Assembly (NCBI RefSeq): GCF_002262875.1
Contig: NZ_NKYE01000011.1
Coordinates: forward strand, 1 to 64,000
DNA from: Amycolatopsis antarctica
GTDB taxonomy: Bacteria > Actinomycetota > Actinomycetes > Mycobacteriales > Pseudonocardiaceae
Reading direction: 5' to 3'
Length of the DNA: 64,000 nt
Part shown: piece by piece, positions 1 through 64,000 of the stretch
Layout of the letters: every line of letters starts with the position of its first letter
Position numbering within the stretch: the stretch's first letter is position 1
Notes under the pieces: generated by a model
Told to the model about the DNA's origin: nothing
Databases searched by the model: none
Seen by the model: only the letters and a program-made list of their open reading frames with translations
Position numbers and translations under genes: made by a program

Positions 1-113
1 CAACGACGAGGCATACACAGGCACACAGCTACACCGACACACCCACAAAGATGACCACAAACCACCCAACAAAGATCAACTACCACACCCGCGTCCACCA
101 ACAGAGCCGGGTT

Positions 114-335
114 TCACCACACCCTCTTAGCCGACTCGTGCCGATCCGATCCGGCGTCGCCTTGCGACCCGGCCAGCGTGCCAACCGTGCGGTCGATGTT
201 GTCGCGGTGGAACAAGCCACCGATCCACCTGCGCACCTTCGGTAGCACGACGTCCTCGCGCAAGTTCATCGTCTTCGGGTGATCGGCCAGCACAGTGGAG
301 CCAAATAGGAAGCGGCCCAACCCGTGACCGTTCAA
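114..335 (-). pseudogene. Serine-recombinase C-terminal remnant
   Basis: A 73-codon open stretch reads like the part of large actinobacterial serine recombinases after the zinc ribbon: a DHPKTMNLRED segment, then a region like 'LPKVRRWIGGLF' and 'NIDRTVGTLAGSQ'. That pattern is typical of the hinge before the C-terminal coiled coil. The catalytic resolvase domain and zinc ribbon are absent, so this is a fragment of an integrase. It lies in the lower-GC left edge next to an IS remnant, which fits a degraded mobile element. No att site was found. The family assignment is by pattern only. Confidence 0.5.
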
Positions 336-718
336 CTTGCTGCCGACCCTGTCTTTCCCGGTCGTTGATCATGCGAACGCTGGAACCGCGAACCGGTCCC
401 CTTGACTCCTACCGATTGGAAGGTGACCGAGACCGCCGCGAACGGCATCGGGCAGAGGCAACCTCAGGGTCCATTCAACGACGTGGTGATCTGCCGTCCT
501 CTCGGCGTTGCACCGGCCGAAACCTCGACGAGCGGACAGTCTAAAACCCACCCGATCACGTTTCTCTAGGCCAAGCTGGTGAAAGGTTACGACGCTCACC
601 TCGATGGAGAACTGCGCTGCCTCGCACCCCTCCTCCCCTTATGGCGGATACCCACCCACGACTACGACCGTTAACGTAGATCTTCGTATTCAAGTTGTTA
701 CGGTCAGTATTGGCGGTG
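336..718. other. Intergenic, no supported gene
   Basis: About 380 bases with only short overlapping open frames of no recognisable family. It separates the recombinase remnant from the Beta-family gene and must hold the promoter of the latter, but no convincing -35/-10 pair stands out. Lower GC than the rest of the window. Confidence 0.4.
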
Positions 719-1798
719 ATGATGCCTGTTCCTCGGAGCTTCCATACCCTCATCGCGCTTCGAGCGAAGCAGGGCGAGTTTGCGGCACTCAACCAGCTCA
801 ATACGGCCGACGACGTGCGCCAAGTCCAACCCCTATTGGAATTCGAAGCAAACGGCATGACACCCGCGAAACAGCTGATTGAGGTCGAAGCTGTCGTTCG
901 CCACCTCCACCGTCTGGGACGCCACGCCATGCTGGACGCATCCGACACAGTTGGGAAAACGGGATTTGGCAACGGCACGGCGGGCGCGGTCGGCGAGCTC
1001 GTGGATCGCCTCTCACGCCAAGCCGATCTCTTCGACAACGACGCGACAGTGCCGTTCATACCTGTCATTCGAAGCGACGCGACACAAAGCGCGGCATCGA
1101 CCACAAGCCGGCTCTGCCAAGAACTCGGCGCTGGCGGAGCCCTACGCATACGCACGATTGGCGCAACTGCCGACCAATACGAACAACTCTTTAGATGGCT
1201 TCATGTTGAACCCGCCGACCTCGATCTGATCGTCGACCTACGGTACGTGGACCAAGCTGGCGCCCGCCTCACAGAAGACATCGCCGCAACTCTCGATACC
1301 CTTTCGCTGTTCGGGCCGTTTCGCTCAAGGAGCCTCTTGTGCGGGTCGGTACCATCCTCGCTCAAAGAGACCGCAATCTGGGAGGCGCCTCGCGTTGAGG
1401 AGCAGCTCTGGGCGTCGGTTGCCCAAGGCGGCTACGCCGACCTTCATCTCGGTGACTATGGCGTCGTTCACCCCCTGACAGGTCCGGGATTTCGCAGCAA
1501 ACATGTCAGCGTTAAGTACACCTGCCCCTATCACTGGCTCTATATACGCCAGCGAATGGCCGAGCCCGAGGACGCCGTCGAGAAATATGAAGAAAACGTT
1601 CGTGCTCACACTTTCCGCATTGTGTTCCGGGAGGTCGTCGAATCCGACAGCTTCTTCGGACCGGACTTCTCCTGGGGTGATCGCGAAATACTCGACGCAG
1701 CCGAAGGCCGAGGCCACGGTCTCGGATCGACGACCAAACCTGTAGCTTTCGCTACCTCGCACCATTTGTCCTACCTGGCGAAGCGCACCGCTGCGTGA
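719..1798 (+). CDS. Beta-protein family (T4 beta-like) protein
   Basis: A 359-residue protein. The N-terminal 'LIALRAKQGEFAAL' and later 'VQPLLEF' are the signature opening of the phage T4 Beta protein family (Pfam Beta_protein), and 'SHHLSYLAKR' near the C-terminus fits the family's closing segment. The biochemical role is unknown; members occur in phages and in genomic islands near defence or toxin-like genes. ATG 719 is chosen: the frame opens at TTG 695 but two ATGs (719 and 722) immediately precede the conserved start. No partner gene is next to it; it sits between recombinase and transposase remnants, and its GC is lower than that of neighbours, pointing to horizontal acquisition. Family fairly sure, function unknown. 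Confidence 0.7.
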   Translation: MMPVPRSFHTLIALRAKQGEFAALNQLNTADDVRQVQPLLEFEANGMTPAKQLIEVEAVVRHLHRLGRHAMLDASDTVGKTGFGNGTAGAVGELVDRLSRQADLFDNDATVPFIPVIRSDATQSAASTTSRLCQELGAGGALRIRTIGATADQYEQLFRWLHVEPADLDLIVDLRYVDQAGARLTEDIAATLDTLSLFGPFRSRSLLCGSVPSSLKETAIWEAPRVEEQLWASVAQGGYADLHLGDYGVVHPLTGPGFRSKHVSVKYTCPYHWLYIRQRMAEPEDAVEKYEENVRAHTFRIVFREVVESDSFFGPDFSWGDREILDAAEGRGHGLGSTTKPVAFATSHHLSYLAKRTAA

Positions 1799-1825
1799 GC
1801 TCGCCACACCCCACAGGCGGCGGCC

Positions 1826-2874
1826 CAGCGGACCATCCGGCCAACAGGGTCCATCGTGGCCGGCATTGGCCGGTAGAGTCCAGTGATCGGGTGACCAGAT
1901 AGAGGAATTTCAACGCTGCCTGCTCGTTGGGGAAGTGTCCGCGGCCGTTGATCGCTCGCCGGTAACGGGCATTGCGCGACTCGATCGCGTTGTTCGAGCA
2001 GACGACAGTGCGGATCGCGACGCCGTAATCGAGGAACGGGATGAACTCGACCCAGGCGTTGTCCCAGAGCCGGGCCACCGCCGGGTAGTGATCGTCCCAC
2101 TTGCCGGCGAGCTGGTCGAACGCCGTGCGGGCAGCGGTGGCGTTGGCCGCGGTTCAGATCGGTTTCACATTCCGCTTCAGCTCGTCCCAGTAGCGACGGC
2201 TGGTGAGCCGGACGGTGTTGCGGATCAGATGGATGACGCAGGTCTGGATCAGCGCCGGGGGCCACCGTTCGACACGACCTCGGGCAGTCCTTTGAGTCCG
2301 TCGCAGACGACAAGGAACGTGTCGTTGACGCCTCGGCTCTTCAGGTCGGTGAGTACCGCCATCCAGAACTTCGCGCCCCACCGCCGGTGCCGGCCCAGAG
2401 GCCAAAGCTGTGGCGGCCCCCGGCCAGCGTCACCCCTATCGCGGCACCGAACGGGCGGTTCGCGACTTGGCCGTCACGGACCTTGACCACGGTCACATCG
2501 ATGAAGACCGCGGCATAGATCGACTCCAACGGACGGGCGAACCGCAGACCTCGCGAGGTGCGCGCTGATCTCACCGGTCGTGAGCCCCTTGACATAGAGC
2601 GACAGCACGACCTCGTCGACCCGGTCAATCCCGCTGACGCTTCTTCACGATCTGCGGCACGAACGGGCCGGCCTGATCGCGTGGCGCCTCGATCGCGACC
2701 GGCCCGGTGTTCTCTGTGAGCACCGTCTTATCCAGCTGCTCGAGCAGCACGTCCGGGCCGGTCAGCGATAACCCCCTGCTCCTTGGCCGCGCGGATCAGC
2801 TCGACCGCGGTCGGCTGCTCCGCCGACTGCTCATCGGCCTTCCTCTTCACCACGCCACCCAGTGTCGTCGTCAT
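1826..2874 (-). pseudogene. IS256-family (Mutator-type) transposase remnant
   Basis: Pieces of one IS256 transposase are scattered over three frames on the minus strand. ATG at 2874 opens 'MTTTLGGVVKRKADEQSAE', the usual start. Then come 'GPFVPQIVKKRQR', 'YAAVFIDVTVVKVRDGQVA' with part of the DDE region, 'GLWAGTGGG', 'IQTCVIHLIRNTVRL', and finally 'NNAIESRNARYRRAINGRG' near 2000. At least three frameshifts and an internal deletion destroy the frame: the block normally found between the two KTVL-like motifs is missing. The C-terminus is lost after 'PRWT'. It cannot make active transposase. Terminal inverted repeats were not resolved; one end may lie near 2905-2940. Confidence 0.85.
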
Positions 2875-2944
2875 CAGACGCCACCCCTTCTCGCCGAGCT
2901 GTTGCTCAGTGTGTCAGACCGGACGCACCGTTTTCATGACAGTC

Positions 2945-3281
2945 CCTTGGCAGACGCGAGCTATGCGGCATGAGCGGACGCTGAGGAACACGAAGACAAT
3001 TGCTCGTTGACCAACGATGGTGTTGGTCAAGGCCCAATGCGCGATCGGGAGCATCAACGGTCAGCGGACACGAACTGAGATATCCATCCTGTTGCGCGAT
3101 ACGACGTTTTTATGGCCCGTACGGGCGGAGTTGGCCCGCTGCACGCGCTGTGAACTGCGACAACCTAGCTTCGGCCGTAGAACAAGTGCGCGACTTCGTT
3201 GGTGAAGGTGGCCCGTTCGACCTCATTGTTGCGCGAACCGACATTTCGTGCCCTTTGTGGCAGGCCGATAACTTCGGATTC
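2945..3281. other. Intergenic upstream of the amidase
   Basis: About 340 bases between the IS remnant and the amidase. The amidase frame is open back to 3000, but residues upstream of ATG 3282 show no amidase homology, so this is read as leader DNA or the scar of the insertion. No promoter was clear enough to call. Confidence 0.4.
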
Positions 3282-4733
3282 ATGGACTGGAGCTTTCAGG
3301 CGGCCGAAGAGCTAATCGCCGCATTGCGCGCTGGTGTGGTGACATCGGTGGAACTGACCGACGAGGCGATCACCCGTATCGAGCGCGACGACGAGGCGAT
3401 CAACGCGATCTGCGTACCGGACTTCGACCGGGCTCGGGCCGCCGCACACCGTGCCGACCAGGCACGCGCGCGTGGCGAGGACCGGCCGCTGCTCGGCATC
3501 CCGGTGACGGTCAAGGAGTCGTACAACATCGCCGGGCTGCCCACGACCTGGGGCATGCCGCCGCACCGGAACTACATGCCGTACGAGGACGCGGTACAGG
3601 TGTCACGACTCAAGGTCGCGGGCGCGGTGCTGCTCGGCAAGACCAATGTGCCGTTGGGGCTGCAAGACATACAGAGCTTCAACGAGATCCACGGCACCAC
3701 CACAAACCCGTGGGATCGCAGTCGCACGCCGGGCGGATCCTCCGGCGGGTCGGCGGCGGCACTGGCGTCCGGGTTCGGTGCGCTGTCCATCGGCTCCGAC
3801 ATCGCCGGCTCGCTGCGCACCCCAGCACACTTCTGCGGCATCTACGCGCACAAGCCGACGCTCGGACTGGTGGCCAACCGCGGTATGGTCCCGCCGTCCG
3901 AGCCGGCGTTGCCGGTCGACCTCGACCTCGCCGTCGTCGGTCCGATGGCGCGCACCGCCCGCGACCTCACGCTCCTGCTCGACGTCATGGCCGGACCGGA
4001 CCCCTTGACGTTCGGCGTGGCGCACCGCTTGGCACTGCCGCCCGCCCGGCACGAGCGGCTCCGCGATTTCCGGGTCTTGGTCCTCGACGAACATCCGCTC
4101 ATTCCGACCGGGGCCGCCGTGCTGGCGGGTGTGAACAGGGTGGCCGACGCGCTCGTCGACGGCGGCGCCCGCGTCGCACGGCACAGTCCGCTGCTGCCCG
4201 ATCTGACCGAAGCCGCGACGCTCTACACGCAGTTGCTGATCTCGGGCTCCGTCGCACGTTTTCCCACCGAATCGCACGAACTGCTGCGAACCCGCGCCGC
4301 CGCACTGAGCGCGGACGACCAGACACTCGACGCCGTGCGACTGCGTGCCATGGTGTTAAGCCACCACGACTGGATCGAAGCGAACAACCGCCGTGAGGTC
4401 CACCGTCACAGCTGGCGGCGGCTGTTCGCCGAGTTCGACGCCGTGGTGTGCCCGATCACCCCGACGCCCGCGTTCCCGCACGACCACAGCCCCAATCCAC
4501 TGGAGCGGCGCATCGACATCGACGGCGTCGAGTACCCGTACTTCGACCAGCTCGTCTGGGCCGGTCTGGCCACGATGCCCGGCCTGCCCGCCACCGCCAT
4601 ACCCGCCGGCCGGTCCCCCGAAGGCCTGCCGGTCGGAGTGCAGCTGATCGGCCCGATGTTCGAGGACCGGACCCCGCTGTGGCTGGCCGAACTGCTCGAG
4701 CAGAAGAACGGCGGCTTCCAGGCACCGAAGTAG
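3282..4733 (+). CDS. Amidase-signature family hydrolase
   Basis: A 483-residue amidase-signature enzyme that should hydrolyse a carboxamide, or a similar C-N bond, to acid and ammonia. The catalytic triad is visible: Lys in 'GIPVTVKESYN' (about residue 80), the cis-Ser in 'PGGSSGGSAAALASG' (about 155), and the nucleophile Ser in 'GSDIAGSLRTPA' (about 180). Length is normal for the family. ATG 3282 is chosen because homology begins at 'WSFQAAEELIAALRAG'; the frame continues upstream without homology. The substrate cannot be told from sequence; the shape resembles general AS amidases such as AmiC-like enzymes rather than GatA, which would sit with gatB/gatC. It is convergent with the ABC exporter and stands alone. 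Confidence 0.9.
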   Translation: MDWSFQAAEELIAALRAGVVTSVELTDEAITRIERDDEAINAICVPDFDRARAAAHRADQARARGEDRPLLGIPVTVKESYNIAGLPTTWGMPPHRNYMPYEDAVQVSRLKVAGAVLLGKTNVPLGLQDIQSFNEIHGTTTNPWDRSRTPGGSSGGSAAALASGFGALSIGSDIAGSLRTPAHFCGIYAHKPTLGLVANRGMVPPSEPALPVDLDLAVVGPMARTARDLTLLLDVMAGPDPLTFGVAHRLALPPARHERLRDFRVLVLDEHPLIPTGAAVLAGVNRVADALVDGGARVARHSPLLPDLTEAATLYTQLLISGSVARFPTESHELLRTRAAALSADDQTLDAVRLRAMVLSHHDWIEANNRREVHRHSWRRLFAEFDAVVCPITPTPAFPHDHSPNPLERRIDIDGVEYPYFDQLVWAGLATMPGLPATAIPAGRSPEGLPVGVQLIGPMFEDRTPLWLAELLEQKNGGFQAPK

Positions 4734-4867
4734 GGGTACCGGCCGGCCGGGATGCGCGACGATCCACATTTCCGCTGGAACGCAGGCAAGATCGAAGCCA
4801 CCGCTCACCCGCTCGACACCGGCCCGTACCTCGACCGGAAGACACCACCCTCGGTGCCTGACCGCCG

Positions 4868-7270
4868 CTATTCGGTGTCGGTGTGAATGGCCCTGAGGAG
4901 CGGAATCCTGGCGGCGTTTCGTGCGGGCCACAGGGCGGCCAGAATGCCGATCGCGACTGTCAGGGCGACGAACAAGGCGAGTCGACCCCACGGCATGGCG
5001 ACAGGAATGCCGTCCTGGCTGGATACCGCCGCCGCGCCGATGACGCATCCGCCGACCAAACCGGTGATGGCGCCGAGGACGGCAATGATCACGGATTCCA
5101 GCCGCAGGATCGTGCCGACCTGGCCACGGCTGAGGCCGACCGCGCGCAGCAGGCCGATCTCCCTGACCCGTTCCCGGGTGGACATCGTCATGGTGTTGAC
5201 CACGGACAGCGCACCGATCAGCACCGAGATGCTGAGCAGGGCGTACAGAATGTTCAGCACCGCGTCGAACTGGGAACGCTCGGCGTCGATGTACTCGGCG
5301 TGGGTCTGCACCACCAGGGTCGGATTGTTCAGCTCGCGACGGATCTCCGCCTGGGCGCTGTCGGTTCGCCCCGGGGCGGTCTTGATCAGGATCGTCTCCG
5401 GCGCGCCGTTCGCGGTTCCGACGAGCGCGTCGTAGTCGAAGCCCGCCGGCGCGTCGAAGATCGCGACGATCGGCAACGGCCTGTCCCCTGGGACGACACT
5501 TCCGACAACCCATTCGTGGGCATCGGCTTCCTCGTCGCTGACCGCGATTCCGCCTGCCAAGTCGTCCAGTGAGCCCGATCGGAGGGTGAACGAGATGAGG
5601 CTGCCGATCGTGGCCGGATCCACCCCGGCCACGTTCAGCGAATTCGGGCGGGAGCCAACCTCGGTCGGGGTCAAGGGTGTGACGGCGTCGATGCCGGGAA
5701 GCTGAGCGACACGCCCCTGAGTGTCCTCGCCGATTTCGGCGAAGCCGATGGCGCTGATCCGGATATCGGCACGGTCACCGGTGTCGGCCCGACGAGCATC
5801 CTCGGCGGCGACCGACGCGACCGGCACGGTCACCGCCCCGCAGATGGCCAGCCCGATCATGAGCGCGCTTGCCGTTGTACCTGTGCGGCGCGGGTTCCGG
5901 CGGGTGTTCTGCACGGCCAGGGTGCCTCGGATCCCCGCGACACGGGTCAGCGGACGGCGCAGTAACGCAGTCAGCCAGACACCGAACAACGGTGTGAGAG
6001 TGATCAGTCCGAGCAACAGCAGCGGTGCGCCGAGGTAGAGCCAATCCTCCGAGTCCGCAGCGGCAGTCGTGATCGCCGTACCGAGGCCGGTCATCACGAA
6101 TCCGGCAGTATTGCGCCGCCGCAACGACTTTCCGGTCGGCGGCAATCCCGTACGCAGGGCGGCGATCGGCGGGACCGCGGAAGCACGGCGGGCCGGAATG
6201 TACGCGGCGAAGACGGTCACGCCGATCCCGACCCCGAGCGCGGCGAGAACTGGTTCAACCCCGAAGATCCGGGGCTCGATCGGAGGTCCGTCGACGACGC
6301 CGAACAGGGAATCCAGCGACACCCCCACTCCGATCCCGAGCAGGTAGCCGACGACAGTGGCGACGACACCCACTACCAACGCTTCGGCGAGGACCATCCG
6401 CGTCACGTATCGGCGGTCGGCACCGACGGCACGCAACAACGCGTGTTCCCGGGCCCGCGCGGCGGACAACATGGTGAACGTGTTGGCCACCAGGAAGATC
6501 GAGACGAACAAGGCGATACCGGCGAAGGCCAGCAGGATCGCGGTCAGCTTGCCATCGGTGGCGGTCTCGGTGAACTCGGACGCCGTGTCAAGGATGAATT
6601 CGTCCTGCGACACGGCCGCCCTGACATTCGCCGCGAGTGCGGACTCCGACGTGCCCGGCGCCGTGGTGAGGGAGACCGTCGTGTTGCTGTCGGGCGTCTT
6701 GGCGAACAGGGCGCGTGCGGTGGCGTCGTCGAAGGCGGTCAGCGTGCCACCTCGAGTGACTCGGGTGTCCGACGTCGTGAAGGTCCCGGCCAGCCGGGCG
6801 TCGCGAGCGGTACCGTCGGCGACGAACCGGATCTGGTCGCCCACCTGGTAACCGGTGCGTTTCGCGGTCCAGTCGTCGATCGCGATCTCCGTAGCACCCG
6901 CGGGCGCCCGTCCCGCGGTCAGTTGGTAGTCGGGGTCGTAGGTGACACCGCCCGCGTACACGGGCTGGCCGACCAACCCGCCCTCATTGTCCACAATGAA
7001 CGTCTCGCCTTCCGAGGTCGGCCGGACCTCGGCCACACCGTCCACGGCACGCAGTTTCGCCACCACGTCTGCCGTCACACCGGCGTCGGTCGTCGACCGG
7101 GCGGTGATCTGCACCGCGAAGTCCGGTGTGCCGCCTTCAAGGGACGCCCGCACCGACGAGCTGTACAGCAGCGAACCGGTGACAAAGGCGACGCCGAGCG
7201 CGACGGCCACGGTGGGGAGCAGGAATCGGATCTTGCCGGCGAGGATCGAGCGGATCGCCATCCGGAACAT
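4868..7270 (-). CDS. MacB/FtsX-type ABC transporter permease
   Basis: An 800-residue permease with the duplicated MacB/FtsX architecture. An N-terminal membrane helix (about 10-35) is followed by a large extracytoplasmic domain, three helices (about 240-370), another helix at about 400-430, a second extracytoplasmic domain, and three final helices (about 650-790). FtsX-like repeats appear at 'RAREHALLRAVGADRRYV' and 'RERVREIGLLRAVGLSRGQV'. Such proteins export peptides, antibiotics or lipids, or act as mechanotransmitters. The ATG overlaps the ATPase stop by one base (TGATG), so both subunits are translationally coupled. A divergent two-component system starts next to the ATPase, the usual layout for antimicrobial-peptide or envelope-stress exporters. 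Substrate unknown. Confidence 0.92.
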   Translation of the reverse strand: MFRMAIRSILAGKIRFLLPTVAVALGVAFVTGSLLYSSSVRASLEGGTPDFAVQITARSTTDAGVTADVVAKLRAVDGVAEVRPTSEGETFIVDNEGGLVGQPVYAGGVTYDPDYQLTAGRAPAGATEIAIDDWTAKRTGYQVGDQIRFVADGTARDARLAGTFTTSDTRVTRGGTLTAFDDATARALFAKTPDSNTTVSLTTAPGTSESALAANVRAAVSQDEFILDTASEFTETATDGKLTAILLAFAGIALFVSIFLVANTFTMLSAARAREHALLRAVGADRRYVTRMVLAEALVVGVVATVVGYLLGIGVGVSLDSLFGVVDGPPIEPRIFGVEPVLAALGVGIGVTVFAAYIPARRASAVPPIAALRTGLPPTGKSLRRRNTAGFVMTGLGTAITTAAADSEDWLYLGAPLLLLGLITLTPLFGVWLTALLRRPLTRVAGIRGTLAVQNTRRNPRRTGTTASALMIGLAICGAVTVPVASVAAEDARRADTGDRADIRISAIGFAEIGEDTQGRVAQLPGIDAVTPLTPTEVGSRPNSLNVAGVDPATIGSLISFTLRSGSLDDLAGGIAVSDEEADAHEWVVGSVVPGDRPLPIVAIFDAPAGFDYDALVGTANGAPETILIKTAPGRTDSAQAEIRRELNNPTLVVQTHAEYIDAERSQFDAVLNILYALLSISVLIGALSVVNTMTMSTRERVREIGLLRAVGLSRGQVGTILRLESVIIAVLGAITGLVGGCVIGAAAVSSQDGIPVAMPWGRLALFVALTVAIGILAALWPARNAARIPLLRAIHTDTE

Positions 7271-8013
7271 CAGCGGACCGCCTGGGCATCGAACCGTCGC
7301 ATCCGATCGAGGACACCGTCCGCGGTGGGCTGGGCCATCTCGTCGACGAGCCGCCCGTCCGCGAGGAACAACACGCGGTCGGCGTATCCCGCGGCGATCG
7401 GATCATGTGTGACCATCACGACCGTCTGCCCCCACTGGCGCGCGCACATCCGCAGCAGGCCGAGGATCTGCGCGCCGGTCCTGGAGTCGAGATTGCCGGT
7501 GGGCTCGTCCGCGACGACGATGTCCGGCCGGGAGACCAGCGCACGGGCGCAGGCCACGCGCTGCTGCTGTCCACCGGAGAGTTCCGCGGGCCGGTGGCCG
7601 AGCCGGTCGGCCAACCCGACCGCGTCGACGACACGATTGGTCCACGCCTTGTCCGGACGCTTGCCGGCCAGCGACAAGGGCAGCACGATGTTCTCCCACG
7701 CGGTGAGCGTGGGCAGCAGATTGAACGACTGGAAGACGAACCCGATTTTCTCTCGCCGCAGCTTCGTGAGGTTGGCATCGGTCAACGAGCCGAGGTCGGA
7801 ACCACCGATCCACGCCTTGCCCGATGTCGGGGTGTCCAGCCCGGCAAGGCAGTGCATCAGCGTCGACTTTCCGGAACCGGACGGGCCCATCACCGCGGTG
7901 AACTCGCCCTGCTGGAACCGTGCCGACACTCCGGCCAGTGCGGTCACGGCCGCCTGGCCTGTTCCGTAGGCCTTGCCGAGCTGGTCGGCTACCGCGACCG
8001 TTCGCTGATCCAT
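7270..8013 (-). CDS. ABC transporter ATP-binding protein (MacB/LolD type)
   Basis: A 247-residue ATPase partner of the downstream permease. Walker A 'GPSGSGKSTLMHCLAGL' (about 41-57), a Q-loop near 'GFVFQSFNLLPTLT', the ABC signature 'LSGGQQQRVACARAL' (about 145), Walker B 'DIVVADEPTGNLD', and the H-loop His in 'VVMVTHD' are all intact. The 'DEPTGNLDSRTG' sequence is characteristic of the LolD/MacB/FtsE branch that works with FtsX-like permeases. It is first in a two-gene operon and is transcribed away from the sensor kinase at 8162, from a 148-base shared intergenic region. Confidence 0.94.
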   Translation of the reverse strand: MDQRTVAVADQLGKAYGTGQAAVTALAGVSARFQQGEFTAVMGPSGSGKSTLMHCLAGLDTPTSGKAWIGGSDLGSLTDANLTKLRREKIGFVFQSFNLLPTLTAWENIVLPLSLAGKRPDKAWTNRVVDAVGLADRLGHRPAELSGGQQQRVACARALVSRPDIVVADEPTGNLDSRTGAQILGLLRMCARQWGQTVVMVTHDPIAAGYADRVLFLADGRLVDEMAQPTADGVLDRMRRFDAQAVR

Positions 8014-8161
8014 CGCCCGCTCCGTTGTCCTCGATCCAGCTGACGGTTTTGATCCTGTGCGGATCCGTCGTCGAACGGATCAACCACGCTGGCGAGTGAT
8101 GCGACCGCCGCTCGGCCGAAAGAATGAGGCCGGACCGTCATCACTGTCCTAGTCTCGCCGC

Positions 8162-9304
8162 ATGATCGGCATTTTCGACAGACTCACCTGGGTGCAGCGC
8201 CTGACCGCGGGGTTACTCGCCATGACCGCGGGGGTCGTGGTGATCCTGGAAGGGGTCAGCGCGGAGTCCGCGACCGGTGCGATCGGCATCGTGCTCTGCG
8301 GATTGGTGCCCGTGGCGGCCCTGCTCTCGTCGACCGTTTCCGCCACGGTGGTCAGCGGAATCGCCGTGCTGTCGATCGTGTTCACGGTCATCTGCGCGCA
8401 TCTGCAATTCCCACCGGACAACACGTTCGGCGTCATCGAGTTGCTCGGACTGGCGACCCTGATGGTCAGGGTGATCATTCAGGTCTCGCCGCGGCGAGCC
8501 GTGTGGCTGGCGGCGCTCCTGTTCATCGCGGCCCCGTTGTTGCCGCTACGACTCGCGGACCAGGAGTACCGGTCCCTCATCGGCGCCGCCATCGTGTTCG
8601 GCATGGCTTTCATGGCGCTGCTCGGTATGTATCTGCGGTTGCACGACCGGCGGCGCGCGGACGCGTTCGACCTTGCCAGACAGTCCCAGCGCCTCGAGTA
8701 CGCCCGCGATCTGCATGATTTCGTCGCGCACCACGTAACGGCGATGGTCGCGCAGGCCCAGGCCGTCCGGTTCATCACAGCCGCAGGAATGGCACCTTCC
8801 CCGGAAGGGCTCGACGAAATGCTAGCCGGAATCGAGAAGGCCGGCTCCGAAGCGCTGGTATCGATGCGCGGCATGGTCACGGTACTCCGGGATGACACGA
8901 CGGCACCGGTCCGTCCACATCAGACACTCGGCCCGATCGTCGCCGACGCCGCGGACAGGTACACCGGTTCTCCGGTCACGACGTCGATCGACCAGACTCT
9001 GGCGACCCGCACACTGTCACCGAAGACACTCGACGCGGCCCGGCACGTCGTCCAGGAATCCCTGACCAACGTTCTGCGACACGCGGCGGAGGTGACCCGC
9101 GTGGAGATCAGTGCCCACGATTCCGGTGAATCCGTTGAGCTGAGCGTGACCAACGACGGCATCGCCGCCTCTAACGGACTCCCCGGCGGCTTCGGGTTGG
9201 TCGGACTGACCGAACGCGTCGAGTCCGTCGGCGGCCGCCTGTCAGCGGGGCCCACGGGTACCGGGTGGGCGGTAACGGCCGTACTGCCATCATCTCAAGG
9301 ATGA
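8162..9304 (+). CDS. Sensor histidine kinase (NarL-partner, HisKA_3)
   Basis: A 380-residue membrane kinase. About five hydrophobic segments fill residues 10-165 with almost no extracytoplasmic loop, as in intramembrane-sensing kinases. The phosphoacceptor region 'YARDLHDFVAHHVTAMVAQ' is HisKA_3-like, and the ATPase domain ends with 'GFGLVGLTERVESVGG'. The N-box is weakly conserved ('VVQESLTNVLRHA'), normal for this branch. The stop overlaps the regulator start (ATGA at 9301-9304). Its position beside a divergent MacB-like exporter suggests that it senses a membrane-active compound or envelope stress and controls that exporter; this is inferred from context. Confidence 0.93.
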   Translation: MIGIFDRLTWVQRLTAGLLAMTAGVVVILEGVSAESATGAIGIVLCGLVPVAALLSSTVSATVVSGIAVLSIVFTVICAHLQFPPDNTFGVIELLGLATLMVRVIIQVSPRRAVWLAALLFIAAPLLPLRLADQEYRSLIGAAIVFGMAFMALLGMYLRLHDRRRADAFDLARQSQRLEYARDLHDFVAHHVTAMVAQAQAVRFITAAGMAPSPEGLDEMLAGIEKAGSEALVSMRGMVTVLRDDTTAPVRPHQTLGPIVADAADRYTGSPVTTSIDQTLATRTLSPKTLDAARHVVQESLTNVLRHAAEVTRVEISAHDSGESVELSVTNDGIAASNGLPGGFGLVGLTERVESVGGRLSAGPTGTGWAVTAVLPSSQG

Positions 9305-9969
9305 CGATTCGCGTGCTGATCGCCGACGATCAAAAGATGATGCGGTCGGCGTTCCAGATGATCCTCGATTCGCAGCCTGATATGCAGGTCGTCGCCTCGG
9401 TCGGCGACGGCGAGGCGGCGGTGGCGGATGCGCGCAGGCTGCGGCCCGACGTCTGCCTGCTCGACATTCGGATGCCCAAGCTGGACGGGCTCGAAGCGAC
9501 CCGATTGCTCGCCGCACCCGCTGTACACGAACCGCTCAACGTCCTGATCGCCACGACGTTCGACCTCGACGAATACGTCTATCAAGCCCTACGCAATGGT
9601 GCCTGTGGGTTCCTGCTGAAAGACATGTCGCCCGCTCTGCTCGTCGAGGCCGTTCGTGCGGCCGCCAACGGAACCACGTTGATCTCGCCCGCGGTAACCG
9701 TGCGCCTGTTGTCCCATTTGGCCCCCGACCGCGGCAAAGACCCGGATACGGTCGAGAAGCCCCTTCTCGAGCCGCTGACCGAGCGAGAACTGGCAGTGGT
9801 CAAACTGGTGGCTCAGGGACGGACGAATGACGAAGTCGCAGGCGGCCTGTACGTGACACAAGCGACCGTGAAGACACATCTCGCCAACGTCCAGCGGAAA
9901 CTCGGAGTCCGGAACCGAGTGGAGATCGCCGCCTGGGCCTGGCGCACCGGAGTGTGCACCGGCCCCTGA
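9301..9969 (+). CDS. NarL/LuxR-family response regulator
   Basis: A 222-residue response regulator. The receiver domain starts 'RVLIADDQKMMRSAF' with phospho-acceptor Asp in 'CLLDIRMPKLDG' (about residue 54) and Lys in 'LLKDMSP'. The C-terminal LuxR/GerE helix-turn-helix is 'LTERELAVVKLVAQGRTNDE' followed by 'VTQATVKTHLANV'. The start at ATG 9301 overlaps the kinase stop by four bases, so the pair is translationally coupled. The longer open frame starting at 9265 is not used because receiver homology begins at once after 9301. Probable target: its own promoter region shared with the ABC exporter. Confidence 0.94.
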   Translation: MTIRVLIADDQKMMRSAFQMILDSQPDMQVVASVGDGEAAVADARRLRPDVCLLDIRMPKLDGLEATRLLAAPAVHEPLNVLIATTFDLDEYVYQALRNGACGFLLKDMSPALLVEAVRAAANGTTLISPAVTVRLLSHLAPDRGKDPDTVEKPLLEPLTERELAVVKLVAQGRTNDEVAGGLYVTQATVKTHLANVQRKLGVRNRVEIAAWAWRTGVCTGP

Positions 9970-10021
9970 CCGAGGACAGGTCGGGCATACGGGGAGCACG
10001 GACAGCGACGAACCGCCGGTG

Positions 10022-11038
10022 TCAGCGACGGGTGGCCTCCACGGCGTGCAGGGTGTCGCCGACCCGCGTCGTGCCGATGAAGTCGAATCCGCAGTCGGCC
10101 AGCAACTCTCGGAACTGGGCGACCGTACGCTCCGCACCGGAGAACAGGGTGCGCATCATGACGTCATGGGTCTTGGCCTGGTCGTAGACGTTGTCGGGGA
10201 AGAGGACTCGCTCGAAGAGAACCAGGCGGGTACCGGAAGACATCGCTTCGTGACAACGGCGGAGGATGATCTCCGCCTTGTCCTTCGGCCAGTCGTGAAC
10301 GACCGACTTCAGAATGTAGAGGTCGCCCCCTGAAGCAACTTCGGTGAAGAAGTCACCCGCCACCACGGCCATTCGCTCTTCGAGTCCACATCGGACGCTG
10401 CTTCTGACAGCGGCCGCCACGACGTGTTCCTGCTCGAAGACGGTCCCGGCCGCGTCGGGATACTTCTTCAGCACAGCGGTGAGCAGAGTCCCGTCGCCGC
10501 CGGCGACATCGACGATGTGGCGGTAGGGCGAGAAGTCGTACCACCTGATCAGGTCGTCCCGTTCACCCCGGCTCATGTCCGCCATCGCCGCGTCGAACAG
10601 CGCGCCGAGTTCGGGATTCTCCCGGTAGTACTCGAAGGGTGGCTTGTCGTTCACCAACTCGAACGCCGACTGCCCCGTGTACAAGGTGTGGTCGGCACGG
10701 TCGAAGGTGGCGTACAGCATGGTGTACAGCCGGAGAATCGAACGCAGCGAGTTCGGGTGGTCCGACCGCAGCAGCGTGCCACGCGCGGTCAGCTCGAAAC
10801 GGCCGTCCGGCAACTCCTCCACCACGCCGTGCCCGGCCAGTAGGCGCAGGAAGCTGCGTAGCGCCGAGGACACCGTGCCGGTGCGCTCCGCGAGGTGCTC
10901 CACTGTCAGCGGCCGGCCATCGAACAGGTCGGCGACTCCGATCTCGGCGATCAGGGACAGCACCTTCGCCACCATCACCGACTGTCCCAGCAGGAGCAAC
11001 TCGTTCGCATCGTCCCCAGACCCGCTACCGGTACTCAT
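10022..11038 (-). CDS. SAM-dependent O-methyltransferase (winged-helix dimer type)
   Basis: A 338-residue methyltransferase of the acetylserotonin/hydroxyindole O-methyltransferase superfamily common in polyketide tailoring. The N-terminal winged-helix dimerisation domain spans about 20-100 ('VAKVLSLIAEIGVADLF', 'SSALRSFLRLLAGHGVVEEL'). The SAM motif is 'IVDVAGGDGTLLTAVLKKYP' and the catalytic His lies in 'SVVHDWPKDKAEIILRRC'. ATG 11038 is chosen: a purine-rich GAGAGGCTGGAG lies just upstream, and the longer frame adds residues without homology. It stands alone on the minus strand, convergent with the response regulator. The substrate hydroxyl is not predictable. Confidence 0.88.
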   Translation of the reverse strand: MSTGSGSGDDANELLLLGQSVMVAKVLSLIAEIGVADLFDGRPLTVEHLAERTGTVSSALRSFLRLLAGHGVVEELPDGRFELTARGTLLRSDHPNSLRSILRLYTMLYATFDRADHTLYTGQSAFELVNDKPPFEYYRENPELGALFDAAMADMSRGERDDLIRWYDFSPYRHIVDVAGGDGTLLTAVLKKYPDAAGTVFEQEHVVAAAVRSSVRCGLEERMAVVAGDFFTEVASGGDLYILKSVVHDWPKDKAEIILRRCHEAMSSGTRLVLFERVLFPDNVYDQAKTHDVMMRTLFSGAERTVAQFRELLADCGFDFIGTTRVGDTLHAVEATRR

Positions 11039-11196
11039 CTCCAGCCTCTCTCGGCACGCCGCGCTCAGCAGCGTCAACGACACCACAATGGACAACCGGT
11101 CTCGATCGAGCGTCCGGAGGCCTGCCCCGGCGCGCGGTCGTCGGTTCACATCTCTACCCGTCCGCGGGAACGCGCGGTGTCGGGCCAGGCCGGATT

Positions 11197-11220
11197 CCCG
11201 GCCTGAGCCGATAGGCCGGG
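11197..11220 (-). terminator. Candidate terminator hairpin
   Basis: An 8-bp perfect stem (CCCGGCCT / AGGCCGGG) with an 8-base loop lies downstream of the small secreted-protein gene and upstream of the methyltransferase, both on the minus strand. No U-tract, as is usual for high-GC actinobacteria. Confidence 0.45.
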
Positions 11221-11277
11221 CTCGTTCCAGGCCATCGGCGTACGTGGCGCCCTGTCAGAGAGGCCCCGCGAAGGAGT

Positions 11278-11742
11278 TCAGCAGGGCGCCCATGCTGTCC
11301 ACTTGCCTTCGGTGAACGTGACGCAGTAGTCCCGGTTGTCCTTGCCGACGGTCCGGAGCTGGCCGTCACCGCCACCGTCCAGGCCCAGCTCGGACGGGGG
11401 AACCTGCCGGTTCACCTCGATGTTGCCCAGCCTGCGCCACCCGTCGCCCGAGTCGTAGTGGACGAAGTAGTCGCCACCGATCGCCACCTCCTGGGCCGGG
11501 TACCCCGGCAGGTTCACGATGGCCGACCTGGTGTCACAGACGATGCCGACGTCGAGCGGGTGCTTCCACTGGTGGCCCGGGTACGGGCAGGCTTCGGCGG
11601 GCGTAGCCCCCGAAGCGGTCCCCACGCTCTCCGTCGGGTTCGCGGCGGTCCGCGGGTCCGCGGCCGCGTTGCCCGCGACACTTCCCAGAAGCAGGAACGC
11701 ACCGGTCATCAGCACCCCGACCAGCGGTTTACGAGCAACCAT
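11278..11742 (-). CDS. Small secreted protein, unknown function
   Basis: A 154-residue precursor. The signal peptide is clear: 'MVARKPLVGVLMTGAFLLL' then 'GSVAGNAAA', with probable cleavage after AAA. The mature part carries four cysteines ('EACPYP', 'IVCDTR', 'DYCVTF' and the terminal 'APC'), enough for two disulfides, and is rich in Gly, Asp and Trp. ATG 11742 has a strong ribosome-binding site (AAGGAG). I do not recognise the family; the disulfide-rich extracellular form would fit an inhibitor or small binding protein. No linked partner gene. Confidence 0.75.
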   Translation of the reverse strand: MVARKPLVGVLMTGAFLLLGSVAGNAAADPRTAANPTESVGTASGATPAEACPYPGHQWKHPLDVGIVCDTRSAIVNLPGYPAQEVAIGGDYFVHYDSGDGWRRLGNIEVNRQVPPSELGLDGGGDGQLRTVGKDNRDYCVTFTEGKWTAWAPC

Positions 11743-12095
11743 CAGGTCACGCTCCTTTGTCTGTATCGGTGCGCACGCGGCACGTCTACCAGGGAAACTA
11801 ACAGCGTGCGACGAGCTGGCACCACAGAGTTCGAATAGTCTGCGCAGAAGTACCGGGCTCACCTCGTTTTCCCGGATCCTGTGGGATAAGGCCGGTTCCC
11901 GGCACGCCGGGCGCGATACCTCGCATCATCCGTGCGCCCCGAGGTGGCTACCACCGCGGCTCGGTGATGGTCGTCACCAACACGACACCTGACGTCAGTG
12001 TCAGGTTTTACGCTGGAGCCGAGCACACGGACGGGCGGTCGGTCAGCTTCGGCCGAGGGACGACGTGTGCCGAACCGTGTCAGGAGAGGAAACCG
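11743..12095. other. Intergenic, divergent promoters
   Basis: About 350 bases between the secreted protein (minus) and the nitroreductase (plus). No gene is supported. It includes AT-richer patches and a GACACCTGACGTCAGTGTCA palindrome-like segment near 11983-12002 that could be an operator. Confidence 0.4.
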
Positions 12096-12509
12096 ATGAC
12101 GGATTTCGCCGCGATGAACGCCAAGGTGATCGACGAGTTCCGCGCGAACGGCGGTGAGGTCGGCGGCATGTTCGCCAACGCGCCGTTGATTCTGGTGCAT
12201 CACTTCGGAGCCAAATCCGGTACCGAGCGGATCGCGCCGCTGGTGTACCTCGCCGAGGGTGAGCGCCTGTTCGTGTTCGCGAGCAAGGGTGGTTCACCGG
12301 AGAACCCGGCGTGGTACCACAACCTTCTCGCTCACCCCGAGGTCACCGTCGAGGTCGGCGAGGACACCTTCCCGGTGCGGGCGACGGTGCTCGACGGCGC
12401 CGAACGGGACCGTGTCTACACCAGGCAGGCAGCCGCGCAGCCGCAGTTCGCCGAGTACCAGGAGAAGACCGACCGGCTCATTCCGGTCGTGGAACTGGTT
12501 CGCCGCTGA
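12096..12509 (+). CDS. Deazaflavin (F420)-dependent nitroreductase family protein
   Basis: A 137-residue protein of the Ddn/DUF385 split-barrel family, whose members reduce quinones or nitro compounds with F420H2. Family blocks include 'LILVHHFGAKSGTERIAPL', 'LFVFASKGGSPENPAWYHN' (the Lys-Gly-Gly-x-x-x-x-Pro-x-Trp-Tyr-x-Asn block near the cofactor) and 'HPEVTVEVG'. Length is standard. ATG 12096 is preceded by AGGAGAGGAAA. It is followed after 93 bases by a MerR regulator in the same direction, which may control it. Confidence 0.9.
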   Translation: MTDFAAMNAKVIDEFRANGGEVGGMFANAPLILVHHFGAKSGTERIAPLVYLAEGERLFVFASKGGSPENPAWYHNLLAHPEVTVEVGEDTFPVRATVLDGAERDRVYTRQAAAQPQFAEYQEKTDRLIPVVELVRR

Positions 12510-12602
12510 CGTTCCACGCCATCCATCCACTGTGGACAACATGGGAGTGCTCACCCCGTCGTCGCACAGGAGGGCCGGACAACACCGCGAAGGGAGAACG
12601 GC

Positions 12603-12995
12603 GTGCGGATCGGTGAACTGGCGCGGCGGAGCGGGGTGAGCGTCCGCTCGCTGCGCTACTACGAGGAGAAGGGCCTCCTCGCCAGCACCCGCAGCGACAG
12701 CGGGCAGCGGCACTACGTCGACACCGATGTCGACCGGATCCGCTTCATCCAGTGCCTCTACCGCGCGGGTCTGTCTAGTCGGACGGTCGCTGAACTGCTG
12801 CCATGTGTCGACACACCCAGCCCCCGGAACGCCGACGAGGCGTGGGCGAGGCTCGTCGCTGAGCGCGAGCGGCTCGACTCGTACATCGGGGACCTGCGGG
12901 AGACCCTGCGCGCGCTGGATTCGGTGATCGCCGCCAATCGGCGGCACCGGGAGTCGATCGCCGAGGCGGACCCCGCGCACGGCGCGGTCCACTGA
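12603..12995 (+). CDS. MerR-family transcriptional regulator
   Basis: A 130-residue MerR protein. The N-terminal winged helix is 'RIGELARRSGVSVRSLRYYE', followed by 'GQRHYVDTDVDRIRFI', then a dimerising helix rich in Arg and Glu (about 75-115). There are no cysteines arranged for metal binding, so a small-molecule or redox signal is more likely than a metal. The GTG start at 12603 fits the family start exactly, with GAAGGGAG upstream. It lies just downstream of the nitroreductase. Confidence 0.92.
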   Translation: MRIGELARRSGVSVRSLRYYEEKGLLASTRSDSGQRHYVDTDVDRIRFIQCLYRAGLSSRTVAELLPCVDTPSPRNADEAWARLVAERERLDSYIGDLRETLRALDSVIAANRRHRESIAEADPAHGAVH

Positions 12996-13219
12996 CACCA
13001 CCGTGACACCGGCCGGGACCGACGCCCATCTCGGCGCGCCGGAGCCGACCGTGGCGGGCGCTCGCGGTCCGACATCGACCGGAGGACCTCCGGTAGGTGT
13101 GGCGCGTAGCGGATGTGCCACCGGAGACACGTGCCCTTCGGGCCAGCCCAGCCCTGCCACCGCGCCGCCAAGGATCGGGAAATCGCGAAGATCGACCCGA
13201 GATGACACAGATTTCCGTG

Positions 13220-13235
13220 ATCTCAGTTATCTTAG
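13220..13235 (+). promoter_or_regulatory. Candidate operator, direct repeat ATCT(C/T)AG
   Basis: Two heptamers ATCTCAG and ATCTTAG separated by TT lie 14 bases upstream of the GbsR/MarR-like start, inside an AT-rich patch that is conspicuous in this high-GC region. Placement across the presumed promoter suggests autoregulation. No assay or homologous site supports it. Confidence 0.35.
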
Positions 13236-13248
13236 GTACGATATTTCC

Positions 13249-13722
13249 ATGGATACCGGCTGGGACCTGGAGTTCGCCGATGACGCGGGCCGCTGTTTCG
13301 CCCGGCAGTACGGGCTGCCCCCGATGACCGGCAGGGTGATCGGCTGGCTGCTGGTGTGCGATCCGGCGGCGCAGACCATCGCCCAGATCGCCGAGAGCCT
13401 GCAGGCCAGCCGCACCGGGGTGACCGCCGCGGCCCGCCAGCTCGAGGACTGGTCGTGGTTACGGAGGTCGCGGACCGCGGGTGAGCGGGTCGACCGGGTT
13501 CGGCTGCATCCCGAGGTCTGGTCGCGACTGCTCGACAACCAGTCCGAGTACGCCGCGCTCGGGGTGCTCGCCCGACGCGGGCTGGCGACCGCGGGCGGTG
13601 AGAGCCGCGTCCGGCTGGCCGAGCTGGCCGCGTTCGCCGAGTTCCTCGCCGAGAAGATGCCCGGCCTGGTAGCCGAATGGCAGACCCGGCTCGATGCCGT
13701 GCACGCCGGCCACCGCCGCTGA
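13249..13722 (+). CDS. GbsR/MarR-family transcriptional regulator
   Basis: A 157-residue winged-helix protein of the GbsR-like MarR branch: 'MTGRVIGWLLVCDPAAQT', 'IAESLQASRTGVTAAARQLE' as the recognition helix, then 'RVDRVRLHPEVWSRLL'. ATG 13249 gives the usual family N-terminus, including the acidic segment 'GWDLEFADDAGRCFARQYG'; the frame is open far upstream without homology. It lies 22 bases upstream of the serine hydrolase, so the two probably form an operon and the regulator may control it. Confidence 0.88.
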   Translation: MDTGWDLEFADDAGRCFARQYGLPPMTGRVIGWLLVCDPAAQTIAQIAESLQASRTGVTAAARQLEDWSWLRRSRTAGERVDRVRLHPEVWSRLLDNQSEYAALGVLARRGLATAGGESRVRLAELAAFAEFLAEKMPGLVAEWQTRLDAVHAGHRR

Positions 13723-13744
13723 GCCCACCACCGGAGCACCCGAC

Positions 13745-15100
13745 ATGCACATCGACATTGCCCACTGGCAGACCAGATTGGACACCCTGCGTGCCGCGCA
13801 CCAGGTGCCAGGGGCCGCGCTCGGCCTCGTCGTCGACGACCAGGTGCACGAGTTGGCCAGCGGGGTGCTGCACAGCGGCACCGGGGTCGCGGTGACCACA
13901 GACTCCGTGTTCCTCAGCGGTTCACTCGCCAAGGCCTACACCGCCACCGCGATCATGCGACTGGCGGACACCGGCGCCTTCGGCCTGGACACGCCGATCA
14001 CCGCGATCCTGCCGGACTTCCACACTCCGGACCCGGCGAGCGCGAAGATCACCGTCCGCCAGTTGCTCAGCCACACCAGCGGATTGACCTGCGACTTCAA
14101 CCACGACACGGGCCGGGGAGACGACTGCGTGGCCCGCTACGTCACGGCGGCGGAGTCGGTGGCACCGGACTGCCCGCCGGGTATCGCCCTGTCGTACAGC
14201 AGCGTCGGCTACGCCGTGCTGGGCAGGGTGATGGAGGTGGTCACCGGCACCACCTGGGACCGGGCGCTGCACGATCTGGTGTTCGCGCCGCTCGGTCTGG
14301 CCCGGTCGGTGACGCTGCCCGAGGAAGCGCTGCGATTCCGGGTCGCCATGGGCCACTTCGGCACCGAACCCGCACCGACATGGGACATGATGCCCCGCTC
14401 GGCGGGGCCTTACGGACGAATCATCACCTCCGCCGGCGACGTCGCACGCTTCGCCGGAATGCACCTCAACGACGGCCTCGCCGCGGACGGCACCCGGGTA
14501 CTGTCCGTCGCGTCCGCCGTCGCCATGCGGACCCGTGAGGCGGGCAGCCCGGACAAATGGACCATGCACGCAGATGGCTGGGGCGCGGGCTGGACGCTCT
14601 ACGACTGGGCGGGAGTGCCGGGCTACGGACACGACGGCAGCGCGGTGACTCAGCAGTCGTTCCTGCGAATCGTGCCGCACGCCGGCCTGGCGGTGGCACT
14701 GATGGTCAACGGCGGGCACGCCGATCGGCTCTACGCCGACCTGTTCGGTGAACTTCTCGGCGAACTCGCGGATGTGCGGATGCCCGCACCGTTCGCCGTG
14801 CCGGAGCACCCGCCGGAGGTGAACACCGCCCGGTACCTCGGCACGTACCGGCGGGAGGGTGTACGCACCACGATCCTGCGTGGCGATACCGGCCGGCCGC
14901 GGCTTCGCTACGAACTCGTCGACGGCATGGCAGGTTACGCCGATCCGCTGGAGGCCGAGCTGGTTCCGTTGTCGGACACGGTGTTCGCCGCCTCCGGCGA
15001 GGCCTTCGGACTGGACGCGTTGCCGGTGGTCTTCGCCGAACTGCCCGACGGGAAGCCCTACGTCTACGTAGGTATGCGCGCTACCCCGAAGATCGACTGA
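13745..15100 (+). CDS. Class C beta-lactamase-like serine hydrolase
   Basis: A 451-residue protein of the beta-lactamase/esterase/D-aminopeptidase superfamily (AmpC fold). The nucleophile is in 'FLSGSLAKAYTATAI' (SxxK: S-L-A-K); the second motif is 'LSYSSVGYAVLG' (Tyr, with Ser instead of the more usual Asn). The third box appears as 'GYGHDGSAVTQQSF', the HDG form typical of esterase-like members. There is no signal peptide, so it is probably a cytoplasmic esterase or peptidase, not a true beta-lactamase. A C-terminal lipocalin-like extension follows at about 370-451. ATG 13745 is chosen from the start of homology. The gene follows the GbsR-like regulator. Confidence 0.88.
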   Translation: MHIDIAHWQTRLDTLRAAHQVPGAALGLVVDDQVHELASGVLHSGTGVAVTTDSVFLSGSLAKAYTATAIMRLADTGAFGLDTPITAILPDFHTPDPASAKITVRQLLSHTSGLTCDFNHDTGRGDDCVARYVTAAESVAPDCPPGIALSYSSVGYAVLGRVMEVVTGTTWDRALHDLVFAPLGLARSVTLPEEALRFRVAMGHFGTEPAPTWDMMPRSAGPYGRIITSAGDVARFAGMHLNDGLAADGTRVLSVASAVAMRTREAGSPDKWTMHADGWGAGWTLYDWAGVPGYGHDGSAVTQQSFLRIVPHAGLAVALMVNGGHADRLYADLFGELLGELADVRMPAPFAVPEHPPEVNTARYLGTYRREGVRTTILRGDTGRPRLRYELVDGMAGYADPLEAELVPLSDTVFAASGEAFGLDALPVVFAELPDGKPYVYVGMRATPKID

Positions 15101-15130
15101 CCCGGCACACCGTTGGCGTGGGCCGCAGCG

Positions 15131-15162
15131 GCACGGGCCGGCCGCACTCCCCCGGCCCGTGC
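15131..15162. terminator. Bidirectional terminator hairpin
   Basis: An 11-bp perfect stem (GCACGGGCCGG / CCGGCCCGTGC) with a short C-rich loop lies between the convergent serine hydrolase and P450 genes. It can serve both transcripts. Confidence 0.6.
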
Positions 15163-15166
15163 TGCC

Positions 15167-16465
15167 CTACGTCGCGACGACCTTGGCCACTCCGGTGCGT
15201 ACCGGCAGGCTGAGAAGTCCGTGCAGGGTGCGGGAGGGCCCCCGGCGCGCCGCGCCGGCCGCGCTCAGGTCCGGGTAGCGGCCGAACAGTTCGCGCAGCG
15301 CGATCTCGCCCTCCATCCGAGCCAGGCCCGCACCGAGGCAGTAGTGCGCTCCCGAGGAGAACGCGAGGTGGTCGCGGGCGTTCGCCCGCGTGATGTCGAA
15401 GCGGTGCGGGTCGGCGAACACCTCCGGGTCCCGGTTGGCGCCGCCGAGCAGAGTGACCACGGCGGACGCGGGTGGCAGTTCCCGTCCGCCGACGGTGACG
15501 GCCTTGTCCGAGAGACGCGCGGTCATCTGCACCGGCGAGTCCCAGCGCAGCACCTCCTCGACGGCGTTGCCCGCCAGTGCGGGATCGGCCACCAGCGCGG
15601 CGCGCTGCACCGGGTGTTCGAGCAGGGCAAGCACGCCGTTGCCGATCAGGCTCTGCGTCGTCTCGAAACCCGCTCCCAGCAACAGCGCCGTGGTCGCCAC
15701 CAGATCCCGCGCGGTCAGTTCCTCGGAGTCCTGGGCCGCGATCAGCCCGCTCACCACGTCCTCGCCCGGTTCGGCGCGGCGACGCTCGATCAGGTCGGTG
15801 AAGAATTCGGTCATCTCGCGCAGCGACTCCGCCACCACCCGCCACTCGGTGAGGGAGCGGACGCCGTCGAGCGAGCCGCCGACGATCCGGCCCCAGCGGG
15901 CGAAGTCGTTCTCCCGGGAATCGTCCACCGCCAGCAGATCGCAGATCACCCGGACCGGAACCCGGACGGCGAACTCCGGCACCAGATCGAACTCGTCCAG
16001 GTGGGCGAGTTCGTCCAGACAGCCGCGTACCGTCTTCTCGATCTGCTCGGTACGGGTGCGCAGGGCCCTCGGGGTGAACCATGGGGCCACCACTCGCCGC
16101 AGGCGGGTGTGCACGGGCGGGTTCATCGCCAGCAGGGAGTGCTCGATCAGGTGTGCCACCGGCTTGCCCGGCTCCCGGTCCCAGTCCACCGAGCCGAGTT
16201 CCGCGCCCGGCAGCACCAGCAGCGCGGGATCGCGCAACACGGCACTGGCCGTCGCGTGGTGCGCCGTGACGTGGAAGCCGAGCCTGCTCCGGTACAGCGG
16301 GCCGCGGTCGCGGATCTCGTCGTAGAACGGGTGCGGATCGGGCAGCGGCCGATGGCCGAGGACCTTCGCGGCCGGGTCGCCGCCGGCCGCGACCAGCCGG
16401 GTGGCCGAGCGCCGCAGTCCCATGATCGCCGTCTGCCGAAATTCACGTACCGTCGGTATGGGCAT
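15167..16465 (-). CDS. Cytochrome P450
   Basis: A 432-residue soluble bacterial P450. The I-helix is 'LLLGAGFETTQSLIGNG' (Gly-x-Glu-Thr-Thr in the place of the usual AGxxT). The ExxR pair lies in 'RDHLAFSSG' and earlier helix K regions, and the heme-ligand loop is 'FSSGAHYCLGAGLARME' with the axial Cys. ATG 16465 is chosen, since homology starts soon after 'MPIPTVREFRQTAIMGLRR'. Electrons would come from ferredoxin partners that are not next to it. It could tailor a natural product, but no linked biosynthetic gene shows this. Confidence 0.93.
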   Translation of the reverse strand: MPIPTVREFRQTAIMGLRRSATRLVAAGGDPAAKVLGHRPLPDPHPFYDEIRDRGPLYRSRLGFHVTAHHATASAVLRDPALLVLPGAELGSVDWDREPGKPVAHLIEHSLLAMNPPVHTRLRRVVAPWFTPRALRTRTEQIEKTVRGCLDELAHLDEFDLVPEFAVRVPVRVICDLLAVDDSRENDFARWGRIVGGSLDGVRSLTEWRVVAESLREMTEFFTDLIERRRAEPGEDVVSGLIAAQDSEELTARDLVATTALLLGAGFETTQSLIGNGVLALLEHPVQRAALVADPALAGNAVEEVLRWDSPVQMTARLSDKAVTVGGRELPPASAVVTLLGGANRDPEVFADPHRFDITRANARDHLAFSSGAHYCLGAGLARMEGEIALRELFGRYPDLSAAGAARRGPSRTLHGLLSLPVRTGVAKVVAT

Positions 16466-16574
16466 GTCGCCAGGGTAGACACACTCGCTCGCGGGCGCCC
16501 GGATATCTGCCGAGCCCACCCCCGCGGCGGATGTCCGGTCGCGGGCGGGCAGGCCCTCCCGCGACCGGAAGACG

Positions 16575-18752
16575 TCACCACTCCGCCAGCAGATCCTCGA
16601 TCACGATCGGGATGTGCCGGACCCGGATGCCGGTCGCGTTGCAGACCGCGTTGGCGACGGCGGCCGCCATGCCGACCGTGCCGATCTCGCCGATTCCCTT
16701 GGCACCGACGGCATTGTGCAGCGTGTCCGGGTACTGGACGAAGTGCACGCCGACATCGGGGATGTCCGCGTTGACCGGCAGCAGGTAGCTCGCGAAGTCG
16801 CCGTTGGCGGGACGGCCGTTCGCCTCGATCTCCAGTCCCTCGTGCAGCGCCGCCGACACGCCCCAGATCATCCCGCCGACGATCTGGCTGCGGGCCGCCT
16901 TGTCGTTGATGATGCGGCCCGCGTCGAAGACGCCGAGCATGCGCGACACCCGGGCCTCTCGCGTCCACCTGTGCACCCGGACCTCGCAGAACTGCGCACC
17001 GAACGAGCTGAACGAGTGCTTGGTCAGCTCCTCCCCTGGCGCCGAGGAACCCGTCACGGTCATCGACGGACGGTCCACTGCGCGCAGCAGTTCACCGAAG
17101 GTCATCGCCCGCCCCCCGGCCAGCACCTGGCCGTCGGCGTAGGTGACGTCCTCGCCGTCGAACGGCGCGCCCGGCGACGATGCCAGGGCGACCAGTTCGT
17201 CGATCGCCTTCGCCGCGGCCACCATGATCGCCGATCCGGCACTGGCCGTGGCGGTCGATCCGCCGGACAGCCCGCCTGCCGGGAGCGTCGAATCCCCCAG
17301 CCGCGGGACGATGCGCTCCGGTGGCAGGTCCAGCGACTCGGCACCGACCAGCGACAGCACGGTCAGCAGGCCGGTACCCGGATCCGCCCCGCTGGTCCCG
17401 ACCACGGCGGTGTCGTCCGCGCGCAGCGTGATGCCGACCGTGGCCGGGAACCGCAGTGCGGGGAACATCGCGGTGGCCGTGCCGACTCCGACGAGCCAGT
17501 CGCCGTCGGTGCGCCCGTCCGGCGAACGCTCCGCCCAGCCGAACCGCTGGGCACCGACGTCGAAGCACTCGTCGAGGTGCTTGCTCGACCACTGCAGGTC
17601 CTTGCCGGGCGGCGCGACCGAGTTGTTCCTTCTGCGCAGCTCGATCGGATCCATGTTCAGCGCGATCGCCAGCTCGTCGATCGCGCTCTCCAGCGCGAAC
17701 GACCCGGGCGCCTCGCCCGGCGCGCGCATGAACGTGGTCGGCGGGACGTTCAGCGGCACCATCTTCTGGCTGATGGCCAGGTTCCGGGTGGCATACCACT
17801 CTCTCGAGGTGCCGTGCGAGGTCGGCTCCACGAACGATCGGTCGATTCCCGTGCTGCACCAAGAGTCGTGGCGCAGGGCGACCAGCGTGCCGTCCCGTTC
17901 GGCGCCGAGCGAGATGGTCTGGACCGTCGCGGCGCGCCCGGCCGTCGCGGTGAACACCTGTTCCCGGCTGAGCGCGGCCTTCACCGGACGGTCGAGGACC
18001 CTGGCCGCCGCGGCGGCGAGGAACGCGGGCGCCGAGGTCCTGCCCTTGCCACCGAAAGCCCCGCCGACGAAGGGATTCACCGCTCGGACGGTGGACGGAT
18101 CCACCCGCAATGCGCTGGACAACTCGGCGGCCTGGAGGTCGGCCCCCTGGTTTCCACTGTAGACGGTCAGCCCGTCGGCGTCCCACAGCGCGACGGCGGA
18201 GTGCGGCTCCATCGCGGCATGATTCTGGGTGGCGGTGGTGTAGGTGGCCTCGACGACGACCGGGCTCACCGCCAGAGCGTCCTCAATGGACTCGACACCC
18301 TCGGCGAGGACGGTGAGCGAGGGCGGGGCGCCGTCCCGAGCCGCCGGTGCGTCCTCGGCTCCGGCAAGCCCGTCCTCCAGGGAGGTCAACGCCGGACGCG
18401 CGATGTAGGAGACCTCGACGAGCATCGCGGCGTCCCGCGCCTGCTCGAAGGTCTCCGCCACAACGAAGCCGATCGGCTGGCCGTAGTAATCGACTTCCCT
18501 GTTCTGCATGGGAACCGCGGTCTCGCCGAAGAGCGGGGAGCTCGCGGTGTGCAGTTCCAGTGGGTCGAACGGCGAGTACACGGCGATCACGCCAGGAGCG
18601 CTCTTCGCAGCCGCGACGTCCATCGCCTCGATCTCGCCGTGGGCGATCGTGCTGAGCACGAGATACCCGTGGGCCGTTCCGGGGAAGTTGTGGTCGGCGC
18701 CGTACTCGGCCCGGCCGGTGACTTTCTGCGGTCCGTCCAGCCGACTGGTCAT
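16575..18752 (-). CDS. paoC: Aldehyde oxidoreductase molybdenum subunit (PaoC/YagR-like)
   Basis: A 725-residue molybdopterin-binding subunit of a xanthine oxidase-family enzyme that oxidises aldehydes or heterocycles with water as oxygen source. It shows 'GGAFGGKGRTSAPAFLA', 'FMRAPGEAPGSFALESAIDE' for cofactor binding, and the catalytic Glu in 'GAKGIGEIGTVGMAAA' near the C-terminus. ATG 18752 overlaps the stop of the FAD subunit by one base (TGATG). The frame is open farther upstream, but that part lacks homology. With the two small genes upstream it forms an operon in electron-flow order 2Fe-2S, FAD, Mo. The substrate is not defined. Of the Pao system, the FAD subunit gives the best match. 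Confidence 0.9.
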   Translation of the reverse strand: MTSRLDGPQKVTGRAEYGADHNFPGTAHGYLVLSTIAHGEIEAMDVAAAKSAPGVIAVYSPFDPLELHTASSPLFGETAVPMQNREVDYYGQPIGFVVAETFEQARDAAMLVEVSYIARPALTSLEDGLAGAEDAPAARDGAPPSLTVLAEGVESIEDALAVSPVVVEATYTTATQNHAAMEPHSAVALWDADGLTVYSGNQGADLQAAELSSALRVDPSTVRAVNPFVGGAFGGKGRTSAPAFLAAAAARVLDRPVKAALSREQVFTATAGRAATVQTISLGAERDGTLVALRHDSWCSTGIDRSFVEPTSHGTSREWYATRNLAISQKMVPLNVPPTTFMRAPGEAPGSFALESAIDELAIALNMDPIELRRRNNSVAPPGKDLQWSSKHLDECFDVGAQRFGWAERSPDGRTDGDWLVGVGTATAMFPALRFPATVGITLRADDTAVVGTSGADPGTGLLTVLSLVGAESLDLPPERIVPRLGDSTLPAGGLSGGSTATASAGSAIMVAAAKAIDELVALASSPGAPFDGEDVTYADGQVLAGGRAMTFGELLRAVDRPSMTVTGSSAPGEELTKHSFSSFGAQFCEVRVHRWTREARVSRMLGVFDAGRIINDKAARSQIVGGMIWGVSAALHEGLEIEANGRPANGDFASYLLPVNADIPDVGVHFVQYPDTLHNAVGAKGIGEIGTVGMAAAVANAVCNATGIRVRHIPIVIEDLLAEW

Positions 18753-19711
18753 CAGTGGCTCCCCTCGGTCAGTTCGAGCAGGGCGCGAACGATGGTCCTG
18801 CGCAGCAGGGGTGCCTTGAAACCGTTGCCGGACAACGGCCGGGCGCCGTCGGAGGCGGCCGACGCGGCTTCTTCGAAGGAAGCCTCGGTCGCGGGCAGGC
18901 CGCGCAGGGCGTCCTCGACCGCCGTGAGCCGCCATGGCACGGTCGCCACCCCGCCGGCCGCCACTCTGGCGTCGACGATGCGCGAGTCCCGGATGTCCAG
19001 TGCGACCGCCGCCGAGCAGAGCGCGAACTCGTAGGACTGCCGGTCCCGCACCTTCACGTAGGTGGAACGCGAGGCCCAGTCCAGCCGGGGCACCACGACC
19101 TCGGCGATCAACTCGCCCGGACGCAGGTCGTTCTCCAGCTCGGGCGTCTCGCCCGGGGTTCGGTAGAACTCGCGCAGGGCGACGGTGCGGCTGCCGGTGG
19201 CGCCGACCAGTCGCAGCTCCGCGTCCAGGGCGACGAGGGCGACGGCGACATCGCTGGCGTGGGTGGCCACGCAGGAGTCACTGGTGCCCAGCACGGCATG
19301 CATCCGGTTGGCACCCGCGATCGCCGGGCACCCGGTGCCCGGTTCCCTCTTGTTGCACGGCATCGCGATGTCGCGGAAGTACGAGCAGCGGGTGCGCTGC
19401 AGCAGGTTGCCGCCGATGCTGGCCATGTTCCGGATCTGCTGGGACGCGCTCAGCAGGAGCGCGCGGGACACGGCCGGGTACACGCCGGGGTGCTCAGCGA
19501 TGTCGCCCATCCGCTCCAGCGCGCCGATCCGCAGTCCGTCGCCGGTGTCGATACCGCGCAGCGGAACCTCGTTGATGTCCAGAACATGCTGCGGCGTAAG
19601 GACATCGAGTTTCATCAGGTCGACGACGGTGGTGCCACCTGCCAGGAAGGTCCCGGTCGAGGCGATCGCCTCGTCGACGGTCGTCACCGCGGTGAGGTCA
19701 AAGGGACGCAT
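18752..19711 (-). CDS. paoB: Aldehyde oxidoreductase FAD subunit (PaoB/YagS-like)
   Basis: A 319-residue FAD-binding subunit. It opens '[18 protein letters not shown]', has the FAD loop '[16 protein letters not shown]', and '[15 protein letters not shown]'. A distinctive block of cysteines ('RTRCSYFRD', '[15 protein letters not shown]', '[13 protein letters not shown]') matches the insertion that in Escherichia coli PaoB binds an additional 4Fe-4S cluster. That assigns it to the PaoABC branch instead of classical XdhB. It overlaps the 2Fe-2S gene by 14 bases and the molybdenum gene by one base, so all three are co-translated. Confidence 0.92.
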
Positions 19712-20165
19712 CCGACCGCCCTGCCTGTTCGCTCGCCTGCTCGATCGCCGCGACGATGTTCGGGTACGCCGCGCACCGGCAGATGTTGCCGGACATGAAC
19801 TCGCGGACGTCCGGGACGTCCTTCCGCACGGCGGCGACCGCCGACATGATCTGGCCCGAGGTGCAGAATCCGCACTGCAGGGCGTCCTGGTCGACGAAGG
19901 CCTGCTGGACGGGGTGCAGTTCCTCGCCCTCCGCCGACAGGCCCTCGACCGTGGTCACCTCCCGTGTGACGGTCGCGGCCAGGGTGAGGCACGCCAGCAC
20001 CGGCCTGCCGCCGACGTGCACGGTGCAGGCACCGCACTGTCCCCGGTCGCAGCCCTTCTTCGGGCCGGTGACGGAGAGGCGTTCCCGGAGCGCATCCAGC
20101 AGCGTCACGCCCGGATCCACGCTCAGCCGCTCCGTTCTGCCGTTGACTTCGAGTGATATGTCCAC
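19698..20165 (-). CDS. paoA: Aldehyde oxidoreductase 2Fe-2S subunit (PaoA/YagT-like)
   Basis: A 155-residue iron-sulfur subunit with two 2Fe-2S clusters. The N-terminal plant-type cluster uses '[14 protein letters not shown]' and 'VLACLTLA'; the second uses '[11 protein letters not shown]' and '[12 protein letters not shown]'. It starts directly with the ferredoxin fold ('[15 protein letters not shown]'), so unlike E. coli PaoA it lacks a Tat leader and the complex should stay in the cytoplasm. It is the first gene of the operon, divergent from a TetR regulator across 272 bases. Confidence 0.93.
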
Positions 20166-20437
20166 TGGACCTCTTTCCCGCGGGGCCGTCCGTGCCGGAC
20201 ACCCGCGGCGTAGCTTGAGTGGTGGGGGCTGTGCCGAGTTCGGCTCGACCGGGACTGAACCGGATATTCATCCGCTTCATGCGCAACGCTAGCGGAGGAG
20301 AATCCGCTCCGCAACGAAGCCTCCGACCTGGAGCTGCTCAAACTCAGGCGCTCCGTGCACTACATTCACCATGCCGCACGACAACGAGCGTGGCGACCAG
20401 GGCGAAACGGCGAGGACAGCGAGGCAACGGGAGGGAC
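20166..20437. other. Divergent regulatory region, aldehyde oxidoreductase/TetR
   Basis: A 272-base region between the oxidoreductase operon and the TetR gene, each reading outward. It should hold both promoters and the TetR operator. No clear long inverted repeat could be assigned by eye. Confidence 0.45.
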
Positions 20438-21019
20438 ATGACGACCGGATCGGTCAGCCCCCGGCGCGCGGACACCCGGCGCAACAACGAGCGCATCCTG
20501 GTGGCGGCCGCCGAGTCACTCGCCGGATCCGGCGAGATCTCGTTCAACGCCATCGCGAAACGGGCCGGGGTCGGCGTGGGCACCGTGTACCGGCACTTCC
20601 CCACCCCGGAGGCGTTGATCCTGGCCGTCTACCAGCGCGAGGTACGGCACCTCGTCGAGGTCGTGCCGACCCTGCTCGAGACGCACCCGCCGGACCGGGC
20701 GTTCCACGTGTGGACGACCGATCACCTTGCCCACTACATGATGACCAAACGCGGCCTCGCCGACGCTCTGCACGCGGTGACGGCAGCCAAGGGCAGGTTG
20801 CCCGCGAGCGCCTACACGGCCATGGTCGGTGCGGTGTCCACCCTGTTGCGGGCCAACGCGGAGGCCGGGAACACCCGCCCCGACCTCGATCCGGAAACCG
20901 TCCTGCGAGGACTGGCCGGGCTGCTGCACCTGGACCCTGGCGGCGAGTGGCGCAGGCACGCCGCGGACCTGGCCGACCTGCTGTGGCGGGGGATGCGCGC
21001 GCACGACTGCGACCGGTGA
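20438..21019 (+). CDS. TetR-family transcriptional regulator
   Basis: A 193-residue TetR protein. The helix-turn-helix is 'ISFNAIAKRAGVGVGTVYRH' with 'FPTPEALILAVYQ' after it. The C-terminal part (about 80-190) resembles the SbtR-like effector domain often found in actinobacterial TetR proteins ('KRGLADAL', 'LRANAEAGNTRPDLDPE'). ATG 20438 has GGGAGGG upstream and starts the homology. It is divergent from the aldehyde oxidoreductase operon, so repression of that operon with an aldehyde or related ligand as inducer is likely. Confidence 0.92.
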   Translation: MTTGSVSPRRADTRRNNERILVAAAESLAGSGEISFNAIAKRAGVGVGTVYRHFPTPEALILAVYQREVRHLVEVVPTLLETHPPDRAFHVWTTDHLAHYMMTKRGLADALHAVTAAKGRLPASAYTAMVGAVSTLLRANAEAGNTRPDLDPETVLRGLAGLLHLDPGGEWRRHAADLADLLWRGMRAHDCDR

Positions 21020-21106
21020 CCTGACCGGACGGCACCCGGCGACCGCTCGCCCCGACTGCTCGCCACTACCGTCGCCGGACGACTCCGTAGCCGAGAGGAG
21101 GAGCCG

Positions 21107-21931
21107 ATGCCGGAAGCCCTGCCGCCAACCCCCGAGGGTGTGCGCCTGCTGGCCGCCGAGACGGGAAGCCTGGCGCGAGGCGTACCGCCGGTGCGTGCGG
21201 GCACCCTGTTCGTCCTGTCCAGACACGGTGGCATCAGTGTGCCCGCGACCGCGCCGATGGAGGTGGTGTTCGGCCGCAGGGAGCCCGACGTGCACGTGTG
21301 CGTCGGGCACGACGACCGGCACGTCAGCCGCAGGCACGGGGTGATTCGGCACGACGGCGCGCACTGGACTGTGCGCAACGAGGGCCAGGCCCCGATCCGG
21401 TTCCCCGGCTCCCAGCTCCTGCTCGGCGGCCAGGAGGAACTGCTGCCCGCTGCCTACACCCCGCTGTTCATCGTCACGCCGGAGCGGGAGCACCTGCTCG
21501 AGGTGCGCGTGGCGGGGACTCCGGCGACGCCGGCCCGCCCGCAGCACGACGCCAGCACCACGAGCCCCGTGACCTGGGTGCTCAGCGAACCGGAACGCCT
21601 GGTACTGGTCGCGCTAGGGCAGCGTTATCTGCGCCACGAAGCCCATCCCCAGCCCGCGTCCTGGAGCGCGGTGACGGAGGAACTGGGCGCGCTTCGTCCG
21701 GGCGAGCACTGGACGGACAAGCGCGTCTCGCACCTCGTCGCCGAGGTCCGCAGGCGCCTGCGTGAGCAGGGAGTCGCGGGGCTGACCCGGGACGAGGTCG
21801 GCGAGCCGGTGGGCAACGCGCTCAATCACAACCTGCTGGCCGAACTGCTGATCAGTACCACGCTGGTGCCGACGGACCTGGCCGTACTGGACGGTTCGGC
21901 GGCCGAGAATCCCCGATCCACGCCGGAATGA
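21107..21931 (+). CDS. FHA-domain protein with C-terminal winged helix
   Basis: A 274-residue protein. An FHA phosphothreonine-binding domain covers about 45-105, with 'VVFGRREPDV', 'DDRHVSRRHGVIRHD' (the Arg-Ser-His binding signature) and 'HWTVRNEGQAPIRF'. A second domain (about 155-250), 'SEPERLVLVALGQRYL', 'WTDKRVSHLVAEVRRRLREQ', looks like a DNA-binding-type winged helix found in similar FHA proteins. It lies 57 bases upstream of a Ser/Thr kinase. The likely role is a phospho-dependent partner of that kinase, perhaps a regulator of transcription. The effector is not known. Confidence 0.85.
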   Translation: MPEALPPTPEGVRLLAAETGSLARGVPPVRAGTLFVLSRHGGISVPATAPMEVVFGRREPDVHVCVGHDDRHVSRRHGVIRHDGAHWTVRNEGQAPIRFPGSQLLLGGQEELLPAAYTPLFIVTPEREHLLEVRVAGTPATPARPQHDASTTSPVTWVLSEPERLVLVALGQRYLRHEAHPQPASWSAVTEELGALRPGEHWTDKRVSHLVAEVRRRLREQGVAGLTRDEVGEPVGNALNHNLLAELLISTTLVPTDLAVLDGSAAENPRSTPE

Positions 21932-21988
21932 CTGTGCCATAATGATCTCCGTGAGCAGACCGCCCGCGACGTCTGCGGCCGGACCCCG

Positions 21989-23989
21989 ATGACCGGTGAC
22001 GGCAACGGCCGGATCGGAATCGGCTCCGTCGTACTCGGCCGCTATCGCCTCGACGAGCAGATCGCCGCGGGCGGCATGGGGGTGCTGTGGCGAGCGACCG
22101 ACACGGTGCTGGACGGCGTGGTCGCGCTGAAACGAGTACCCGCCGCCCATCTCGACGACGAACAGGCCGCCGCCATCAGGCAGCGCACGCTGCGCGAGGC
22201 CCGGCTCGCGGCCAGGCTCCGGGGGCACCCGAACGTGGTCGCGCTCTACGACGTACAGGTCGACGACGGTGACGTCTGGCTGGTCCTGGAGTACGTCCCC
22301 TCGCGAAGCCTCGCGGAACTGCTTACCGAGCAGGGCACGATCGGCCAGGACGAGGTCACCCGGATCGGCATCGCCCTCGCCGGCGCGCTGGCCGCCGCGC
22401 ACGAACTGGGGATCCAGCATCGGGACGTCACCCCGGCCAACGTGCTCGTCGGGGCGGCGGGCGGGCCGGTGAAGCTGGCCGACTTCGGCATCGCGCATTC
22501 CACCGGTGACGCCAGGCTCACCCAGCCCGGCGCGGTCATCGGCACGATCTGCTACCTCGCGCCGGAGATCGCCAGAGGCGGGGAGCCCACCCCCGGCTCG
22601 GACGTGTTCAGCCTCGGCGCCACCCTGTACGCGGCGCTGGAAGGCACGCCGCCGTTCGGACGCGACGACAACCCGCTGACGATGCTGCGCCTGGTCAGCA
22701 CCGGCATCATCCGGCCGCCGGAGAACGCGGGACCACTGCGCCCGCTGCTGCTGCGGTTGCTCGAACTCGACCCGGCCACCAGACCGGACGCGGCGACGGT
22801 CCGGGAATCCCTGCGCCGCACGTGTGAGCCGGGCGAACCGAGCCCGTCCCCACCGCCTGCCGCCGGCCCGGCCGCGGGAACGGGCGACCAGGACCCGGTC
22901 ACCGTCGCGCCGCCTCTGTCCGCCGCACCGGAACCGGCCGGGCGCAAGCGCCGCGTGCACGGGACCTGGCTGGCCGTCGCCGTGGTGGCGACGGTCGCCG
23001 CGGTCCTGCTCACACTGACCACAGTGGACGGTGGCGACGGCGGCCCCGGCCCCGCCCCGGCCGGGGAGCCCGGCGGGATCGCTCTGCCCGCCGACGTCGG
23101 CGCGGTGGTCATGGGCGACCAGCCGGAGACGGTGGACGCCTGCCCGCTGCTCGATCCCGCGGCACTGGCCGGGTACGGCTCCGTCGAGATCGTGCGCGGT
23201 TCGGCCCTGTTCGGCTGCTTTGCCAGGATCTCCGGCCCGGCCGGGGAGGAGTCCGTGGTCGGCTTCGAGATGAGCGAGCCGACCAGGAAGGAGTACGACC
23301 ACTCCGACGACGGCACCGAATACGATCTCGGCGGCGTCCAGGTGTATCAGGGCGCGCTGGAACAGAACGGCCCGGCGAAGTCGTGCAAGGGGCTGATCGT
23401 CCTCTCCGACAACTCGGCCTTCTTCGCCACCGCCTACCCGAGGAGCCGGGGAGAACGGGGACCCGACCCGTGCGCGCTGATCGCCGCCGCGAACGCCTCG
23501 GCGGCGAACCACCTCGCCCAGCGGGGCGTCCCGCACACCGACTACGCGGGCGCCTACTCGCTCAGCGCGTACGACAGTTGCGACCTGGTGGACGACGCGA
23601 CCCTGGAAACCGTCAAGGACCTGAACCGGGCGTCCTACTACGGCGAGTTCGCCCACTGGGGCTGCAAATGGGGCACCGATCCGGAGGACGAGGGGTTGCC
23701 GGCCGTGGAGGTGCGATTCCTGCTCACCTCAAGGGAGCGCTTCGCCGACCCGGGCGACCAGCAACCGGTCACCATCGCCGGCAGGCAGGCGTTCCGCACC
23801 GAGCCCGATGCAGAGGACGACGGGAACACCTGCACGATCCACCTGCCCCAGCAGGACCAGCCGAACGCCGAGGGCACGTTCCAGGTGCTACAGGTTCAGG
23901 CGAGGGTGCCGGAGACACGGGACCGGCAGTGCGGGTACGCGGAATCCGTCGCGGCCGCCGCCCAGGCGAAGCTCGACGGCCGGCCCTGA
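21989..23989 (+). CDS. Transmembrane Ser/Thr protein kinase (PknB type)
   Basis: A 666-residue receptor-like kinase. Kinase domain about 15-280: glycine loop 'IAAGGMGVLWRATD', Lys in 'VVALKRVPA', catalytic loop 'QHRDVTPANVLVG', 'LADFGIAHS', and 'ICYLAPEIARGG'. The catalytic-loop Lys of HRDxKxxN is Thr here. A proline-rich linker leads to one membrane helix at about 328-348. The exterior part (about 370-666) contains two related cysteine-bearing segments, 'DACPLLDPAALAGYG' and 'DSCDLVDDATLETVK', reminiscent of DUF3558-like sensor folds. It follows the FHA gene in the same direction and probably phosphorylates it. The ligand is unknown. Confidence 0.92.
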   Translation: MTGDGNGRIGIGSVVLGRYRLDEQIAAGGMGVLWRATDTVLDGVVALKRVPAAHLDDEQAAAIRQRTLREARLAARLRGHPNVVALYDVQVDDGDVWLVLEYVPSRSLAELLTEQGTIGQDEVTRIGIALAGALAAAHELGIQHRDVTPANVLVGAAGGPVKLADFGIAHSTGDARLTQPGAVIGTICYLAPEIARGGEPTPGSDVFSLGATLYAALEGTPPFGRDDNPLTMLRLVSTGIIRPPENAGPLRPLLLRLLELDPATRPDAATVRESLRRTCEPGEPSPSPPPAAGPAAGTGDQDPVTVAPPLSAAPEPAGRKRRVHGTWLAVAVVATVAAVLLTLTTVDGGDGGPGPAPAGEPGGIALPADVGAVVMGDQPETVDACPLLDPAALAGYGSVEIVRGSALFGCFARISGPAGEESVVGFEMSEPTRKEYDHSDDGTEYDLGGVQVYQGALEQNGPAKSCKGLIVLSDNSAFFATAYPRSRGERGPDPCALIAAANASAANHLAQRGVPHTDYAGAYSLSAYDSCDLVDDATLETVKDLNRASYYGEFAHWGCKWGTDPEDEGLPAVEVRFLLTSRERFADPGDQQPVTIAGRQAFRTEPDAEDDGNTCTIHLPQQDQPNAEGTFQVLQVQARVPETRDRQCGYAESVAAAAQAKLDGRP

Positions 23990-24016
23990 CCCGCTCGCGG
24001 GCACGACGCCGTCCCG

Positions 24017-24061
24017 GGTGGAACGGCGGCGCCCGGTCACCCGGCGCGCCGCCGTTCCACC
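24017..24061. terminator. Bidirectional terminator, 16-bp perfect stem
   Basis: A perfect 16-bp inverted repeat (arms 24017-24032 and 24046-24061, core GGAACGGCGGCGC / GCGCCGCCGTTCC) around a 13-base loop sits between the convergent kinase and lyase genes. It lacks a U-tract. Position and length fit a bidirectional terminator. Confidence 0.8.
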
Positions 24062-24071
24062 ACGGTGAGGA

Positions 24072-24848
24072 TCAGGCGGTGACCGATTCGTAGGTGGTGC
24101 CGATCCGGTGGGCGTTCTGGAAGACCGTCAGCGGCGGGATCGACGCGCTGCAGTACATGGTGGCGCCCTTCCAGTACGAGTTGCCGCCGTTCATCGTGGC
24201 GCACGGGGGCGCGAATCCGGCCAGCACCTGCTCGCCGTTGACCCACACCTCCAGCAGGGACTTCGCCGGGTCCGTGGAGAAACGCACGCGGTACACCAGG
24301 CTGTAGACGGTGTCCACGGCGACCTGGGTCAGTTCCTCGGCGTAGGCGTCGCTGTCGCCACGAACCGACAGCGTGCCGTTGACGATGTCGAATTCGATCG
24401 GCGGCGAGCCGCTGTCGCTGCCCTGATGGATCTGGTTGACGATGCAGAACGGATTGTCCTGGTCCACCGGGAAGTCCGGATCGAGTACGAAGTCGACGCG
24501 GAAAAACAGTTCGGTGCCCTCCCCGCAGTCGTCACCCGCCCCCGGCGCCGCCTCCCACCGGGTCTGGTTCTCCTCCAGCGAGATCCGCAGTGCCCTGCCG
24601 AGTTTCGGATGGTCGACCACCGGCATGCCGGGGCCGTCGTTCTCGATGTCCCCGTCGCCGTACTGGATCTGCACGTTGCCGAAACCCGCGCCGTAGGAAT
24701 CGTCCGCTGTGGACAGATCCGCCGCCCACAGCAGGTTCCGCGCCGAGGGAGGTGCGATCCGCGGCTGGGCGGCGGCAGTTCCGGTACCGATCAGCGCGGT
24801 GCCCACCGCCGATGCCGCGCCCAGCGCGAGAAACGATCTGCGATCCAT
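24072..24848 (-). CDS. Tat-exported polysaccharide lyase-like (heparin lyase I fold) protein
   Basis: A 258-residue secreted protein. The Tat signal is 'MDRRSFLALGAASAVGTAL' with the RRSF motif, followed by 'IGTGTAAAQP'. The mature part has the jelly-roll pattern of the polysaccharide lyase family related to heparin lyase I and PL20: 'IVNQIHQGSDSGSPPIEFDI' (the QIHQ active-site strand), 'DTVYSLVYRVRFS', 'LLEVWVNGEQVL', and 'NSYWKGATMYCSA'. It probably cleaves an extracellular glycan such as an uronate polymer. The length is as in PL family members. It is divergent from the ArsR gene across a 42-bp palindrome. Confidence 0.75.
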   Translation of the reverse strand: MDRRSFLALGAASAVGTALIGTGTAAAQPRIAPPSARNLLWAADLSTADDSYGAGFGNVQIQYGDGDIENDGPGMPVVDHPKLGRALRISLEENQTRWEAAPGAGDDCGEGTELFFRVDFVLDPDFPVDQDNPFCIVNQIHQGSDSGSPPIEFDIVNGTLSVRGDSDAYAEELTQVAVDTVYSLVYRVRFSTDPAKSLLEVWVNGEQVLAGFAPPCATMNGGNSYWKGATMYCSASIPPLTVFQNAHRIGTTYESVTA

Positions 24849-24893
24849 CAGAACTCCTTACTCCGGTGACGTCCCAGTAGCGGTCTTCAGGTG

Positions 24894-24935
24894 TACCGGG
24901 TTTGTTCCGGGACCGGTCCCGGAACAAACCCGGTA
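24894..24935. repeat. Perfect 42-bp palindrome
   Basis: A perfect inverted repeat with no loop; each arm is 21 bases, with 'CCGGGTTTGTTCCGGGACC' in the left arm and its reverse complement in the right, centred on ACCGGT. It lies between divergent genes, 46 bases upstream of the lyase start and 53 upstream of the ArsR start, so a terminator role is unlikely. It could be an operator or a small mobile-element relic. Confidence 0.85.
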
Positions 24936-24951
24936 GCACCCGGCGGGTCAT

Positions 24952-24981
24952 TTGACAGGCAAGTGCCTACTTGCGTAACTT
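24952..24981 (+). promoter_or_regulatory. ArsR promoter with internal operator, probably leaderless
   Basis: TTGACA (24952-24957) and TAACTT (24976-24981) with 18-base spacing form a consensus-like promoter. The spacer holds GCAAGT-gcct-ACTTGC, a perfect 6+6 inverted repeat (24959-24974) suited to a small winged-helix dimer. The expected transcription start falls at or next to ATG 24988, so the mRNA is probably leaderless and no Shine-Dalgarno is seen. Confidence 0.75.
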
Positions 24982-24987
24982 CGGCGT

Positions 24988-25320
24988 ATGGGAGACGTCT
25001 TCAGGGCATTGGCCGATCCCACCCGCCGGACGATCCTCGACGAGCTGACCGACCGGAACGGGCAGACACTCTTCGAGATCCGCGCCCGGCTGGTCACGCG
25101 CCACGGGCTCGGTTCGTCGCGGCAGGCGATCTCCCAGCACCTCGAGGTTCTCGAAGCCGCGGGCCTGGTCTCGACCAGGCGTGCGGGCCGGTACAAGTTC
25201 CACTACATCGACACCAGGCCACTGGAACCGATCATCGAACGGTGGCTGCGCAGGCCGGGCCACGACACCGGTGACCACTCCGGTGGCACCGACACAACGG
25301 ACAGGAGGGGGCCGACATGA
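24988..25320 (+). CDS. ArsR-family regulator (winged helix)
   Basis: A 110-residue ArsR/SmtB-type repressor. It opens 'VFRALADPTRRTILDELT' and carries the recognition helix 'SSRQAISQHLEVLEAAGLVS' followed by the wing 'TRRAGRYKFHYIDT'. It lacks the metal-binding Cys box (ELCVCDL), so it is not an arsenic or cadmium sensor; it belongs to the branch paired with VOC or SRPBCC enzymes. The stop overlaps the VOC start (ATGA). An operator lies inside its promoter, so autoregulation is expected. Confidence 0.93.
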   Translation: MGDVFRALADPTRRTILDELTDRNGQTLFEIRARLVTRHGLGSSRQAISQHLEVLEAAGLVSTRRAGRYKFHYIDTRPLEPIIERWLRRPGHDTGDHSGGTDTTDRRGPT

Positions 25321-25706
25321 GGATCAACCTCGCGAGCGTGCTCGTCGACGACCAGGAGAAGGCACGGCGGTTCTACACCGAGGTGCTGGGTTTCGTGACC
25401 AAGCACGACATCCCGATGGGCGGGGACAGGTGGCTGACCGTGGTGTCCCCGCAGGCACCGGACGGCACCGAACTGGTGCTCGAACCCAGCGGCCACCCCG
25501 CGGTCCCACCGTTCAAGGAGGCGCTGGTCGCCGACGGAATCCCCTACACCTCCTTCGCCGTCGACGACGTGGAGGCCGAGTACCGGCGACTGCGCGAGCT
25601 CGGGGTGCGCTTCACCCAGGAACCGACGAACATGGGGCCGGTGACCACCGCGGTACTCGACGACACCTGTGGAAACCTGATCCAGATCGCACACCACAGC
25701 GGGTAG
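25317..25706 (+). CDS. VOC/glyoxalase-family protein
   Basis: A 129-residue vicinal-oxygen-chelate fold protein with the paired beta-alpha-beta-beta-beta modules: 'LASVLVDDQEKARRFYTEVL' and 'YTSFAVDDVEAEYRRLRELG', ending 'AVLDDTCGNLIQI'. It could be a lyase, dioxygenase, or a drug- or metabolite-binding protein; metal ligands are not obvious beyond Glu in the C-terminal part. It is co-translated with the ArsR repressor (4-base overlap), which suggests that its substrate is the inducing ligand. Confidence 0.9.
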   Translation: MRINLASVLVDDQEKARRFYTEVLGFVTKHDIPMGGDRWLTVVSPQAPDGTELVLEPSGHPAVPPFKEALVADGIPYTSFAVDDVEAEYRRLRELGVRFTQEPTNMGPVTTAVLDDTCGNLIQIAHHSG

Positions 25707-25708
25707 CC

Positions 25709-25753
25709 GCACGGGGTTTCCCACCCGGCGCCATCGGGTGGGAAACCCCGTGC
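25709..25753. terminator. Bidirectional terminator, 19-bp perfect stem
   Basis: A perfect 19-bp stem (arms 25709-25727 and 25735-25753, core GGGGTTTCCCACCC) with a 7-base loop lies between the convergent VOC and xylose isomerase genes. Confidence 0.85.
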
Positions 25754-25795
25754 CACGAGGGCCTTGCAGGACGGCCGGCGGCCGCTCTGCCGGCC

Positions 25796-26974
25796 TCAGC
25801 CGATGAGGTGTTCGAGGGCCAGTTGCTGCAGGCGGACGAAACCGAAGTCGCGCTCGGCCGCGATGTCGGGGTCGAAGCCGTCCTCCGTGGCGAGGAGATC
25901 GGCGATCGATTCACCCTCGTTCAGCGTGGGTTCGGCCAGGGACAGCACGCCCGCGTACCGGATGGCCTCGGTGACCCGCGGATCGGCACGGAACGCGGCG
26001 GCCTTGTCGGCGAGCATCAGGTAGGTCGACATGCACGCCCTGGCCGATTCCCACACGCCGTCCATGTGCTCGGTACGGGACGGTTTGTAGTCGAAGTGCC
26101 TCGGCCCGGTGTAACCCGGCACCTCGGGATATCCGGGAAACCCGTTCTCCAGCAGATCCACGGTGAAGAAGGCGGAGATCAGGTCGCCGTGCCCGAAGGC
26201 CAGGTCCTGGTCGTACTTCAGGCCGCGCTGGCCGTTGAGGTCGATGTGGAAGAGCTTGCCGGCCCACAGCGCCTGGCCCAGCGTGTGGGTGTAGTTGAGG
26301 TTGGCCATCTGCTCGTGCCCGGTCTCCGGGTTGAGCCCGACGATGTCACCGTGCTCCAGCTCCGCGATCAGCGCCAGCGCGTGCCCTGCGGTGGGCAGGA
26401 AGATGTCGCCGCGGGGCTCGTTCGGTTTCGGCTCCAGGGCGATCCGCAGGTCGTACTTCCGTTCCTTGATGTAGGACGCGACGGTGTCCAGCCCCTCCTT
26501 GTAACGCTCGAACGCCGCGTAGACGTCTTTGGAGCCGTCGTACTCGCTGCCCTCGCGGCCGCCCCACATCACGAAGGTCGTGGCGCCCATCTCCGCCGCG
26601 AGATCGACCGCGCGCAGGATCTTGCGCAGGCCGAACCTCCGAACACCCCGGTCGTTGCTGGTCAGTCCCCCGTCCTTGAAGACGGGGTGGCTGAAGGTGT
26701 TCGTGGTGACCATCTCGATCACCAGGCCCGCGGCGTCGGTGGCTTCCTTGACCCGGCGGCAGATTCGCTCCCTGGTCGCCTCGTCGGCACCGAACGGGAT
26801 GACGTCGTCGTCGTGGAAGGTCACCCCCCACACGCCCAGTTCGGCCAGCTTGCCGATGTACTCCCACGGCTCCAGTGCCGGCCGGGTCGGCACGCCGAAC
26901 GGGTCCGTGCCCGTCCAGCCGACCGTCCAGAGGCCGAAGGAGAATCGGTCGTCCCTGGTGGGGGTGCGCGTCAT
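25796..26974 (-). CDS. xylA: Xylose isomerase
   Basis: A 392-residue class I (actinobacterial) xylose isomerase, converting D-xylose to D-xylulose, and in vitro glucose to fructose. Signatures include '[17 protein letters not shown]', '[12 protein letters not shown]' with the active-site His, '[17 protein letters not shown]' with metal-binding Glu and Lys, '[19 protein letters not shown]', and '[19 protein letters not shown]'. Length matches Streptomyces enzymes. ATG 26974 is chosen because homology begins at '[17 protein letters not shown]'. It is divergent from a ROK regulator. No xylulokinase is adjacent. Confidence 0.97.
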
Positions 26975-27018
26975 CGCGAACTCCGATCGTCGTGGCCCCG
27001 CGGCGGCGAGCACCCGGA

Positions 27019-27041
27019 ATAAGTTCTACGATGAAACTAAA
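27019..27041. promoter_or_regulatory. Candidate xylose-regulator operator
   Basis: AATAAGTTCTACGATGAAACTAA is an imperfect inverted repeat (AGTT ... AACT) in an AT-rich patch within the shared 112-base xylA/ROK intergenic region. Similar AGTTT/AAACT half-sites are known for ROK xylose repressors. The call rests on position and symmetry. Confidence 0.5.
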
Positions 27042-27086
27042 GACGGTACGGCGGTGCCGTCAAGCGCCGGACGAGCGGAGGTCAGG

Positions 27087-28289
27087 ATGAACGGAACCGC
27101 CGACGGACGCGGCAACGCCTCACAGGCGAGCCTGCGCGAGGTCAACCTGGCGCTCATCGCCACGACCGCCTTCGCCGCGCCGGAGCCGCGGTCCCGGGCC
27201 GAACTCGCACAGCGGACCGCGCTGAGCCGGGCGACGGTCTCCCGCCTGGTCGACGAACTCGTCCGCGGCGAGGTTCTCGCCGAGCAGGAGCGCTCCACCG
27301 CCGGGGCGCGGGGCCGTCCGGCCGTGCCCCTGGTGCCCTCGCCGGCCCGCTTCGTCGCACTGGGGCTGCAGGTCAACACCTCCCGGCTCACCGCGCGGGT
27401 CGTCGACCTCACCGGGGCGACCGTCGCGCAGCACTCACAGGCGGGCGACCTCGTCGGCTCGGACCCGGCGGAGGTTCTCGGCGAACTCGGCTCCATCGCC
27501 AGCCGGCTGATGGCCCGGCTCCCGCGGCACCAGCGACTCGCCGGGGCGGGCCTCGCGCTCCCCGGTATCGTCTCCACCCCCTCGGGTCGTCTGCTGCGCG
27601 CCCCCAACCTCGGCTGGGCGGAGGTCGACGCCGCGGAGCACCTCCGCACGGCGCTGGGCCCGGTCCGGCTCCAGGTCGGGAACGAGGCGGATCTCGCCGC
27701 CCTGAGCGTCGCCAGGGCCCGGCCCGGTGTCCCCGGAGCGAACCGCGACTTCATCTACGTCTCCGGGGAGATCGGTATCGGCGGCGCCGCGGTCCGCGAC
27801 GGTGCCGTACTCCGCGGCAGCCACGGCTGGGCCGGGGAGATCGGTCACGTGTGCGTCGATCCGAACGGGCCCGCCTGCAGGTGCGGCGCGAACGGGTGCC
27901 TGGAGTCATTCGCCGGACGGCGGGTACTCCTCGCCGGGGCCGGACTCCCGCCGGACGGATCGCCGCACGACGTCCTCGCGAGAGCCGGCGCCGGTGACCC
28001 CGGGACGCTGGCAGCCCTCGAGCGTGCCGCCGACGCCCTCGGTACCGCCGTCAGCAGCGCGGTCCACCTGCTCGACCTGCCCGCCGTCGTGCTCGGTGGC
28101 GACCTGGCGGTGATCGGCCCGCTGATCCGGGACCGTGTCGAGGGGGTACTCGCCCGCCGGGTCATCTCCAATCCGTGGGCCGCCGTCGACATCGTCATCG
28201 GCTCGGGCGACCCCTCGGACGCGGCCACGGGGGCCGCCCTCGCCGAACTCGAGCGGGTGGTGGCGAATCCGGCCGCCTACCTGAGCTGA
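27087..28289 (+). CDS. ROK-family xylose-type repressor
   Basis: A 400-residue ROK regulator. The N-terminal winged helix contains 'RAELAQRTALSRATVSRLVD'. The sugar-kinase-like domain has 'LALPGIVSTPSGRLLRAPNL', 'IYVSGEIGIGGAAVRDGAVL', 'HGWAGEIGHVCVDPNGPACR', and the zinc-binding cysteines in 'CRCGANGCLESF'. It is divergent from xylA, so it most likely represses xylose genes in the absence of xylose. ATG 27087 is preceded by GGAGGTCAGG; a longer frame to 26529 is antisense to xylA and is not used. Confidence 0.94.
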   Translation: MNGTADGRGNASQASLREVNLALIATTAFAAPEPRSRAELAQRTALSRATVSRLVDELVRGEVLAEQERSTAGARGRPAVPLVPSPARFVALGLQVNTSRLTARVVDLTGATVAQHSQAGDLVGSDPAEVLGELGSIASRLMARLPRHQRLAGAGLALPGIVSTPSGRLLRAPNLGWAEVDAAEHLRTALGPVRLQVGNEADLAALSVARARPGVPGANRDFIYVSGEIGIGGAAVRDGAVLRGSHGWAGEIGHVCVDPNGPACRCGANGCLESFAGRRVLLAGAGLPPDGSPHDVLARAGAGDPGTLAALERAADALGTAVSSAVHLLDLPAVVLGGDLAVIGPLIRDRVEGVLARRVISNPWAAVDIVIGSGDPSDAATGAALAELERVVANPAAYLS

Positions 28290-28346
28290 GCCGACGCGCT
28301 ACCGGTCCACAGTGGACAGCAGCCGTACGTGTCCGGCAGCGACCGA

Positions 28347-28733
28347 TCAGGAGCGACCGGTCTCGGCGTTGTTCTCCTTGGCGCGCAACGCTTCCCTGCG
28401 AACCTCGGCCTTCGTGTCACGCTCGCGCCGCAGCCACTCCGGGCTTTCCGCCTTCAGCGCGTCGACCTGCTCGGTGGTCAGGGCCTCGCTGATGCCGCCA
28501 CGCGCCAGGCCACCGATCGAGATGCCCAGCTTCGCCGCGATCACCGGCCGGGGGTGCGGCCCGTTGCGGCGCAGATCCCGCAGCCATTCGGGCGGATCGG
28601 CCTGCAGCGCGTTCAGTTCGTCGCGCGAGACGACACCCTCCTGGAACTCGGCCGGGGTGGCCTGGAGGTACACACCCAGCTTCTTCGCCGCCGTCGCCGG
28701 CTTCATCGTCTGCGGGGTCTTCTGCGCCATCAT
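28347..28733 (-). CDS. DUF5997 family protein
   Basis: A 128-residue small, charged actinobacterial protein. It has 'MKPATAAKKLGVYLQATPAE' and two copies of an 'EWLRDLRRNGPHPRPVIAAK' / 'EWLRRERDTKAEVRREAL' type segment. The family usually sits divergently from a LysR substrate-binding-domain gene, as here (28791). The function is not known; the helical, Arg-rich form could bind nucleic acid or an effector. ATG 28733 or 28730 both fit. Confidence 0.85.
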   Translation of the reverse strand: MMAQKTPQTMKPATAAKKLGVYLQATPAEFQEGVVSRDELNALQADPPEWLRDLRRNGPHPRPVIAAKLGISIGGLARGGISEALTTEQVDALKAESPEWLRRERDTKAEVRREALRAKENNAETGRS

Positions 28734-28790
28734 GGCGCCAGGGTATCGGGCACGCGCACCCGGCCTGATCACGGCCGGTAATCTGACCTC

Positions 28791-29540
28791 GTGACAGGCA
28801 CGGACGCACCCCGATCGTTCGGACTCGCCTACGTACCGGGGGTGACCCCGGCCAAGTGGGTGCGGATCTGGCACGAGCGGTTGCCGGACGTCCCGCTCGA
28901 CCTGATCAGGGTGCACCCCGGGGAAGCCGCCGACCTGGTACGGGCGCGCGGGGCCGACGCGGCCCTCCTGCGGCTACCGATCGACCGGACGGGCCTGCAC
29001 GCCATCCCCCTCTACACCGAGACGACCGTGGTCGTGGCGCCGAAGGACCATCTCGTCGCCGCCGCCACCGACGAGGTGTCCACAGAGGACCTTGCCGACG
29101 AGGTCGTGCTGCACCCGGTGGACGACACCATCGACTGGGAACGGCCACCCGGACGTCCCGCGATCGAGCGCCCCGCGACGACCGCGGACGCCGTCGAACT
29201 GGTGGCAGCCGGAGTCGGGCTGCTCCTCGTCCCGCAGTCGCTCGCCCGCCTCCACCACCGCAAGGACCTCACGTACCGGCCGTTCCCGGACGCACCCGAG
29301 TCGAAGGTCGCGCTCTCCTGGCCGGACGAGGAGGAGACCGGCGAGTTGATGGAACAGTTCATCGGAATCGTCCGCGGACGCACCGTCAACAGCACCCGGG
29401 GGCGTCCACACGCTCCGGCGGAGCGTGCGCGCCCGGACGCCGGTGCCCGCCGGTCACCAGCGGGCACGTCCGCGGGCGGCAACCGGCGACGTGGTTCCGG
29501 TGATCCCCGCAAGCGCGGAAAACCACGCCGCAGGCGGTGA
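28791..29540 (+). CDS. LysR substrate-binding-domain protein without HTH
   Basis: A 249-residue protein with the periplasmic-binding-like effector domain of LysR regulators ('FGLAYVPGVTPAKWVRIWHE', 'AIPLYTETTVVVAPKDHLVA', 'VELVAAGVGLLLVPQSLARL') but no DNA-binding domain. After about residue 195 comes a low-complexity Arg/Gly/Pro tail. The pairing with the divergent DUF5997 gene, 57 bases away, is common in actinobacteria and suggests a two-component sensor complex, though this is inferred. GTG 28791 is used as start. Confidence 0.85.
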   Translation: MTGTDAPRSFGLAYVPGVTPAKWVRIWHERLPDVPLDLIRVHPGEAADLVRARGADAALLRLPIDRTGLHAIPLYTETTVVVAPKDHLVAAATDEVSTEDLADEVVLHPVDDTIDWERPPGRPAIERPATTADAVELVAAGVGLLLVPQSLARLHHRKDLTYRPFPDAPESKVALSWPDEEETGELMEQFIGIVRGRTVNSTRGRPHAPAERARPDAGARRSPAGTSAGGNRRRGSGDPRKRGKPRRRR

Positions 29541-29677
29541 CGCCGAACGGCCATCGCCCGTCGAATGGCCACGCCCGTATTACGGTCCGGCTCGTTTCCC
29601 GCGATACCGCCCCGATCGCCCCCGCGGTTTGCCACGCTGCGTCCGTGCAGGTGATCCGGATCCCCGAGCTGCGGGCC

Positions 29678-29946
29678 ATGACCTCCACCATGGAGGTCAC
29701 CGAAAGGATGGCCGCGCTCGCCGATGCCGCTCCCGACGTACCGTTCGACTACCCCGGGCCGGTCCCGCCCTCCCCCGCGCGACTCGACGCGGTCACCGCC
29801 CCCTGCGGGAGCACCGCATCCACCGCGCGCCCGGCCGGGCCGAACGCTACGTGCGGGTGCCGCACGGCGCGGACGCGGCTCGTACCGACGCCGAGCTCAC
29901 GGCCGTGGAACGCGAACTGACCGAACTGGAAGGGGCGATCCGGTGA
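29678..29946 (+). pseudogene. Small actinobacterial protein with frameshift (upstream partner of DUF6403 gene)
   Basis: The N-terminal part 'MTSTMEVTERMAALADAAPD' and the C-terminal part 'GRAERYVRVPHGADAARTDA' ending 'ELTELEGAIR' lie in different frames. They would join if one C were inserted in the run at 29799-29803 (giving 'TAPLREHRIHRAPG'). The downstream end is native: its stop overlaps the next gene's GTG start by four bases. So it is either a true single-base deletion or a homopolymer sequencing error. Function unknown. Confidence 0.6.
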
Positions 29947-30326
29947 CCTGGATCTGGATCGGAATCGCGGTGGCGCTGGTGGCGGCGGGCGCGCTGGTAC
30001 CAGTACTGACCGGACGCAGGAAGCGGGCGCTGCGCAGCAACGACGAGGCGGTCGCCGCCCGGTCGCGGTACCACCAGCTCGGCCACTACGTCGAGGACAC
30101 CGTGGTCGCCGCCGAACAGCTGGACGATCCTCGGGCGGCCGCGCTGCTGCGCACGGCACGCGAGCGCTGGCTCTCCGCCGGAGCCGCGCTCGCGGGTGCG
30201 CGTACCGAGGCCGAGTTCGAACACGCCGAGGACGTCGCCGTCGAAGGACTGGCGGCGGTCGCCGAGGCCTACGGCCGACTCGGGCGCACCGGACCGCGGC
30301 TGCCGGACCGTCGGCGCGACCGCTGA
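29943..30326 (+). CDS. DUF6403 membrane protein
   Basis: A 127-residue protein with one N-terminal membrane helix ('TWIWIGIAVALVAAGALVPV') then a soluble helical domain ('RYHQLGHYVEDTVVAAEQLD', 'ALLRTARERWLSAGAAL', 'AVEGLAAVAEAYGRLG'). The layout matches DUF6403 proteins of actinomycetes, of unknown function. The GTG start overlaps the stop of the upstream small gene by four bases, so the two were co-translated. Confidence 0.85.
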   Translation: MTWIWIGIAVALVAAGALVPVLTGRRKRALRSNDEAVAARSRYHQLGHYVEDTVVAAEQLDDPRAAALLRTARERWLSAGAALAGARTEAEFEHAEDVAVEGLAAVAEAYGRLGRTGPRLPDRRRDR

Positions 30327-30381
30327 ACCGCCACGCGACCGCACCGGGCAACGGCTGCCGTGCCGGCCCCGGCTCTTCCGC

Positions 30382-31257
30382 TCACGCGACTCCCCCCGGC
30401 GCGGCGCCGGCCAGGAAGGCGAGTTCGGCCTCGGGCCGGGGCGGGACCACGTGGCCGACCCCGGGCAGCAGCCGCACCGTCGCGTGCGGCACGGTCGCCG
30501 CGATCCGCCGCGCGGTTCCCACGGCGTCGAACAGGACGTCGCGTTCGCCGGCGAAGACCTGCACCGGCATCGTGAGCCTGCGCAGCGTCACGTCGCCGAA
30601 TACCGGCAGTTCCTCGCTGCGGTACCGATAGTGTCGCGACACCAGCAGCACCTGGTCGAGGAACGCCTCGGCCTCCGCCGCCTCCATCGCCGGCACGCCC
30701 GGGCCGAGCATCCCCGTCACGGTCTTGCGCTTGCCCCAGCGTCCGAGCGAGTTCAGCAGGATCGCGGCGAGCAGGAAGCCCCTCTTCTGCCTGCCGATGC
30801 CCGTCGGGCAGAACAGCGAGAGGCGGTCCACCCGCTCGGGCCGCCGGGTGGCGTAGTCCACCGCCAGCCAGCTACCCAGGGAGAAGGCCATGATCGGTAC
30901 CCGGGCCAGTTCGAGGTGGTCCAGCACGGCGTCCAGCCACAGCGCATAGGCGTCCGAATTCATGTCCGGGCGGGACGGGGCGCTCAGGCCGGGCTCGCCG
31001 ATCATGTCGATCGCGTACACCCGGAAGTGCCGGGCGAGTTCGGGGATCCTGCTCGCCCACTCCGCGGAGTTGCTGCCCGACCCGTGCAGAAGTACCAGTG
31101 GCGGAGCGGTCACCTGGCCGGAGGCGATGACGAAGGTCTCGCCTTCCGGGGTCGGTATTCGCCACTGGTCGTTGTCCACCGGCCACAACGCCAGGTTGGC
31201 CAGGTATCGCTCACGCACCAGCAAGCCCCCGGCCTCGGATCGGTATATCCCACTCAT
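30382..31257 (-). CDS. Alpha/beta hydrolase
   Basis: A 291-residue alpha/beta-fold hydrolase. The oxyanion region is 'PLVLLHGSGSNSAEWASRI', the nucleophile elbow 'MAFSLGSWLAVDYATRRPE' (S in FSLGS), the acid in 'VFAGERDVLFDA', and the catalytic His in 'LPGVGHVVPPRPE'. There is no signal peptide, so it is cytoplasmic. ATG 31257 overlaps the stop of the upstream excisionase-like gene (4 bases). The substrate is unknown: ester, epoxide or C-C bond hydrolysis are all possible. Confidence 0.92.
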   Translation of the reverse strand: MSGIYRSEAGGLLVRERYLANLALWPVDNDQWRIPTPEGETFVIASGQVTAPPLVLLHGSGSNSAEWASRIPELARHFRVYAIDMIGEPGLSAPSRPDMNSDAYALWLDAVLDHLELARVPIMAFSLGSWLAVDYATRRPERVDRLSLFCPTGIGRQKRGFLLAAILLNSLGRWGKRKTVTGMLGPGVPAMEAAEAEAFLDQVLLVSRHYRYRSEELPVFGDVTLRRLTMPVQVFAGERDVLFDAVGTARRIAATVPHATVRLLPGVGHVVPPRPEAELAFLAGAAPGGVA

Positions 31258-31691
31258 GTTCCCGGTTCCTCCACGATGGCGTTGATCAGTTCGAGTACGT
31301 GCGCGGTGGCACTCAGGTCTCCGACGACCACGACCTTCAGCCGCGCCCGCCGCGGGTCGTAGATCGTGTCCACCCGCAGGCGCTGCGCACGGTCCGGGCG
31401 GCCGGAGGCAGCGGCGGTCAGCAGTGTGCTGACCCGGTCCGCCGTGCCGGGGTCCACGGACTCCACCTCGACGATGCTCGTCGCCTCCACCTGGCGGCCC
31501 GCGGACGCCTCCCCGGCCGGACTCCCGGTGAACGCCTCCAGATCGGCACGCGCGATCCGGTACTGCTTGCCGATCCGGACGGCGTGCAACCTGCCGTCCC
31601 GCACGTAGTTGCGCACCGTGCGGACGTGCAGGCCCAGCAGTTCGGCGACCTCGTCGGCCGTCAGCAGATCCTGCCTCACACGAAGGACCAT
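31254..31691 (-). CDS. Helix-turn-helix excisionase-family DNA-binding protein
   Basis: A 145-residue protein with an N-terminal MerR/excisionase-type DNA-binding domain ('LLTADEVAELLGLHVRTVRN', 'GRLHAVRIGKQYRIARADLE') and a second alpha/beta domain (about 65-145) with 'KVVVVGDLSATAHVLELINA' that looks like an effector domain. It is translationally coupled to the hydrolase. It probably regulates the operon; it need not be a phage excisionase, since such domains are common in bacterial regulators. A promoter-like TATAAAT occurs upstream with a strong AAGGAAGG ribosome site. Confidence 0.88.
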   Translation of the reverse strand: MVLRVRQDLLTADEVAELLGLHVRTVRNYVRDGRLHAVRIGKQYRIARADLEAFTGSPAGEASAGRQVEATSIVEVESVDPGTADRVSTLLTAAASGRPDRAQRLRVDTIYDPRRARLKVVVVGDLSATAHVLELINAIVEEPGT

Positions 31692-31784
31692 ATTCTTCCC
31701 TATCCTTCCTTGTCTGCTGATTTATAGGGTGTTTCACGGAATGCTGCTGGCGCAGTAAGGTTCCGGTCGCGCCGTCCGGATACC

Positions 31785-32687
31785 TCACTGGTGCCGCAGA
31801 TGGTCCCGTAGCGTGCGGGCCACCCTGGCCATCAACAGTTCTGCCTCGGGCTGGGCGGCCGCCGCCACCCGCGACTCGGTGAGCACGGCGACGGCGAACG
31901 CCTGCCCGTCGGCGTGCTCTACGACGCCGACCTCGTGCCGCAGGTTGAGCAGGGTGCCCGTCTTCGACGACCAGGCCGAGGCATCCGAGCTGAAGTCCGG
32001 GGCCAGGCGGTGCCGCAGGAGGTTGTCCCGCATCAGCTCACGCACCCGGGCGGCCACCCCGCCGTCGATCCTCGACGGGAACCACACCTCCCCCAGCAGG
32101 TCGGCGAACGCCAGGGCCGTGCCGGAGTTCGCCCGGCTCACGTCGAGCTGGGCCACCGGATGCCCACGGCCCGCGGTTCCCGCGCCGATCGCCAGTGAGT
32201 GGGCCAGATGCACGTCGCCGCCCTCGAGCCGCTCTGCCGGAGTGGTGGTGAGCTCGTTGATCGTGTGCCTGGCGACGATCCCGTGCAGGCCCCACCCTCG
32301 GATGGTCCGCGTGACCTCCGCGGGCGGGGTCAAGGTGAACAGTGCGTCCGCCGCGACCCCGTCGCTGACCGACGTGCTCAGATACACCAGGTCCTCCACG
32401 GCGATCCGGGCCGGGTGCCGGAACCGGCTCAGCCCGGTCGGACCGGGAGTGGTGATCCGGCCGGGCTCCACCGGTAACCGCTCGGCTCCGTCGAGCTCGC
32501 CGCGCCGGATCCGGTCGAGGGTGACCAGCGCCAGCGGGATCTTGATCAGCGAGGCGACCGGGAACATCAGCTGTGGCTCGATCCCGATCTCCTCGCCGGA
32601 GGCCAGGTCGCGCACCAGGAACGAGCCGCGCAGGCCACCCTCGTCGAGGTCGGAGCGCAACCGCCGGATCAGCGGATCGGCGTTCAC
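31785..32687 (-). CDS. blaB: BlaB-like penicillin-recognising protein (serine beta-lactamase fold)
   Basis: A 300-residue protein with the class A fold: SxxK in '[17 protein letters not shown]', the second box '[13 protein letters not shown]' (SDG where true class A enzymes have SDN), and KTG in '[14 protein letters not shown]'. There is no signal peptide, so it is cytoplasmic. The general-base Glu loop of class A enzymes is not obvious. This matches BlaB of Streptomyces cacaoi, which with the LysR-type BlaA is needed for induction of beta-lactamase BlaL. It starts at GTG 32687, overlapping the LysR stop by four bases. Role in sensing beta-lactam or cell-wall fragments is inferred from that system. 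Confidence 0.85.
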
Positions 32688-33574
32688 CCGGCCGCCTCCG
32701 CCGCCGTCGGGACGCCGAGGCACCGGGCGATCCCGGTCCACACGAGCGTCCGGAGCCGTTCGGCGTCCTCCGCGGCCGTGGCGGTGGCATCGAAACCGCG
32801 GGCGAGGCCGGGCAGCTCGCCGATCAGGCGCCACCGCAGCCCCAGTTCCCCGGCCTGCGCGGCGGAGCACAGCAGCAGGTCCGCGGAGCCGAGCACCTCC
32901 GCCGCCGCCGAGGTCAGGGCGTCGGCCACCGACACCTGGGCCGGTGGGAGCCCCACCGCGTCACCGCCCCGGGTGACGACGTCCCGAACGTGGGGGACGT
33001 CGTCCTCCGGCTGGATCCAGACCCGGCGGCGCGGGCCACCGGAACGGCCGACCCGCAGGGACTCCAGGTACACAGCTCCGCGCCGCAACGCGGTGCCCCC
33101 GGCCACGCCCAGCGGCACCGTCCAGACGCCGTCCTCCGCCGGCACGGCGACCAGCGCGGCGCGTACGTCCTGCTCGCGTACCAGTTCGGCCCTTTCGGCG
33201 GGCGGCGCTCGACGGAACTCCAGGAACAGTTCGTGTGCCCGCGCCTCGACGTCCAGATCGACGAGCCCGCGGGTGGTGCAGACCTCCGGAACGGCCAGCC
33301 GCACCGGCCGGAGCCTCGCCCGTGTCGCGTCCTGCTCCAGCACCTCCGCCAGCCGGACCAGGCGGCGCGCCGAGGGCAGCATCTCCCGGCCGAACGGGGT
33401 GAGCCGGGCCCGGCGGGCCGTGCGGTCGAACAGCCGCTCGCCGAGGTGCCTTTCCAGCGCCGCCACCCGGCGGCTGGCGACCGACTGGGGTATCCGTGCC
33501 GCCGCGGCACCACGGGTGAAGCTGCCGGTCTCGCTCACCCGCACGAAAGCCCGGCAGCAGCCGATGAGATCCAC
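32684..33574 (-). CDS. blaA: LysR-type beta-lactamase regulator (BlaA/AmpR-like)
   Basis: A 296-residue LysR-family regulator. Helix-turn-helix: '[20 protein letters not shown]' then '[18 protein letters not shown]'. The effector domain follows (about 90-290). It is divergent from the class A beta-lactamase, in the classical AmpR geometry, and co-translated with the BlaB-like protein. A GTG start at 33574 is chosen ('[19 protein letters not shown]'), matching the family start. It should activate the beta-lactamase when a beta-lactam is present. Confidence 0.9.
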
Positions 33575-33585
33575 CCGGCCATCGT

Positions 33586-33600
33586 ATGCCGATACCGCAT
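33586..33600. promoter_or_regulatory. LysR-type operator (T-N11-A)
   Basis: ATGC-CGATACC-GCAT has inverted ends and fits T-N11-A (T 33587, A 33599), within the 81-base intergenic region between the LysR gene and the class A beta-lactamase. Position and symmetry make it the likely BlaA/AmpR-type binding site. Confidence 0.65.
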
Positions 33601-33655
33601 CGAACCGATCGATTCCGTCTTCGACCGGATCGGCAGAACCGGCCAGACTACGATC

Positions 33656-34582
33656 ATGATCCGACCGACAGAGTCCCCGGCGCGTCTCCGCCGGGCCGCG
33701 GCCACGGCGCTGACCTGCCTCCTGCTGCCGGGGTGCGCCGCCCCCACCGCACCCGGAGCGGAAGGCCCCGCCGCTGCACCGCCGACCTCCGCGGCCGCCA
33801 CCCCGGACGTCTTCGGAGGCCTTGAACGGGAGTTCGACGCCCGGCTGGGCGTGTACGCGGTGGACACCGGCACCGGTCGCGAACTCGCCTTCCACGCCGA
33901 CGACAGATTCGCCTTCGCCTCCACCGTCAAGGCTCTCGCCGCCGGAGTCACGCTCCAGCGGAACACGCTCGGCGAACTGGAGGAGCGGGTGCGCTTCGGC
34001 CCCGGGGACCTGGTGCCGCACTCGCCGGTCAGCGAGCGGCACGTGGACACCGGGATGACCCTGCGGGAGGCGATGGACGCGGCCCTGCGGTACAGCGACA
34101 ACACCGCGCTGAACCTGCTCCTGCCGGAGATCGGCGGGCCGGACGGACTCACCGCGGCCCTGCGCGGCATCGGCGATGCGACGAGCCGGTCCGACCGGAC
34201 GGAAACCGAACTCAACGAGACCGCACCGGGCGATCCGCGGGACACCAGCACCCCACGCGCACTGGCGGGCAGTCTGCGCGCGTTCGCCCTCGGCGACACC
34301 CTGCCGGAGGACAAGCGAGCGGTGCTCACCGAGTTGCTGCGGACCAACACGACCGGCGAGACGCTCATCGCTGCCGGTGCGCCGGACGGCTGGGTGGTCG
34401 GCGACAAATCCGGGGCAGCCGATCACGGGACCCGCAACGACATCGCCGTGCTCTGGCCACCGGACCGCGCGCCGGTGGTAATGGCCGTCATGTCCGACCG
34501 GCGGGCCGAGGACGCGGAGTACGAGGACGCGCTCGTCGCCCGCGCCGCGACCGCCGCGCTCACCGCGCTGGCCCCGGGCTGA
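33656..34582 (+). CDS. blaL: Class A beta-lactamase (lipoprotein)
   Basis: A 308-residue precursor. A lipobox-like signal ends '[17 protein letters not shown]' with Cys at about residue 27. All catalytic elements are present: SxxK in '[13 protein letters not shown]' (S-T-V-K), '[12 protein letters not shown]' (SDN), the Glu-x-x-x-Asn region '[13 protein letters not shown]', and '[16 protein letters not shown]' (KSG). It should hydrolyse penicillins and perhaps cephalosporins at the cell surface. It is divergent from the LysR regulator. The Streptomyces cacaoi BlaL locus has the same layout, and the symbol follows that. Confidence 0.93.
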
Positions 34583-34671
34583 ATCCGGCGTGACTCCGAG
34601 GGCGAACCCCGCCGCCCCGAACATCCACATCGGACAGCAGGACGGCTCGGACGGCTGTCGTGGTGGCGCGT

Positions 34672-35817
34672 TCAGCCCGGTGGCCGCACGCCGGACAGCC
34701 GGTCCGCCCCGATCGCCGCCCCGATGCGGCGCAGCAGCGGCACCGGCTCGGCGATACACACGGCGAGATCCGGTTCCAGGTCGGTGAGGGTGTACACACC
34801 GAGAATCCCGGCCGCCGCCAGGGATTCCCGGGACAGGTCGCTGCGCCCGGCGACGGCGACGACCGGGACTCCGTGACTACGCGCCACGCGAGCGACCCCG
34901 GCCGGTCCCTTGCCACGCAGGGTCTGCTCGTCCAGGGCGCCCTCACCGGTGACCACCAGCGCCGCGCCGGGCACCAGCGTGTGGAAGCCGACGAGCTCCA
35001 GCACGGTGTCGATGCCCGGCCGGAAGTGTCCACCGAGAACCGAGAGCAGTGCGTATCCGGCGCCTCCGGCGGCCCCCGCACCGGGCCGGTGCGCGCCCTC
35101 GGTACCGAGCGCCGCGGTGACCCGGTCCGCCCACCGGGTGAGCGCGGCATCCAGCAACGCCACCTGCCAGGGCGTCGCGCCCTTCTGCGGTCCGTACACG
35201 GCGGCGGCGCCGTCCGCACCGTGCAGCGGGTTGTCGACGTCGCTCGCGACGGTGAGCGTCGCGTCCCGCAACCGGGGGTCCAGGCCGGCCAGGTCGACCC
35301 GGTCCAGGTCCGCGAGCGCCGCGCCACCGGGAGGCAGTTCGCCGCCCGCCGAATCGACCAGTCGCGCGCCGAGCGCCCTGAGCAGGCCGGAGCCGCCGTC
35401 GGTGCAGGCGCTGCCGCCGAGCCCGACCACCAGATCCCGGCATCCGGCGTCCAGCGCGTGCCGGATCACCTCGCCGGTCCCTGTGCTCCCGGCGGTGAGC
35501 GGGGCGGGCCGTCCGCCGGGCAAGCGGGCCAGGCCGGAGACGTCGGCCAGTTCGACGACGGCCCGGGTACCGAGCCGGGCGAAGGCCGTGTCGACCGGCT
35601 GCCCCGCGGGCCCGGTCGCCACCACCGGAACCCGGTGGTAACCGGCGGCGACGGCCGCGTCCAGCGTTCCCTCGCCACCGTCGGCGACGGGACATTCGGC
35701 GACGTCCAGGTCCTCGCGATGTTCGCGCAGGCCGTACGCCACGGCGGCCGCCACACCGGCCGCGGGCAGGGAACCTTTGAACTTGTCGGGCGCCACGAGC
35801 ACACGGGGCGGCGTCAT
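34672..35817 (-). CDS. glxK: Glycerate kinase
   Basis: A 381-residue glycerate kinase of the GlxK/GarK family, phosphorylating D-glycerate with ATP. Family marks: 'VLVAPDKFKGSLPAAGVAA' at the start, 'PVADGGEGTLDAAV', 'VGLGGSACTDGGSGLLRALG', 'YGPQKGATPWQVALLDAAL', and 'LVVTGEGALDEQTLRGKGP'. It is complete and of normal length. It is followed by the YeiH gene after 68 bases but in an order that gives no clear functional tie. Convergent with the beta-lactamase. Confidence 0.95.
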   Translation of the reverse strand: MTPPRVLVAPDKFKGSLPAAGVAAAVAYGLREHREDLDVAECPVADGGEGTLDAAVAAGYHRVPVVATGPAGQPVDTAFARLGTRAVVELADVSGLARLPGGRPAPLTAGSTGTGEVIRHALDAGCRDLVVGLGGSACTDGGSGLLRALGARLVDSAGGELPPGGAALADLDRVDLAGLDPRLRDATLTVASDVDNPLHGADGAAAVYGPQKGATPWQVALLDAALTRWADRVTAALGTEGAHRPGAGAAGGAGYALLSVLGGHFRPGIDTVLELVGFHTLVPGAALVVTGEGALDEQTLRGKGPAGVARVARSHGVPVVAVAGRSDLSRESLAAAGILGVYTLTDLEPDLAVCIAEPVPLLRRIGAAIGADRLSGVRPPG

Positions 35818-35884
35818 CCGTCAACTCCCTGCGGTACGCCGGTGCGGGTCCTTCGCACAGTACGTGCCCGCCCGTGCCCGAAGC

Positions 35885-36883
35885 TCAGCCGAACAGTGTC
35901 AGCGTGCCGAGGGAGACGCCGCCGACGAGCAGGGTGGACAACAGGCCGAGCAGCAGCGCCGGTCCCCCGGCGCGCACCAGCCTGCCGATCCGTACCGCGC
36001 AGCCGAGTCCGAACAGCGCACCGGCGAGCAGCAGGGTGCACAGGACCTTCGCCAGATCGAGCACCGCCGTAGGCAGGATCCCGGTGCTGCGGAGCGCGAC
36101 CATCGCCAGGAAACCCAGCACGAACAGCGGCACCAGCGGCGCCCGTCCGCTCTCCGCCGCGGACGTGCGGCGGCGTTCGTGAATGCTGACGGCCGCCACG
36201 ATCGGTGCGAGCAGCACGACCCTGCTGAGTTTGATCACCACGGCGATGGCGACCGCGGCCGCGCCGGCCGGGGTGGCCGCGGCGACGACCTGCGCGACCT
36301 CGTGCACGCCGAGTCCGGCCCAGCCGCCGACCCGCTCGTCGGTGAGGCCGGCCCAGCCGCCGATCAGCGGGACGGCGGCGATGGCCAGACCGCCGTAGAA
36401 GGTGACCAGCGCGACGGCGGTGGCGACGTCGGAATCCTCGCGTTCGACCACCCCTTCCATCGCGGCGATCGCGGAAGCCCCGCAGATGGAGAAACCGGTC
36501 GCGACGAGCAGCCCGAGACCGCGTGGCACACCGATCAGCCTGCCGAGCGCGACGGTGCCGAGGAAGCCGATCCCCACTGTGAGCAGCACTGCCAGCAGGA
36601 TTCCCGGCCCGATTTCCAGTACGGCGGGCACGGCCAGTTGCAGCCCCAGCAGGACCACGCCCACCCGCAGGAGCCGCTTGGTGACCGTGCCGATCGCCGT
36701 CCGCGCGGTCTCCGGCAACGCGGGCGAGGAACCGGCCGCGACACCGAGCAGCACGGCCGCGGTGAGCGCGCTGACCATCGGCACCACCGAGCCGACCAGG
36801 TAGGCGAGCGCGACCCCGGTACCGGTGATGGCTACCGCGGTGAACAGCGGGCGCACCCGCCGGGGATGCGCTGTGGTGTGCAT
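35885..36883 (-). CDS. YeiH/UPF0324-family membrane protein (putative sulfate or anion exporter)
   Basis: A 332-residue integral membrane protein with about ten helices, for example 'LLAVLLTVGIGFLGTVAL', 'GLGVHEVAQVVAAATPAGAA', and 'LVPLFVLGFLAMVALRSTG'. The 'ATGFSICGASAIAAMEGVV' segment is diagnostic for the YeiH/UPF0324 family, which has been linked to sulfate or sulfonate export under LysR control. There is an inverted repeat operator just upstream but no adjacent LysR gene. Substrate inferred from family only. Confidence 0.92.
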   Translation of the reverse strand: MHTTAHPRRVRPLFTAVAITGTGVALAYLVGSVVPMVSALTAAVLLGVAAGSSPALPETARTAIGTVTKRLLRVGVVLLGLQLAVPAVLEIGPGILLAVLLTVGIGFLGTVALGRLIGVPRGLGLLVATGFSICGASAIAAMEGVVEREDSDVATAVALVTFYGGLAIAAVPLIGGWAGLTDERVGGWAGLGVHEVAQVVAAATPAGAAAVAIAVVIKLSRVVLLAPIVAAVSIHERRRTSAAESGRAPLVPLFVLGFLAMVALRSTGILPTAVLDLAKVLCTLLLAGALFGLGCAVRIGRLVRAGGPALLLGLLSTLLVGGVSLGTLTLFG

Positions 36884-36939
36884 ACGGCGAGTCTGGTTCG
36901 GCCAGCCGGCCGCCGGTAGCCGGGAAACCGCGCGGTGGT

Positions 36940-36956
36940 CATAGCCTATGGCTATG
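36940..36956. promoter_or_regulatory. Candidate operator, CATAGCC-TAT-GGCTATG
   Basis: A perfect 7+7 inverted repeat with a 3-base spacer lies 56 bases upstream of the YeiH-family start. It has the ATA...TAT look of LysR-type sites, matching the regulators usually placed next to yeiH, though none is encoded here. Confidence 0.6.
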
Positions 36957-37003
36957 AGTCACTCCCGGGGGCGTTCCCGGAGATCGCCGCGGGCCGTGCG
37001 CCC

Positions 37004-37876
37004 TCAGGTCCAGGTGACGACCGTCCGGTCGTCGGTGAAGCCGATCAGGCAGGACACGTTGGTGCGATTGCCCTCGGTCGCGTCGACGGCGTGCACGTGG
37101 GCGCCGTTGAATACGTAGACATCACCCTGGCGGATGTCCAGGCGGATCTCGTCGAAACCGGCGAGAACGTCCGCCGGGTAACCGAATCCGGTGTCGCGCA
37201 GCCCCAGTTCGTCCCGGCTCGGGTCGTCAGGGCGGATGTTCCAGATCACCAGGCGCCCACCCTGCTCGTGCTCCACGCACATGTTCACCGCACACACCTC
37301 GTGCTCCAGCGTCCGCTGGATCTCGAACCCGGCCTGCCGCGGATCCTTGCACTGGGCGGCGTCGTCGTGCGGGGCGAGGGAGAACGCGCCCGCACCGGTC
37401 CAGGCCCGGATCAGCGCGGGGCCGGCCGAGGTGCCGTGCATCCGCGCGACCCGCAGGGTGGCACCGTGCCGGGCGAGCGCCGTGGACACACCGTCCCGGA
37501 AGGACGCCCAGGGCGAGTCGGGCACATCCAGCACGTTCTCGACGTCAACCCGCACCGCCTCGCTCTCCGCGAGGTAGGTCTCGACCGACTTGTTCCAGTG
37601 GTACGAGCCGACGTAGTGCGAGGGCTCGCCGGGACGGTGCCTCCGGGCGGGACTGGCCCAGAACCGATCGGTGATCGCCCGCTGCGCTTTCGCCGGGATC
37701 ACCCCGCGGAAGATCACGCCGAGTCTCCTGCCGCGAAGGACGTCCAGCACGAGTTCGGGATCGAACTCGGTCCGTTCCTCGAAGCGGAAGTACCCGGCGT
37801 CACCGCGGTACCCACTCAGTGGCTGCGTCTCCTGGCGCGTGCTGGCTTTCTGGTTCATGGTGCGAATCGTTCCCAT
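37004..37876 (-). CDS. Putative Fe(II)/2-oxoglutarate-type dioxygenase in NRPS operon
   Basis: A 290-residue protein. Residues near 160-170 give 'SLAPHDDAAQ', an HxD pair, and 'VFNGAHVHAVDATEGNRTN' near 255-270 gives the distal His and the Arg expected to hold 2-oxoglutarate. The fold thus looks like the 2OG-Fe(II) oxygenase superfamily, but it does not match a named family by eye. It follows the carbamoyltransferase by 18 bases in the NRPS operon, so it probably hydroxylates (or otherwise oxidises) an amino-acid precursor, a carrier-bound residue or the finished peptide. ATG 37876 is used; the first codon of the frame is TTG 37879. Confidence 0.75.
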   Translation of the reverse strand: MGTIRTMNQKASTRQETQPLSGYRGDAGYFRFEERTEFDPELVLDVLRGRRLGVIFRGVIPAKAQRAITDRFWASPARRHRPGEPSHYVGSYHWNKSVETYLAESEAVRVDVENVLDVPDSPWASFRDGVSTALARHGATLRVARMHGTSAGPALIRAWTGAGAFSLAPHDDAAQCKDPRQAGFEIQRTLEHEVCAVNMCVEHEQGGRLVIWNIRPDDPSRDELGLRDTGFGYPADVLAGFDEIRLDIRQGDVYVFNGAHVHAVDATEGNRTNVSCLIGFTDDRTVVTWT

Positions 37877-37894
37877 CAATCCGTCGGGCTGCGG

Positions 37895-39460
37895 TCACTG
37901 CCGCCGGGTCACGAAGGTGTCCTCGACGACGTAGCCGTCGAGACCGTGCTGCTCGCCGTACTCGATCAGGTCACTGGTCCGGTTGATGAAGCCGCGACCG
38001 GAGAAATTGAGGGAGGTGTTGCACAGCACGCTGAATCCGGTGCGGTCGCCGAAGGCGGTGAGCAGGGCGGCGAGGGCGGGGTTCTGTTCGCGGGTCACCG
38101 TCTGCACGCGGGCGGTACCGTCCACATGGGTCACCGCCGCCAGCTCGCCGGAGCGGACCTGGCTGAAGTACAGCATGTACGGATCCGGGATCGTCCCCTC
38201 GAACCAGCGGGCGGCCTCGGACTCCAGGCTGATCGGTGCGATGGGCCGGTATCCCTCTCGCTGCTTGATCGCGTTCAGCCGCCTGGTGGTCTCCTCGGTG
38301 AACGGTGCCGCCAGGATCGACCGGTTGCCCAGCGCGCGCGGACCCATCTCCCAGCGGCCGCGGGCCCAGCCGATGATGTTGCCCTCGGCCAGGAACGCGG
38401 CCACCTCCGCCGGATCCAGTGGCCGGCTGTGGAAGAACGCCGCGTCGAACACCGTGTCCTGGACGAAGCCGTCCCCCGCGTAGACATCCCAGGACACCTC
38501 GGCCGAACCGGTGTAGAACAGTTGCGCGTCGATCGCGGTTCCCAGCGCGGACCCGCTGTCGTTCGGGCACGGCGGCACGAACACCTCGGGGAACAGGCCG
38601 CACTCACGCCAGCGGCGGTTCCACTCGCAGTTGAGTCCGCAGCCGCCCGAGATGAGCAGTGGCAGGCCTTCGGTCAGCGTCTCCGCCGCGTAGTCGTGGA
38701 ACCGTTCGAAGATGGCGTCGGACATCCGCGCGGCCAGGTTCTTGTACTCCTGCGATTCCACCCCGATGTCGTGGAACGGCGACCAGCGCAGTTCGTCCTT
38801 GCCGAGGTTGAGAATGATGCCGTCCTGCTCCAGGACGAACTCGATCAGCTCGCGTTCCTGCCGGTTCGCCGGGCCCGGCTCGGCGAAACCGGTCAGCGCC
38901 ATCTGCTTGCCCGCGTCCTGCAGCCGGAGAAGTCCCTTGTTCGCGGGGAATCCCGGGTCCGCGAGCGCGAACAGGTAGGCGTACTTGTTGCCGGGGTCGG
39001 CCATCACCTGGCGCAGGTGGGTCACCTCACCGCGCTCGTCCACGCGGTAGAAGGAACCGATGTTGCCCTCCCAGACCAAGCAGTACCGCGCTTGCCCGGG
39101 CGGCAGCGGGGCCAGTCCGTGCGCGGTCATGATGTGCGAGCGCTCGTGACTGGAGGAGAACATCCGGACCGGACGGCCGAAGAAGGTTCCCGCGCGGTCG
39201 GTGACCGAGCCGGGCCCGACACCGAAGTAGCCGGTACGCGAGGGCGGTTCCACCGAGAAGGCGCCCTTCACCCAGCCGCCGACGGCGACCACGTCCGGCA
39301 GCCGGTCCAGTCGTTCGGCGGCGTTGGACAGCACCTCGGCGGTGAGCGTGTCGTAACGCGGGAAGGAGTCCTTCTCGGCCTCCATGGAGAACAGCAGCCT
39401 GCCGTCCTCGATCGCCACGACCGCGCCGTCGTGCCCCTCCTTGAATCCCAGGATCAGCAC
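37895..39460 (-). CDS. Carbamoyltransferase in NRPS operon (TobZ/NovN/NodU family)
   Basis: A 521-residue carbamoyltransferase that would use carbamoyl phosphate and ATP to place a carbamoyl group on a hydroxyl through a carbamoyl-adenylate. The N-terminal Kae1-like domain starts 'LILGFKEGHDGAVVAIEDG' and holds the metal-binding His pair in 'SSSHERSHIMTAHGLA'; 'LLISGGCGLNCEWNRR' and 'PPCPNDSGSALGTA' follow. The C-terminal domain carries 'ARGRWEMGPRALGNRSILA' and 'VLCNTSLNFSGRG'. GTG 39460 is the start: AAAGGGA lies seven bases upstream, and the ATGs nearby are in another frame that stops at once. It lies 13 bases downstream of the second NRPS. Acceptor unknown; Ser or Thr of the peptide or a hydroxylated residue are candidates. 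Confidence 0.9.
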   Translation of the reverse strand: MLILGFKEGHDGAVVAIEDGRLLFSMEAEKDSFPRYDTLTAEVLSNAAERLDRLPDVVAVGGWVKGAFSVEPPSRTGYFGVGPGSVTDRAGTFFGRPVRMFSSSHERSHIMTAHGLAPLPPGQARYCLVWEGNIGSFYRVDERGEVTHLRQVMADPGNKYAYLFALADPGFPANKGLLRLQDAGKQMALTGFAEPGPANRQERELIEFVLEQDGIILNLGKDELRWSPFHDIGVESQEYKNLAARMSDAIFERFHDYAAETLTEGLPLLISGGCGLNCEWNRRWRECGLFPEVFVPPCPNDSGSALGTAIDAQLFYTGSAEVSWDVYAGDGFVQDTVFDAAFFHSRPLDPAEVAAFLAEGNIIGWARGRWEMGPRALGNRSILAAPFTEETTRRLNAIKQREGYRPIAPISLESEAARWFEGTIPDPYMLYFSQVRSGELAAVTHVDGTARVQTVTREQNPALAALLTAFGDRTGFSVLCNTSLNFSGRGFINRTSDLIEYGEQHGLDGYVVEDTFVTRRQ

Positions 39461-39473
39461 GAAATCATCCCTT

Positions 39474-42400
39474 TCATGGTGTGCCGCCGTAGCGGGCCCG
39501 TGGATCGCCGAGTGTCGTGACCCCGCCCGTGTCCACCCGCCCGGCGCGCACGTCGGCCTCCGCGCGGGTGATGATCGCCTCGAGCGCGGTTCGCCAGTGC
39601 CCGGCGAGTACGCGCACTGCCTCACCGTCGAGTACTCCGTCCAGCCAGCCCCAGATCGCGGTCAGCTCGGAGTGCCCGGGATGGTCGGCGATGTACACAG
39701 TGGACTCCAGTACGTGCGAGACGCGCATCCCCGGATCCGTTCCGCCGCCCATGACCGTGGACATCTCCCCGGTGGGCGCCCAGTCCCCGGTGTCGTCGCC
39801 GACGGTGAACCGGCCGAGGTAGTTAAACTTCACCCGCGGCGGTTCGGCCGCCGCCAGCGTGCCGGCCGTGCCGGGGTTGAGATAGCGCAGCATCCCGTAC
39901 CCGAGCCCGCTGTCAGGCAGTGCGCGCAACTGGTCGCGGACCCGGCCGACGGCCGCGCCGAGGCCGGGTCCCGCGGCACGGACCTCGTCCCAGTCGAGCG
40001 CGCCCGGGTCGAACCAGGCCGGGAACACGTTCACCAACCAGCCCACCGTCGCCGAGCAGTCCACGCCCTCGGCGATCGCGTCGCGACCGTGGCCCTGCAG
40101 ATCCACCAGCAACCCGCTGCCACCCTCTCCGCGCCAGTGCGCGAAGGCCAGCGCCAGCGCCGTGTAGAGCGCGTCGTGGGCACCCGCCTTGAACGCGGTG
40201 GGCACGCTGCTCAGCAGTGACCGGACCCGATCGTCGCCGAGGCGCAGCACCAGTCCGTCACCGGCCGCCACGGTGTCCCGGTCCGGGTCCAGCGGGCGGC
40301 TGCCGAACGGTGGGTTCGGCCGCCGCACGATCTCCGTCCACAGTGGAAGTTCCTGTGTCCGGAGTGGACTGACGGCCTGTGCGGCGAGTTCCCGCGCCCA
40401 GCCGGCGAACGAGGTGGCCACGGGTGGCAGGGCAGGCGTCACACCGGTGTGGACCGCATCCCAGGCGGTGCCGAGTTCGCGCAGCAGCACCCGCCAGGAC
40501 ACCGCGTCCATCACCACATGGTGCGCCATCAGCAGCAGCCTGCCCGGACGGTCCGCGCCCGCGTCGAACCACACCGCCCGCACCATCACCCCGGCCCAGG
40601 GGTCGAGGCCGCGCTGCGCCGCGGCGAACTCCGCCTCCAGCAGTTCACCTGGCACCGGAACGTCGCCGGGAGCGACCGTGGTGTCCGCCGCGCGCACGTC
40701 CACCCGGCGCAGCAGGTCGGCGGCCCGGACGGAGCCCCGCGGGCCGACCTCCAGTGTCCAGTCCGCGCCGGTGTCCCCACCGCGGCGCAGCGCGGACCGC
40801 AGCACGCCGTGCCGGTCGAGCATCAGATCGAGGGCCGTGAGGAGTTCGTCCACGCGCATGCCCGCCGGGACACGGACGAGCATCGCGAGGTTGTACTCGT
40901 CGATGGGGCCGCCCAGCTCGGCCAGGCGCGCGATGATCGGCGTGGCCGGTATCGCCCCCTCCGCCGCGCCGGAATCCGCCGCGGGTCTCGACTCCCCCGG
41001 AATCTCCGCGGGCACCGGGCGCGCGACGGCGGCCAGCCCCCGGACGCTCTGCTGGGCGAGGACGTCGCGCGGCGTGATCGACAGACCCGCCGCCCACGCC
41101 CTGCTGACGAGCTGGATGGACACGATGCTGTCGCCGCCGAGATCGAAGAAGCTGTCCTCGACGCCGACCGAGGGCAGGCCGAGCACGTCGGCGACGGCAC
41201 GGGTGAGGGTGACCTCCGCCGGGGTCCGGGCGGCCCCGCCGGTGGTGACCGATCCGAAGTCGGGTGCGGGCAGCGCGTCACGGTCCAGCTTTCCGTTGAC
41301 CGTCAACGGAAGCCGCTCCAGCACCACCACCGCGGCCGGGACCATGTGCGCGGGCAGCGCCCGGCCCGCGTGCTCGCGCAGTGCGGCGGGCGACGGCGGC
41401 GCGGACGCCGTGGCGGGCACCACGTAACCGATCAGCCGCCGGACGCCCGCGCGGTCCTCCCGGACCACCACCTCGGCCCGGTCCACGGCGGGGTGCGCGG
41501 CGAGCGCGGCACCGACCTCGCCGGGCTCGATCCGGAAACCGCGGATCTTGACCTGGTCGTCGGCCCGGCCGCCGTATTCCAGGGTGCCGTCGCTGCGCCA
41601 CCGGGCCACGTCGCCACTGCGGTACATGCGGGTTCCGGCCGCGCCGAAGGGATCCGGGAGGAAGCGTCCCGCGGTCAGTGCCGGGCGGGCGAGGTATCCG
41701 CGGGCCAGTCCGGCACCCGCCACGTAGACCTCGCCGCGCACCCCGGGCGGGACCGGCCGCATCCGCTCGTCGAGCACGTACACCCGCAGGTCCGCGATCG
41801 CCTCGCCGATGGGACTGGCGGTCTCCTCGGCGCACATCCCGGCATCGAGCGTCTGCCGGGTGACGTGCACCGTGGTCTCGGTGATGCCGTACATGTTGAC
41901 CAGGACGGGCCCGTTCCCACCGTGGCGGGCGTACCACTCGCGCAATCGGGGCGGGTGCAGGCGCTCGCCGCCGAACACGACGTACCGCAGCGCGTCCTCG
42001 CCGGCTGGTGCCTCCGCCTCGGCACGGGCGAACTGGTCGAACGCCGAGGGGGTCTGGCTCAGTACGGTCACCCGCCGCTCGCGCACCAGCGCCGCGAACT
42101 CTGCCGGTGAGCGGGTGATCTCGCGGGGCACCACGACGAGCGTGCCGCCGTGCAGCAGCGCACCCCACATCTCCCACACCGAGAAGTCGAAGGCGTACGA
42201 GTGGAACATCGTCCACACGTCCGTGTCGCCGAACCCGAACAGCGGCGCGGTCGACTGGAACAGGCGGGTGACGTTCCGGTGCGTCACCACGACGCCCTTC
42301 GGTGTCCCGGTCGATCCGGAGGTGTAGATGACGTAGGCGGCGTTGCCCGGCACGGGCCCGCGAGGGCGCACGTTCGCGGGTACCGCCGCGGCGCGGCCGT

Positions 42401-45400
42401 CGAGTGCGGCGGCGACCGCGGGGTCGTCGAGGCGGACGTGCTCGGACGCGGCCGGTCCGTCGAGACCGTCCGGCAGCGGGCCCGCCGAGATCAGCACCCT
42501 CGGGCGGGCGTCCTGGGTGAGCAGGGCGATACGTTCCGCCGGGTAGTCCGGATCGATCGGCAGGTACGCCCCGCCCGCCTTCAGCACCGCGAGGACGGCG
42601 ACCACCAGGTCGAGGGAGCGGGGCAGCAGCAGGGCCACCGGCGATTCGGTGCGCACGCCCCGTTCCGTGAGCAGCCCGGCCAGTCGGTCGGCGCGCGCGT
42701 CGAGGTCACCGTAGGTCAGCGACGCGCCCTCGCAGACGACGGCGACCGCGTCCGGTGCGGCGGCGGCGCGTGCCTCGAACAGCCCGGGCAGCGTGGCGGT
42801 CCGCGTGCCCGCGGTGCCGGGTTCGGGGTGCGGGCCGCCGAGCAGCCGGCGCCGTTCCCGGTCGTCCATCAGGTCCGCGCGGCCGATCGGCTGCTCGGGA
42901 TCGGCCGTCCAGGTCTCGAGCAGCCGCCGGAACCTGTCCATCAACGACAGCACCGAGTCACCGTCGAAGAGGTCGGTGCTGTAGTTGACCACCGCGGCCA
43001 GTCCGCCGGCGGCTCCCGGGGTTTCGGCGAACTCGATCGACAGGTCCAGTTTCGCCGTCGCGCGGCCGACCGGTTCCGGTTCGATCCGCAGGCCCGGCAG
43101 ATCAAACTCCGGCCGTGTCGTGTTCTGCAGGGTCAGCATCACCTGGAACAGCGGGTGGTGTGCCTGCGAGCGCCGCGGGTTGAGCGTGTCGACGAGCTGC
43201 TCGAACGGGACGTCCTGGTTGTCGTACGCGGCGAGGACGGTCTCCCGCACGCGGCTCAGCAGTTCCCGGAAGGTCGGGTCGCCGGAGGTGTCGGTGCGCA
43301 GCACCAGGGTGTTCAGGAAGCAGCCGACCAGTTCGGTGAGGGCGTCGTCGGTACGGCCGGCGATCGGGCTGCCGATCGGGATGTCCGTGCCGGCTCCCAT
43401 CCGGTGCAGCAGCGCGGCGAGGGCGGCCTGCAGCACCATGAAGGTCGTGGTCCCGCTCCGGCGGCCCAGTTCGGCGACCGCCCTGGCAAGGGCCGGTGGC
43501 CAGTCGACGGTGACGACGTCACCCCGGTGACTGCTCACGGCGGGCCGTGACCGGTCCGCGGGCAGCGCGATCTCGTCCGGCAGCCCGGCCAGTGCCCCGC
43601 GCCAGTACGCGAGTTGCCCGGCCAGCACGCTGCCCGGATCGTCCTCGGCACCGAGCCGCTCACGTAGCCACAGCGTGTAGTCGGCGTACTGGACGGGCAG
43701 CGGAGACCAGTCCGGGGGCGCGTCCTGACACCGTGCCGCGTAGGCCTGCGCCAGATCGCGGAAGAAGGGCGCGGTCGACCAGCCGTCACCCGCGATGTGG
43801 TGCCAGGCGCCGAACAGCACGTGGGTCTGCGGGCCGAGGACGAACAGGCTCGTCCGCAGCGGGGTCTCACCGCTCAGATCGAAGACGTGCGCGGCGGCCG
43901 CGTCCAGCCCGCCGCGCAACTCGGCCTCGGTGGTGCCGACGACGTGCAACTCCGGATCGGCCGTCTCCAGCACCACCTGGGCGGGAACACCGCCGGTGTG
44001 CGGGAACACCGTGCGCAGACTCTCGTGCCTGCGCACCACGTCACCGAGCGCGGCACGCAGCGCGGGCAGATCGAGCGCGCCGGTCAGCCGCAGACTCCAG
44101 GACATGTTGTAGGCGGGGCCCACACCGTCGAGCAGTTGCAGGTACCAGAGCCGCCGCTGCGCGGGTGAGAGCGGCAGGACCGGGGGCCGGGTGCGGGGAC
44201 GCAGCGGTGTTCTCGCATCGCCGGCGCCCGCGCACAGGCGGGCGAGTTCGGCGACAGTGGGCGCCTCGAACATGTCGCGCACCCGCAGTTCCACGCCGAG
44301 CACCGCCCGCGCCCTGCTGACCAGCCGGGTGGCCAGCAGGGAGTGGCCGCCGAGGTCGAAGAACCCGTCGTCGATGCCGATCTCCGCGAGGCCCAGCACC
44401 TCGGCGAACAGTCCGGCCAGGATCTCCTCGCGGGGCGTGCGCGGCACCCGTCCGCTTTTCCCGCCGGGGAGATCCGGCGCGGGCAGGGCTCTGCGGTCCA
44501 GCTTTCCGTTGGGGTTGAGCGGAAACTCGTCGAGCACGACGATCGCCTCGGGCACCATGTGGCTGGGCAGCCGGTCGCGCAGATGCGCCAGCACGGTCTC
44601 GCCGAGCGCGCCGGCAGTCAGGGAGACGGCCGGGTGGGAGGCGTGGGCGGACAGTGGCCGGTCCTCGGACTCGGTGGTGACCAGCAGGTCGACCGGGTGG
44701 TGGGTCCCGGCCGGTTCGGCGGGCAGGAGGACGGCGTCGAACAGTTCACCGGAGCCGGTGGACGACCAGGTCGTGCCGACCCAGAAGCCGAGCCGGTCCC
44801 CAGCGGTGTGCACGGTCTCCGGGTCCACGGCGGTGCCGTACTCGCGCAGGGCAGCGGTCACCGCGCTGCGCGATCGGCCGTCGCGCAGGGCGCGGGCGGC
44901 GGCGGTCTCCCCCGCCAGGCGCCGGTTGGGGATGCCGGTGATCCGCAGTCCGTCCGCGCCGGACTCACGCAGCAGCCCGGGCAGGTCCGCGAGGGTGCCG
45001 ATCCGTCCGCCCCATTCGACCCGGGGCAGATCCCGGACCGACCGCATGGCCCCGGCGGCCTTCTTGTGCAGCACGACGTCGTAGCGGTGCCGGGTCAGCT
45101 CGTTGTGGTGGGCGCCCCGTTGCAATCGGATGTCGACGCCGCCGATGTCCTCGATCCGCTCGCCCAGTGCGGTGAAGAACTCCGGTGCGAGCAGGAGTTC
45201 CTTGTCCAGCAGCACATCCTGTTCGACGGCGCGGCGGAGTACCTCGGTCTCTGCCGACTCCTCCGCCCTCGCGAGACGCACCGCCGTGTGGAACGACCGC
45301 CGGGTGCGCAGGTTGCGCAGGTCGCCCGCGAACATCGCGCCGCCGGGGACGAGCAGCGCCATGGCCCGCTCGATGACGGTGGCCAGGTAGCCGTGGTCCG

Positions 45401-48400
45401 GGAAGTACTGGGCCACCGAGTTCAGCACGACCGTGTCGAAGAACCCGGTCGGCAGCCCGTCGAGCTGGTCGGCGGCGAGGGTCCGCAGTTCCACCGTGGC
45501 CCGCGGTCCCGGCAGCCGGTCCACCTGTTCGCGGAGTCCCTCGATGATCGGCGCGGAGAAGTCGATCCCCCAGTACTGCTCGCACTCCGGGACGAGTTTC
45601 GCCAGCAGCAGTCCTCGTCCGACGCCGATCTCCAGGACCCGGCGGGGACGCAGCTCCCGGATCCGGTCGATCCGCGCGGACCGCCACTCGTGCATCTCGG
45701 CGAGCGGGATGGGCGCACGCTCGTAGCTGGAGTCCCAGCCGGTGAAGTCCTCGCCCAGTTCGTGCCGGAACGTCCCGGAGACCGCGTCGTAGATGGTGCG
45801 CCATTCCTCGACCTGTGCGTCGGCCTGGTCCCCGCCCGCGCGGCGGTCACCGGAGGGCACGACGTAACCGATCAGCCGCCGGTCCCCCGGCGCCGTCTCC
45901 CGGACACCGACCGCCGCCTGCGCCACCGCCGGGTGCGCGCCGAGCACGGCCTCGACCTCGCCCGGCTCGACCCGGAAACCCCGGACCTTCACCTGGTCGT
46001 CCTCGCGGCTGGCGAAGCGCAGCCGTCCCCGTTCGTCCCAGCGAGCGAGGTCGCCGGTCCGGTACAGCCGCCCGCCGTCGAACGGGTTCGCCACCCAGGT
46101 ACGCGCGGTCTGCTCCGGCCGGCGCAGGTAGCCCCGGCCGAGTGCCTCGCCCGCGAGGTAGACCTCCCCGGTGACGCCGATGGCGACCGGGCGCAGATCC
46201 GGCCCCAGCACATAGGCCCGGCAATTCTGCGTCGGCACGCCGATCGGGATCGGCCCGGCCGGCTCGCCGTCCGGATCGTAGGTGTGACAGCAGGACAGCC
46301 CGCTCACCTCGGTCGGGCCGTAGCCGTTGACGATCCGCAGTTGCGGCTGGCGTTCGGCGAGCGCCGCGCACAACGCCGGGGAGAGCACGTCGCCGCCCGG
46401 GACGACCTGCCGCATTCCCTTGAACGCGTCCGGATCGGCGTCGACGATCTCGTGGAACAGGCCGGTGGGAAGGTACGCGGTGGTGACCCCGTGTTCCCGG
46501 CAGAACGCGCCCAGTTCGGCCACCGAGGGGATGCCCGGCGGGAACGCCGCCACCCGGGCGCCGTTGAGCAGTCCGGTCCACAGTTCCGTCGTGCAGATGT
46601 CGAACGACGGTGAGGCGAGGTTCAGCACGACGTCCTCGGTGGCGACGTCGACGAAGTTCGGTGACCACGCCAGCCGGACGATCGCCTGGTGCTCGATCAC
46701 CGCCCCCTTCGGCACTCCACTGGAACCGGAGGTGTAGAGCACGCAGGCCGCGTGCCGGGGTCCGAGCGGGAGGCCCGGCCTGTCCGTGGTGCCGCCGGTG
46801 TCCCCCGGTGAATCCAGCGGCACCGTCCGCGCGGCCCCGGCCGGCAGCCGGTCCACCAGGTGCGGCTGGACGAGCACCAACGCGGCCGCGGTGTCGGCGA
46901 GCATGAGTTCCAGCCGCGCCACCGGGTACGAGGGGTCGAGCGGCACGTAGGCGCCACCTGCCTTGAGCACAGCCAGCGCCGCGACGGCGAACTGCAGGCC
47001 ACGCTCGGCGAACAGCCCGACCGGCTCGTCCGGCCGGACACCGAGGCCGATCAGCCGGTGGGCCAGCCGGTTGGCACGTTCGTCGAGTTCCCGGTACGTC
47101 AGCGCGTATCCGTCCGCGGCGAGTGCCGTGGCGTCGCCGCGCGCGTCGGCGGTCGCCTCGAACAGGTCGACGATGGTGTCCGCAGGCAGGGTTCGGCCGG
47201 TGTCGTTCCAGACGGTCAGCACGGTGTGCCGGTCGGATTCGGGCAACCGGTCGACCGCGGAGACCGGACTGTGCGGATCCGCGACGACGGTCTCGAAGAA
47301 CCGTCGCAGCCGGGCGGCCACGGCCTCCACCGCCTGCCGGTCGAACAGGTCCGGCCGGTGGTCGATCCGCAGCGACAGCTCCTCGCCCGGCGTCACCAGC
47401 AGCGACAGCGGATAGTGCGCGCCGTCCCGGCCGGTGATGCCTCGTACCGTCACCCCGGCGGTCGGACTCGCCCACAGGGAGGTCTCGGTCGGATAGTTCT
47501 CCAGCACCGCGGCGGTGTCGAACAGTTCCCGCATCCCGGTGGCCTGCTGGATGTCGCTCAGGCCGGAGTACTGGTGCACGAGAAGCTCGGACAGTTCCCG
47601 CTGTGTCCTCGCCAGCATCCGGCTCAGCGGCTCGGCGGGGTCGAACCGGATCCGCGCGGGCACCGTGTTGGCCAGCAGGCCCACGATGGTGCCGACGCCG
47701 GCGACCTCCGGCGGACGACCGGAGACGGTCATGCCCACGGTCACGTCGCGGCGTCCGGTGAGAGACCCGATGAGTACGCCCCAGGCTCCCTGGACCAGGG
47801 TGTTCAGCCGGAGGTCCTGGCTCGCGCAGAGGTCGTCGAGGGCGGCGGTGAGTTCACGCGGGAGGGACAGTTCGATCGACGCGGTAGGCCCCCCTGCCCG
47901 TCCCAGTTCCGGTGGTGCGACGAGGGTGGGCCCGTCCAGTCCGGCCAGTGCCCGCCGCCAGCCTTCGCGGGCCGCTTCCGGGTCCTGCCTGGTGAGCCAG
48001 GCGAGGTAGTCGCGATAGCGGGCAGCGGGCGGCAGCAGCGACTCGTCGCAGCCGTTGTCGTAGAGGGCGAACAGTTCGCGGAAGAGCATGTGCCCGGACC
48101 AGCCGTCGATCAGGATGTGGTGACTGGTCAGCACCAGTCTGCAGCGGCCGGGGCCGAGGCGGGCCAGGGTGAACCGGATCAGCGGCGGGCGGGTCATGTC
48201 GAACCCTTGCGCCGCGTCGGCTGCCATCAGCTCCGTCAGCGCCGCGGCCTGCTCGGACCCGGCGAGTGCCGTCAGATCGATCTCGGTCCACGGCAGCCGT
48301 GCCGACCGCGGGATCACCGCGACCGGCTCACCCGACTTCCGCTCCAGGAACGCGGCCCGCAGGTTCGGATGGCGGCGCGGCAGCGCCTCGGCCGCGCGCC

Positions 48401-48551
48401 GCAGCCTGGCCGCGTCCAGTTCGCCGTCGAGGTCCACGCCGAGCTGGATGTAGTAGACGTCGGTGCCGTCCTGGTCGTAGCGGGCGTGGAAGAGCAGGCC
48501 CTCCTGCAACGGGGACAGGGGCAGGACGTCGTCGATGCCGGGTCTGGTCAC
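39474..48551 (-). CDS. Non-ribosomal peptide synthetase B (C-A-MT-T-C-A-T-E)
   Basis: A 3025-residue two-module synthetase. Module 4: condensation domain (1-440, HHILIDG at about 146, opening '[13 protein letters not shown]', the type seen after epimerases), adenylation (455-900) split by an N-methyltransferase (about 905-1230, SAM motif '[12 protein letters not shown]') before '[13 protein letters not shown]', and carrier T4 (GGHSL). Module 5: condensation (HHIAGDG), adenylation (1910-2410), carrier T5 (GGDSI) and a C-terminal epimerase ([15 protein letters not shown]). Pocket residues read DITYVGGGL(K) for A4, matching no known code, and DFWSVGMVH(K) for A5, which fits Thr. In E5 the usual EGHGRE reads QGHGRD. 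There is no thioesterase. It starts at 48551, overlapping NRPS A's stop by four bases. Confidence 0.96.
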
Positions 48552-51500
48552 TGTCGCTCCTCATAGGCGCCGAGCAGGCCGGCGAACTCGTCGATCTCGA
48601 ACTGGCTCACCGAGACCAGTGCCTCGTCCACCGTGGTGTCCTCCTCGAGCGGTGCCACGGGCGCGTCCGTGGCCGCCTCGGCCAGTGCGGCCACGGTCCG
48701 GCGCGCGAAGACGTCCCGCACGGTGAGCACCAGGCCCTCATCTCGTGCCCTGCCGACCAGTTCGATCAGCAGGATGCTGTCGCCGCCGATCGCGAAGAAG
48801 TCGTCGTCCGGGCCGGCCGAGTCCACCCCGGTGACGTCGGCGAACAACCGGCAGAGCACCCGTTCCCGTTCCGTGCGTGGTTCCCGGCCGGACCGTGGCG
48901 CGAACTCCGGGGCGGGCAGGGCGGCACGGTCGAGCTTGCCGTTGGCGCTCAACGGGAGGGCGTCCAGCACGACGAATGCCGAGGGCACCAGGTAACCGGG
49001 CAGGTGCCTCGCCAGGTCTGCCCGCAGGACAGCCGGATCGGGTGCCGTCCCGCCGGGCACCGGCACCAGGTAGCCGACCAGCATCGGCGCCCCGGCCGGG
49101 CCGGTGGCGACGTTCGCGGCGCTCCTGCCGACGGCGGGGTGGCCGACGAGGGCGTTCTCCACCTCGCCGAGTTCGATCCGGTTGCCGCGGATCTTGACCT
49201 GGTCGTCGATGCGGCCCAGGTACTCCAGTTCGCCCAGGGCGTTCCGCCGCGCCAGGTCGCCGGTCCGGTACATCCGGCCGCCGGTCCGGAAGGGGTCGGC
49301 CACGAAGCTGCGCGCGGTGAGCCCCGACCGCCGGTGGTAGCCGGTCGCGAGCTGGCCGCCCGCCAGGTAGAGCTCGCCGGTGACCCCGTCCGGCACCGGG
49401 CGCAGCGCGTGGTCGAGCACGTGGGTCCGGGTGTTGTGCACGGGACGTCCGATGGGGACGCCCTCGGCACCGGGATCGCAGGGCCACCAGGTGACGTCGA
49501 TCGCCGCCTCGGTGGGCCCGTAGAGGTTGTGCAGGGGCACGTCGGAGAGCTCGTACCAGCGTCGGACGGTCGCGGCGGACAGCGCCTCCCCGCTGCACAG
49601 GACCCGGCGCAGCCCGGTGCGGCCCGCCGCCGGGGACGCTGCGAGGAAGACGTCCAACATGGACGGTACGAAGTGGACGGTGGTGACCTGCTCGTCCCGG
49701 ATCAGCGTCGCCAGGTACTCGGGGTCGCGGTGCCCGCCGGGACGGGCGATCACCATGGCCGCTCCGGTGAGCATGGGCCAGAACAGTTCCCAGATCGACA
49801 CGTCGAACGCGGCCGAGGTCTTGTGCAGGACCCGGTCCCGCGCGGTCAGCTCGAAGGCCTTCCGCATCCAGTGCAGGTGCCCGGTGATCGCGGCGTGCGA
49901 GACGGTGACGCCCTTGGGCCGCCCGGTCGATCCCGAGGTGTAGATCAGGTAGGCGGGCGCTCCCGGTGGTACGGCGGCCGGAGGGACCGAGCGGGCGGCG
50001 TGGTCCGCACCGGCGTGCACCGGAACCACCGTTTCGGGGAGCGAGCCGTCGTGCCCGCCGTCGGTCACCACGACGGCGGCACCACTGTCGGCGAGCAGGA
50101 AATCCCTGCGCGCGGCCGGATGGTCCGGGTCCATCGGCACGTACACCCCGCCCGCGTGCACTACCGCCAGCGCCGCCACCACCGACTCGGCCGATCTCGG
50201 CAGCAGCACCGCCACCGGTGTCCCCGCCCGCACGCCGAGCTCGGTCAGCCGTCCGGCCAGGCCGCGTACCCGGGCGTCCAGTTCCGCGTATGACCACGAG
50301 ATTCCCCCGGCCACCACCGCCGTCGCCCCGGGCATCCGGGCCGCGGTGGCGGCGAACAACTCCGGCAGCGTGCCGGCCGGCACGGCGACCTCGGCTCCCT
50401 CGTCCTCGCGCGCGACGCGGGCACGCTCGGTGGCGTCGAGGACCGGCACGTCCAGGAGTCTGCGGCCGGGCGTCTCGGTGACGCGGGCGGCCAGCAGCAC
50501 GAGACGGCGGGCGAACGCGGCGACGGTGCTCTCGTCGAACAGGTCCGTGTCGTACTCGATCAGGCCGGCGAGGCCGCCGTCCGGTTCCTGCCGGAAGTGG
50601 ATGTTCAGGTCGAACTGGGTGGCCTCGCGGGGCAGCGGGAACTCGCGTGAGTCCAGGCCGTCCGGCGCGAACCGCTGTGCCGGCGCGTTCTGCAGGACCA
50701 GCATCACCTCGACCAGCGGTGCCCTGCTGGTGTCGCGTTCCGGGGCGAGGGTCTCCACGAGTTTGCCGAACGGCACCCCCTGGTGCGCGTACGCGGCCAG
50801 CACGGTCTCCCGTACCTGGGCGAGCAGTTCGCCGAAGCCGTGCGACTCGTCGATCCGGGAACGCAGCACGAGCGTGTCGGTGAAGAACCCGACCAGACCC
50901 TCCAGTTCGGTCCGTTCCCGGCCGGAGGTGGCGGTGCCGATGACGATGTCCCGGCGTCCGGTGTGCCGGGCCAGCAGCAACTGGGTGAGCGCGGTCAGGG
51001 TGATGAACAGCGTCGCGCCGTGCTCGCGGCCCAGGGCCGACAGGGTGGAGGTCAGCTCCGCCGGGATGTCGAGGGTGTGCTGCGCCCCGGACGAGCCGCG
51101 TACGGCGGGACGCGGGCGGTCGAGGGGAAGTTCGAGCGGTGTGATCCCGTCGAGGTGCTCGCGCCAGTACGCGAGATCCGCCGCTGTCTCGTCGGCCGGT
51201 ACGCCCGGCTCCCACAGATCCCGTTGCCACAGGGTGTAGTCGGTGTAGCGCAACGCCGGTTCCGGAAGCAGCGCGGGCCGCCCCGCGACGGCCGCTTCGT
51301 ACAGCGCTGTCAGCTCCCCGGCGATGATCCCGAGCGACCAGCCGTCCGCGACGATGTGGTGCACCGACAGCACGAGCACCTGTTCGGCGCCGGACAGGCG
51401 CACCAGCAGGACCCGCAGCAGCGGCCCGGTCCGCAGGTCGAACGCGGTCGCCGATTCCTCGCGCAGCAGCCGGTCCAGCTCGGCGGACTGCGTCTTACTG

Positions 51501-54500
51501 TCTGATGTGGACAGATCGATCTCGTGGACCGGGACCTCGGCAGGCGGGTGCACCACCTGCACTCCGCGTCCGGCCAACCGGGCGAAGGTGGTGCGCAGAG
51601 ATTCGTGCCTGGCGGCCACGCCGGTCACCGCCGCCCGCAGGGCGCCGGTGTCGAGCGGACCGGACAGCCGCCAGCCGACGCCGAGGTTGTACTCCACGCC
51701 GCCCGGCCGGAACTCGTCCAGGAACCACAGCCGCTGCTGCGCGAGGGACAGCGGCGGGGCGCCGTCGTGCACACGGGCGACGAGGTCGCCGCGTGCGGGC
51801 AGTGCCGCGGTCGAGCCGGGTAGCGCGGCAGCGAGCGCCGCCACGGTCGGGTGCTCGAACAGGGCGCGCGGGGAGATCCGCGCTCCCGTCTCCGAACGGA
51901 TCCGGGACACCACCCGCATGCTGTGGATGGAATCCCCGCCCAGCGCGAAAAAATCGTCCCGCACACCGATCTCCGGGATGCCCAGCACCTCCGACCAGAT
52001 GGCGCACAGCAGCCGCTCACCCTCGTCACGCGGCGCCAGGAACACCGTGCCCGTTTCGGATCCGGGAACGGGCAGTGCGGACCGATCGAGTTTTCCGTTG
52101 GCGTTCAAGGGAAGCGCGTCCAGCCGGACGAAGTCCGCGGGCAGCATGTAGACGGGCAGGTACTCGGCGAGGTGCGCTCGCAGCAGCTCGGGCTCCGGCA
52201 TCTCGCCGCGCGGCACCACGTAGCCGACCAGCCGCGGTGAGCCGGACGCCGCCGGCGTGGCGACCACCGCGGACGCCGCCACCGACCGATGCCGGGCGAG
52301 GGTGCGCTCGATCTCGCCGGGTTCGACGCGGTTACCGCGGATCTGCACCTGGTCGTCGGTCCGTCCGAGGAACTCCAGTTCGCCCTCGGCGTCGCGGCGG
52401 ACCAGGTCGCCGGTGCGGTACATCCGTTCGCCCGGCCGGAACGGGTCGGCGACGAACCGGGTCGCCGTCAGCGACGGCCGGGCGTGGTACCCGTTCGCGA
52501 GCTGCCCGCCCGCGACGTACAGCTCACCGGCGACCCCGGCGGGCACCGGGCAGAGCGCGTGGTCCAGGACCATGGTCCTGGTGTCCCACACCGGCCTTCC
52601 GATCGGCACCGTGCCGGCACCCGGCCTGCACGGCCACACGGTGACGGTGATGGCGGTCTCGGTGGGCCCGTAACCGTTGTACAGCGGCACATCGAGCGTG
52701 TCGTACCAGCGTTCGACGGCCTCGGGGGTGAGCGCCTCACCCCCGCAGATCACCCGCCGCAGGGCGGTGCAGCCTGACGCGAGGGGCGTGTCGAGGAAGG
52801 CGTCGAGCATCGAGGGCACGAAGTGCGCCGTCGTCACCGCGCGGTCGCGGATCAGCGCGGCAAGGTACTCCGGGTCGCGGTGACCGCCCGCGCGGGCGAG
52901 CACCACCGACGCGCCCGTCGTCAGTGGCCAGAACAGTTCCCACACCGACACGTCGAAACCGGCGGGTGTCTTGTGCAGTACGCGATCGTCGGCGGCGAGC
53001 GGGAATTCGCCCCGCCACCAGCGCAGGTGCCTGCAGACGGCGGCGTGCGGGACCACCACCCCCTTCGGCCTGCCGGTGGAACCCGAGGTGTAGATCAGGT
53101 AGGCGCCGGAGCCCGGCGGGATCGTCGCCGGAAGCGGAGCGGGGACGACGCCCGTCCCGTCCGGCCCGGCGTCCACCGCGACCACTTCCGGCGGCAGCAG
53201 GGCCCGCGACTCCGCGCCCACGACCGCCACGGCCGCGCCGGAGTCGGCGAGGACGAACCCGATCCGGTCGGCCGGATACTCCGGATCGACCGGCACGTAC
53301 ATGCCGCCCGCTCGCACCGTCGCCAGCACGGCGACGACCAGGTCCACCGACCGGGGCAGCATGATCGCGACCGGTGTTCCCACGCCCACACCGAGACCGG
53401 CCAGCCTCCCGGCCAGTTCCCCGGCCCGGGCGTCCAGTTCGGCGTAGGACAGCGACACCTCGCCGGAGAGCACGGCGAGCGCGTCCGGGGTGCGGGCCGC
53501 CTGGGCGGCGAACAGTCCGGGCAGCGACCCGGGCGGCTCCGGCAGCACCGTCCCGGCCATCTCTTCCGGCCACCGGTGCCGCTCGTCGCGGGTGAGCACG
53601 CCCGTCCGCCCGGTTGGCTGCTCGTGCCCGACACGGATGGCCTGGAGCAGGCCGGCCAATCTGCCGAGCAGGCCCCGGGTGACCGGGTCGCCCGCCGCCC
53701 CCCGGCAGACGGACCGCAGGCGCAGTCGCGGTCCCGGAACGGCGACGATGGTCAGCGGGTAGTGCGTCTCCTCGGCGACCCGCAGGCCGGTGAGCCGGAG
53801 GCCCGGGACATCCCCGGGCAGGAATCCCGGATCGTGCGGGTAGTTCTCGAACACCAGCAGCGTGTCGAAGAGTTCGCCGTGGCCGGCGGCCCGCTGTATC
53901 GCGGGCAGCGCGAGATGGTGATGCGGGCCGAGTTCGGACTGTTCCCGGTGCAGCCGGGCCAGCAACCGGGACCACGGCTCGCCGGTGCTCGCCCGCGCCC
54001 GGACCGGCACCGTGTTGATGCACAGTCCCACCAGGTCCTCCACCGTGGGCACCTCCGGCGGCCGGACCGCCACGGTGGTGCCGAACACGACGTCCTCGCG
54101 TCCGGTGAGCCTGCCAAGCAGCACCGCCACGGCGGCCTGGAGCACCGTATTCAGCGTGACCCCGCATCGGCGGGCGATCGCGGAGAGCCCGGCGGTGTCG
54201 CGTTCGGACAGTTCGAGTTCCTCGTCCCCGGCAACGATGTCACCGCGGGGCCCGCAGGGAACCACCGCCGTGGGGCCCGCTAGACCGGCCAGCGCCGCCC
54301 TCCAGGCACGCTCAGCCGCGCCGGTATCGGTGCCCGCCAGCCATTCCAGGTACTCGCGGTACCCGCTCGCGGGCACCGTCGTGAGCTGCCCGCTTCCCGC
54401 GTACGCCGCGAACAGTTCGCGCACCAGCAGTGGCATGGACCAGCCGTCCAGCAGCAGGTGGTGGTGGGTCAGCACGACCAGATGCCGTCTCGGTCGCACG

Positions 54501-57500
54501 GTGACCGCCATCAGACGGAGCAGCGGCGGCACCGCGACGTCGAAACCGGCCGCCCGGTCGTCCGCGAGCAACCGTTCCAGCCGATCCTCACGCACCTCCG
54601 GGTCCGATTCGGACAGATCGACCTCCCGCCAGGGCATCGTCACCGACGAGGGCAGCACCTGCACGGCGTCACCGGAGTCACGGTGCTGGAACGCCGCACG
54701 CAGATTGGGATGCGCGGCGAGCAACCTGTCGCCCGCGGCGCGCAGCGCGGCCGTGTCGAGTTCCCCCTCGACGTCCATCCGGAACTGGACCACGTAGGTG
54801 TCCTGCCGGTCCCGGTCGTAGGCCGCGTGGAACAGCAGTCCCTCCTGCAGCGGTGCGAGTGGCAACAGATCCGTCACGCCACCGGGGTGTGCGCGCTCGT
54901 GCCGGTCGATCTCGGCCTGGGTCAGGTCCACCAGGGGGAAGTCGGAGGGGGTGTGCCCGCCCGTGCCCGCGCGCCCGGTGTGGTCGGCGAGCGCCGTCAG
55001 TACCGCGAACCACTCCTCGGCGAGCGGGCGGACGTCCACTTCGGACAGCAGGGTCCCCGGCCAGGACCAGGTAGCCGTCAGCTCGCGGCCCTCCCGGTGG
55101 CGTACCGCCAGCGCGTCGATGGCCAGCGCATGCGCCACCGGCCTGCCGGGATCCCGCCCGGCGTCGAAGACCTGGTCCGCGGCCACGGTGCCGAGGTAGT
55201 TGAAGCCGATCTGCGGGCGGCCCAGACCGGCGAGTTCGGGACCCGTCAGCGGGTTCAGGTACCGGAGCATCCCGAAGCCGATTCCCTTGCGTGGCACGGC
55301 ACGAAGCTGCTCCTTGACCCGCTTCACCGCCTGGTCCAGCGTCGCCGCGCCGAGGTCCCCGGCCGCACCGACCGGCCCCGGGTCAAGCCGAACCGGGTGC
55401 AGGCTGGTGAACCACCCGACCGTCCGGGACAGCTCCGCCCCGGGCACGGTGTCCTGTTCCCGGCCGTGACCCTCCACATCGACGAGCACACCGGTGCCAT
55501 CGCCCCGCCGGCGTGCCACCGCCGTGGCGAGGGCGGCGAGCAGGAGATCGTCGACGCCACAGTGGAACGCCGCGGGCACCGCCGTCAGCAGCCGTTCGGA
55601 GACGCGCGGGGGCAGTGTCAGCGTCACCTGCCGCACCGAGCCGGTGAGGTCCACGGCCGGATCGACGGGACGGGGGCCGATCAGCGGCTCCCGTGCGTCC
55701 AGCAGTTCGCGCCAGTACGGCAGTTCGGCGAGCGTCCCGGGGAGACCGGCCTGCTCGGTCAGTCCGCGCGCCCAGGCACCGAACGAGGTTCCCCGGCCCG
55801 GCACCGCCGCGGTCCGTCCGGCGGCGGCACGTTCGGCGGCGGCGAGGAATTCCGGCACCAGTACCCGCCAGGAGACCCCGTCCACCGCGAAGTGGTGGAT
55901 CGCCAGCAGAGCGGTGGACGGCCCGGTGTCTCCCCGGTCGAACCAGACGAGCCGGACCAGGTCGCCGGTCGCCGGGTCGAGCTCCCGCTGCACGGCGGCA
56001 CTCTCCCGCGCGATGGTGGCGGACCACACCTCGGCGTCGTCTCCGGAGGGGTCGTCCCCGGACAAATCCACCCGGCGCAGGCACCCCCGTTCCGCTACTG
56101 AGCCGGGCGGAGCGAACACCAGCTCGTCGCCGCTGAGCCGCATCCGCAGCGCGTCATGCCAGTCGAGCAGCGCACGCAGCCCGGCGAGCAGCGCGGTCTC
56201 GCCGAGTCCCACGGGAAGATCCAGCCGCATCGACTGGTGGAATCCGCGCAACGGGCCGCCCGTGCCGGCGAACCACGCCATCACCGGCGTCAGCGGGCTA
56301 CGGCCCGTGCCCTCGGCGGGGCCGGGCTGCTCAGGGGACAGGCCGGTACGGGCGGCCCGGGCGAGCGCGGCCGGGTTGCCGTGCCGGACCAGGTCGCGGG
56401 GTTCCAGCACGAGGCCGGCGGCACGGGCGCGGGCGACGAGCTGCAGCGACAGGATGCTGTCGCCGCCCAGATCGAAGAAGCCGTCGTCGATGCCGACCAC
56501 CGGAGTGTCCAGCACCTCCGCGAACAGGGCGCACAACCGCTCCTCGACCGGGTTCCGCGGCTGCCGGGACGCTGCCCGCTCCACCGGCCCGGGAGCCGGC
56601 AGCGCGGCCCGGTCCAGCTTCCCACCCGCGGTGACCGGCAACTCGGGCACCACCACGATGGACGCCGGGACGAGGTGTTCCGGCAGGATCGCGGCCAGGT
56701 GGTCGCGCAGTTCGCCGGAATCCGGTTCAGCGCCCCCGGCCGCCGGGACGGCGTAACCGGTCAGCCGGCGCTCCCCCGGGCGGTCGGCGCGCACGATCAC
56801 CACGGCACGGCCCACCCCGGGATGCGCGATCAGCGCCGCCTCGATCTCACCGGGCTCGATCCGCACGCCGCGGATCTTCACCTGGTCGTCCGCCCGGCCG
56901 GCGAACTCCAGGTCACCGTCCCGGTTCCACCGGACCAGATCGCCCGTGCGGTACATCCGCTCCGCGGCCGCGCCGCGGACGAACGGGTCGGCCACGAACA
57001 GTCCCGCGGTCAGCGCCGGGCGCCCGTGGTAGCCCCTCGCCAGGCCCGCGCCGGCGAGGTACAACTCGCCGAGCACACCCGGCGGAACCGGTCGCAGCCC
57101 GCGATCCAGGACGTAGACCCTGCTGTTGTCCCGGGGGCGCCCGATCGGTGCCGCACCGGCCTCGACGGAGGCGGCGGTCAGTTCCCGGTGGGTACCGATC
57201 ACCGTGTACTCGGTCGGCCCGTATGCGTTGACGACGGCGGTGCCCGGGCAGTGCCGCAGTACCCGCGCCACGGCCTCCGGCGAGGCCGCCTCGCCGCCCG
57301 TCCACAGCTCGCGCAGCCCGGCGAAGCAGTCGGGGGACTCGGCGGCGAAGTAGGTGAACAGCGCGGCCGTCACCAGCATCGCGGTGACGCCGTGCTCGGC
57401 GACCAGCGTCCGGACCCGCTCGGGTGTCAGCTCGCCCGCCGTGACGACGATCTGCCCACCGGTCAGCAGCGGAACCCAGATCTCGTAGGTCGAGGCGTCG

Positions 57501-59401
57501 AACGTGGGCGAGGAGTGGAACGAGACGACCCCGTGGGCCTCGCGCCAGCGCCGGTCCCGGGCGAGGCTCACCAGGCCCTGGTGGGTGACCGCCACGCCCT
57601 TCGGCGCGCCGGTCGATCCGGAGGTGTGCATGACGTACGCCGGTTGCCGCGGATCCGTCCCGGTGACCACGGCCGGTTCGCCGGGTCCGGAGGTCCCGCC
57701 GTCATCGGTGGTGAGCACGGGGACCCCGGCCGCACCCGCGGCGTCCCGATCGCGCGGCGCGGCGAGCACGAGGACGGCACCCACGTCGCGGACCAGCCGC
57801 CGGGTCCGCTCGGCGGGCTGGCCGGGGCTCAGCGGAACGTATGCCCCACCGGCCTTGAGCACGGCGAGCATGGCGACGACGAGGTCCGCCGAGCGGTCAA
57901 GGAGCAGGGCGACCCGCGACTCGCGCCGCACACCGGCCGCGATCAGGCCGCGCGCCAGCCGATCCGCCGTGGCGTCCAGTTCCGCGTAGCTGAGCGACTG
58001 GTGCCCGTCGCGCAACGCCGGGGCGCCGGGTGTGCGCCTGGCGTGCTCGGTGAACAGTTCGTGCACGCACTTCCCCGCTGGGTAGGCGGAGCCGGTGTCG
58101 TTGCGGGCGCGCAGGAGGTCGTCCCGTTCGGCGGCGGTGAGGATGCCGAGTTCTCCGGCCGCGCGGCCCGGATAGCCCTCGGTGAGCGTGCTGGTGACCT
58201 CGTCGAGCAGGCGCAGAAACCGGTCGTGGTGCTCGGCCACCTCCGCCGCGTCGTAACGGGCGGCGTTCCCGTCGGCGGCGGACTGCACGCCCCGGGCACC
58301 GACCCGGACGAAGAAGCCGAACGCGAGGTCGTCGGTGGGCCCGACCGCCAGGTTGTGCGCCGTCGCGGGGTGCTCGCCGAAACGAACGTCGAGGTCGAAC
58401 GGCACGAGATTGACGGTCAGGTCGACCAGGCGGTCACCTGGTCCGGTGCGGCCGAGATCCTTGCGCAGGTCCTCCATGCGGTAGCGCTGGTGCGGCAGTA
58501 CCGCGCGGAGTTCGCTCTCCACCTCGGTGAGCAGTCCGGTCAGCGGGATCCCGGTACCCACGGTGATCCGCAACGGCACGACGTTCGCGGTGAAGCCGGG
58601 CACGTTCCGCGTGGACGGGTCGAGCCGTGCGCCGACCGCGAGCCCCAGAACCACCTCGGACGTATCGGTCATCCGGTGCACGAACACCGCGGCCGCGGTG
58701 AGCAGGATCGCGGGCCAGGACACCCCGGCCGTCCGGGCCGCCGCCCGCCAGGCGTCCGGGCGGCCGGCGCCGAGCCACGCGTCGTGCCGGACCGAGGGCA
58801 GCAGTTCCGTGGACGAACGGCGCGAGAGTCCGGGCCGTGCGGGCAGGCCGGCCAGGCGGTTCGCCCAGAACTCGCGATCCCGTGCGAAGTCGGCGCCTGA
58901 TCGGTACTCGGCGTCGGCCCGCAGCAGCGCGCGCAACGAGCCGAACGGCGCGGGGCCGGATGCGTCCCGGCCCTCCGCGAGTGCCGTGTAGGTCTCGGCG
59001 GCCCGCTGGAAGAGCTGTGTCGCGCCGAGTCCGTCGACCAGGATGTGGTGGTAGCGGTGGTACCAGAAGTGGTGGTCCTCGGCGAGGGTGAACAGGATCG
59101 TGCCGAACAGGGGTGCGCCCGGCCCACGGGGGGCGATCAGGTCCTCGCGCATCAGGTCGTGGGCGGATCGCACCGGGTCCGCGTGCCCGGTGAGGTCGAC
59201 CCGGCGCGGCGAGGTCTCCGGCACCTGTCCAGGGCGTTGTGCCGGGCCGTCGGTCAGGGCGACGGTCAGTGTGTCGGCCTCGCCGACGGTCCGCGTCCAG
59301 GCGGTCTCGAGCAGCACCGGGTCCAGCGGGCCGCGGATGTCGTAGAACTCACCGATGTTGTGCCGGGGGTTCTCCGGGTCGAGCCGCCAGCCCAGCCACA
59401 T
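48548..59401 (-). CDS. Non-ribosomal peptide synthetase A (C-A-T-E-C-A-T-C-A-T)
   Basis: A synthetase of at least 3617 residues with three modules. C1 (1-440, YHHILVDG, EntF-like) leads to A1 (445-945), T1 (GGDSI, about 978) and E1 ([29 protein letters not shown]). C2 (HHLLLDG, opening '[11 protein letters not shown]') leads to A2 and T2; C3 (HHIVADG) to A3 and T3 (GGDSI). Pocket residues: A1 DAYLWGAVI(K), no match; A2 DVWHIGGIT(K), Ser-like but altered; A3 DVWHLSLID(K), Ser. After T3 comes a 45-residue tail '[19 protein letters not shown]'. Coordinates begin at the first canonical start, ATG 59401, but core motif C1 ('[12 protein letters not shown]') is encoded in frame upstream; see the entry at 59518. 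Confidence 0.96.
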
Positions 59402-59518
59402 GCCGTGCTGGGGGGCCGACAGCGGCAGGTCGGGTCCGGGGTCCGCCGCGTACTCGGGTACACCGGGGGTGGCCGGAGAAGGCGCCGCTCCGGCAGGCCC
59501 GAAACCTGGCGTTGTGAT
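59402..59518 (-). other. In-frame N-terminal extension of NRPS A, probable AUC start
   Basis: Thirty-nine codons upstream of ATG 59401 are in frame and complete condensation motif C1 ('[18 protein letters not shown]'). No ATG, GTG or TTG exists in this frame. An ATC codon at 59518 starts '[10 protein letters not shown]', and GGGGGAG (59524-59530) lies five bases upstream, ideal Shine-Dalgarno spacing. Non-AUG initiation at AUC, or a sequence change from ATG, is the simplest reading. Confidence 0.6.
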
Positions 59519-60074
59519 GTTCGCTCCCCCTGTACGACGTTCCCCCGAGCAGATTCCGTCGGCCGAATCACCACATAGCCCACTCCGGACAGAGGGAATT
59601 CAATGCCACCCAGCGCATTCGATACTAGGGACGACCATTCTTCGGGTCAAGCGACGAGCACACTCTCCGGCCGCCGAAAGAATTGCGCGCACCGACGGGA
59701 CGGCAGGTGGTGGAACGGTCACGGAACGAGACCGTAGATCGGAGCCCTGTTACGACCAGGCCTGATTTACTTTGACAGAGCCACCTTGACGAGATAGTGG
59801 CCCGATCACGACACCGGCGGGCGGCATTCTCGCCGAGATGGCCGAAACCCGGGCAAGAATTTCTTCTGCCACAGCTTTTCACCCAGCGGATTCGACGTCC
59901 GCATTATCGCACGCGGGCCGAAATGGGCGAGAATCAGCAAATTTGCGGATTGCATCGAAAGATGTAGTGAGAATGGTGCACCCGGGTGTGTGCGCCATGA
60001 TCCGAGTGGCCGACGACGGACGAGCGCGGCCACCGGCGCGATCGCCGATGGCCACCCTCGTCTGCTGAGATCGG
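59519..60074. other. Intergenic upstream of NRPS operon
   Basis: A 556-base gap between the NRPS operon and the GyrI-like gene, both on the minus strand. It contains the NRPS promoter and a leader of about 100 bases. A 76-codon frame on the plus strand (59838-60068) has no homology and is not called. AT-rich patches around 59860-59960 may be regulatory. Confidence 0.6.
59622..59650 (-). promoter_or_regulatory. NRPS operon promoter, TTGACC-17-TAGTAT
   Basis: On the minus strand, TTGACC (59645-59650) and TAGTAT (59622-59627) are separated by exactly 17 bases. It is the best sigma-70-like promoter in the intergenic region, about 100 bases upstream of the likely NRPS A start. An mRNA starting near 59615 would carry the GGGGGAG ribosome site. 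Confidence 0.7.
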
Positions 60075-60569
60075 TCAGTCGGCGAGGCGGAATGCCAGTT
60101 CGTGGCTCCACAGGTTCATGTCGGGCTGTTCCATGGGGTTGGTGAGGAACGACTCCGTCCGGCACCCCCACCGTTCGCCCTCCGGGACATGGGTCATGTC
60201 CCAGCGCAGGTCCTGATCCCCGCCCCAGCGGAGTACCTCCTCGGTGAGCGCGGGCAACTCGTCGGGGTGTCCGGTGTGGTGCACCACCACGAACCTGCCC
60301 GCGGGCAGCGTCGCCGGGTGGATGTCACCCTCGGCGGGGGGCGGGTCGGCGACCGGAACCCCGGCCGCAACGACGAGTTCGCCGTCGGGGTCGATCACCT
60401 CGTACTTCAGGAAGGGTGCTCCGACGAGAGCGATCCCGCGGGAGCCGAGCATGCCCAGGATCTCCGGAATCCGGTCGGCGATGGCGGCGTAGGTGGTCGG
60501 CGTGATCGTCCTGACGACGCCGGCGTAGTGCTGCTCAGGACGGTGCACGATCCGCGGCTCGACGGCCAT
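60075..60569 (-). CDS. GyrI-like/AraC effector-binding domain protein
   Basis: A 164-residue stand-alone GyrI-like small-molecule-binding fold: 'IVHRPEQHYAGVVRTITP' (strand one), 'APFLKYEVIDPDGELVVAAG', 'AGRFVVVHHTGHPDELPAL'. It binds hydrophobic ligands in homologues (BmrR, Rob, SbmC). Its start overlaps the upstream sigma-factor stop by 35 bases, so they are transcribed together. It may act as a ligand sequestering or sensing protein. The gene lies downstream of the sigma factor and upstream of the NRPS operon in the same direction. Confidence 0.88.
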   Translation of the reverse strand: MAVEPRIVHRPEQHYAGVVRTITPTTYAAIADRIPEILGMLGSRGIALVGAPFLKYEVIDPDGELVVAAGVPVADPPPAEGDIHPATLPAGRFVVVHHTGHPDELPALTEEVLRWGGDQDLRWDMTHVPEGERWGCRTESFLTNPMEQPDMNLWSHELAFRLAD

Positions 60570-61551
60570 GGGACTCCTCGGTGTTCGTTCGGCTGCTGTC
60601 GATGGTGGTACGGGCCCGCCCGGCGAAACTCATCGGCAGTCCGAAGAACGGGAACAGCCGGGCCGGGTCCAGGCAGGTGGTGACCTCGGTAACGTGCTCC
60701 GCGGTGACCTCGATCAGTACCCACGCGAAGCCCTCGCCGTCGCGGTACTGGCCGAACGCGGGAACACCGTTCGCGAATCCCGCGGGCACCAGCCGGTCGC
60801 CCTCGCACGACTGCCCGGGAGCACTGATCGCCGCGCCGATGTCCGCCCTGCCGCGCAGCCACCAGGTGAACGGCGGCATCGACATCGTCGCGTCCTCGTG
60901 CAGCAGTGCCACCAGGACTCCGACGTCGTGGCGTTCGAACGCGTCCACGTACCTGGAGAGCAGCGCGCTGCCGTGAGCGTCCAGCGGAGCCGGTGCCGCA
61001 GCGGTGTCGTGGTCCGCCATCCCTGCGCGGGCCCGTTGCAGCGCACTGTTCACCGAGGCCACGCTGTCGCCGAGCAGTTCGGCCACCTCGCCCGCCCGCC
61101 AGCGCAGTACCTCACGCAGGATCAGCACCGCCCGCTGCCGAGGGGGCAGCACCTGGAGCGCGGCGACGAAGGCCAGCCGCACGCTCTCCCGCAGCACCAC
61201 CTGATCCGCGGGATCGCCCTCGTCGAACAGGCGTCCGTCCGGAACGGGCTGCACCCAGTGCGGCTCCGGCAGCGGCGCGCCCAGCGGGGTGCCGGGACCG
61301 GCAGCGGGCACAAGGTCCATCGCCCTCGCCCTGCGCTGGGCGCTGCGCAGCATGTCGAAACAGACGTTGGTGGCGATGGCGTACAGCCAGGTGCGCGGGG
61401 CGGCCTTGGCCGCGTCGTAGGCGCCTGCGTTGCGCCAGGCGCGCACGAGGCATTCCTGCGCGGCGTCCTCGGCCTCGAATCCGGACCCCAGCATGCGGTA
61501 GCAGTACGCGGTGAGTTCCGCCCGGTAGCGTTCCAGCCGCAACTCGGTCAT
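60535..61551 (-). CDS. ECF sigma factor with C-terminal SnoaL-like domain
   Basis: A 338-residue ECF-type sigma factor. Region 2 is 'YRAELTAYCYRMLGSGFEAE' with 'EDAAQECLVRAWRNAGAYD'; region 4 is 'LPPRQRAVLILREVLRWRAG', 'EVAELLGDSVASVNSALQRA'. A SnoaL-like domain follows (about 195-320, 'LLSRYVDAFERHDVGVLVAL', 'WWLRGRADIGAAI'), as in the SigJ/SigX5-type ECF groups that use the extra domain instead of a separate anti-sigma. ATG 61551 is chosen from the homology start. The next gene is co-transcribed. Possible role in NRPS control is only positional. Confidence 0.92.
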   Translation of the reverse strand: MTELRLERYRAELTAYCYRMLGSGFEAEDAAQECLVRAWRNAGAYDAAKAAPRTWLYAIATNVCFDMLRSAQRRARAMDLVPAAGPGTPLGAPLPEPHWVQPVPDGRLFDEGDPADQVVLRESVRLAFVAALQVLPPRQRAVLILREVLRWRAGEVAELLGDSVASVNSALQRARAGMADHDTAAAPAPLDAHGSALLSRYVDAFERHDVGVLVALLHEDATMSMPPFTWWLRGRADIGAAISAPGQSCEGDRLVPAGFANGVPAFGQYRDGEGFAWVLIEVTAEHVTEVTTCLDPARLFPFFGLPMSFAGRARTTIDSSRTNTEESHGRRAADRAPS

Positions 61552-61686
61552 ACCGCCCGATCCTAGGCGTGCCCGCACCTCCGCCCGCTCTCCGCCGGGC
61601 TCCCTGTCCCGCCCTCACCGGCGTCGATCCGGCCCGGGTCGATCTCGGCCGGGCGGTTCCACGTGCCGCCGGGCAGGATGGGCCGG

Positions 61687-62151
61687 ATGGCGAAGCAGAG
61701 TGCGGGGATCCTGGTGTACCGGCGCTCCGGGGCCGTCCCGGAGGTGCTGCTCGGGCACCTCGGCGGCCCGTTCTGGGCCCGGCGCGACGAGGGCGCATGG
61801 GGGTTGCCGAAGGGTGAGTACGCCGGGGAGGAGACGGCGGAACACGCGGCGCGCCGGGAGTTCACCGAGGAACTCGGCCTGCCGGTGCCCGCCGGCGCCC
61901 TGCTCGGACTCGGGACCGTGCGGCAGGCGGGCGGCAAACTCGTGACCGCGTGGGCGGTGGAGGGCGAGCTCGATCCGGCGGGCATCGTCCCGGGCACGTT
62001 CTCCCTGGAGTGGCCGCGCGGCTCGGGCACCGTCCGGGAGTTCCCGGAGATCGACCGGGTCGCCTGGTTCGGGCTCGCCGAGGCGTCCGTAAAGATCCTC
62101 GCCGGGCAACGGCCGTTCCTCGACCGTCTCGATGGACTGCTCACCGGATGA
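61687..62151 (+). CDS. NUDIX hydrolase
   Basis: A 154-residue Nudix protein. The Nudix box is visible as 'GEYAGEETAEHAARREFTEE' followed by LGL (G-x5-E-x7-REUXEE). It starts 'KQSAGILVYRRSGAVPEV', typical of the branch that acts on nucleoside diphosphate derivatives or diadenosine polyphosphates. ATG 61687 is chosen; ATGs at 61663 and 61678 are also in frame. Divergent from the sigma factor, convergent with the sirtuin. Confidence 0.92.
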   Translation: MAKQSAGILVYRRSGAVPEVLLGHLGGPFWARRDEGAWGLPKGEYAGEETAEHAARREFTEELGLPVPAGALLGLGTVRQAGGKLVTAWAVEGELDPAGIVPGTFSLEWPRGSGTVREFPEIDRVAWFGLAEASVKILAGQRPFLDRLDGLLTG

Positions 62152-62193
62152 CACCCGGGCCTGCCGCCGGTGACGCGCTCAGGATGCGCGGGG

Positions 62194-63084
62194 TCAGCGC
62201 GGGCCGTGCAGTCCCACGTGCCCGGCCAGTTCGCTCAGGGCGCGGCCGAGCGGCAGGTCCACCCGAACGTTCGCGTAGCGGTCGCCGCGGGTACGTCCCT
62301 GGTTGACGATGAGCACCGGCGTGCCCGACCGGGCCGCGTGCCGGACGAACCGCAGGCCGGACATGACGGTCAGCGAGGAACCGAGGACGAGGAGGGCACT
62401 CGCCTCGTCGACGAGCCGGTAGCACCGGTCCACCCGCGATCGCGGCACGTTCTCCCCGAAGAACACGACGTCCGGCTTGAGCACGCCGTGCCCGCAGTCG
62501 GCGCAACCGACCAGCCGGAAGCCGCGCACCTGTTCCTCTTCCAGGTCGACGTCGCCGTCCGGGTTGATCCGCCCGGCCGTACCCCCGAACGCCGGATTCG
62601 CCGCCCGCAGCCGGGTGTCCAGCCGTTCCCGTGAACTCGTGCTCGCGCAGCCGAGGCACACGACGCGGTCCAGGCTGCCGTGCAGCTCGACCACACCGGA
62701 GGCACCGGCCGCCTGGTGCAGCCCGTCCACGTTCTGCGTGATGATGCCGGAGAGATGTCCGTGCGCCTGGAGCGCGGCCACCACCCGGTGACCGTCGTTG
62801 GGAGCGGCCCTGGCGATGGTGCGCCAGCCGAGGTGGCTGCGGGCCCAGTACCGCCGTCTGCCCTCGACACCACCGACGAACTCGCCGTAGGTCATCGGGG
62901 TGTGCGTACGCAGACTGCCGGATTCGCCGCGGTAGTCGGGTATCCCGGACTCGGTGGACAGGCCCGCGCCGCTCAGCACGACGACCCGGCGTCCGGTCAC
63001 CGCCGCGGTGACCGCGTCCAGGCACGTGGTGGTGGGCCACTGCTCCTCGGTGTCCGGAAAGGACAGGGTCGGTCGGGTCCGCAC
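62194..63084 (-). CDS. NAD-dependent protein deacetylase (Sir2/CobB)
   Basis: A 296-residue sirtuin that removes acyl groups from lysine using NAD. NAD loop: 'VVVLSGAGLSTESGIPDYRG'; 'GIITQNVDGLHQAAGASGVV' and the catalytic His in 'VELHGSLDRVVC'; zinc ligands 'CLGC' and 'CADC'; 'LVLGSSLTVMSGLRFV'; 'VLIVNQG'. Length is normal for class II-like sirtuins of actinobacteria. It starts at GTG 63084. It is convergent with the Nudix gene. Confidence 0.94.
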   Translation of the reverse strand: MRTRPTLSFPDTEEQWPTTTCLDAVTAAVTGRRVVVLSGAGLSTESGIPDYRGESGSLRTHTPMTYGEFVGGVEGRRRYWARSHLGWRTIARAAPNDGHRVVAALQAHGHLSGIITQNVDGLHQAAGASGVVELHGSLDRVVCLGCASTSSRERLDTRLRAANPAFGGTAGRINPDGDVDLEEEQVRGFRLVGCADCGHGVLKPDVVFFGENVPRSRVDRCYRLVDEASALLVLGSSLTVMSGLRFVRHAARSGTPVLIVNQGRTRGDRYANVRVDLPLGRALSELAGHVGLHGPR

Positions 63085-63120
63085 CCTCGCAGTTTACCGG
63101 CGCGGGGCCGGGGCCACCGG

Positions 63121-63144
63121 CGACGGCGACGGCGACGGCGACGG
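63121..63144. repeat. Tandem hexamer (CGACGG)4
   Basis: Four perfect copies of CGACGG in the 89-base gap between the sirtuin start and the oxidoreductase stop. Not coding. It could vary in copy number by slippage. Confidence 0.8.
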
Positions 63145-63173
63145 TACGAGGCGAGTGCGGGCCCGCGCGGAGG

Positions 63174-64000
63174 TCACCGCTGCCGCACCTGCTCCATCGG
63201 CACCGGCCGGTGGTCCCGTCTCGACCGCTCGCAGGCCTCGGCGATGTAGAAGGCCTCCAGCGCGTCCGCCACCCCGCACGGGCTCGGCGCCTGGCCGGCG
63301 GCCACCCGCAGGAAGTCCGCCAGCTCCCGCTCGTAGGCGGGCCGGAAGCGTTCCAGGAAGCCCGGGTACGCGGGCCCGGCCGGCCAGTCGACCCCGGGCT
63401 CCGCCGAGGTCAGCGGTACCCGGTCGTCGAGGCCGACGACGACCCCGTCGGCCGAGCCGAGCACTTCGAGCCGGACGTCGTACCCCGCGGCGTTGTACCG
63501 CGTCGCCGACACCAGCGCGATCGTGCCGTCGTCGAGGGTCAGCATGGCCGCCGCCGTGTCCACGTCACCGGCCTCGGCGAAGAACGCGGCGCCGCGGTTC
63601 GCCCCACGGGCGTACACCTCGACGACCTCACGGCCGGTGACCCAGCGGATGATGTCGAAGTCGTGCACGCCGCAGTCGCGGAAGATCCCGCCGGAGCGCG
63701 GAACGTACTCGGCCGGGGGCGGTGCCGGGTCGAGCGTCGTCGCGCGCACGGTGTGCACCCAGCCGAGCCCGCCGGAGGCGACGGCGGCGCGCGCGGCGAG
63801 GTAACCGGCGTCGAACCGCCGCTGGAAGCCGATCTGCACGGGCACCCCGGATCCGCTGATCCGGTCGATCACCGCGAGCGTGCCGGGAATGTCCGCGGCG
63901 ACGGGCTTCTCGCAGAACACCGGGATGCCGGCGTCGACGGCCTTGATGATCAGTTCCGGATGCGCGTCCGTGGCGGCGGCCACCACCACCCCGTCGAGAC
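63174..64000 (-). CDS. Gfo/Idh/MocA-family oxidoreductase (truncated at window edge)
   Basis: The C-terminal 275 or so codons of an NAD(P)-dependent sugar or inositol dehydrogenase. The Rossmann-fold start lies beyond position 64000; the frame is open to the edge ('LDGVVVAAATDAH'). Visible marks are 'VFCEKPVAADIPG' (EKP), 'QIGFQRRFDAGYLAARAA', and the active-site region 'SGGIFRDCGVHDFDIIRWVT'. The C-terminal substrate domain matches inositol 2-dehydrogenase-like enzymes. Substrate unknown; an inositol or sugar catabolic operon may continue to the right. Confidence 0.9.
   Translation of the reverse strand, partial: LDGVVVAAATDAHPELIIKAVDAGIPVFCEKPVAADIPGTLAVIDRISGSGVPVQIGFQRRFDAGYLAARAAVASGGLGWVHTVRATTLDPAPPPAEYVPRSGGIFRDCGVHDFDIIRWVTGREVVEVYARGANRGAAFFAEAGDVDTAAAMLTLDDGTIALVSATRYNAAGYDVRLEVLGSADGVVVGLDDRVPLTSAEPGVDWPAGPAYPGFLERFRPAYERELADFLRVAAGQAPSPCGVADALEAFYIAEACERSRRDHRPVPMEQVRQR

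Follow-up and report, generated by a model that had tools for sequence, protein, structure and literature searches.

A compact and apparently undescribed NRPS operon of Amycolatopsis antarctica with a carbamoyltransferase-hydroxylase gene pair that recurs in other NRPS clusters

Two nonribosomal peptide synthetases, a carbamoyltransferase and a hydroxylase lie together in the window (the whole stretch of 64,000 nucleotides of Amycolatopsis antarctica that was analysed), which raises the question of what peptide this short line makes and which of its residues the two tailoring enzymes serve. The four genes, all intact and near-contiguous, occupy positions 37004..59518 of the minus strand in the order N1, N2, CT, DOX. 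The arrangement is compact, conserved and apparently undescribed: neither a described carbamoyl-hydroxy-amino-acid NRPS pathway nor a matching operon was found in the open-licence PubMed Central literature. The genes and the candidate promoter are:

48548..59518, minus strand: N1 (NRPS 1), starter C-A1-T-E / C-A2-T / C-A3(Ser)-T, with a docking-like C-terminal tail (15 protein letters, not shown)
39474..48551, minus strand: N2 (NRPS 2), C-A4-N-methyltransferase-T / C-A5(Thr)-T-E, without thioesterase
37895..39460, minus strand: CT, predicted O-carbamoyltransferase, Carbam_trans_N + Carbam_trans_C, GdmN/NovN/TobZ fold
37004..37876, minus strand: DOX, predicted Fe(II)/2OG hydroxylase of the WelO5/HilA branch, triad H171-D173-H263 (numbering from TTG 37879)
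59650-59622, minus strand: TTGACC-17-TAGTAT, a sigma-70-like candidate promoter some 100 bases before ATC 59518

The tight packing described by the first-pass annotation was confirmed, with a 4-base overlap of N1 and N2, a gap of 13 bases between N2 and CT, and one of 15 (DOX start TTG 37879) or 18 bases (ATG 37876) between CT and DOX. The start of CT was moved from the earlier 39625 to GTG 39460, most likely the true one, because the relatives of CT align from there. For N1, no in-frame ATG, GTG or TTG occurs before 59401, yet the conserved C-domain residues LPLSAPQHG are already encoded ahead of ATG 59401; position 59518, the start given earlier and preceded at 5 bases by GGGGGAG, is the more likely of the two, although its codon is ATC, which would be either an uncommon start codon or an error in the sequence. 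A single sigma-70-like site was detected (0.2 ± 0.4 in shuffles), which provides a candidate for the promoter claimed for the operon and leaves its being the only one unsupported.

The domains that define the predicted product, all with approximate boundaries, are:

58112..59518, minus strand: condensation domain of the starter type, with Ala at the position of RzmA R148 / HolA A149
56612..58063, minus strand: A1, code DAYLWGAVI, aliphatic-type; T1 and E1 come next
52067..53554, minus strand: A2, code DVWHIGGIT, Ser-like with an enlarged pocket
48917..50368, minus strand: A3, code DVWHLSLID, Ser
44457..47189, minus strand: A4, code DITYVGGGL, in which the N-methyltransferase is embedded; the domain proposed to accept the building block from CT-DOX
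41277..42794, minus strand: A5, code DFWSVGMVH, Thr
39612..40949, minus strand: terminal epimerization domain, core HHVVMDA

Pfam searches recovered three A, three T and four C/E domains in N1 (C-A-T-E-C-A-T-C-A-T) and two A, two T and three C/E domains plus a methyltransferase in N2 (C-A-MT-T-C-A-T-E), in agreement with the five modules read before, and motif matching found HHxxxDG in all C domains, the T-domain GG[DH]S, the methyltransferase GxGxG and the E-domain core to be intact. The A-domain codes consist of nine positions read by alignment, at what we take from the literature to be the specificity positions, plus an assumed tenth (Lys). The sequence itself shows the order of the domains, their intact motifs, the codes for Ser and Thr, the two E domains, the single N-methyltransferase and the families to which CT and DOX belong. 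The earlier assignments of Ser to position 3 and Thr to position 5 are upheld by the A3 and A5 codes, and that of an N-methyl group to position 4 by the methyltransferase embedded in A4. Because N2 ends in an E domain, the last residue is probably D-Thr, and the product would be roughly acyl-D-aa1-aa2-L-Ser-(N-Me-aa4)-D-Thr, an acylated pentapeptide. The first-pass annotation had given the same residue order, Ser, N-methyl and Thr, had left out the terminal E domain, and had put a query on the acylation, which now appears likely.

This last point depends on the first C domain of N1, which, as in lipoinitiating NRPSs, is nearest to acyl-transferring starter C domains. In a comparison with solved structures only, its best matches were 7c1k, 7c1h and 7c1p (9e-72 to 3e-70), followed by CDA C1 (1e-48), ObiF1 (1e-43) and EntF (4e-37); in the available text of PMC7804268, 7C1H-7C1U are given as deposits of RzmA-Cs. 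According to the same text, one residue (R148 in the acetyl-transferring RzmA, A149 in the octanoyl-transferring HolA) governs acyl length, and these starter domains use acyl-CoA, acyl-ACP not being fully excluded by the authors (PMC7804268). Mapped by spacing from HHxxxDG, the site is occupied by Ala in the window, as in HolA, and by Leu in the relative G142, and from the Ala we infer a medium-chain acyl tail, for which the starter domain would take a medium-chain acyl-CoA. The product is thus probably a lipopeptide. Apart from the starter C domain, the window differs from the rhizomide and holrhizin lipopeptide NRPSs RzmA and HolA in its other modules, in lacking a TE and in having the extra CT and hydroxylase. 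As noted in the first pass, the operon contains no MbtH, transporter, acyl-loading or release genes; the missing acyl-loading gene is no anomaly because RzmA/HolA-type starter domains work on acyl-CoA. A DHB-type siderophore start was also considered, given the EntF match of the domain and a DHB-AMP ligase encoded elsewhere in the genome (contig C13), and was rejected since the RzmA/CDA-type starter C domains score far higher.

CT is predicted to be an O-carbamoyltransferase of TobZ/GdmN fold. Both Pfam halves scored above their cut-offs (Carbam_trans_N 73.9 bits, cut-off 24; Carbam_trans_C 190.6 bits, cut-off 27) and the fold search gave a strong match to GdmN (E 2.5e-26), although the pLDDT of the predicted model is only 71.4; the earlier assignment to the TobZ family holds. 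H105 and H109 were invariant in 11 of 11 sequences and form an HxxxH, presumably the Kae1-like metal motif of TobZ-type O-carbamoyltransferases, and carbamoyl-adenylate is named in PDB titles among the fold matches. Enzymes of this family convert carbamoyl phosphate to carbamoyl-AMP and transfer the carbamoyl group to a hydroxyl. CT has the architecture of TobZ, GdmN and NovN, yet its identity to the structurally solved members in the fold search is 21-24%. The substrates of these enzymes are sugars or macrolactams, whereas an NRPS A domain is present in the fetched region of 14 of the 16 CT-clade loci whose surroundings were retrieved (all except G086 and G213). Of 390 family genomes, 38 have CT at E ≤ 1e-100; in 29 the identity reaches at least 69%, and the surroundings were fetched for 12 of these 29.

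DOX, described earlier as a 2OG-type oxygenase of unclear family, retains the first part of that description, and fold, triad and NCBIfam match now point to a branch: it is predicted to be an Fe/2OG hydroxylase of the WelO5/HilA/SadA branch (SadA being, we assume, PDB 3w20) with an HDD...H triad. The fold comes with a 2-His-1-Asp triad, H171, D173 and H263, that was invariant in 22 of 22 sequences. A phmmer search against PDB sequences gave no match at 0.01, its kin being found by fold search only. The single NCBIfam match was to the HilA model NF041274, at 109.1 bits against a cut-off of 500, so DOX shares the HxD type with HilA, the L-isoleucine 4'-dioxygenase of Pantoea ananatis, and is no equivalog of it. 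HilA hydroxylates free Ile to 4'-hydroxy-Ile and free Val to 4-hydroxy-Val. The halogenase WelO5 has HxG in place of HxD, with which the PDB title of 5iqu ('G166D variant') agrees; DOX is 16% identical to it and has H171-D-D173 instead of the halogenase HxG. Matches to DOX (E ≤ 1e-8) occurred in 13 of the 390 family genomes, the window's own included.

As judged from gene order, CT and DOX constitute a portable cassette, the two genes being found side by side in NRPS clusters of other kinds as well. A genome-contig scan yielded 7 loci, and a search of plasmids gave 7 records, of which 2 were close. Twelve distinct loci carry DOX at about 59% identity or higher (G684 was left out of the count, its pair being near-identical to that of NRRL S-87), and CT lies directly upstream of DOX in six: the window, G142, the S. 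tendae plasmid NZ_CP043960.1, S. novaecaesareae, Streptomyces sp. NRRL S-87 and WAC08241. The other six have no adjacent CT: the S. angustmyceticus plasmid NZ_CP104318.1, S. kronopolitis, NBC_00568, S. iranensis (where the examined sequence extends just 594 bases upstream of DOX), Actinacidiphila yanglinensis and G105. The pair occurs in four kinds of cluster, one formed by the window and G142, and the four Streptomyces pairs representing three others: with capreomycidine-type genes nearby in S. tendae, with a PGM1-like ATP-grasp in S. novaecaesareae, and in NRRL S-87, whose kind is shared by WAC08241, with PKS genes and another CT. In three of the Streptomyces loci the pair comes immediately after an A domain with the code DALNLGGVF, and in S. 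tendae two genes separate CT from the gene of an A domain with DALNIGGTF. A code common to all CT-DOX contexts was sought and not found (DITYVGGGL in the window's A4 versus DALNLGGVF/DALNIGGTF). Of the 29 family genomes with the closer CT, 27 lack DOX, only the window and G142 appearing in the DOX list. On the gene trees, the partner label changed 3 times for CT, with as few changes in 44 of 500 shuffles, and 4 times for DOX (191 of 500), so that the labels are not clearly clustered and point to no clear single origin; in this test L113, which has both genes near-identical to those of NRRL S-87, was wrongly labelled partnerless, and two sequences entered in duplicate (G076/L006 and G194/L008). 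Faulknamycin was dropped as a lead for the S. tendae cluster, 'carbamoyl' being absent from the available main text on cyclofaulknamycin (PMC8399532).

The whole operon was found in one of the 389 other family genomes, G142, with identities of 83% (CT), 73% (DOX), 68% (N2) and 56% (N1). In heuristic gene calls over the 80 kb around it, one 36% match is all that was found in common with the window besides the operon, and the dN/dS values between the two are 0.20 for CT, 0.23 for DOX, 0.34 for N2 and 0.46 for N1; the G142 operon is under purifying selection. Being complete, set in unrelated surroundings and constrained, the four genes are therefore a unit that has been inherited together and kept, and the concern that the operon might be broken in all relatives is answered by the one full relative found, which is intact. 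The 34-residue pocket signatures of the window and G142 agree at 31 positions for A4 and for A5 and at 24 for A1 (code DAYFWGGTF in G142), and Ser moves from module 3 in the window to module 2 in G142 (signature 31/34). The A4-methyltransferase module was found at E ≤ 1e-230 in 3 of 390 family genomes and, in a class-wide sample, in 1 of 394, the window itself. The third of these family genomes, G227, has the N2 architecture C-A-MT-T-C-A-T-E and a similar Thr pocket (29/34 with the window, 30/34 with G142), and differs in its larger cluster with halogenase and aconitase-type genes, in its aliphatic A4 code DVLLVGASV (18/34 with the window's A4), and in the cassette: neither CT nor DOX was found in the 60 kb fetched around its N2 homologue, and the genome is outside the genome-wide match lists of both.

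The pair probably makes an unusual carbamoylated amino acid, and we infer which residue receives it. In the mechanism we propose, DOX would hydroxylate a free branched-chain amino acid to a gamma-hydroxy residue, CT would cap the hydroxyl with a carbamate via carbamoyl phosphate and carbamoyl-AMP, and A4 would activate the product, which the embedded methyltransferase would N-methylate to give residue 4. A gamma-hydroxy aminoacyl thioester could lactonise and leave the carrier, which the carbamate may block; this argument is one of chemistry and no result of the present analysis. Residue 4 is linked to the cassette by G227, the one cassette-free genome on which the contrast is built, where the Thr pocket is kept and the A4 code changed. 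We regard the proposed explanation as evenly balanced between being right and wrong, as several observations count against it: the Streptomyces cassette codes, the aliphatic A1, CT commonly occurring without DOX and half of the DOX loci without adjacent CT, the tree labels that are not clearly clustered, the low HilA score of DOX, the want of an identified release enzyme, and the likeness of the G227 A4 to the S. tendae cassette A domain (21/34, against 18/34 for both A4 and A1 of the window, to each of which the G227 A4 is itself equally close at 18/34). It is possible, though improbable, that both enzymes act instead on the D-configured residue 1, since the A1 codes of the window and G142 are Val/Ile-like, A1 scores highest by BLAST, among the A domains of the window, against the one that precedes CT-DOX in L038, L042 and L044, and it comes second, after A2, against that of S. 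tendae; the A1 pocket is, however, less conserved than that of A4 between the window and G142, and it has L or F at 278 in contrast to the polar residue of the cassette-linked DALN codes. Somewhat less probable still, CT would carbamoylate the peptide on the side chain of Ser or D-Thr, and DOX would hydroxylate independently at another place. Ser and Thr are indeed the hydroxyls predicted from plain codes and relatives of CT are found with NRPSs lacking DOX, but G227 keeps its Thr module without CT, the Ser position differs between the window and G142, and CT and DOX recur as a pair across cluster kinds.

For the residue-4 model, MbtH and release would be supplied in trans. The genome has six MbtH loci, one of them on the same contig (C5:171902), and MbtH can come from elsewhere in the genome. 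No thioesterase was found at the end of N2 by Pfam or motifs, and no release enzyme was identified for the line. As an addition to the main model, it is conceivable, if on balance doubtful, that a trans-acting PBP-type thioesterase of the SurE type cyclises or hydrolyses the chain; lines served by SurE also end in E without TE. The operon itself encodes no such protein, the nearest PF00144 gene found lying 22 kb away at 13694-15100. Its product matches 6ksu (8e-36, listed as alpha/beta hydrolase; we take it to be SurE) and the PBP cyclase Ulm16 (3e-28), but is nearest to IS11 (3e-45) in the PDB, and it is not co-inherited with the operon: the homologue is 63% identical in G086, which lacks such an operon as it has no DOX hit, against 45% in G142, where the closest homologue sits 430 kb from the operon. 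Other candidates exist among the 12 PF00144 matches of the genome, two of which lie about 3-9 kb from NRPS A-domain hits (contigs C41 and C46). Head-to-tail cyclisation through the first amine would be ruled out by an acylated N-terminus. That the line is incomplete and hands its chain from the terminal E domain to an NRPS encoded elsewhere appears the least probable of the readings considered: E domains often sit upstream of another condensation domain and G227 has further NRPS genes downstream of its N2 homologue, while both complete operons stop at DOX amid unrelated surroundings. In addition, the upstream NRPSs of G142 and G227 carry the same kind of docking-like tail as N1, and such a tail is absent from N2 in all three, which fits N2 being the last synthetase.

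All pieces are of known kinds, the portable CT-DOX pair being the interesting element, and the outcome is a useful prediction and no new type of system. At about 22.5 kb the operon is small, and it is intact and has a conserved counterpart in a relative, which suits it to heterologous expression. We put forward, tentatively and as less probable than the assignment to residue 4, that CT-DOX is a portable cassette for a protected gamma-hydroxy branched-chain residue, masked by a carbamate against lactonisation, which is found beside several kinds of actinomycete NRPS and to which the recipient A pocket adapts. If this is true, the two-gene tag would predict which NRPS clusters use a rare residue, an O-carbamoyl hydroxy branched-chain amino acid, and the window and G142 compared with G227 would represent a natural pocket-swap experiment on A-domain specificity.

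The start codon of NRPS N1 seems to be ATC, which is non-standard (window 59401-59518, minus strand). Outside the operon, a relative of the carbamoyltransferase CT was found in a cluster common to the genomes G004 (loci L103-L104), G001 (L107-L108) and G383 (L109-L110). In the G004 copy, Pfam recognises a carbamoyl-phosphate synthase large chain, a FAD-NAD(P)-binding protein, an NRPS with a single module, a thioesterase and a transporter of the MFS type; all of these except the transporter gene had BLAST matches in G001 and G383. Compared with Streptomyces sp. NRRL S-87, which carries a CT-DOX pair, the CT, DOX and neighbouring NRPS genes of WAC08241 (L044) are broken by several frame changes, which are perhaps sequencing errors.

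Relatives of the Fe(II)/2OG hydroxylase DOX also occur without CT. The S. angustmyceticus plasmid NZ_CP104318.1 (L017) and genome G105 (L023-L026, two DOX copies ~16 kb apart) share a cluster around such a relative, with 7-deazaguanine, SbnA/SbnB and Gly-type NRPS genes, and the NRPS codes of S. kronopolitis (L039) are those of this cluster. DOX/HilA-like proteins (28-33% identity), annotated as hypothetical wherever the gene was listed, are present on the rhizobial plasmids H3-H7 (Mesorhizobium, Sinorhizobium, Rhizobium).

The window also encodes a serine hydrolase, 22 kb from the operon, and a beta-lactamase region:

13694-15100, plus strand, PF00144 serine hydrolase, 468 aa
31785-32870, second beta-lactamase-like protein of the region
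32684-34759, minus strand, ORF overlapping the beta-lactamase gene on the opposite strand
33500-34582, plus strand, Class A beta-lactamase (1w7f match, 4e-95)

The kin of the PF00144 protein are 6ksu (SurE), the PBP cyclase Ulm16 and IS11. A LysR-type helix-turn-helix adjoins the Class A beta-lactamase on the opposite strand.

In the family genome G227 (L119-L121), an N2-type NRPS lies within a region that also encodes a tryptophan halogenase, a flavin reductase, aconitase and HMGL-like proteins, ornithine cyclodeaminase and further NRPSs. The window's own genome has two NRPS regions, each with an aconitase-family and a PF00144 gene nearby:

Contig C41, 135-169 kb
Contig C46, 169-197 kb

These two regions perhaps combine amino-acid chain extension with PBP-type release.
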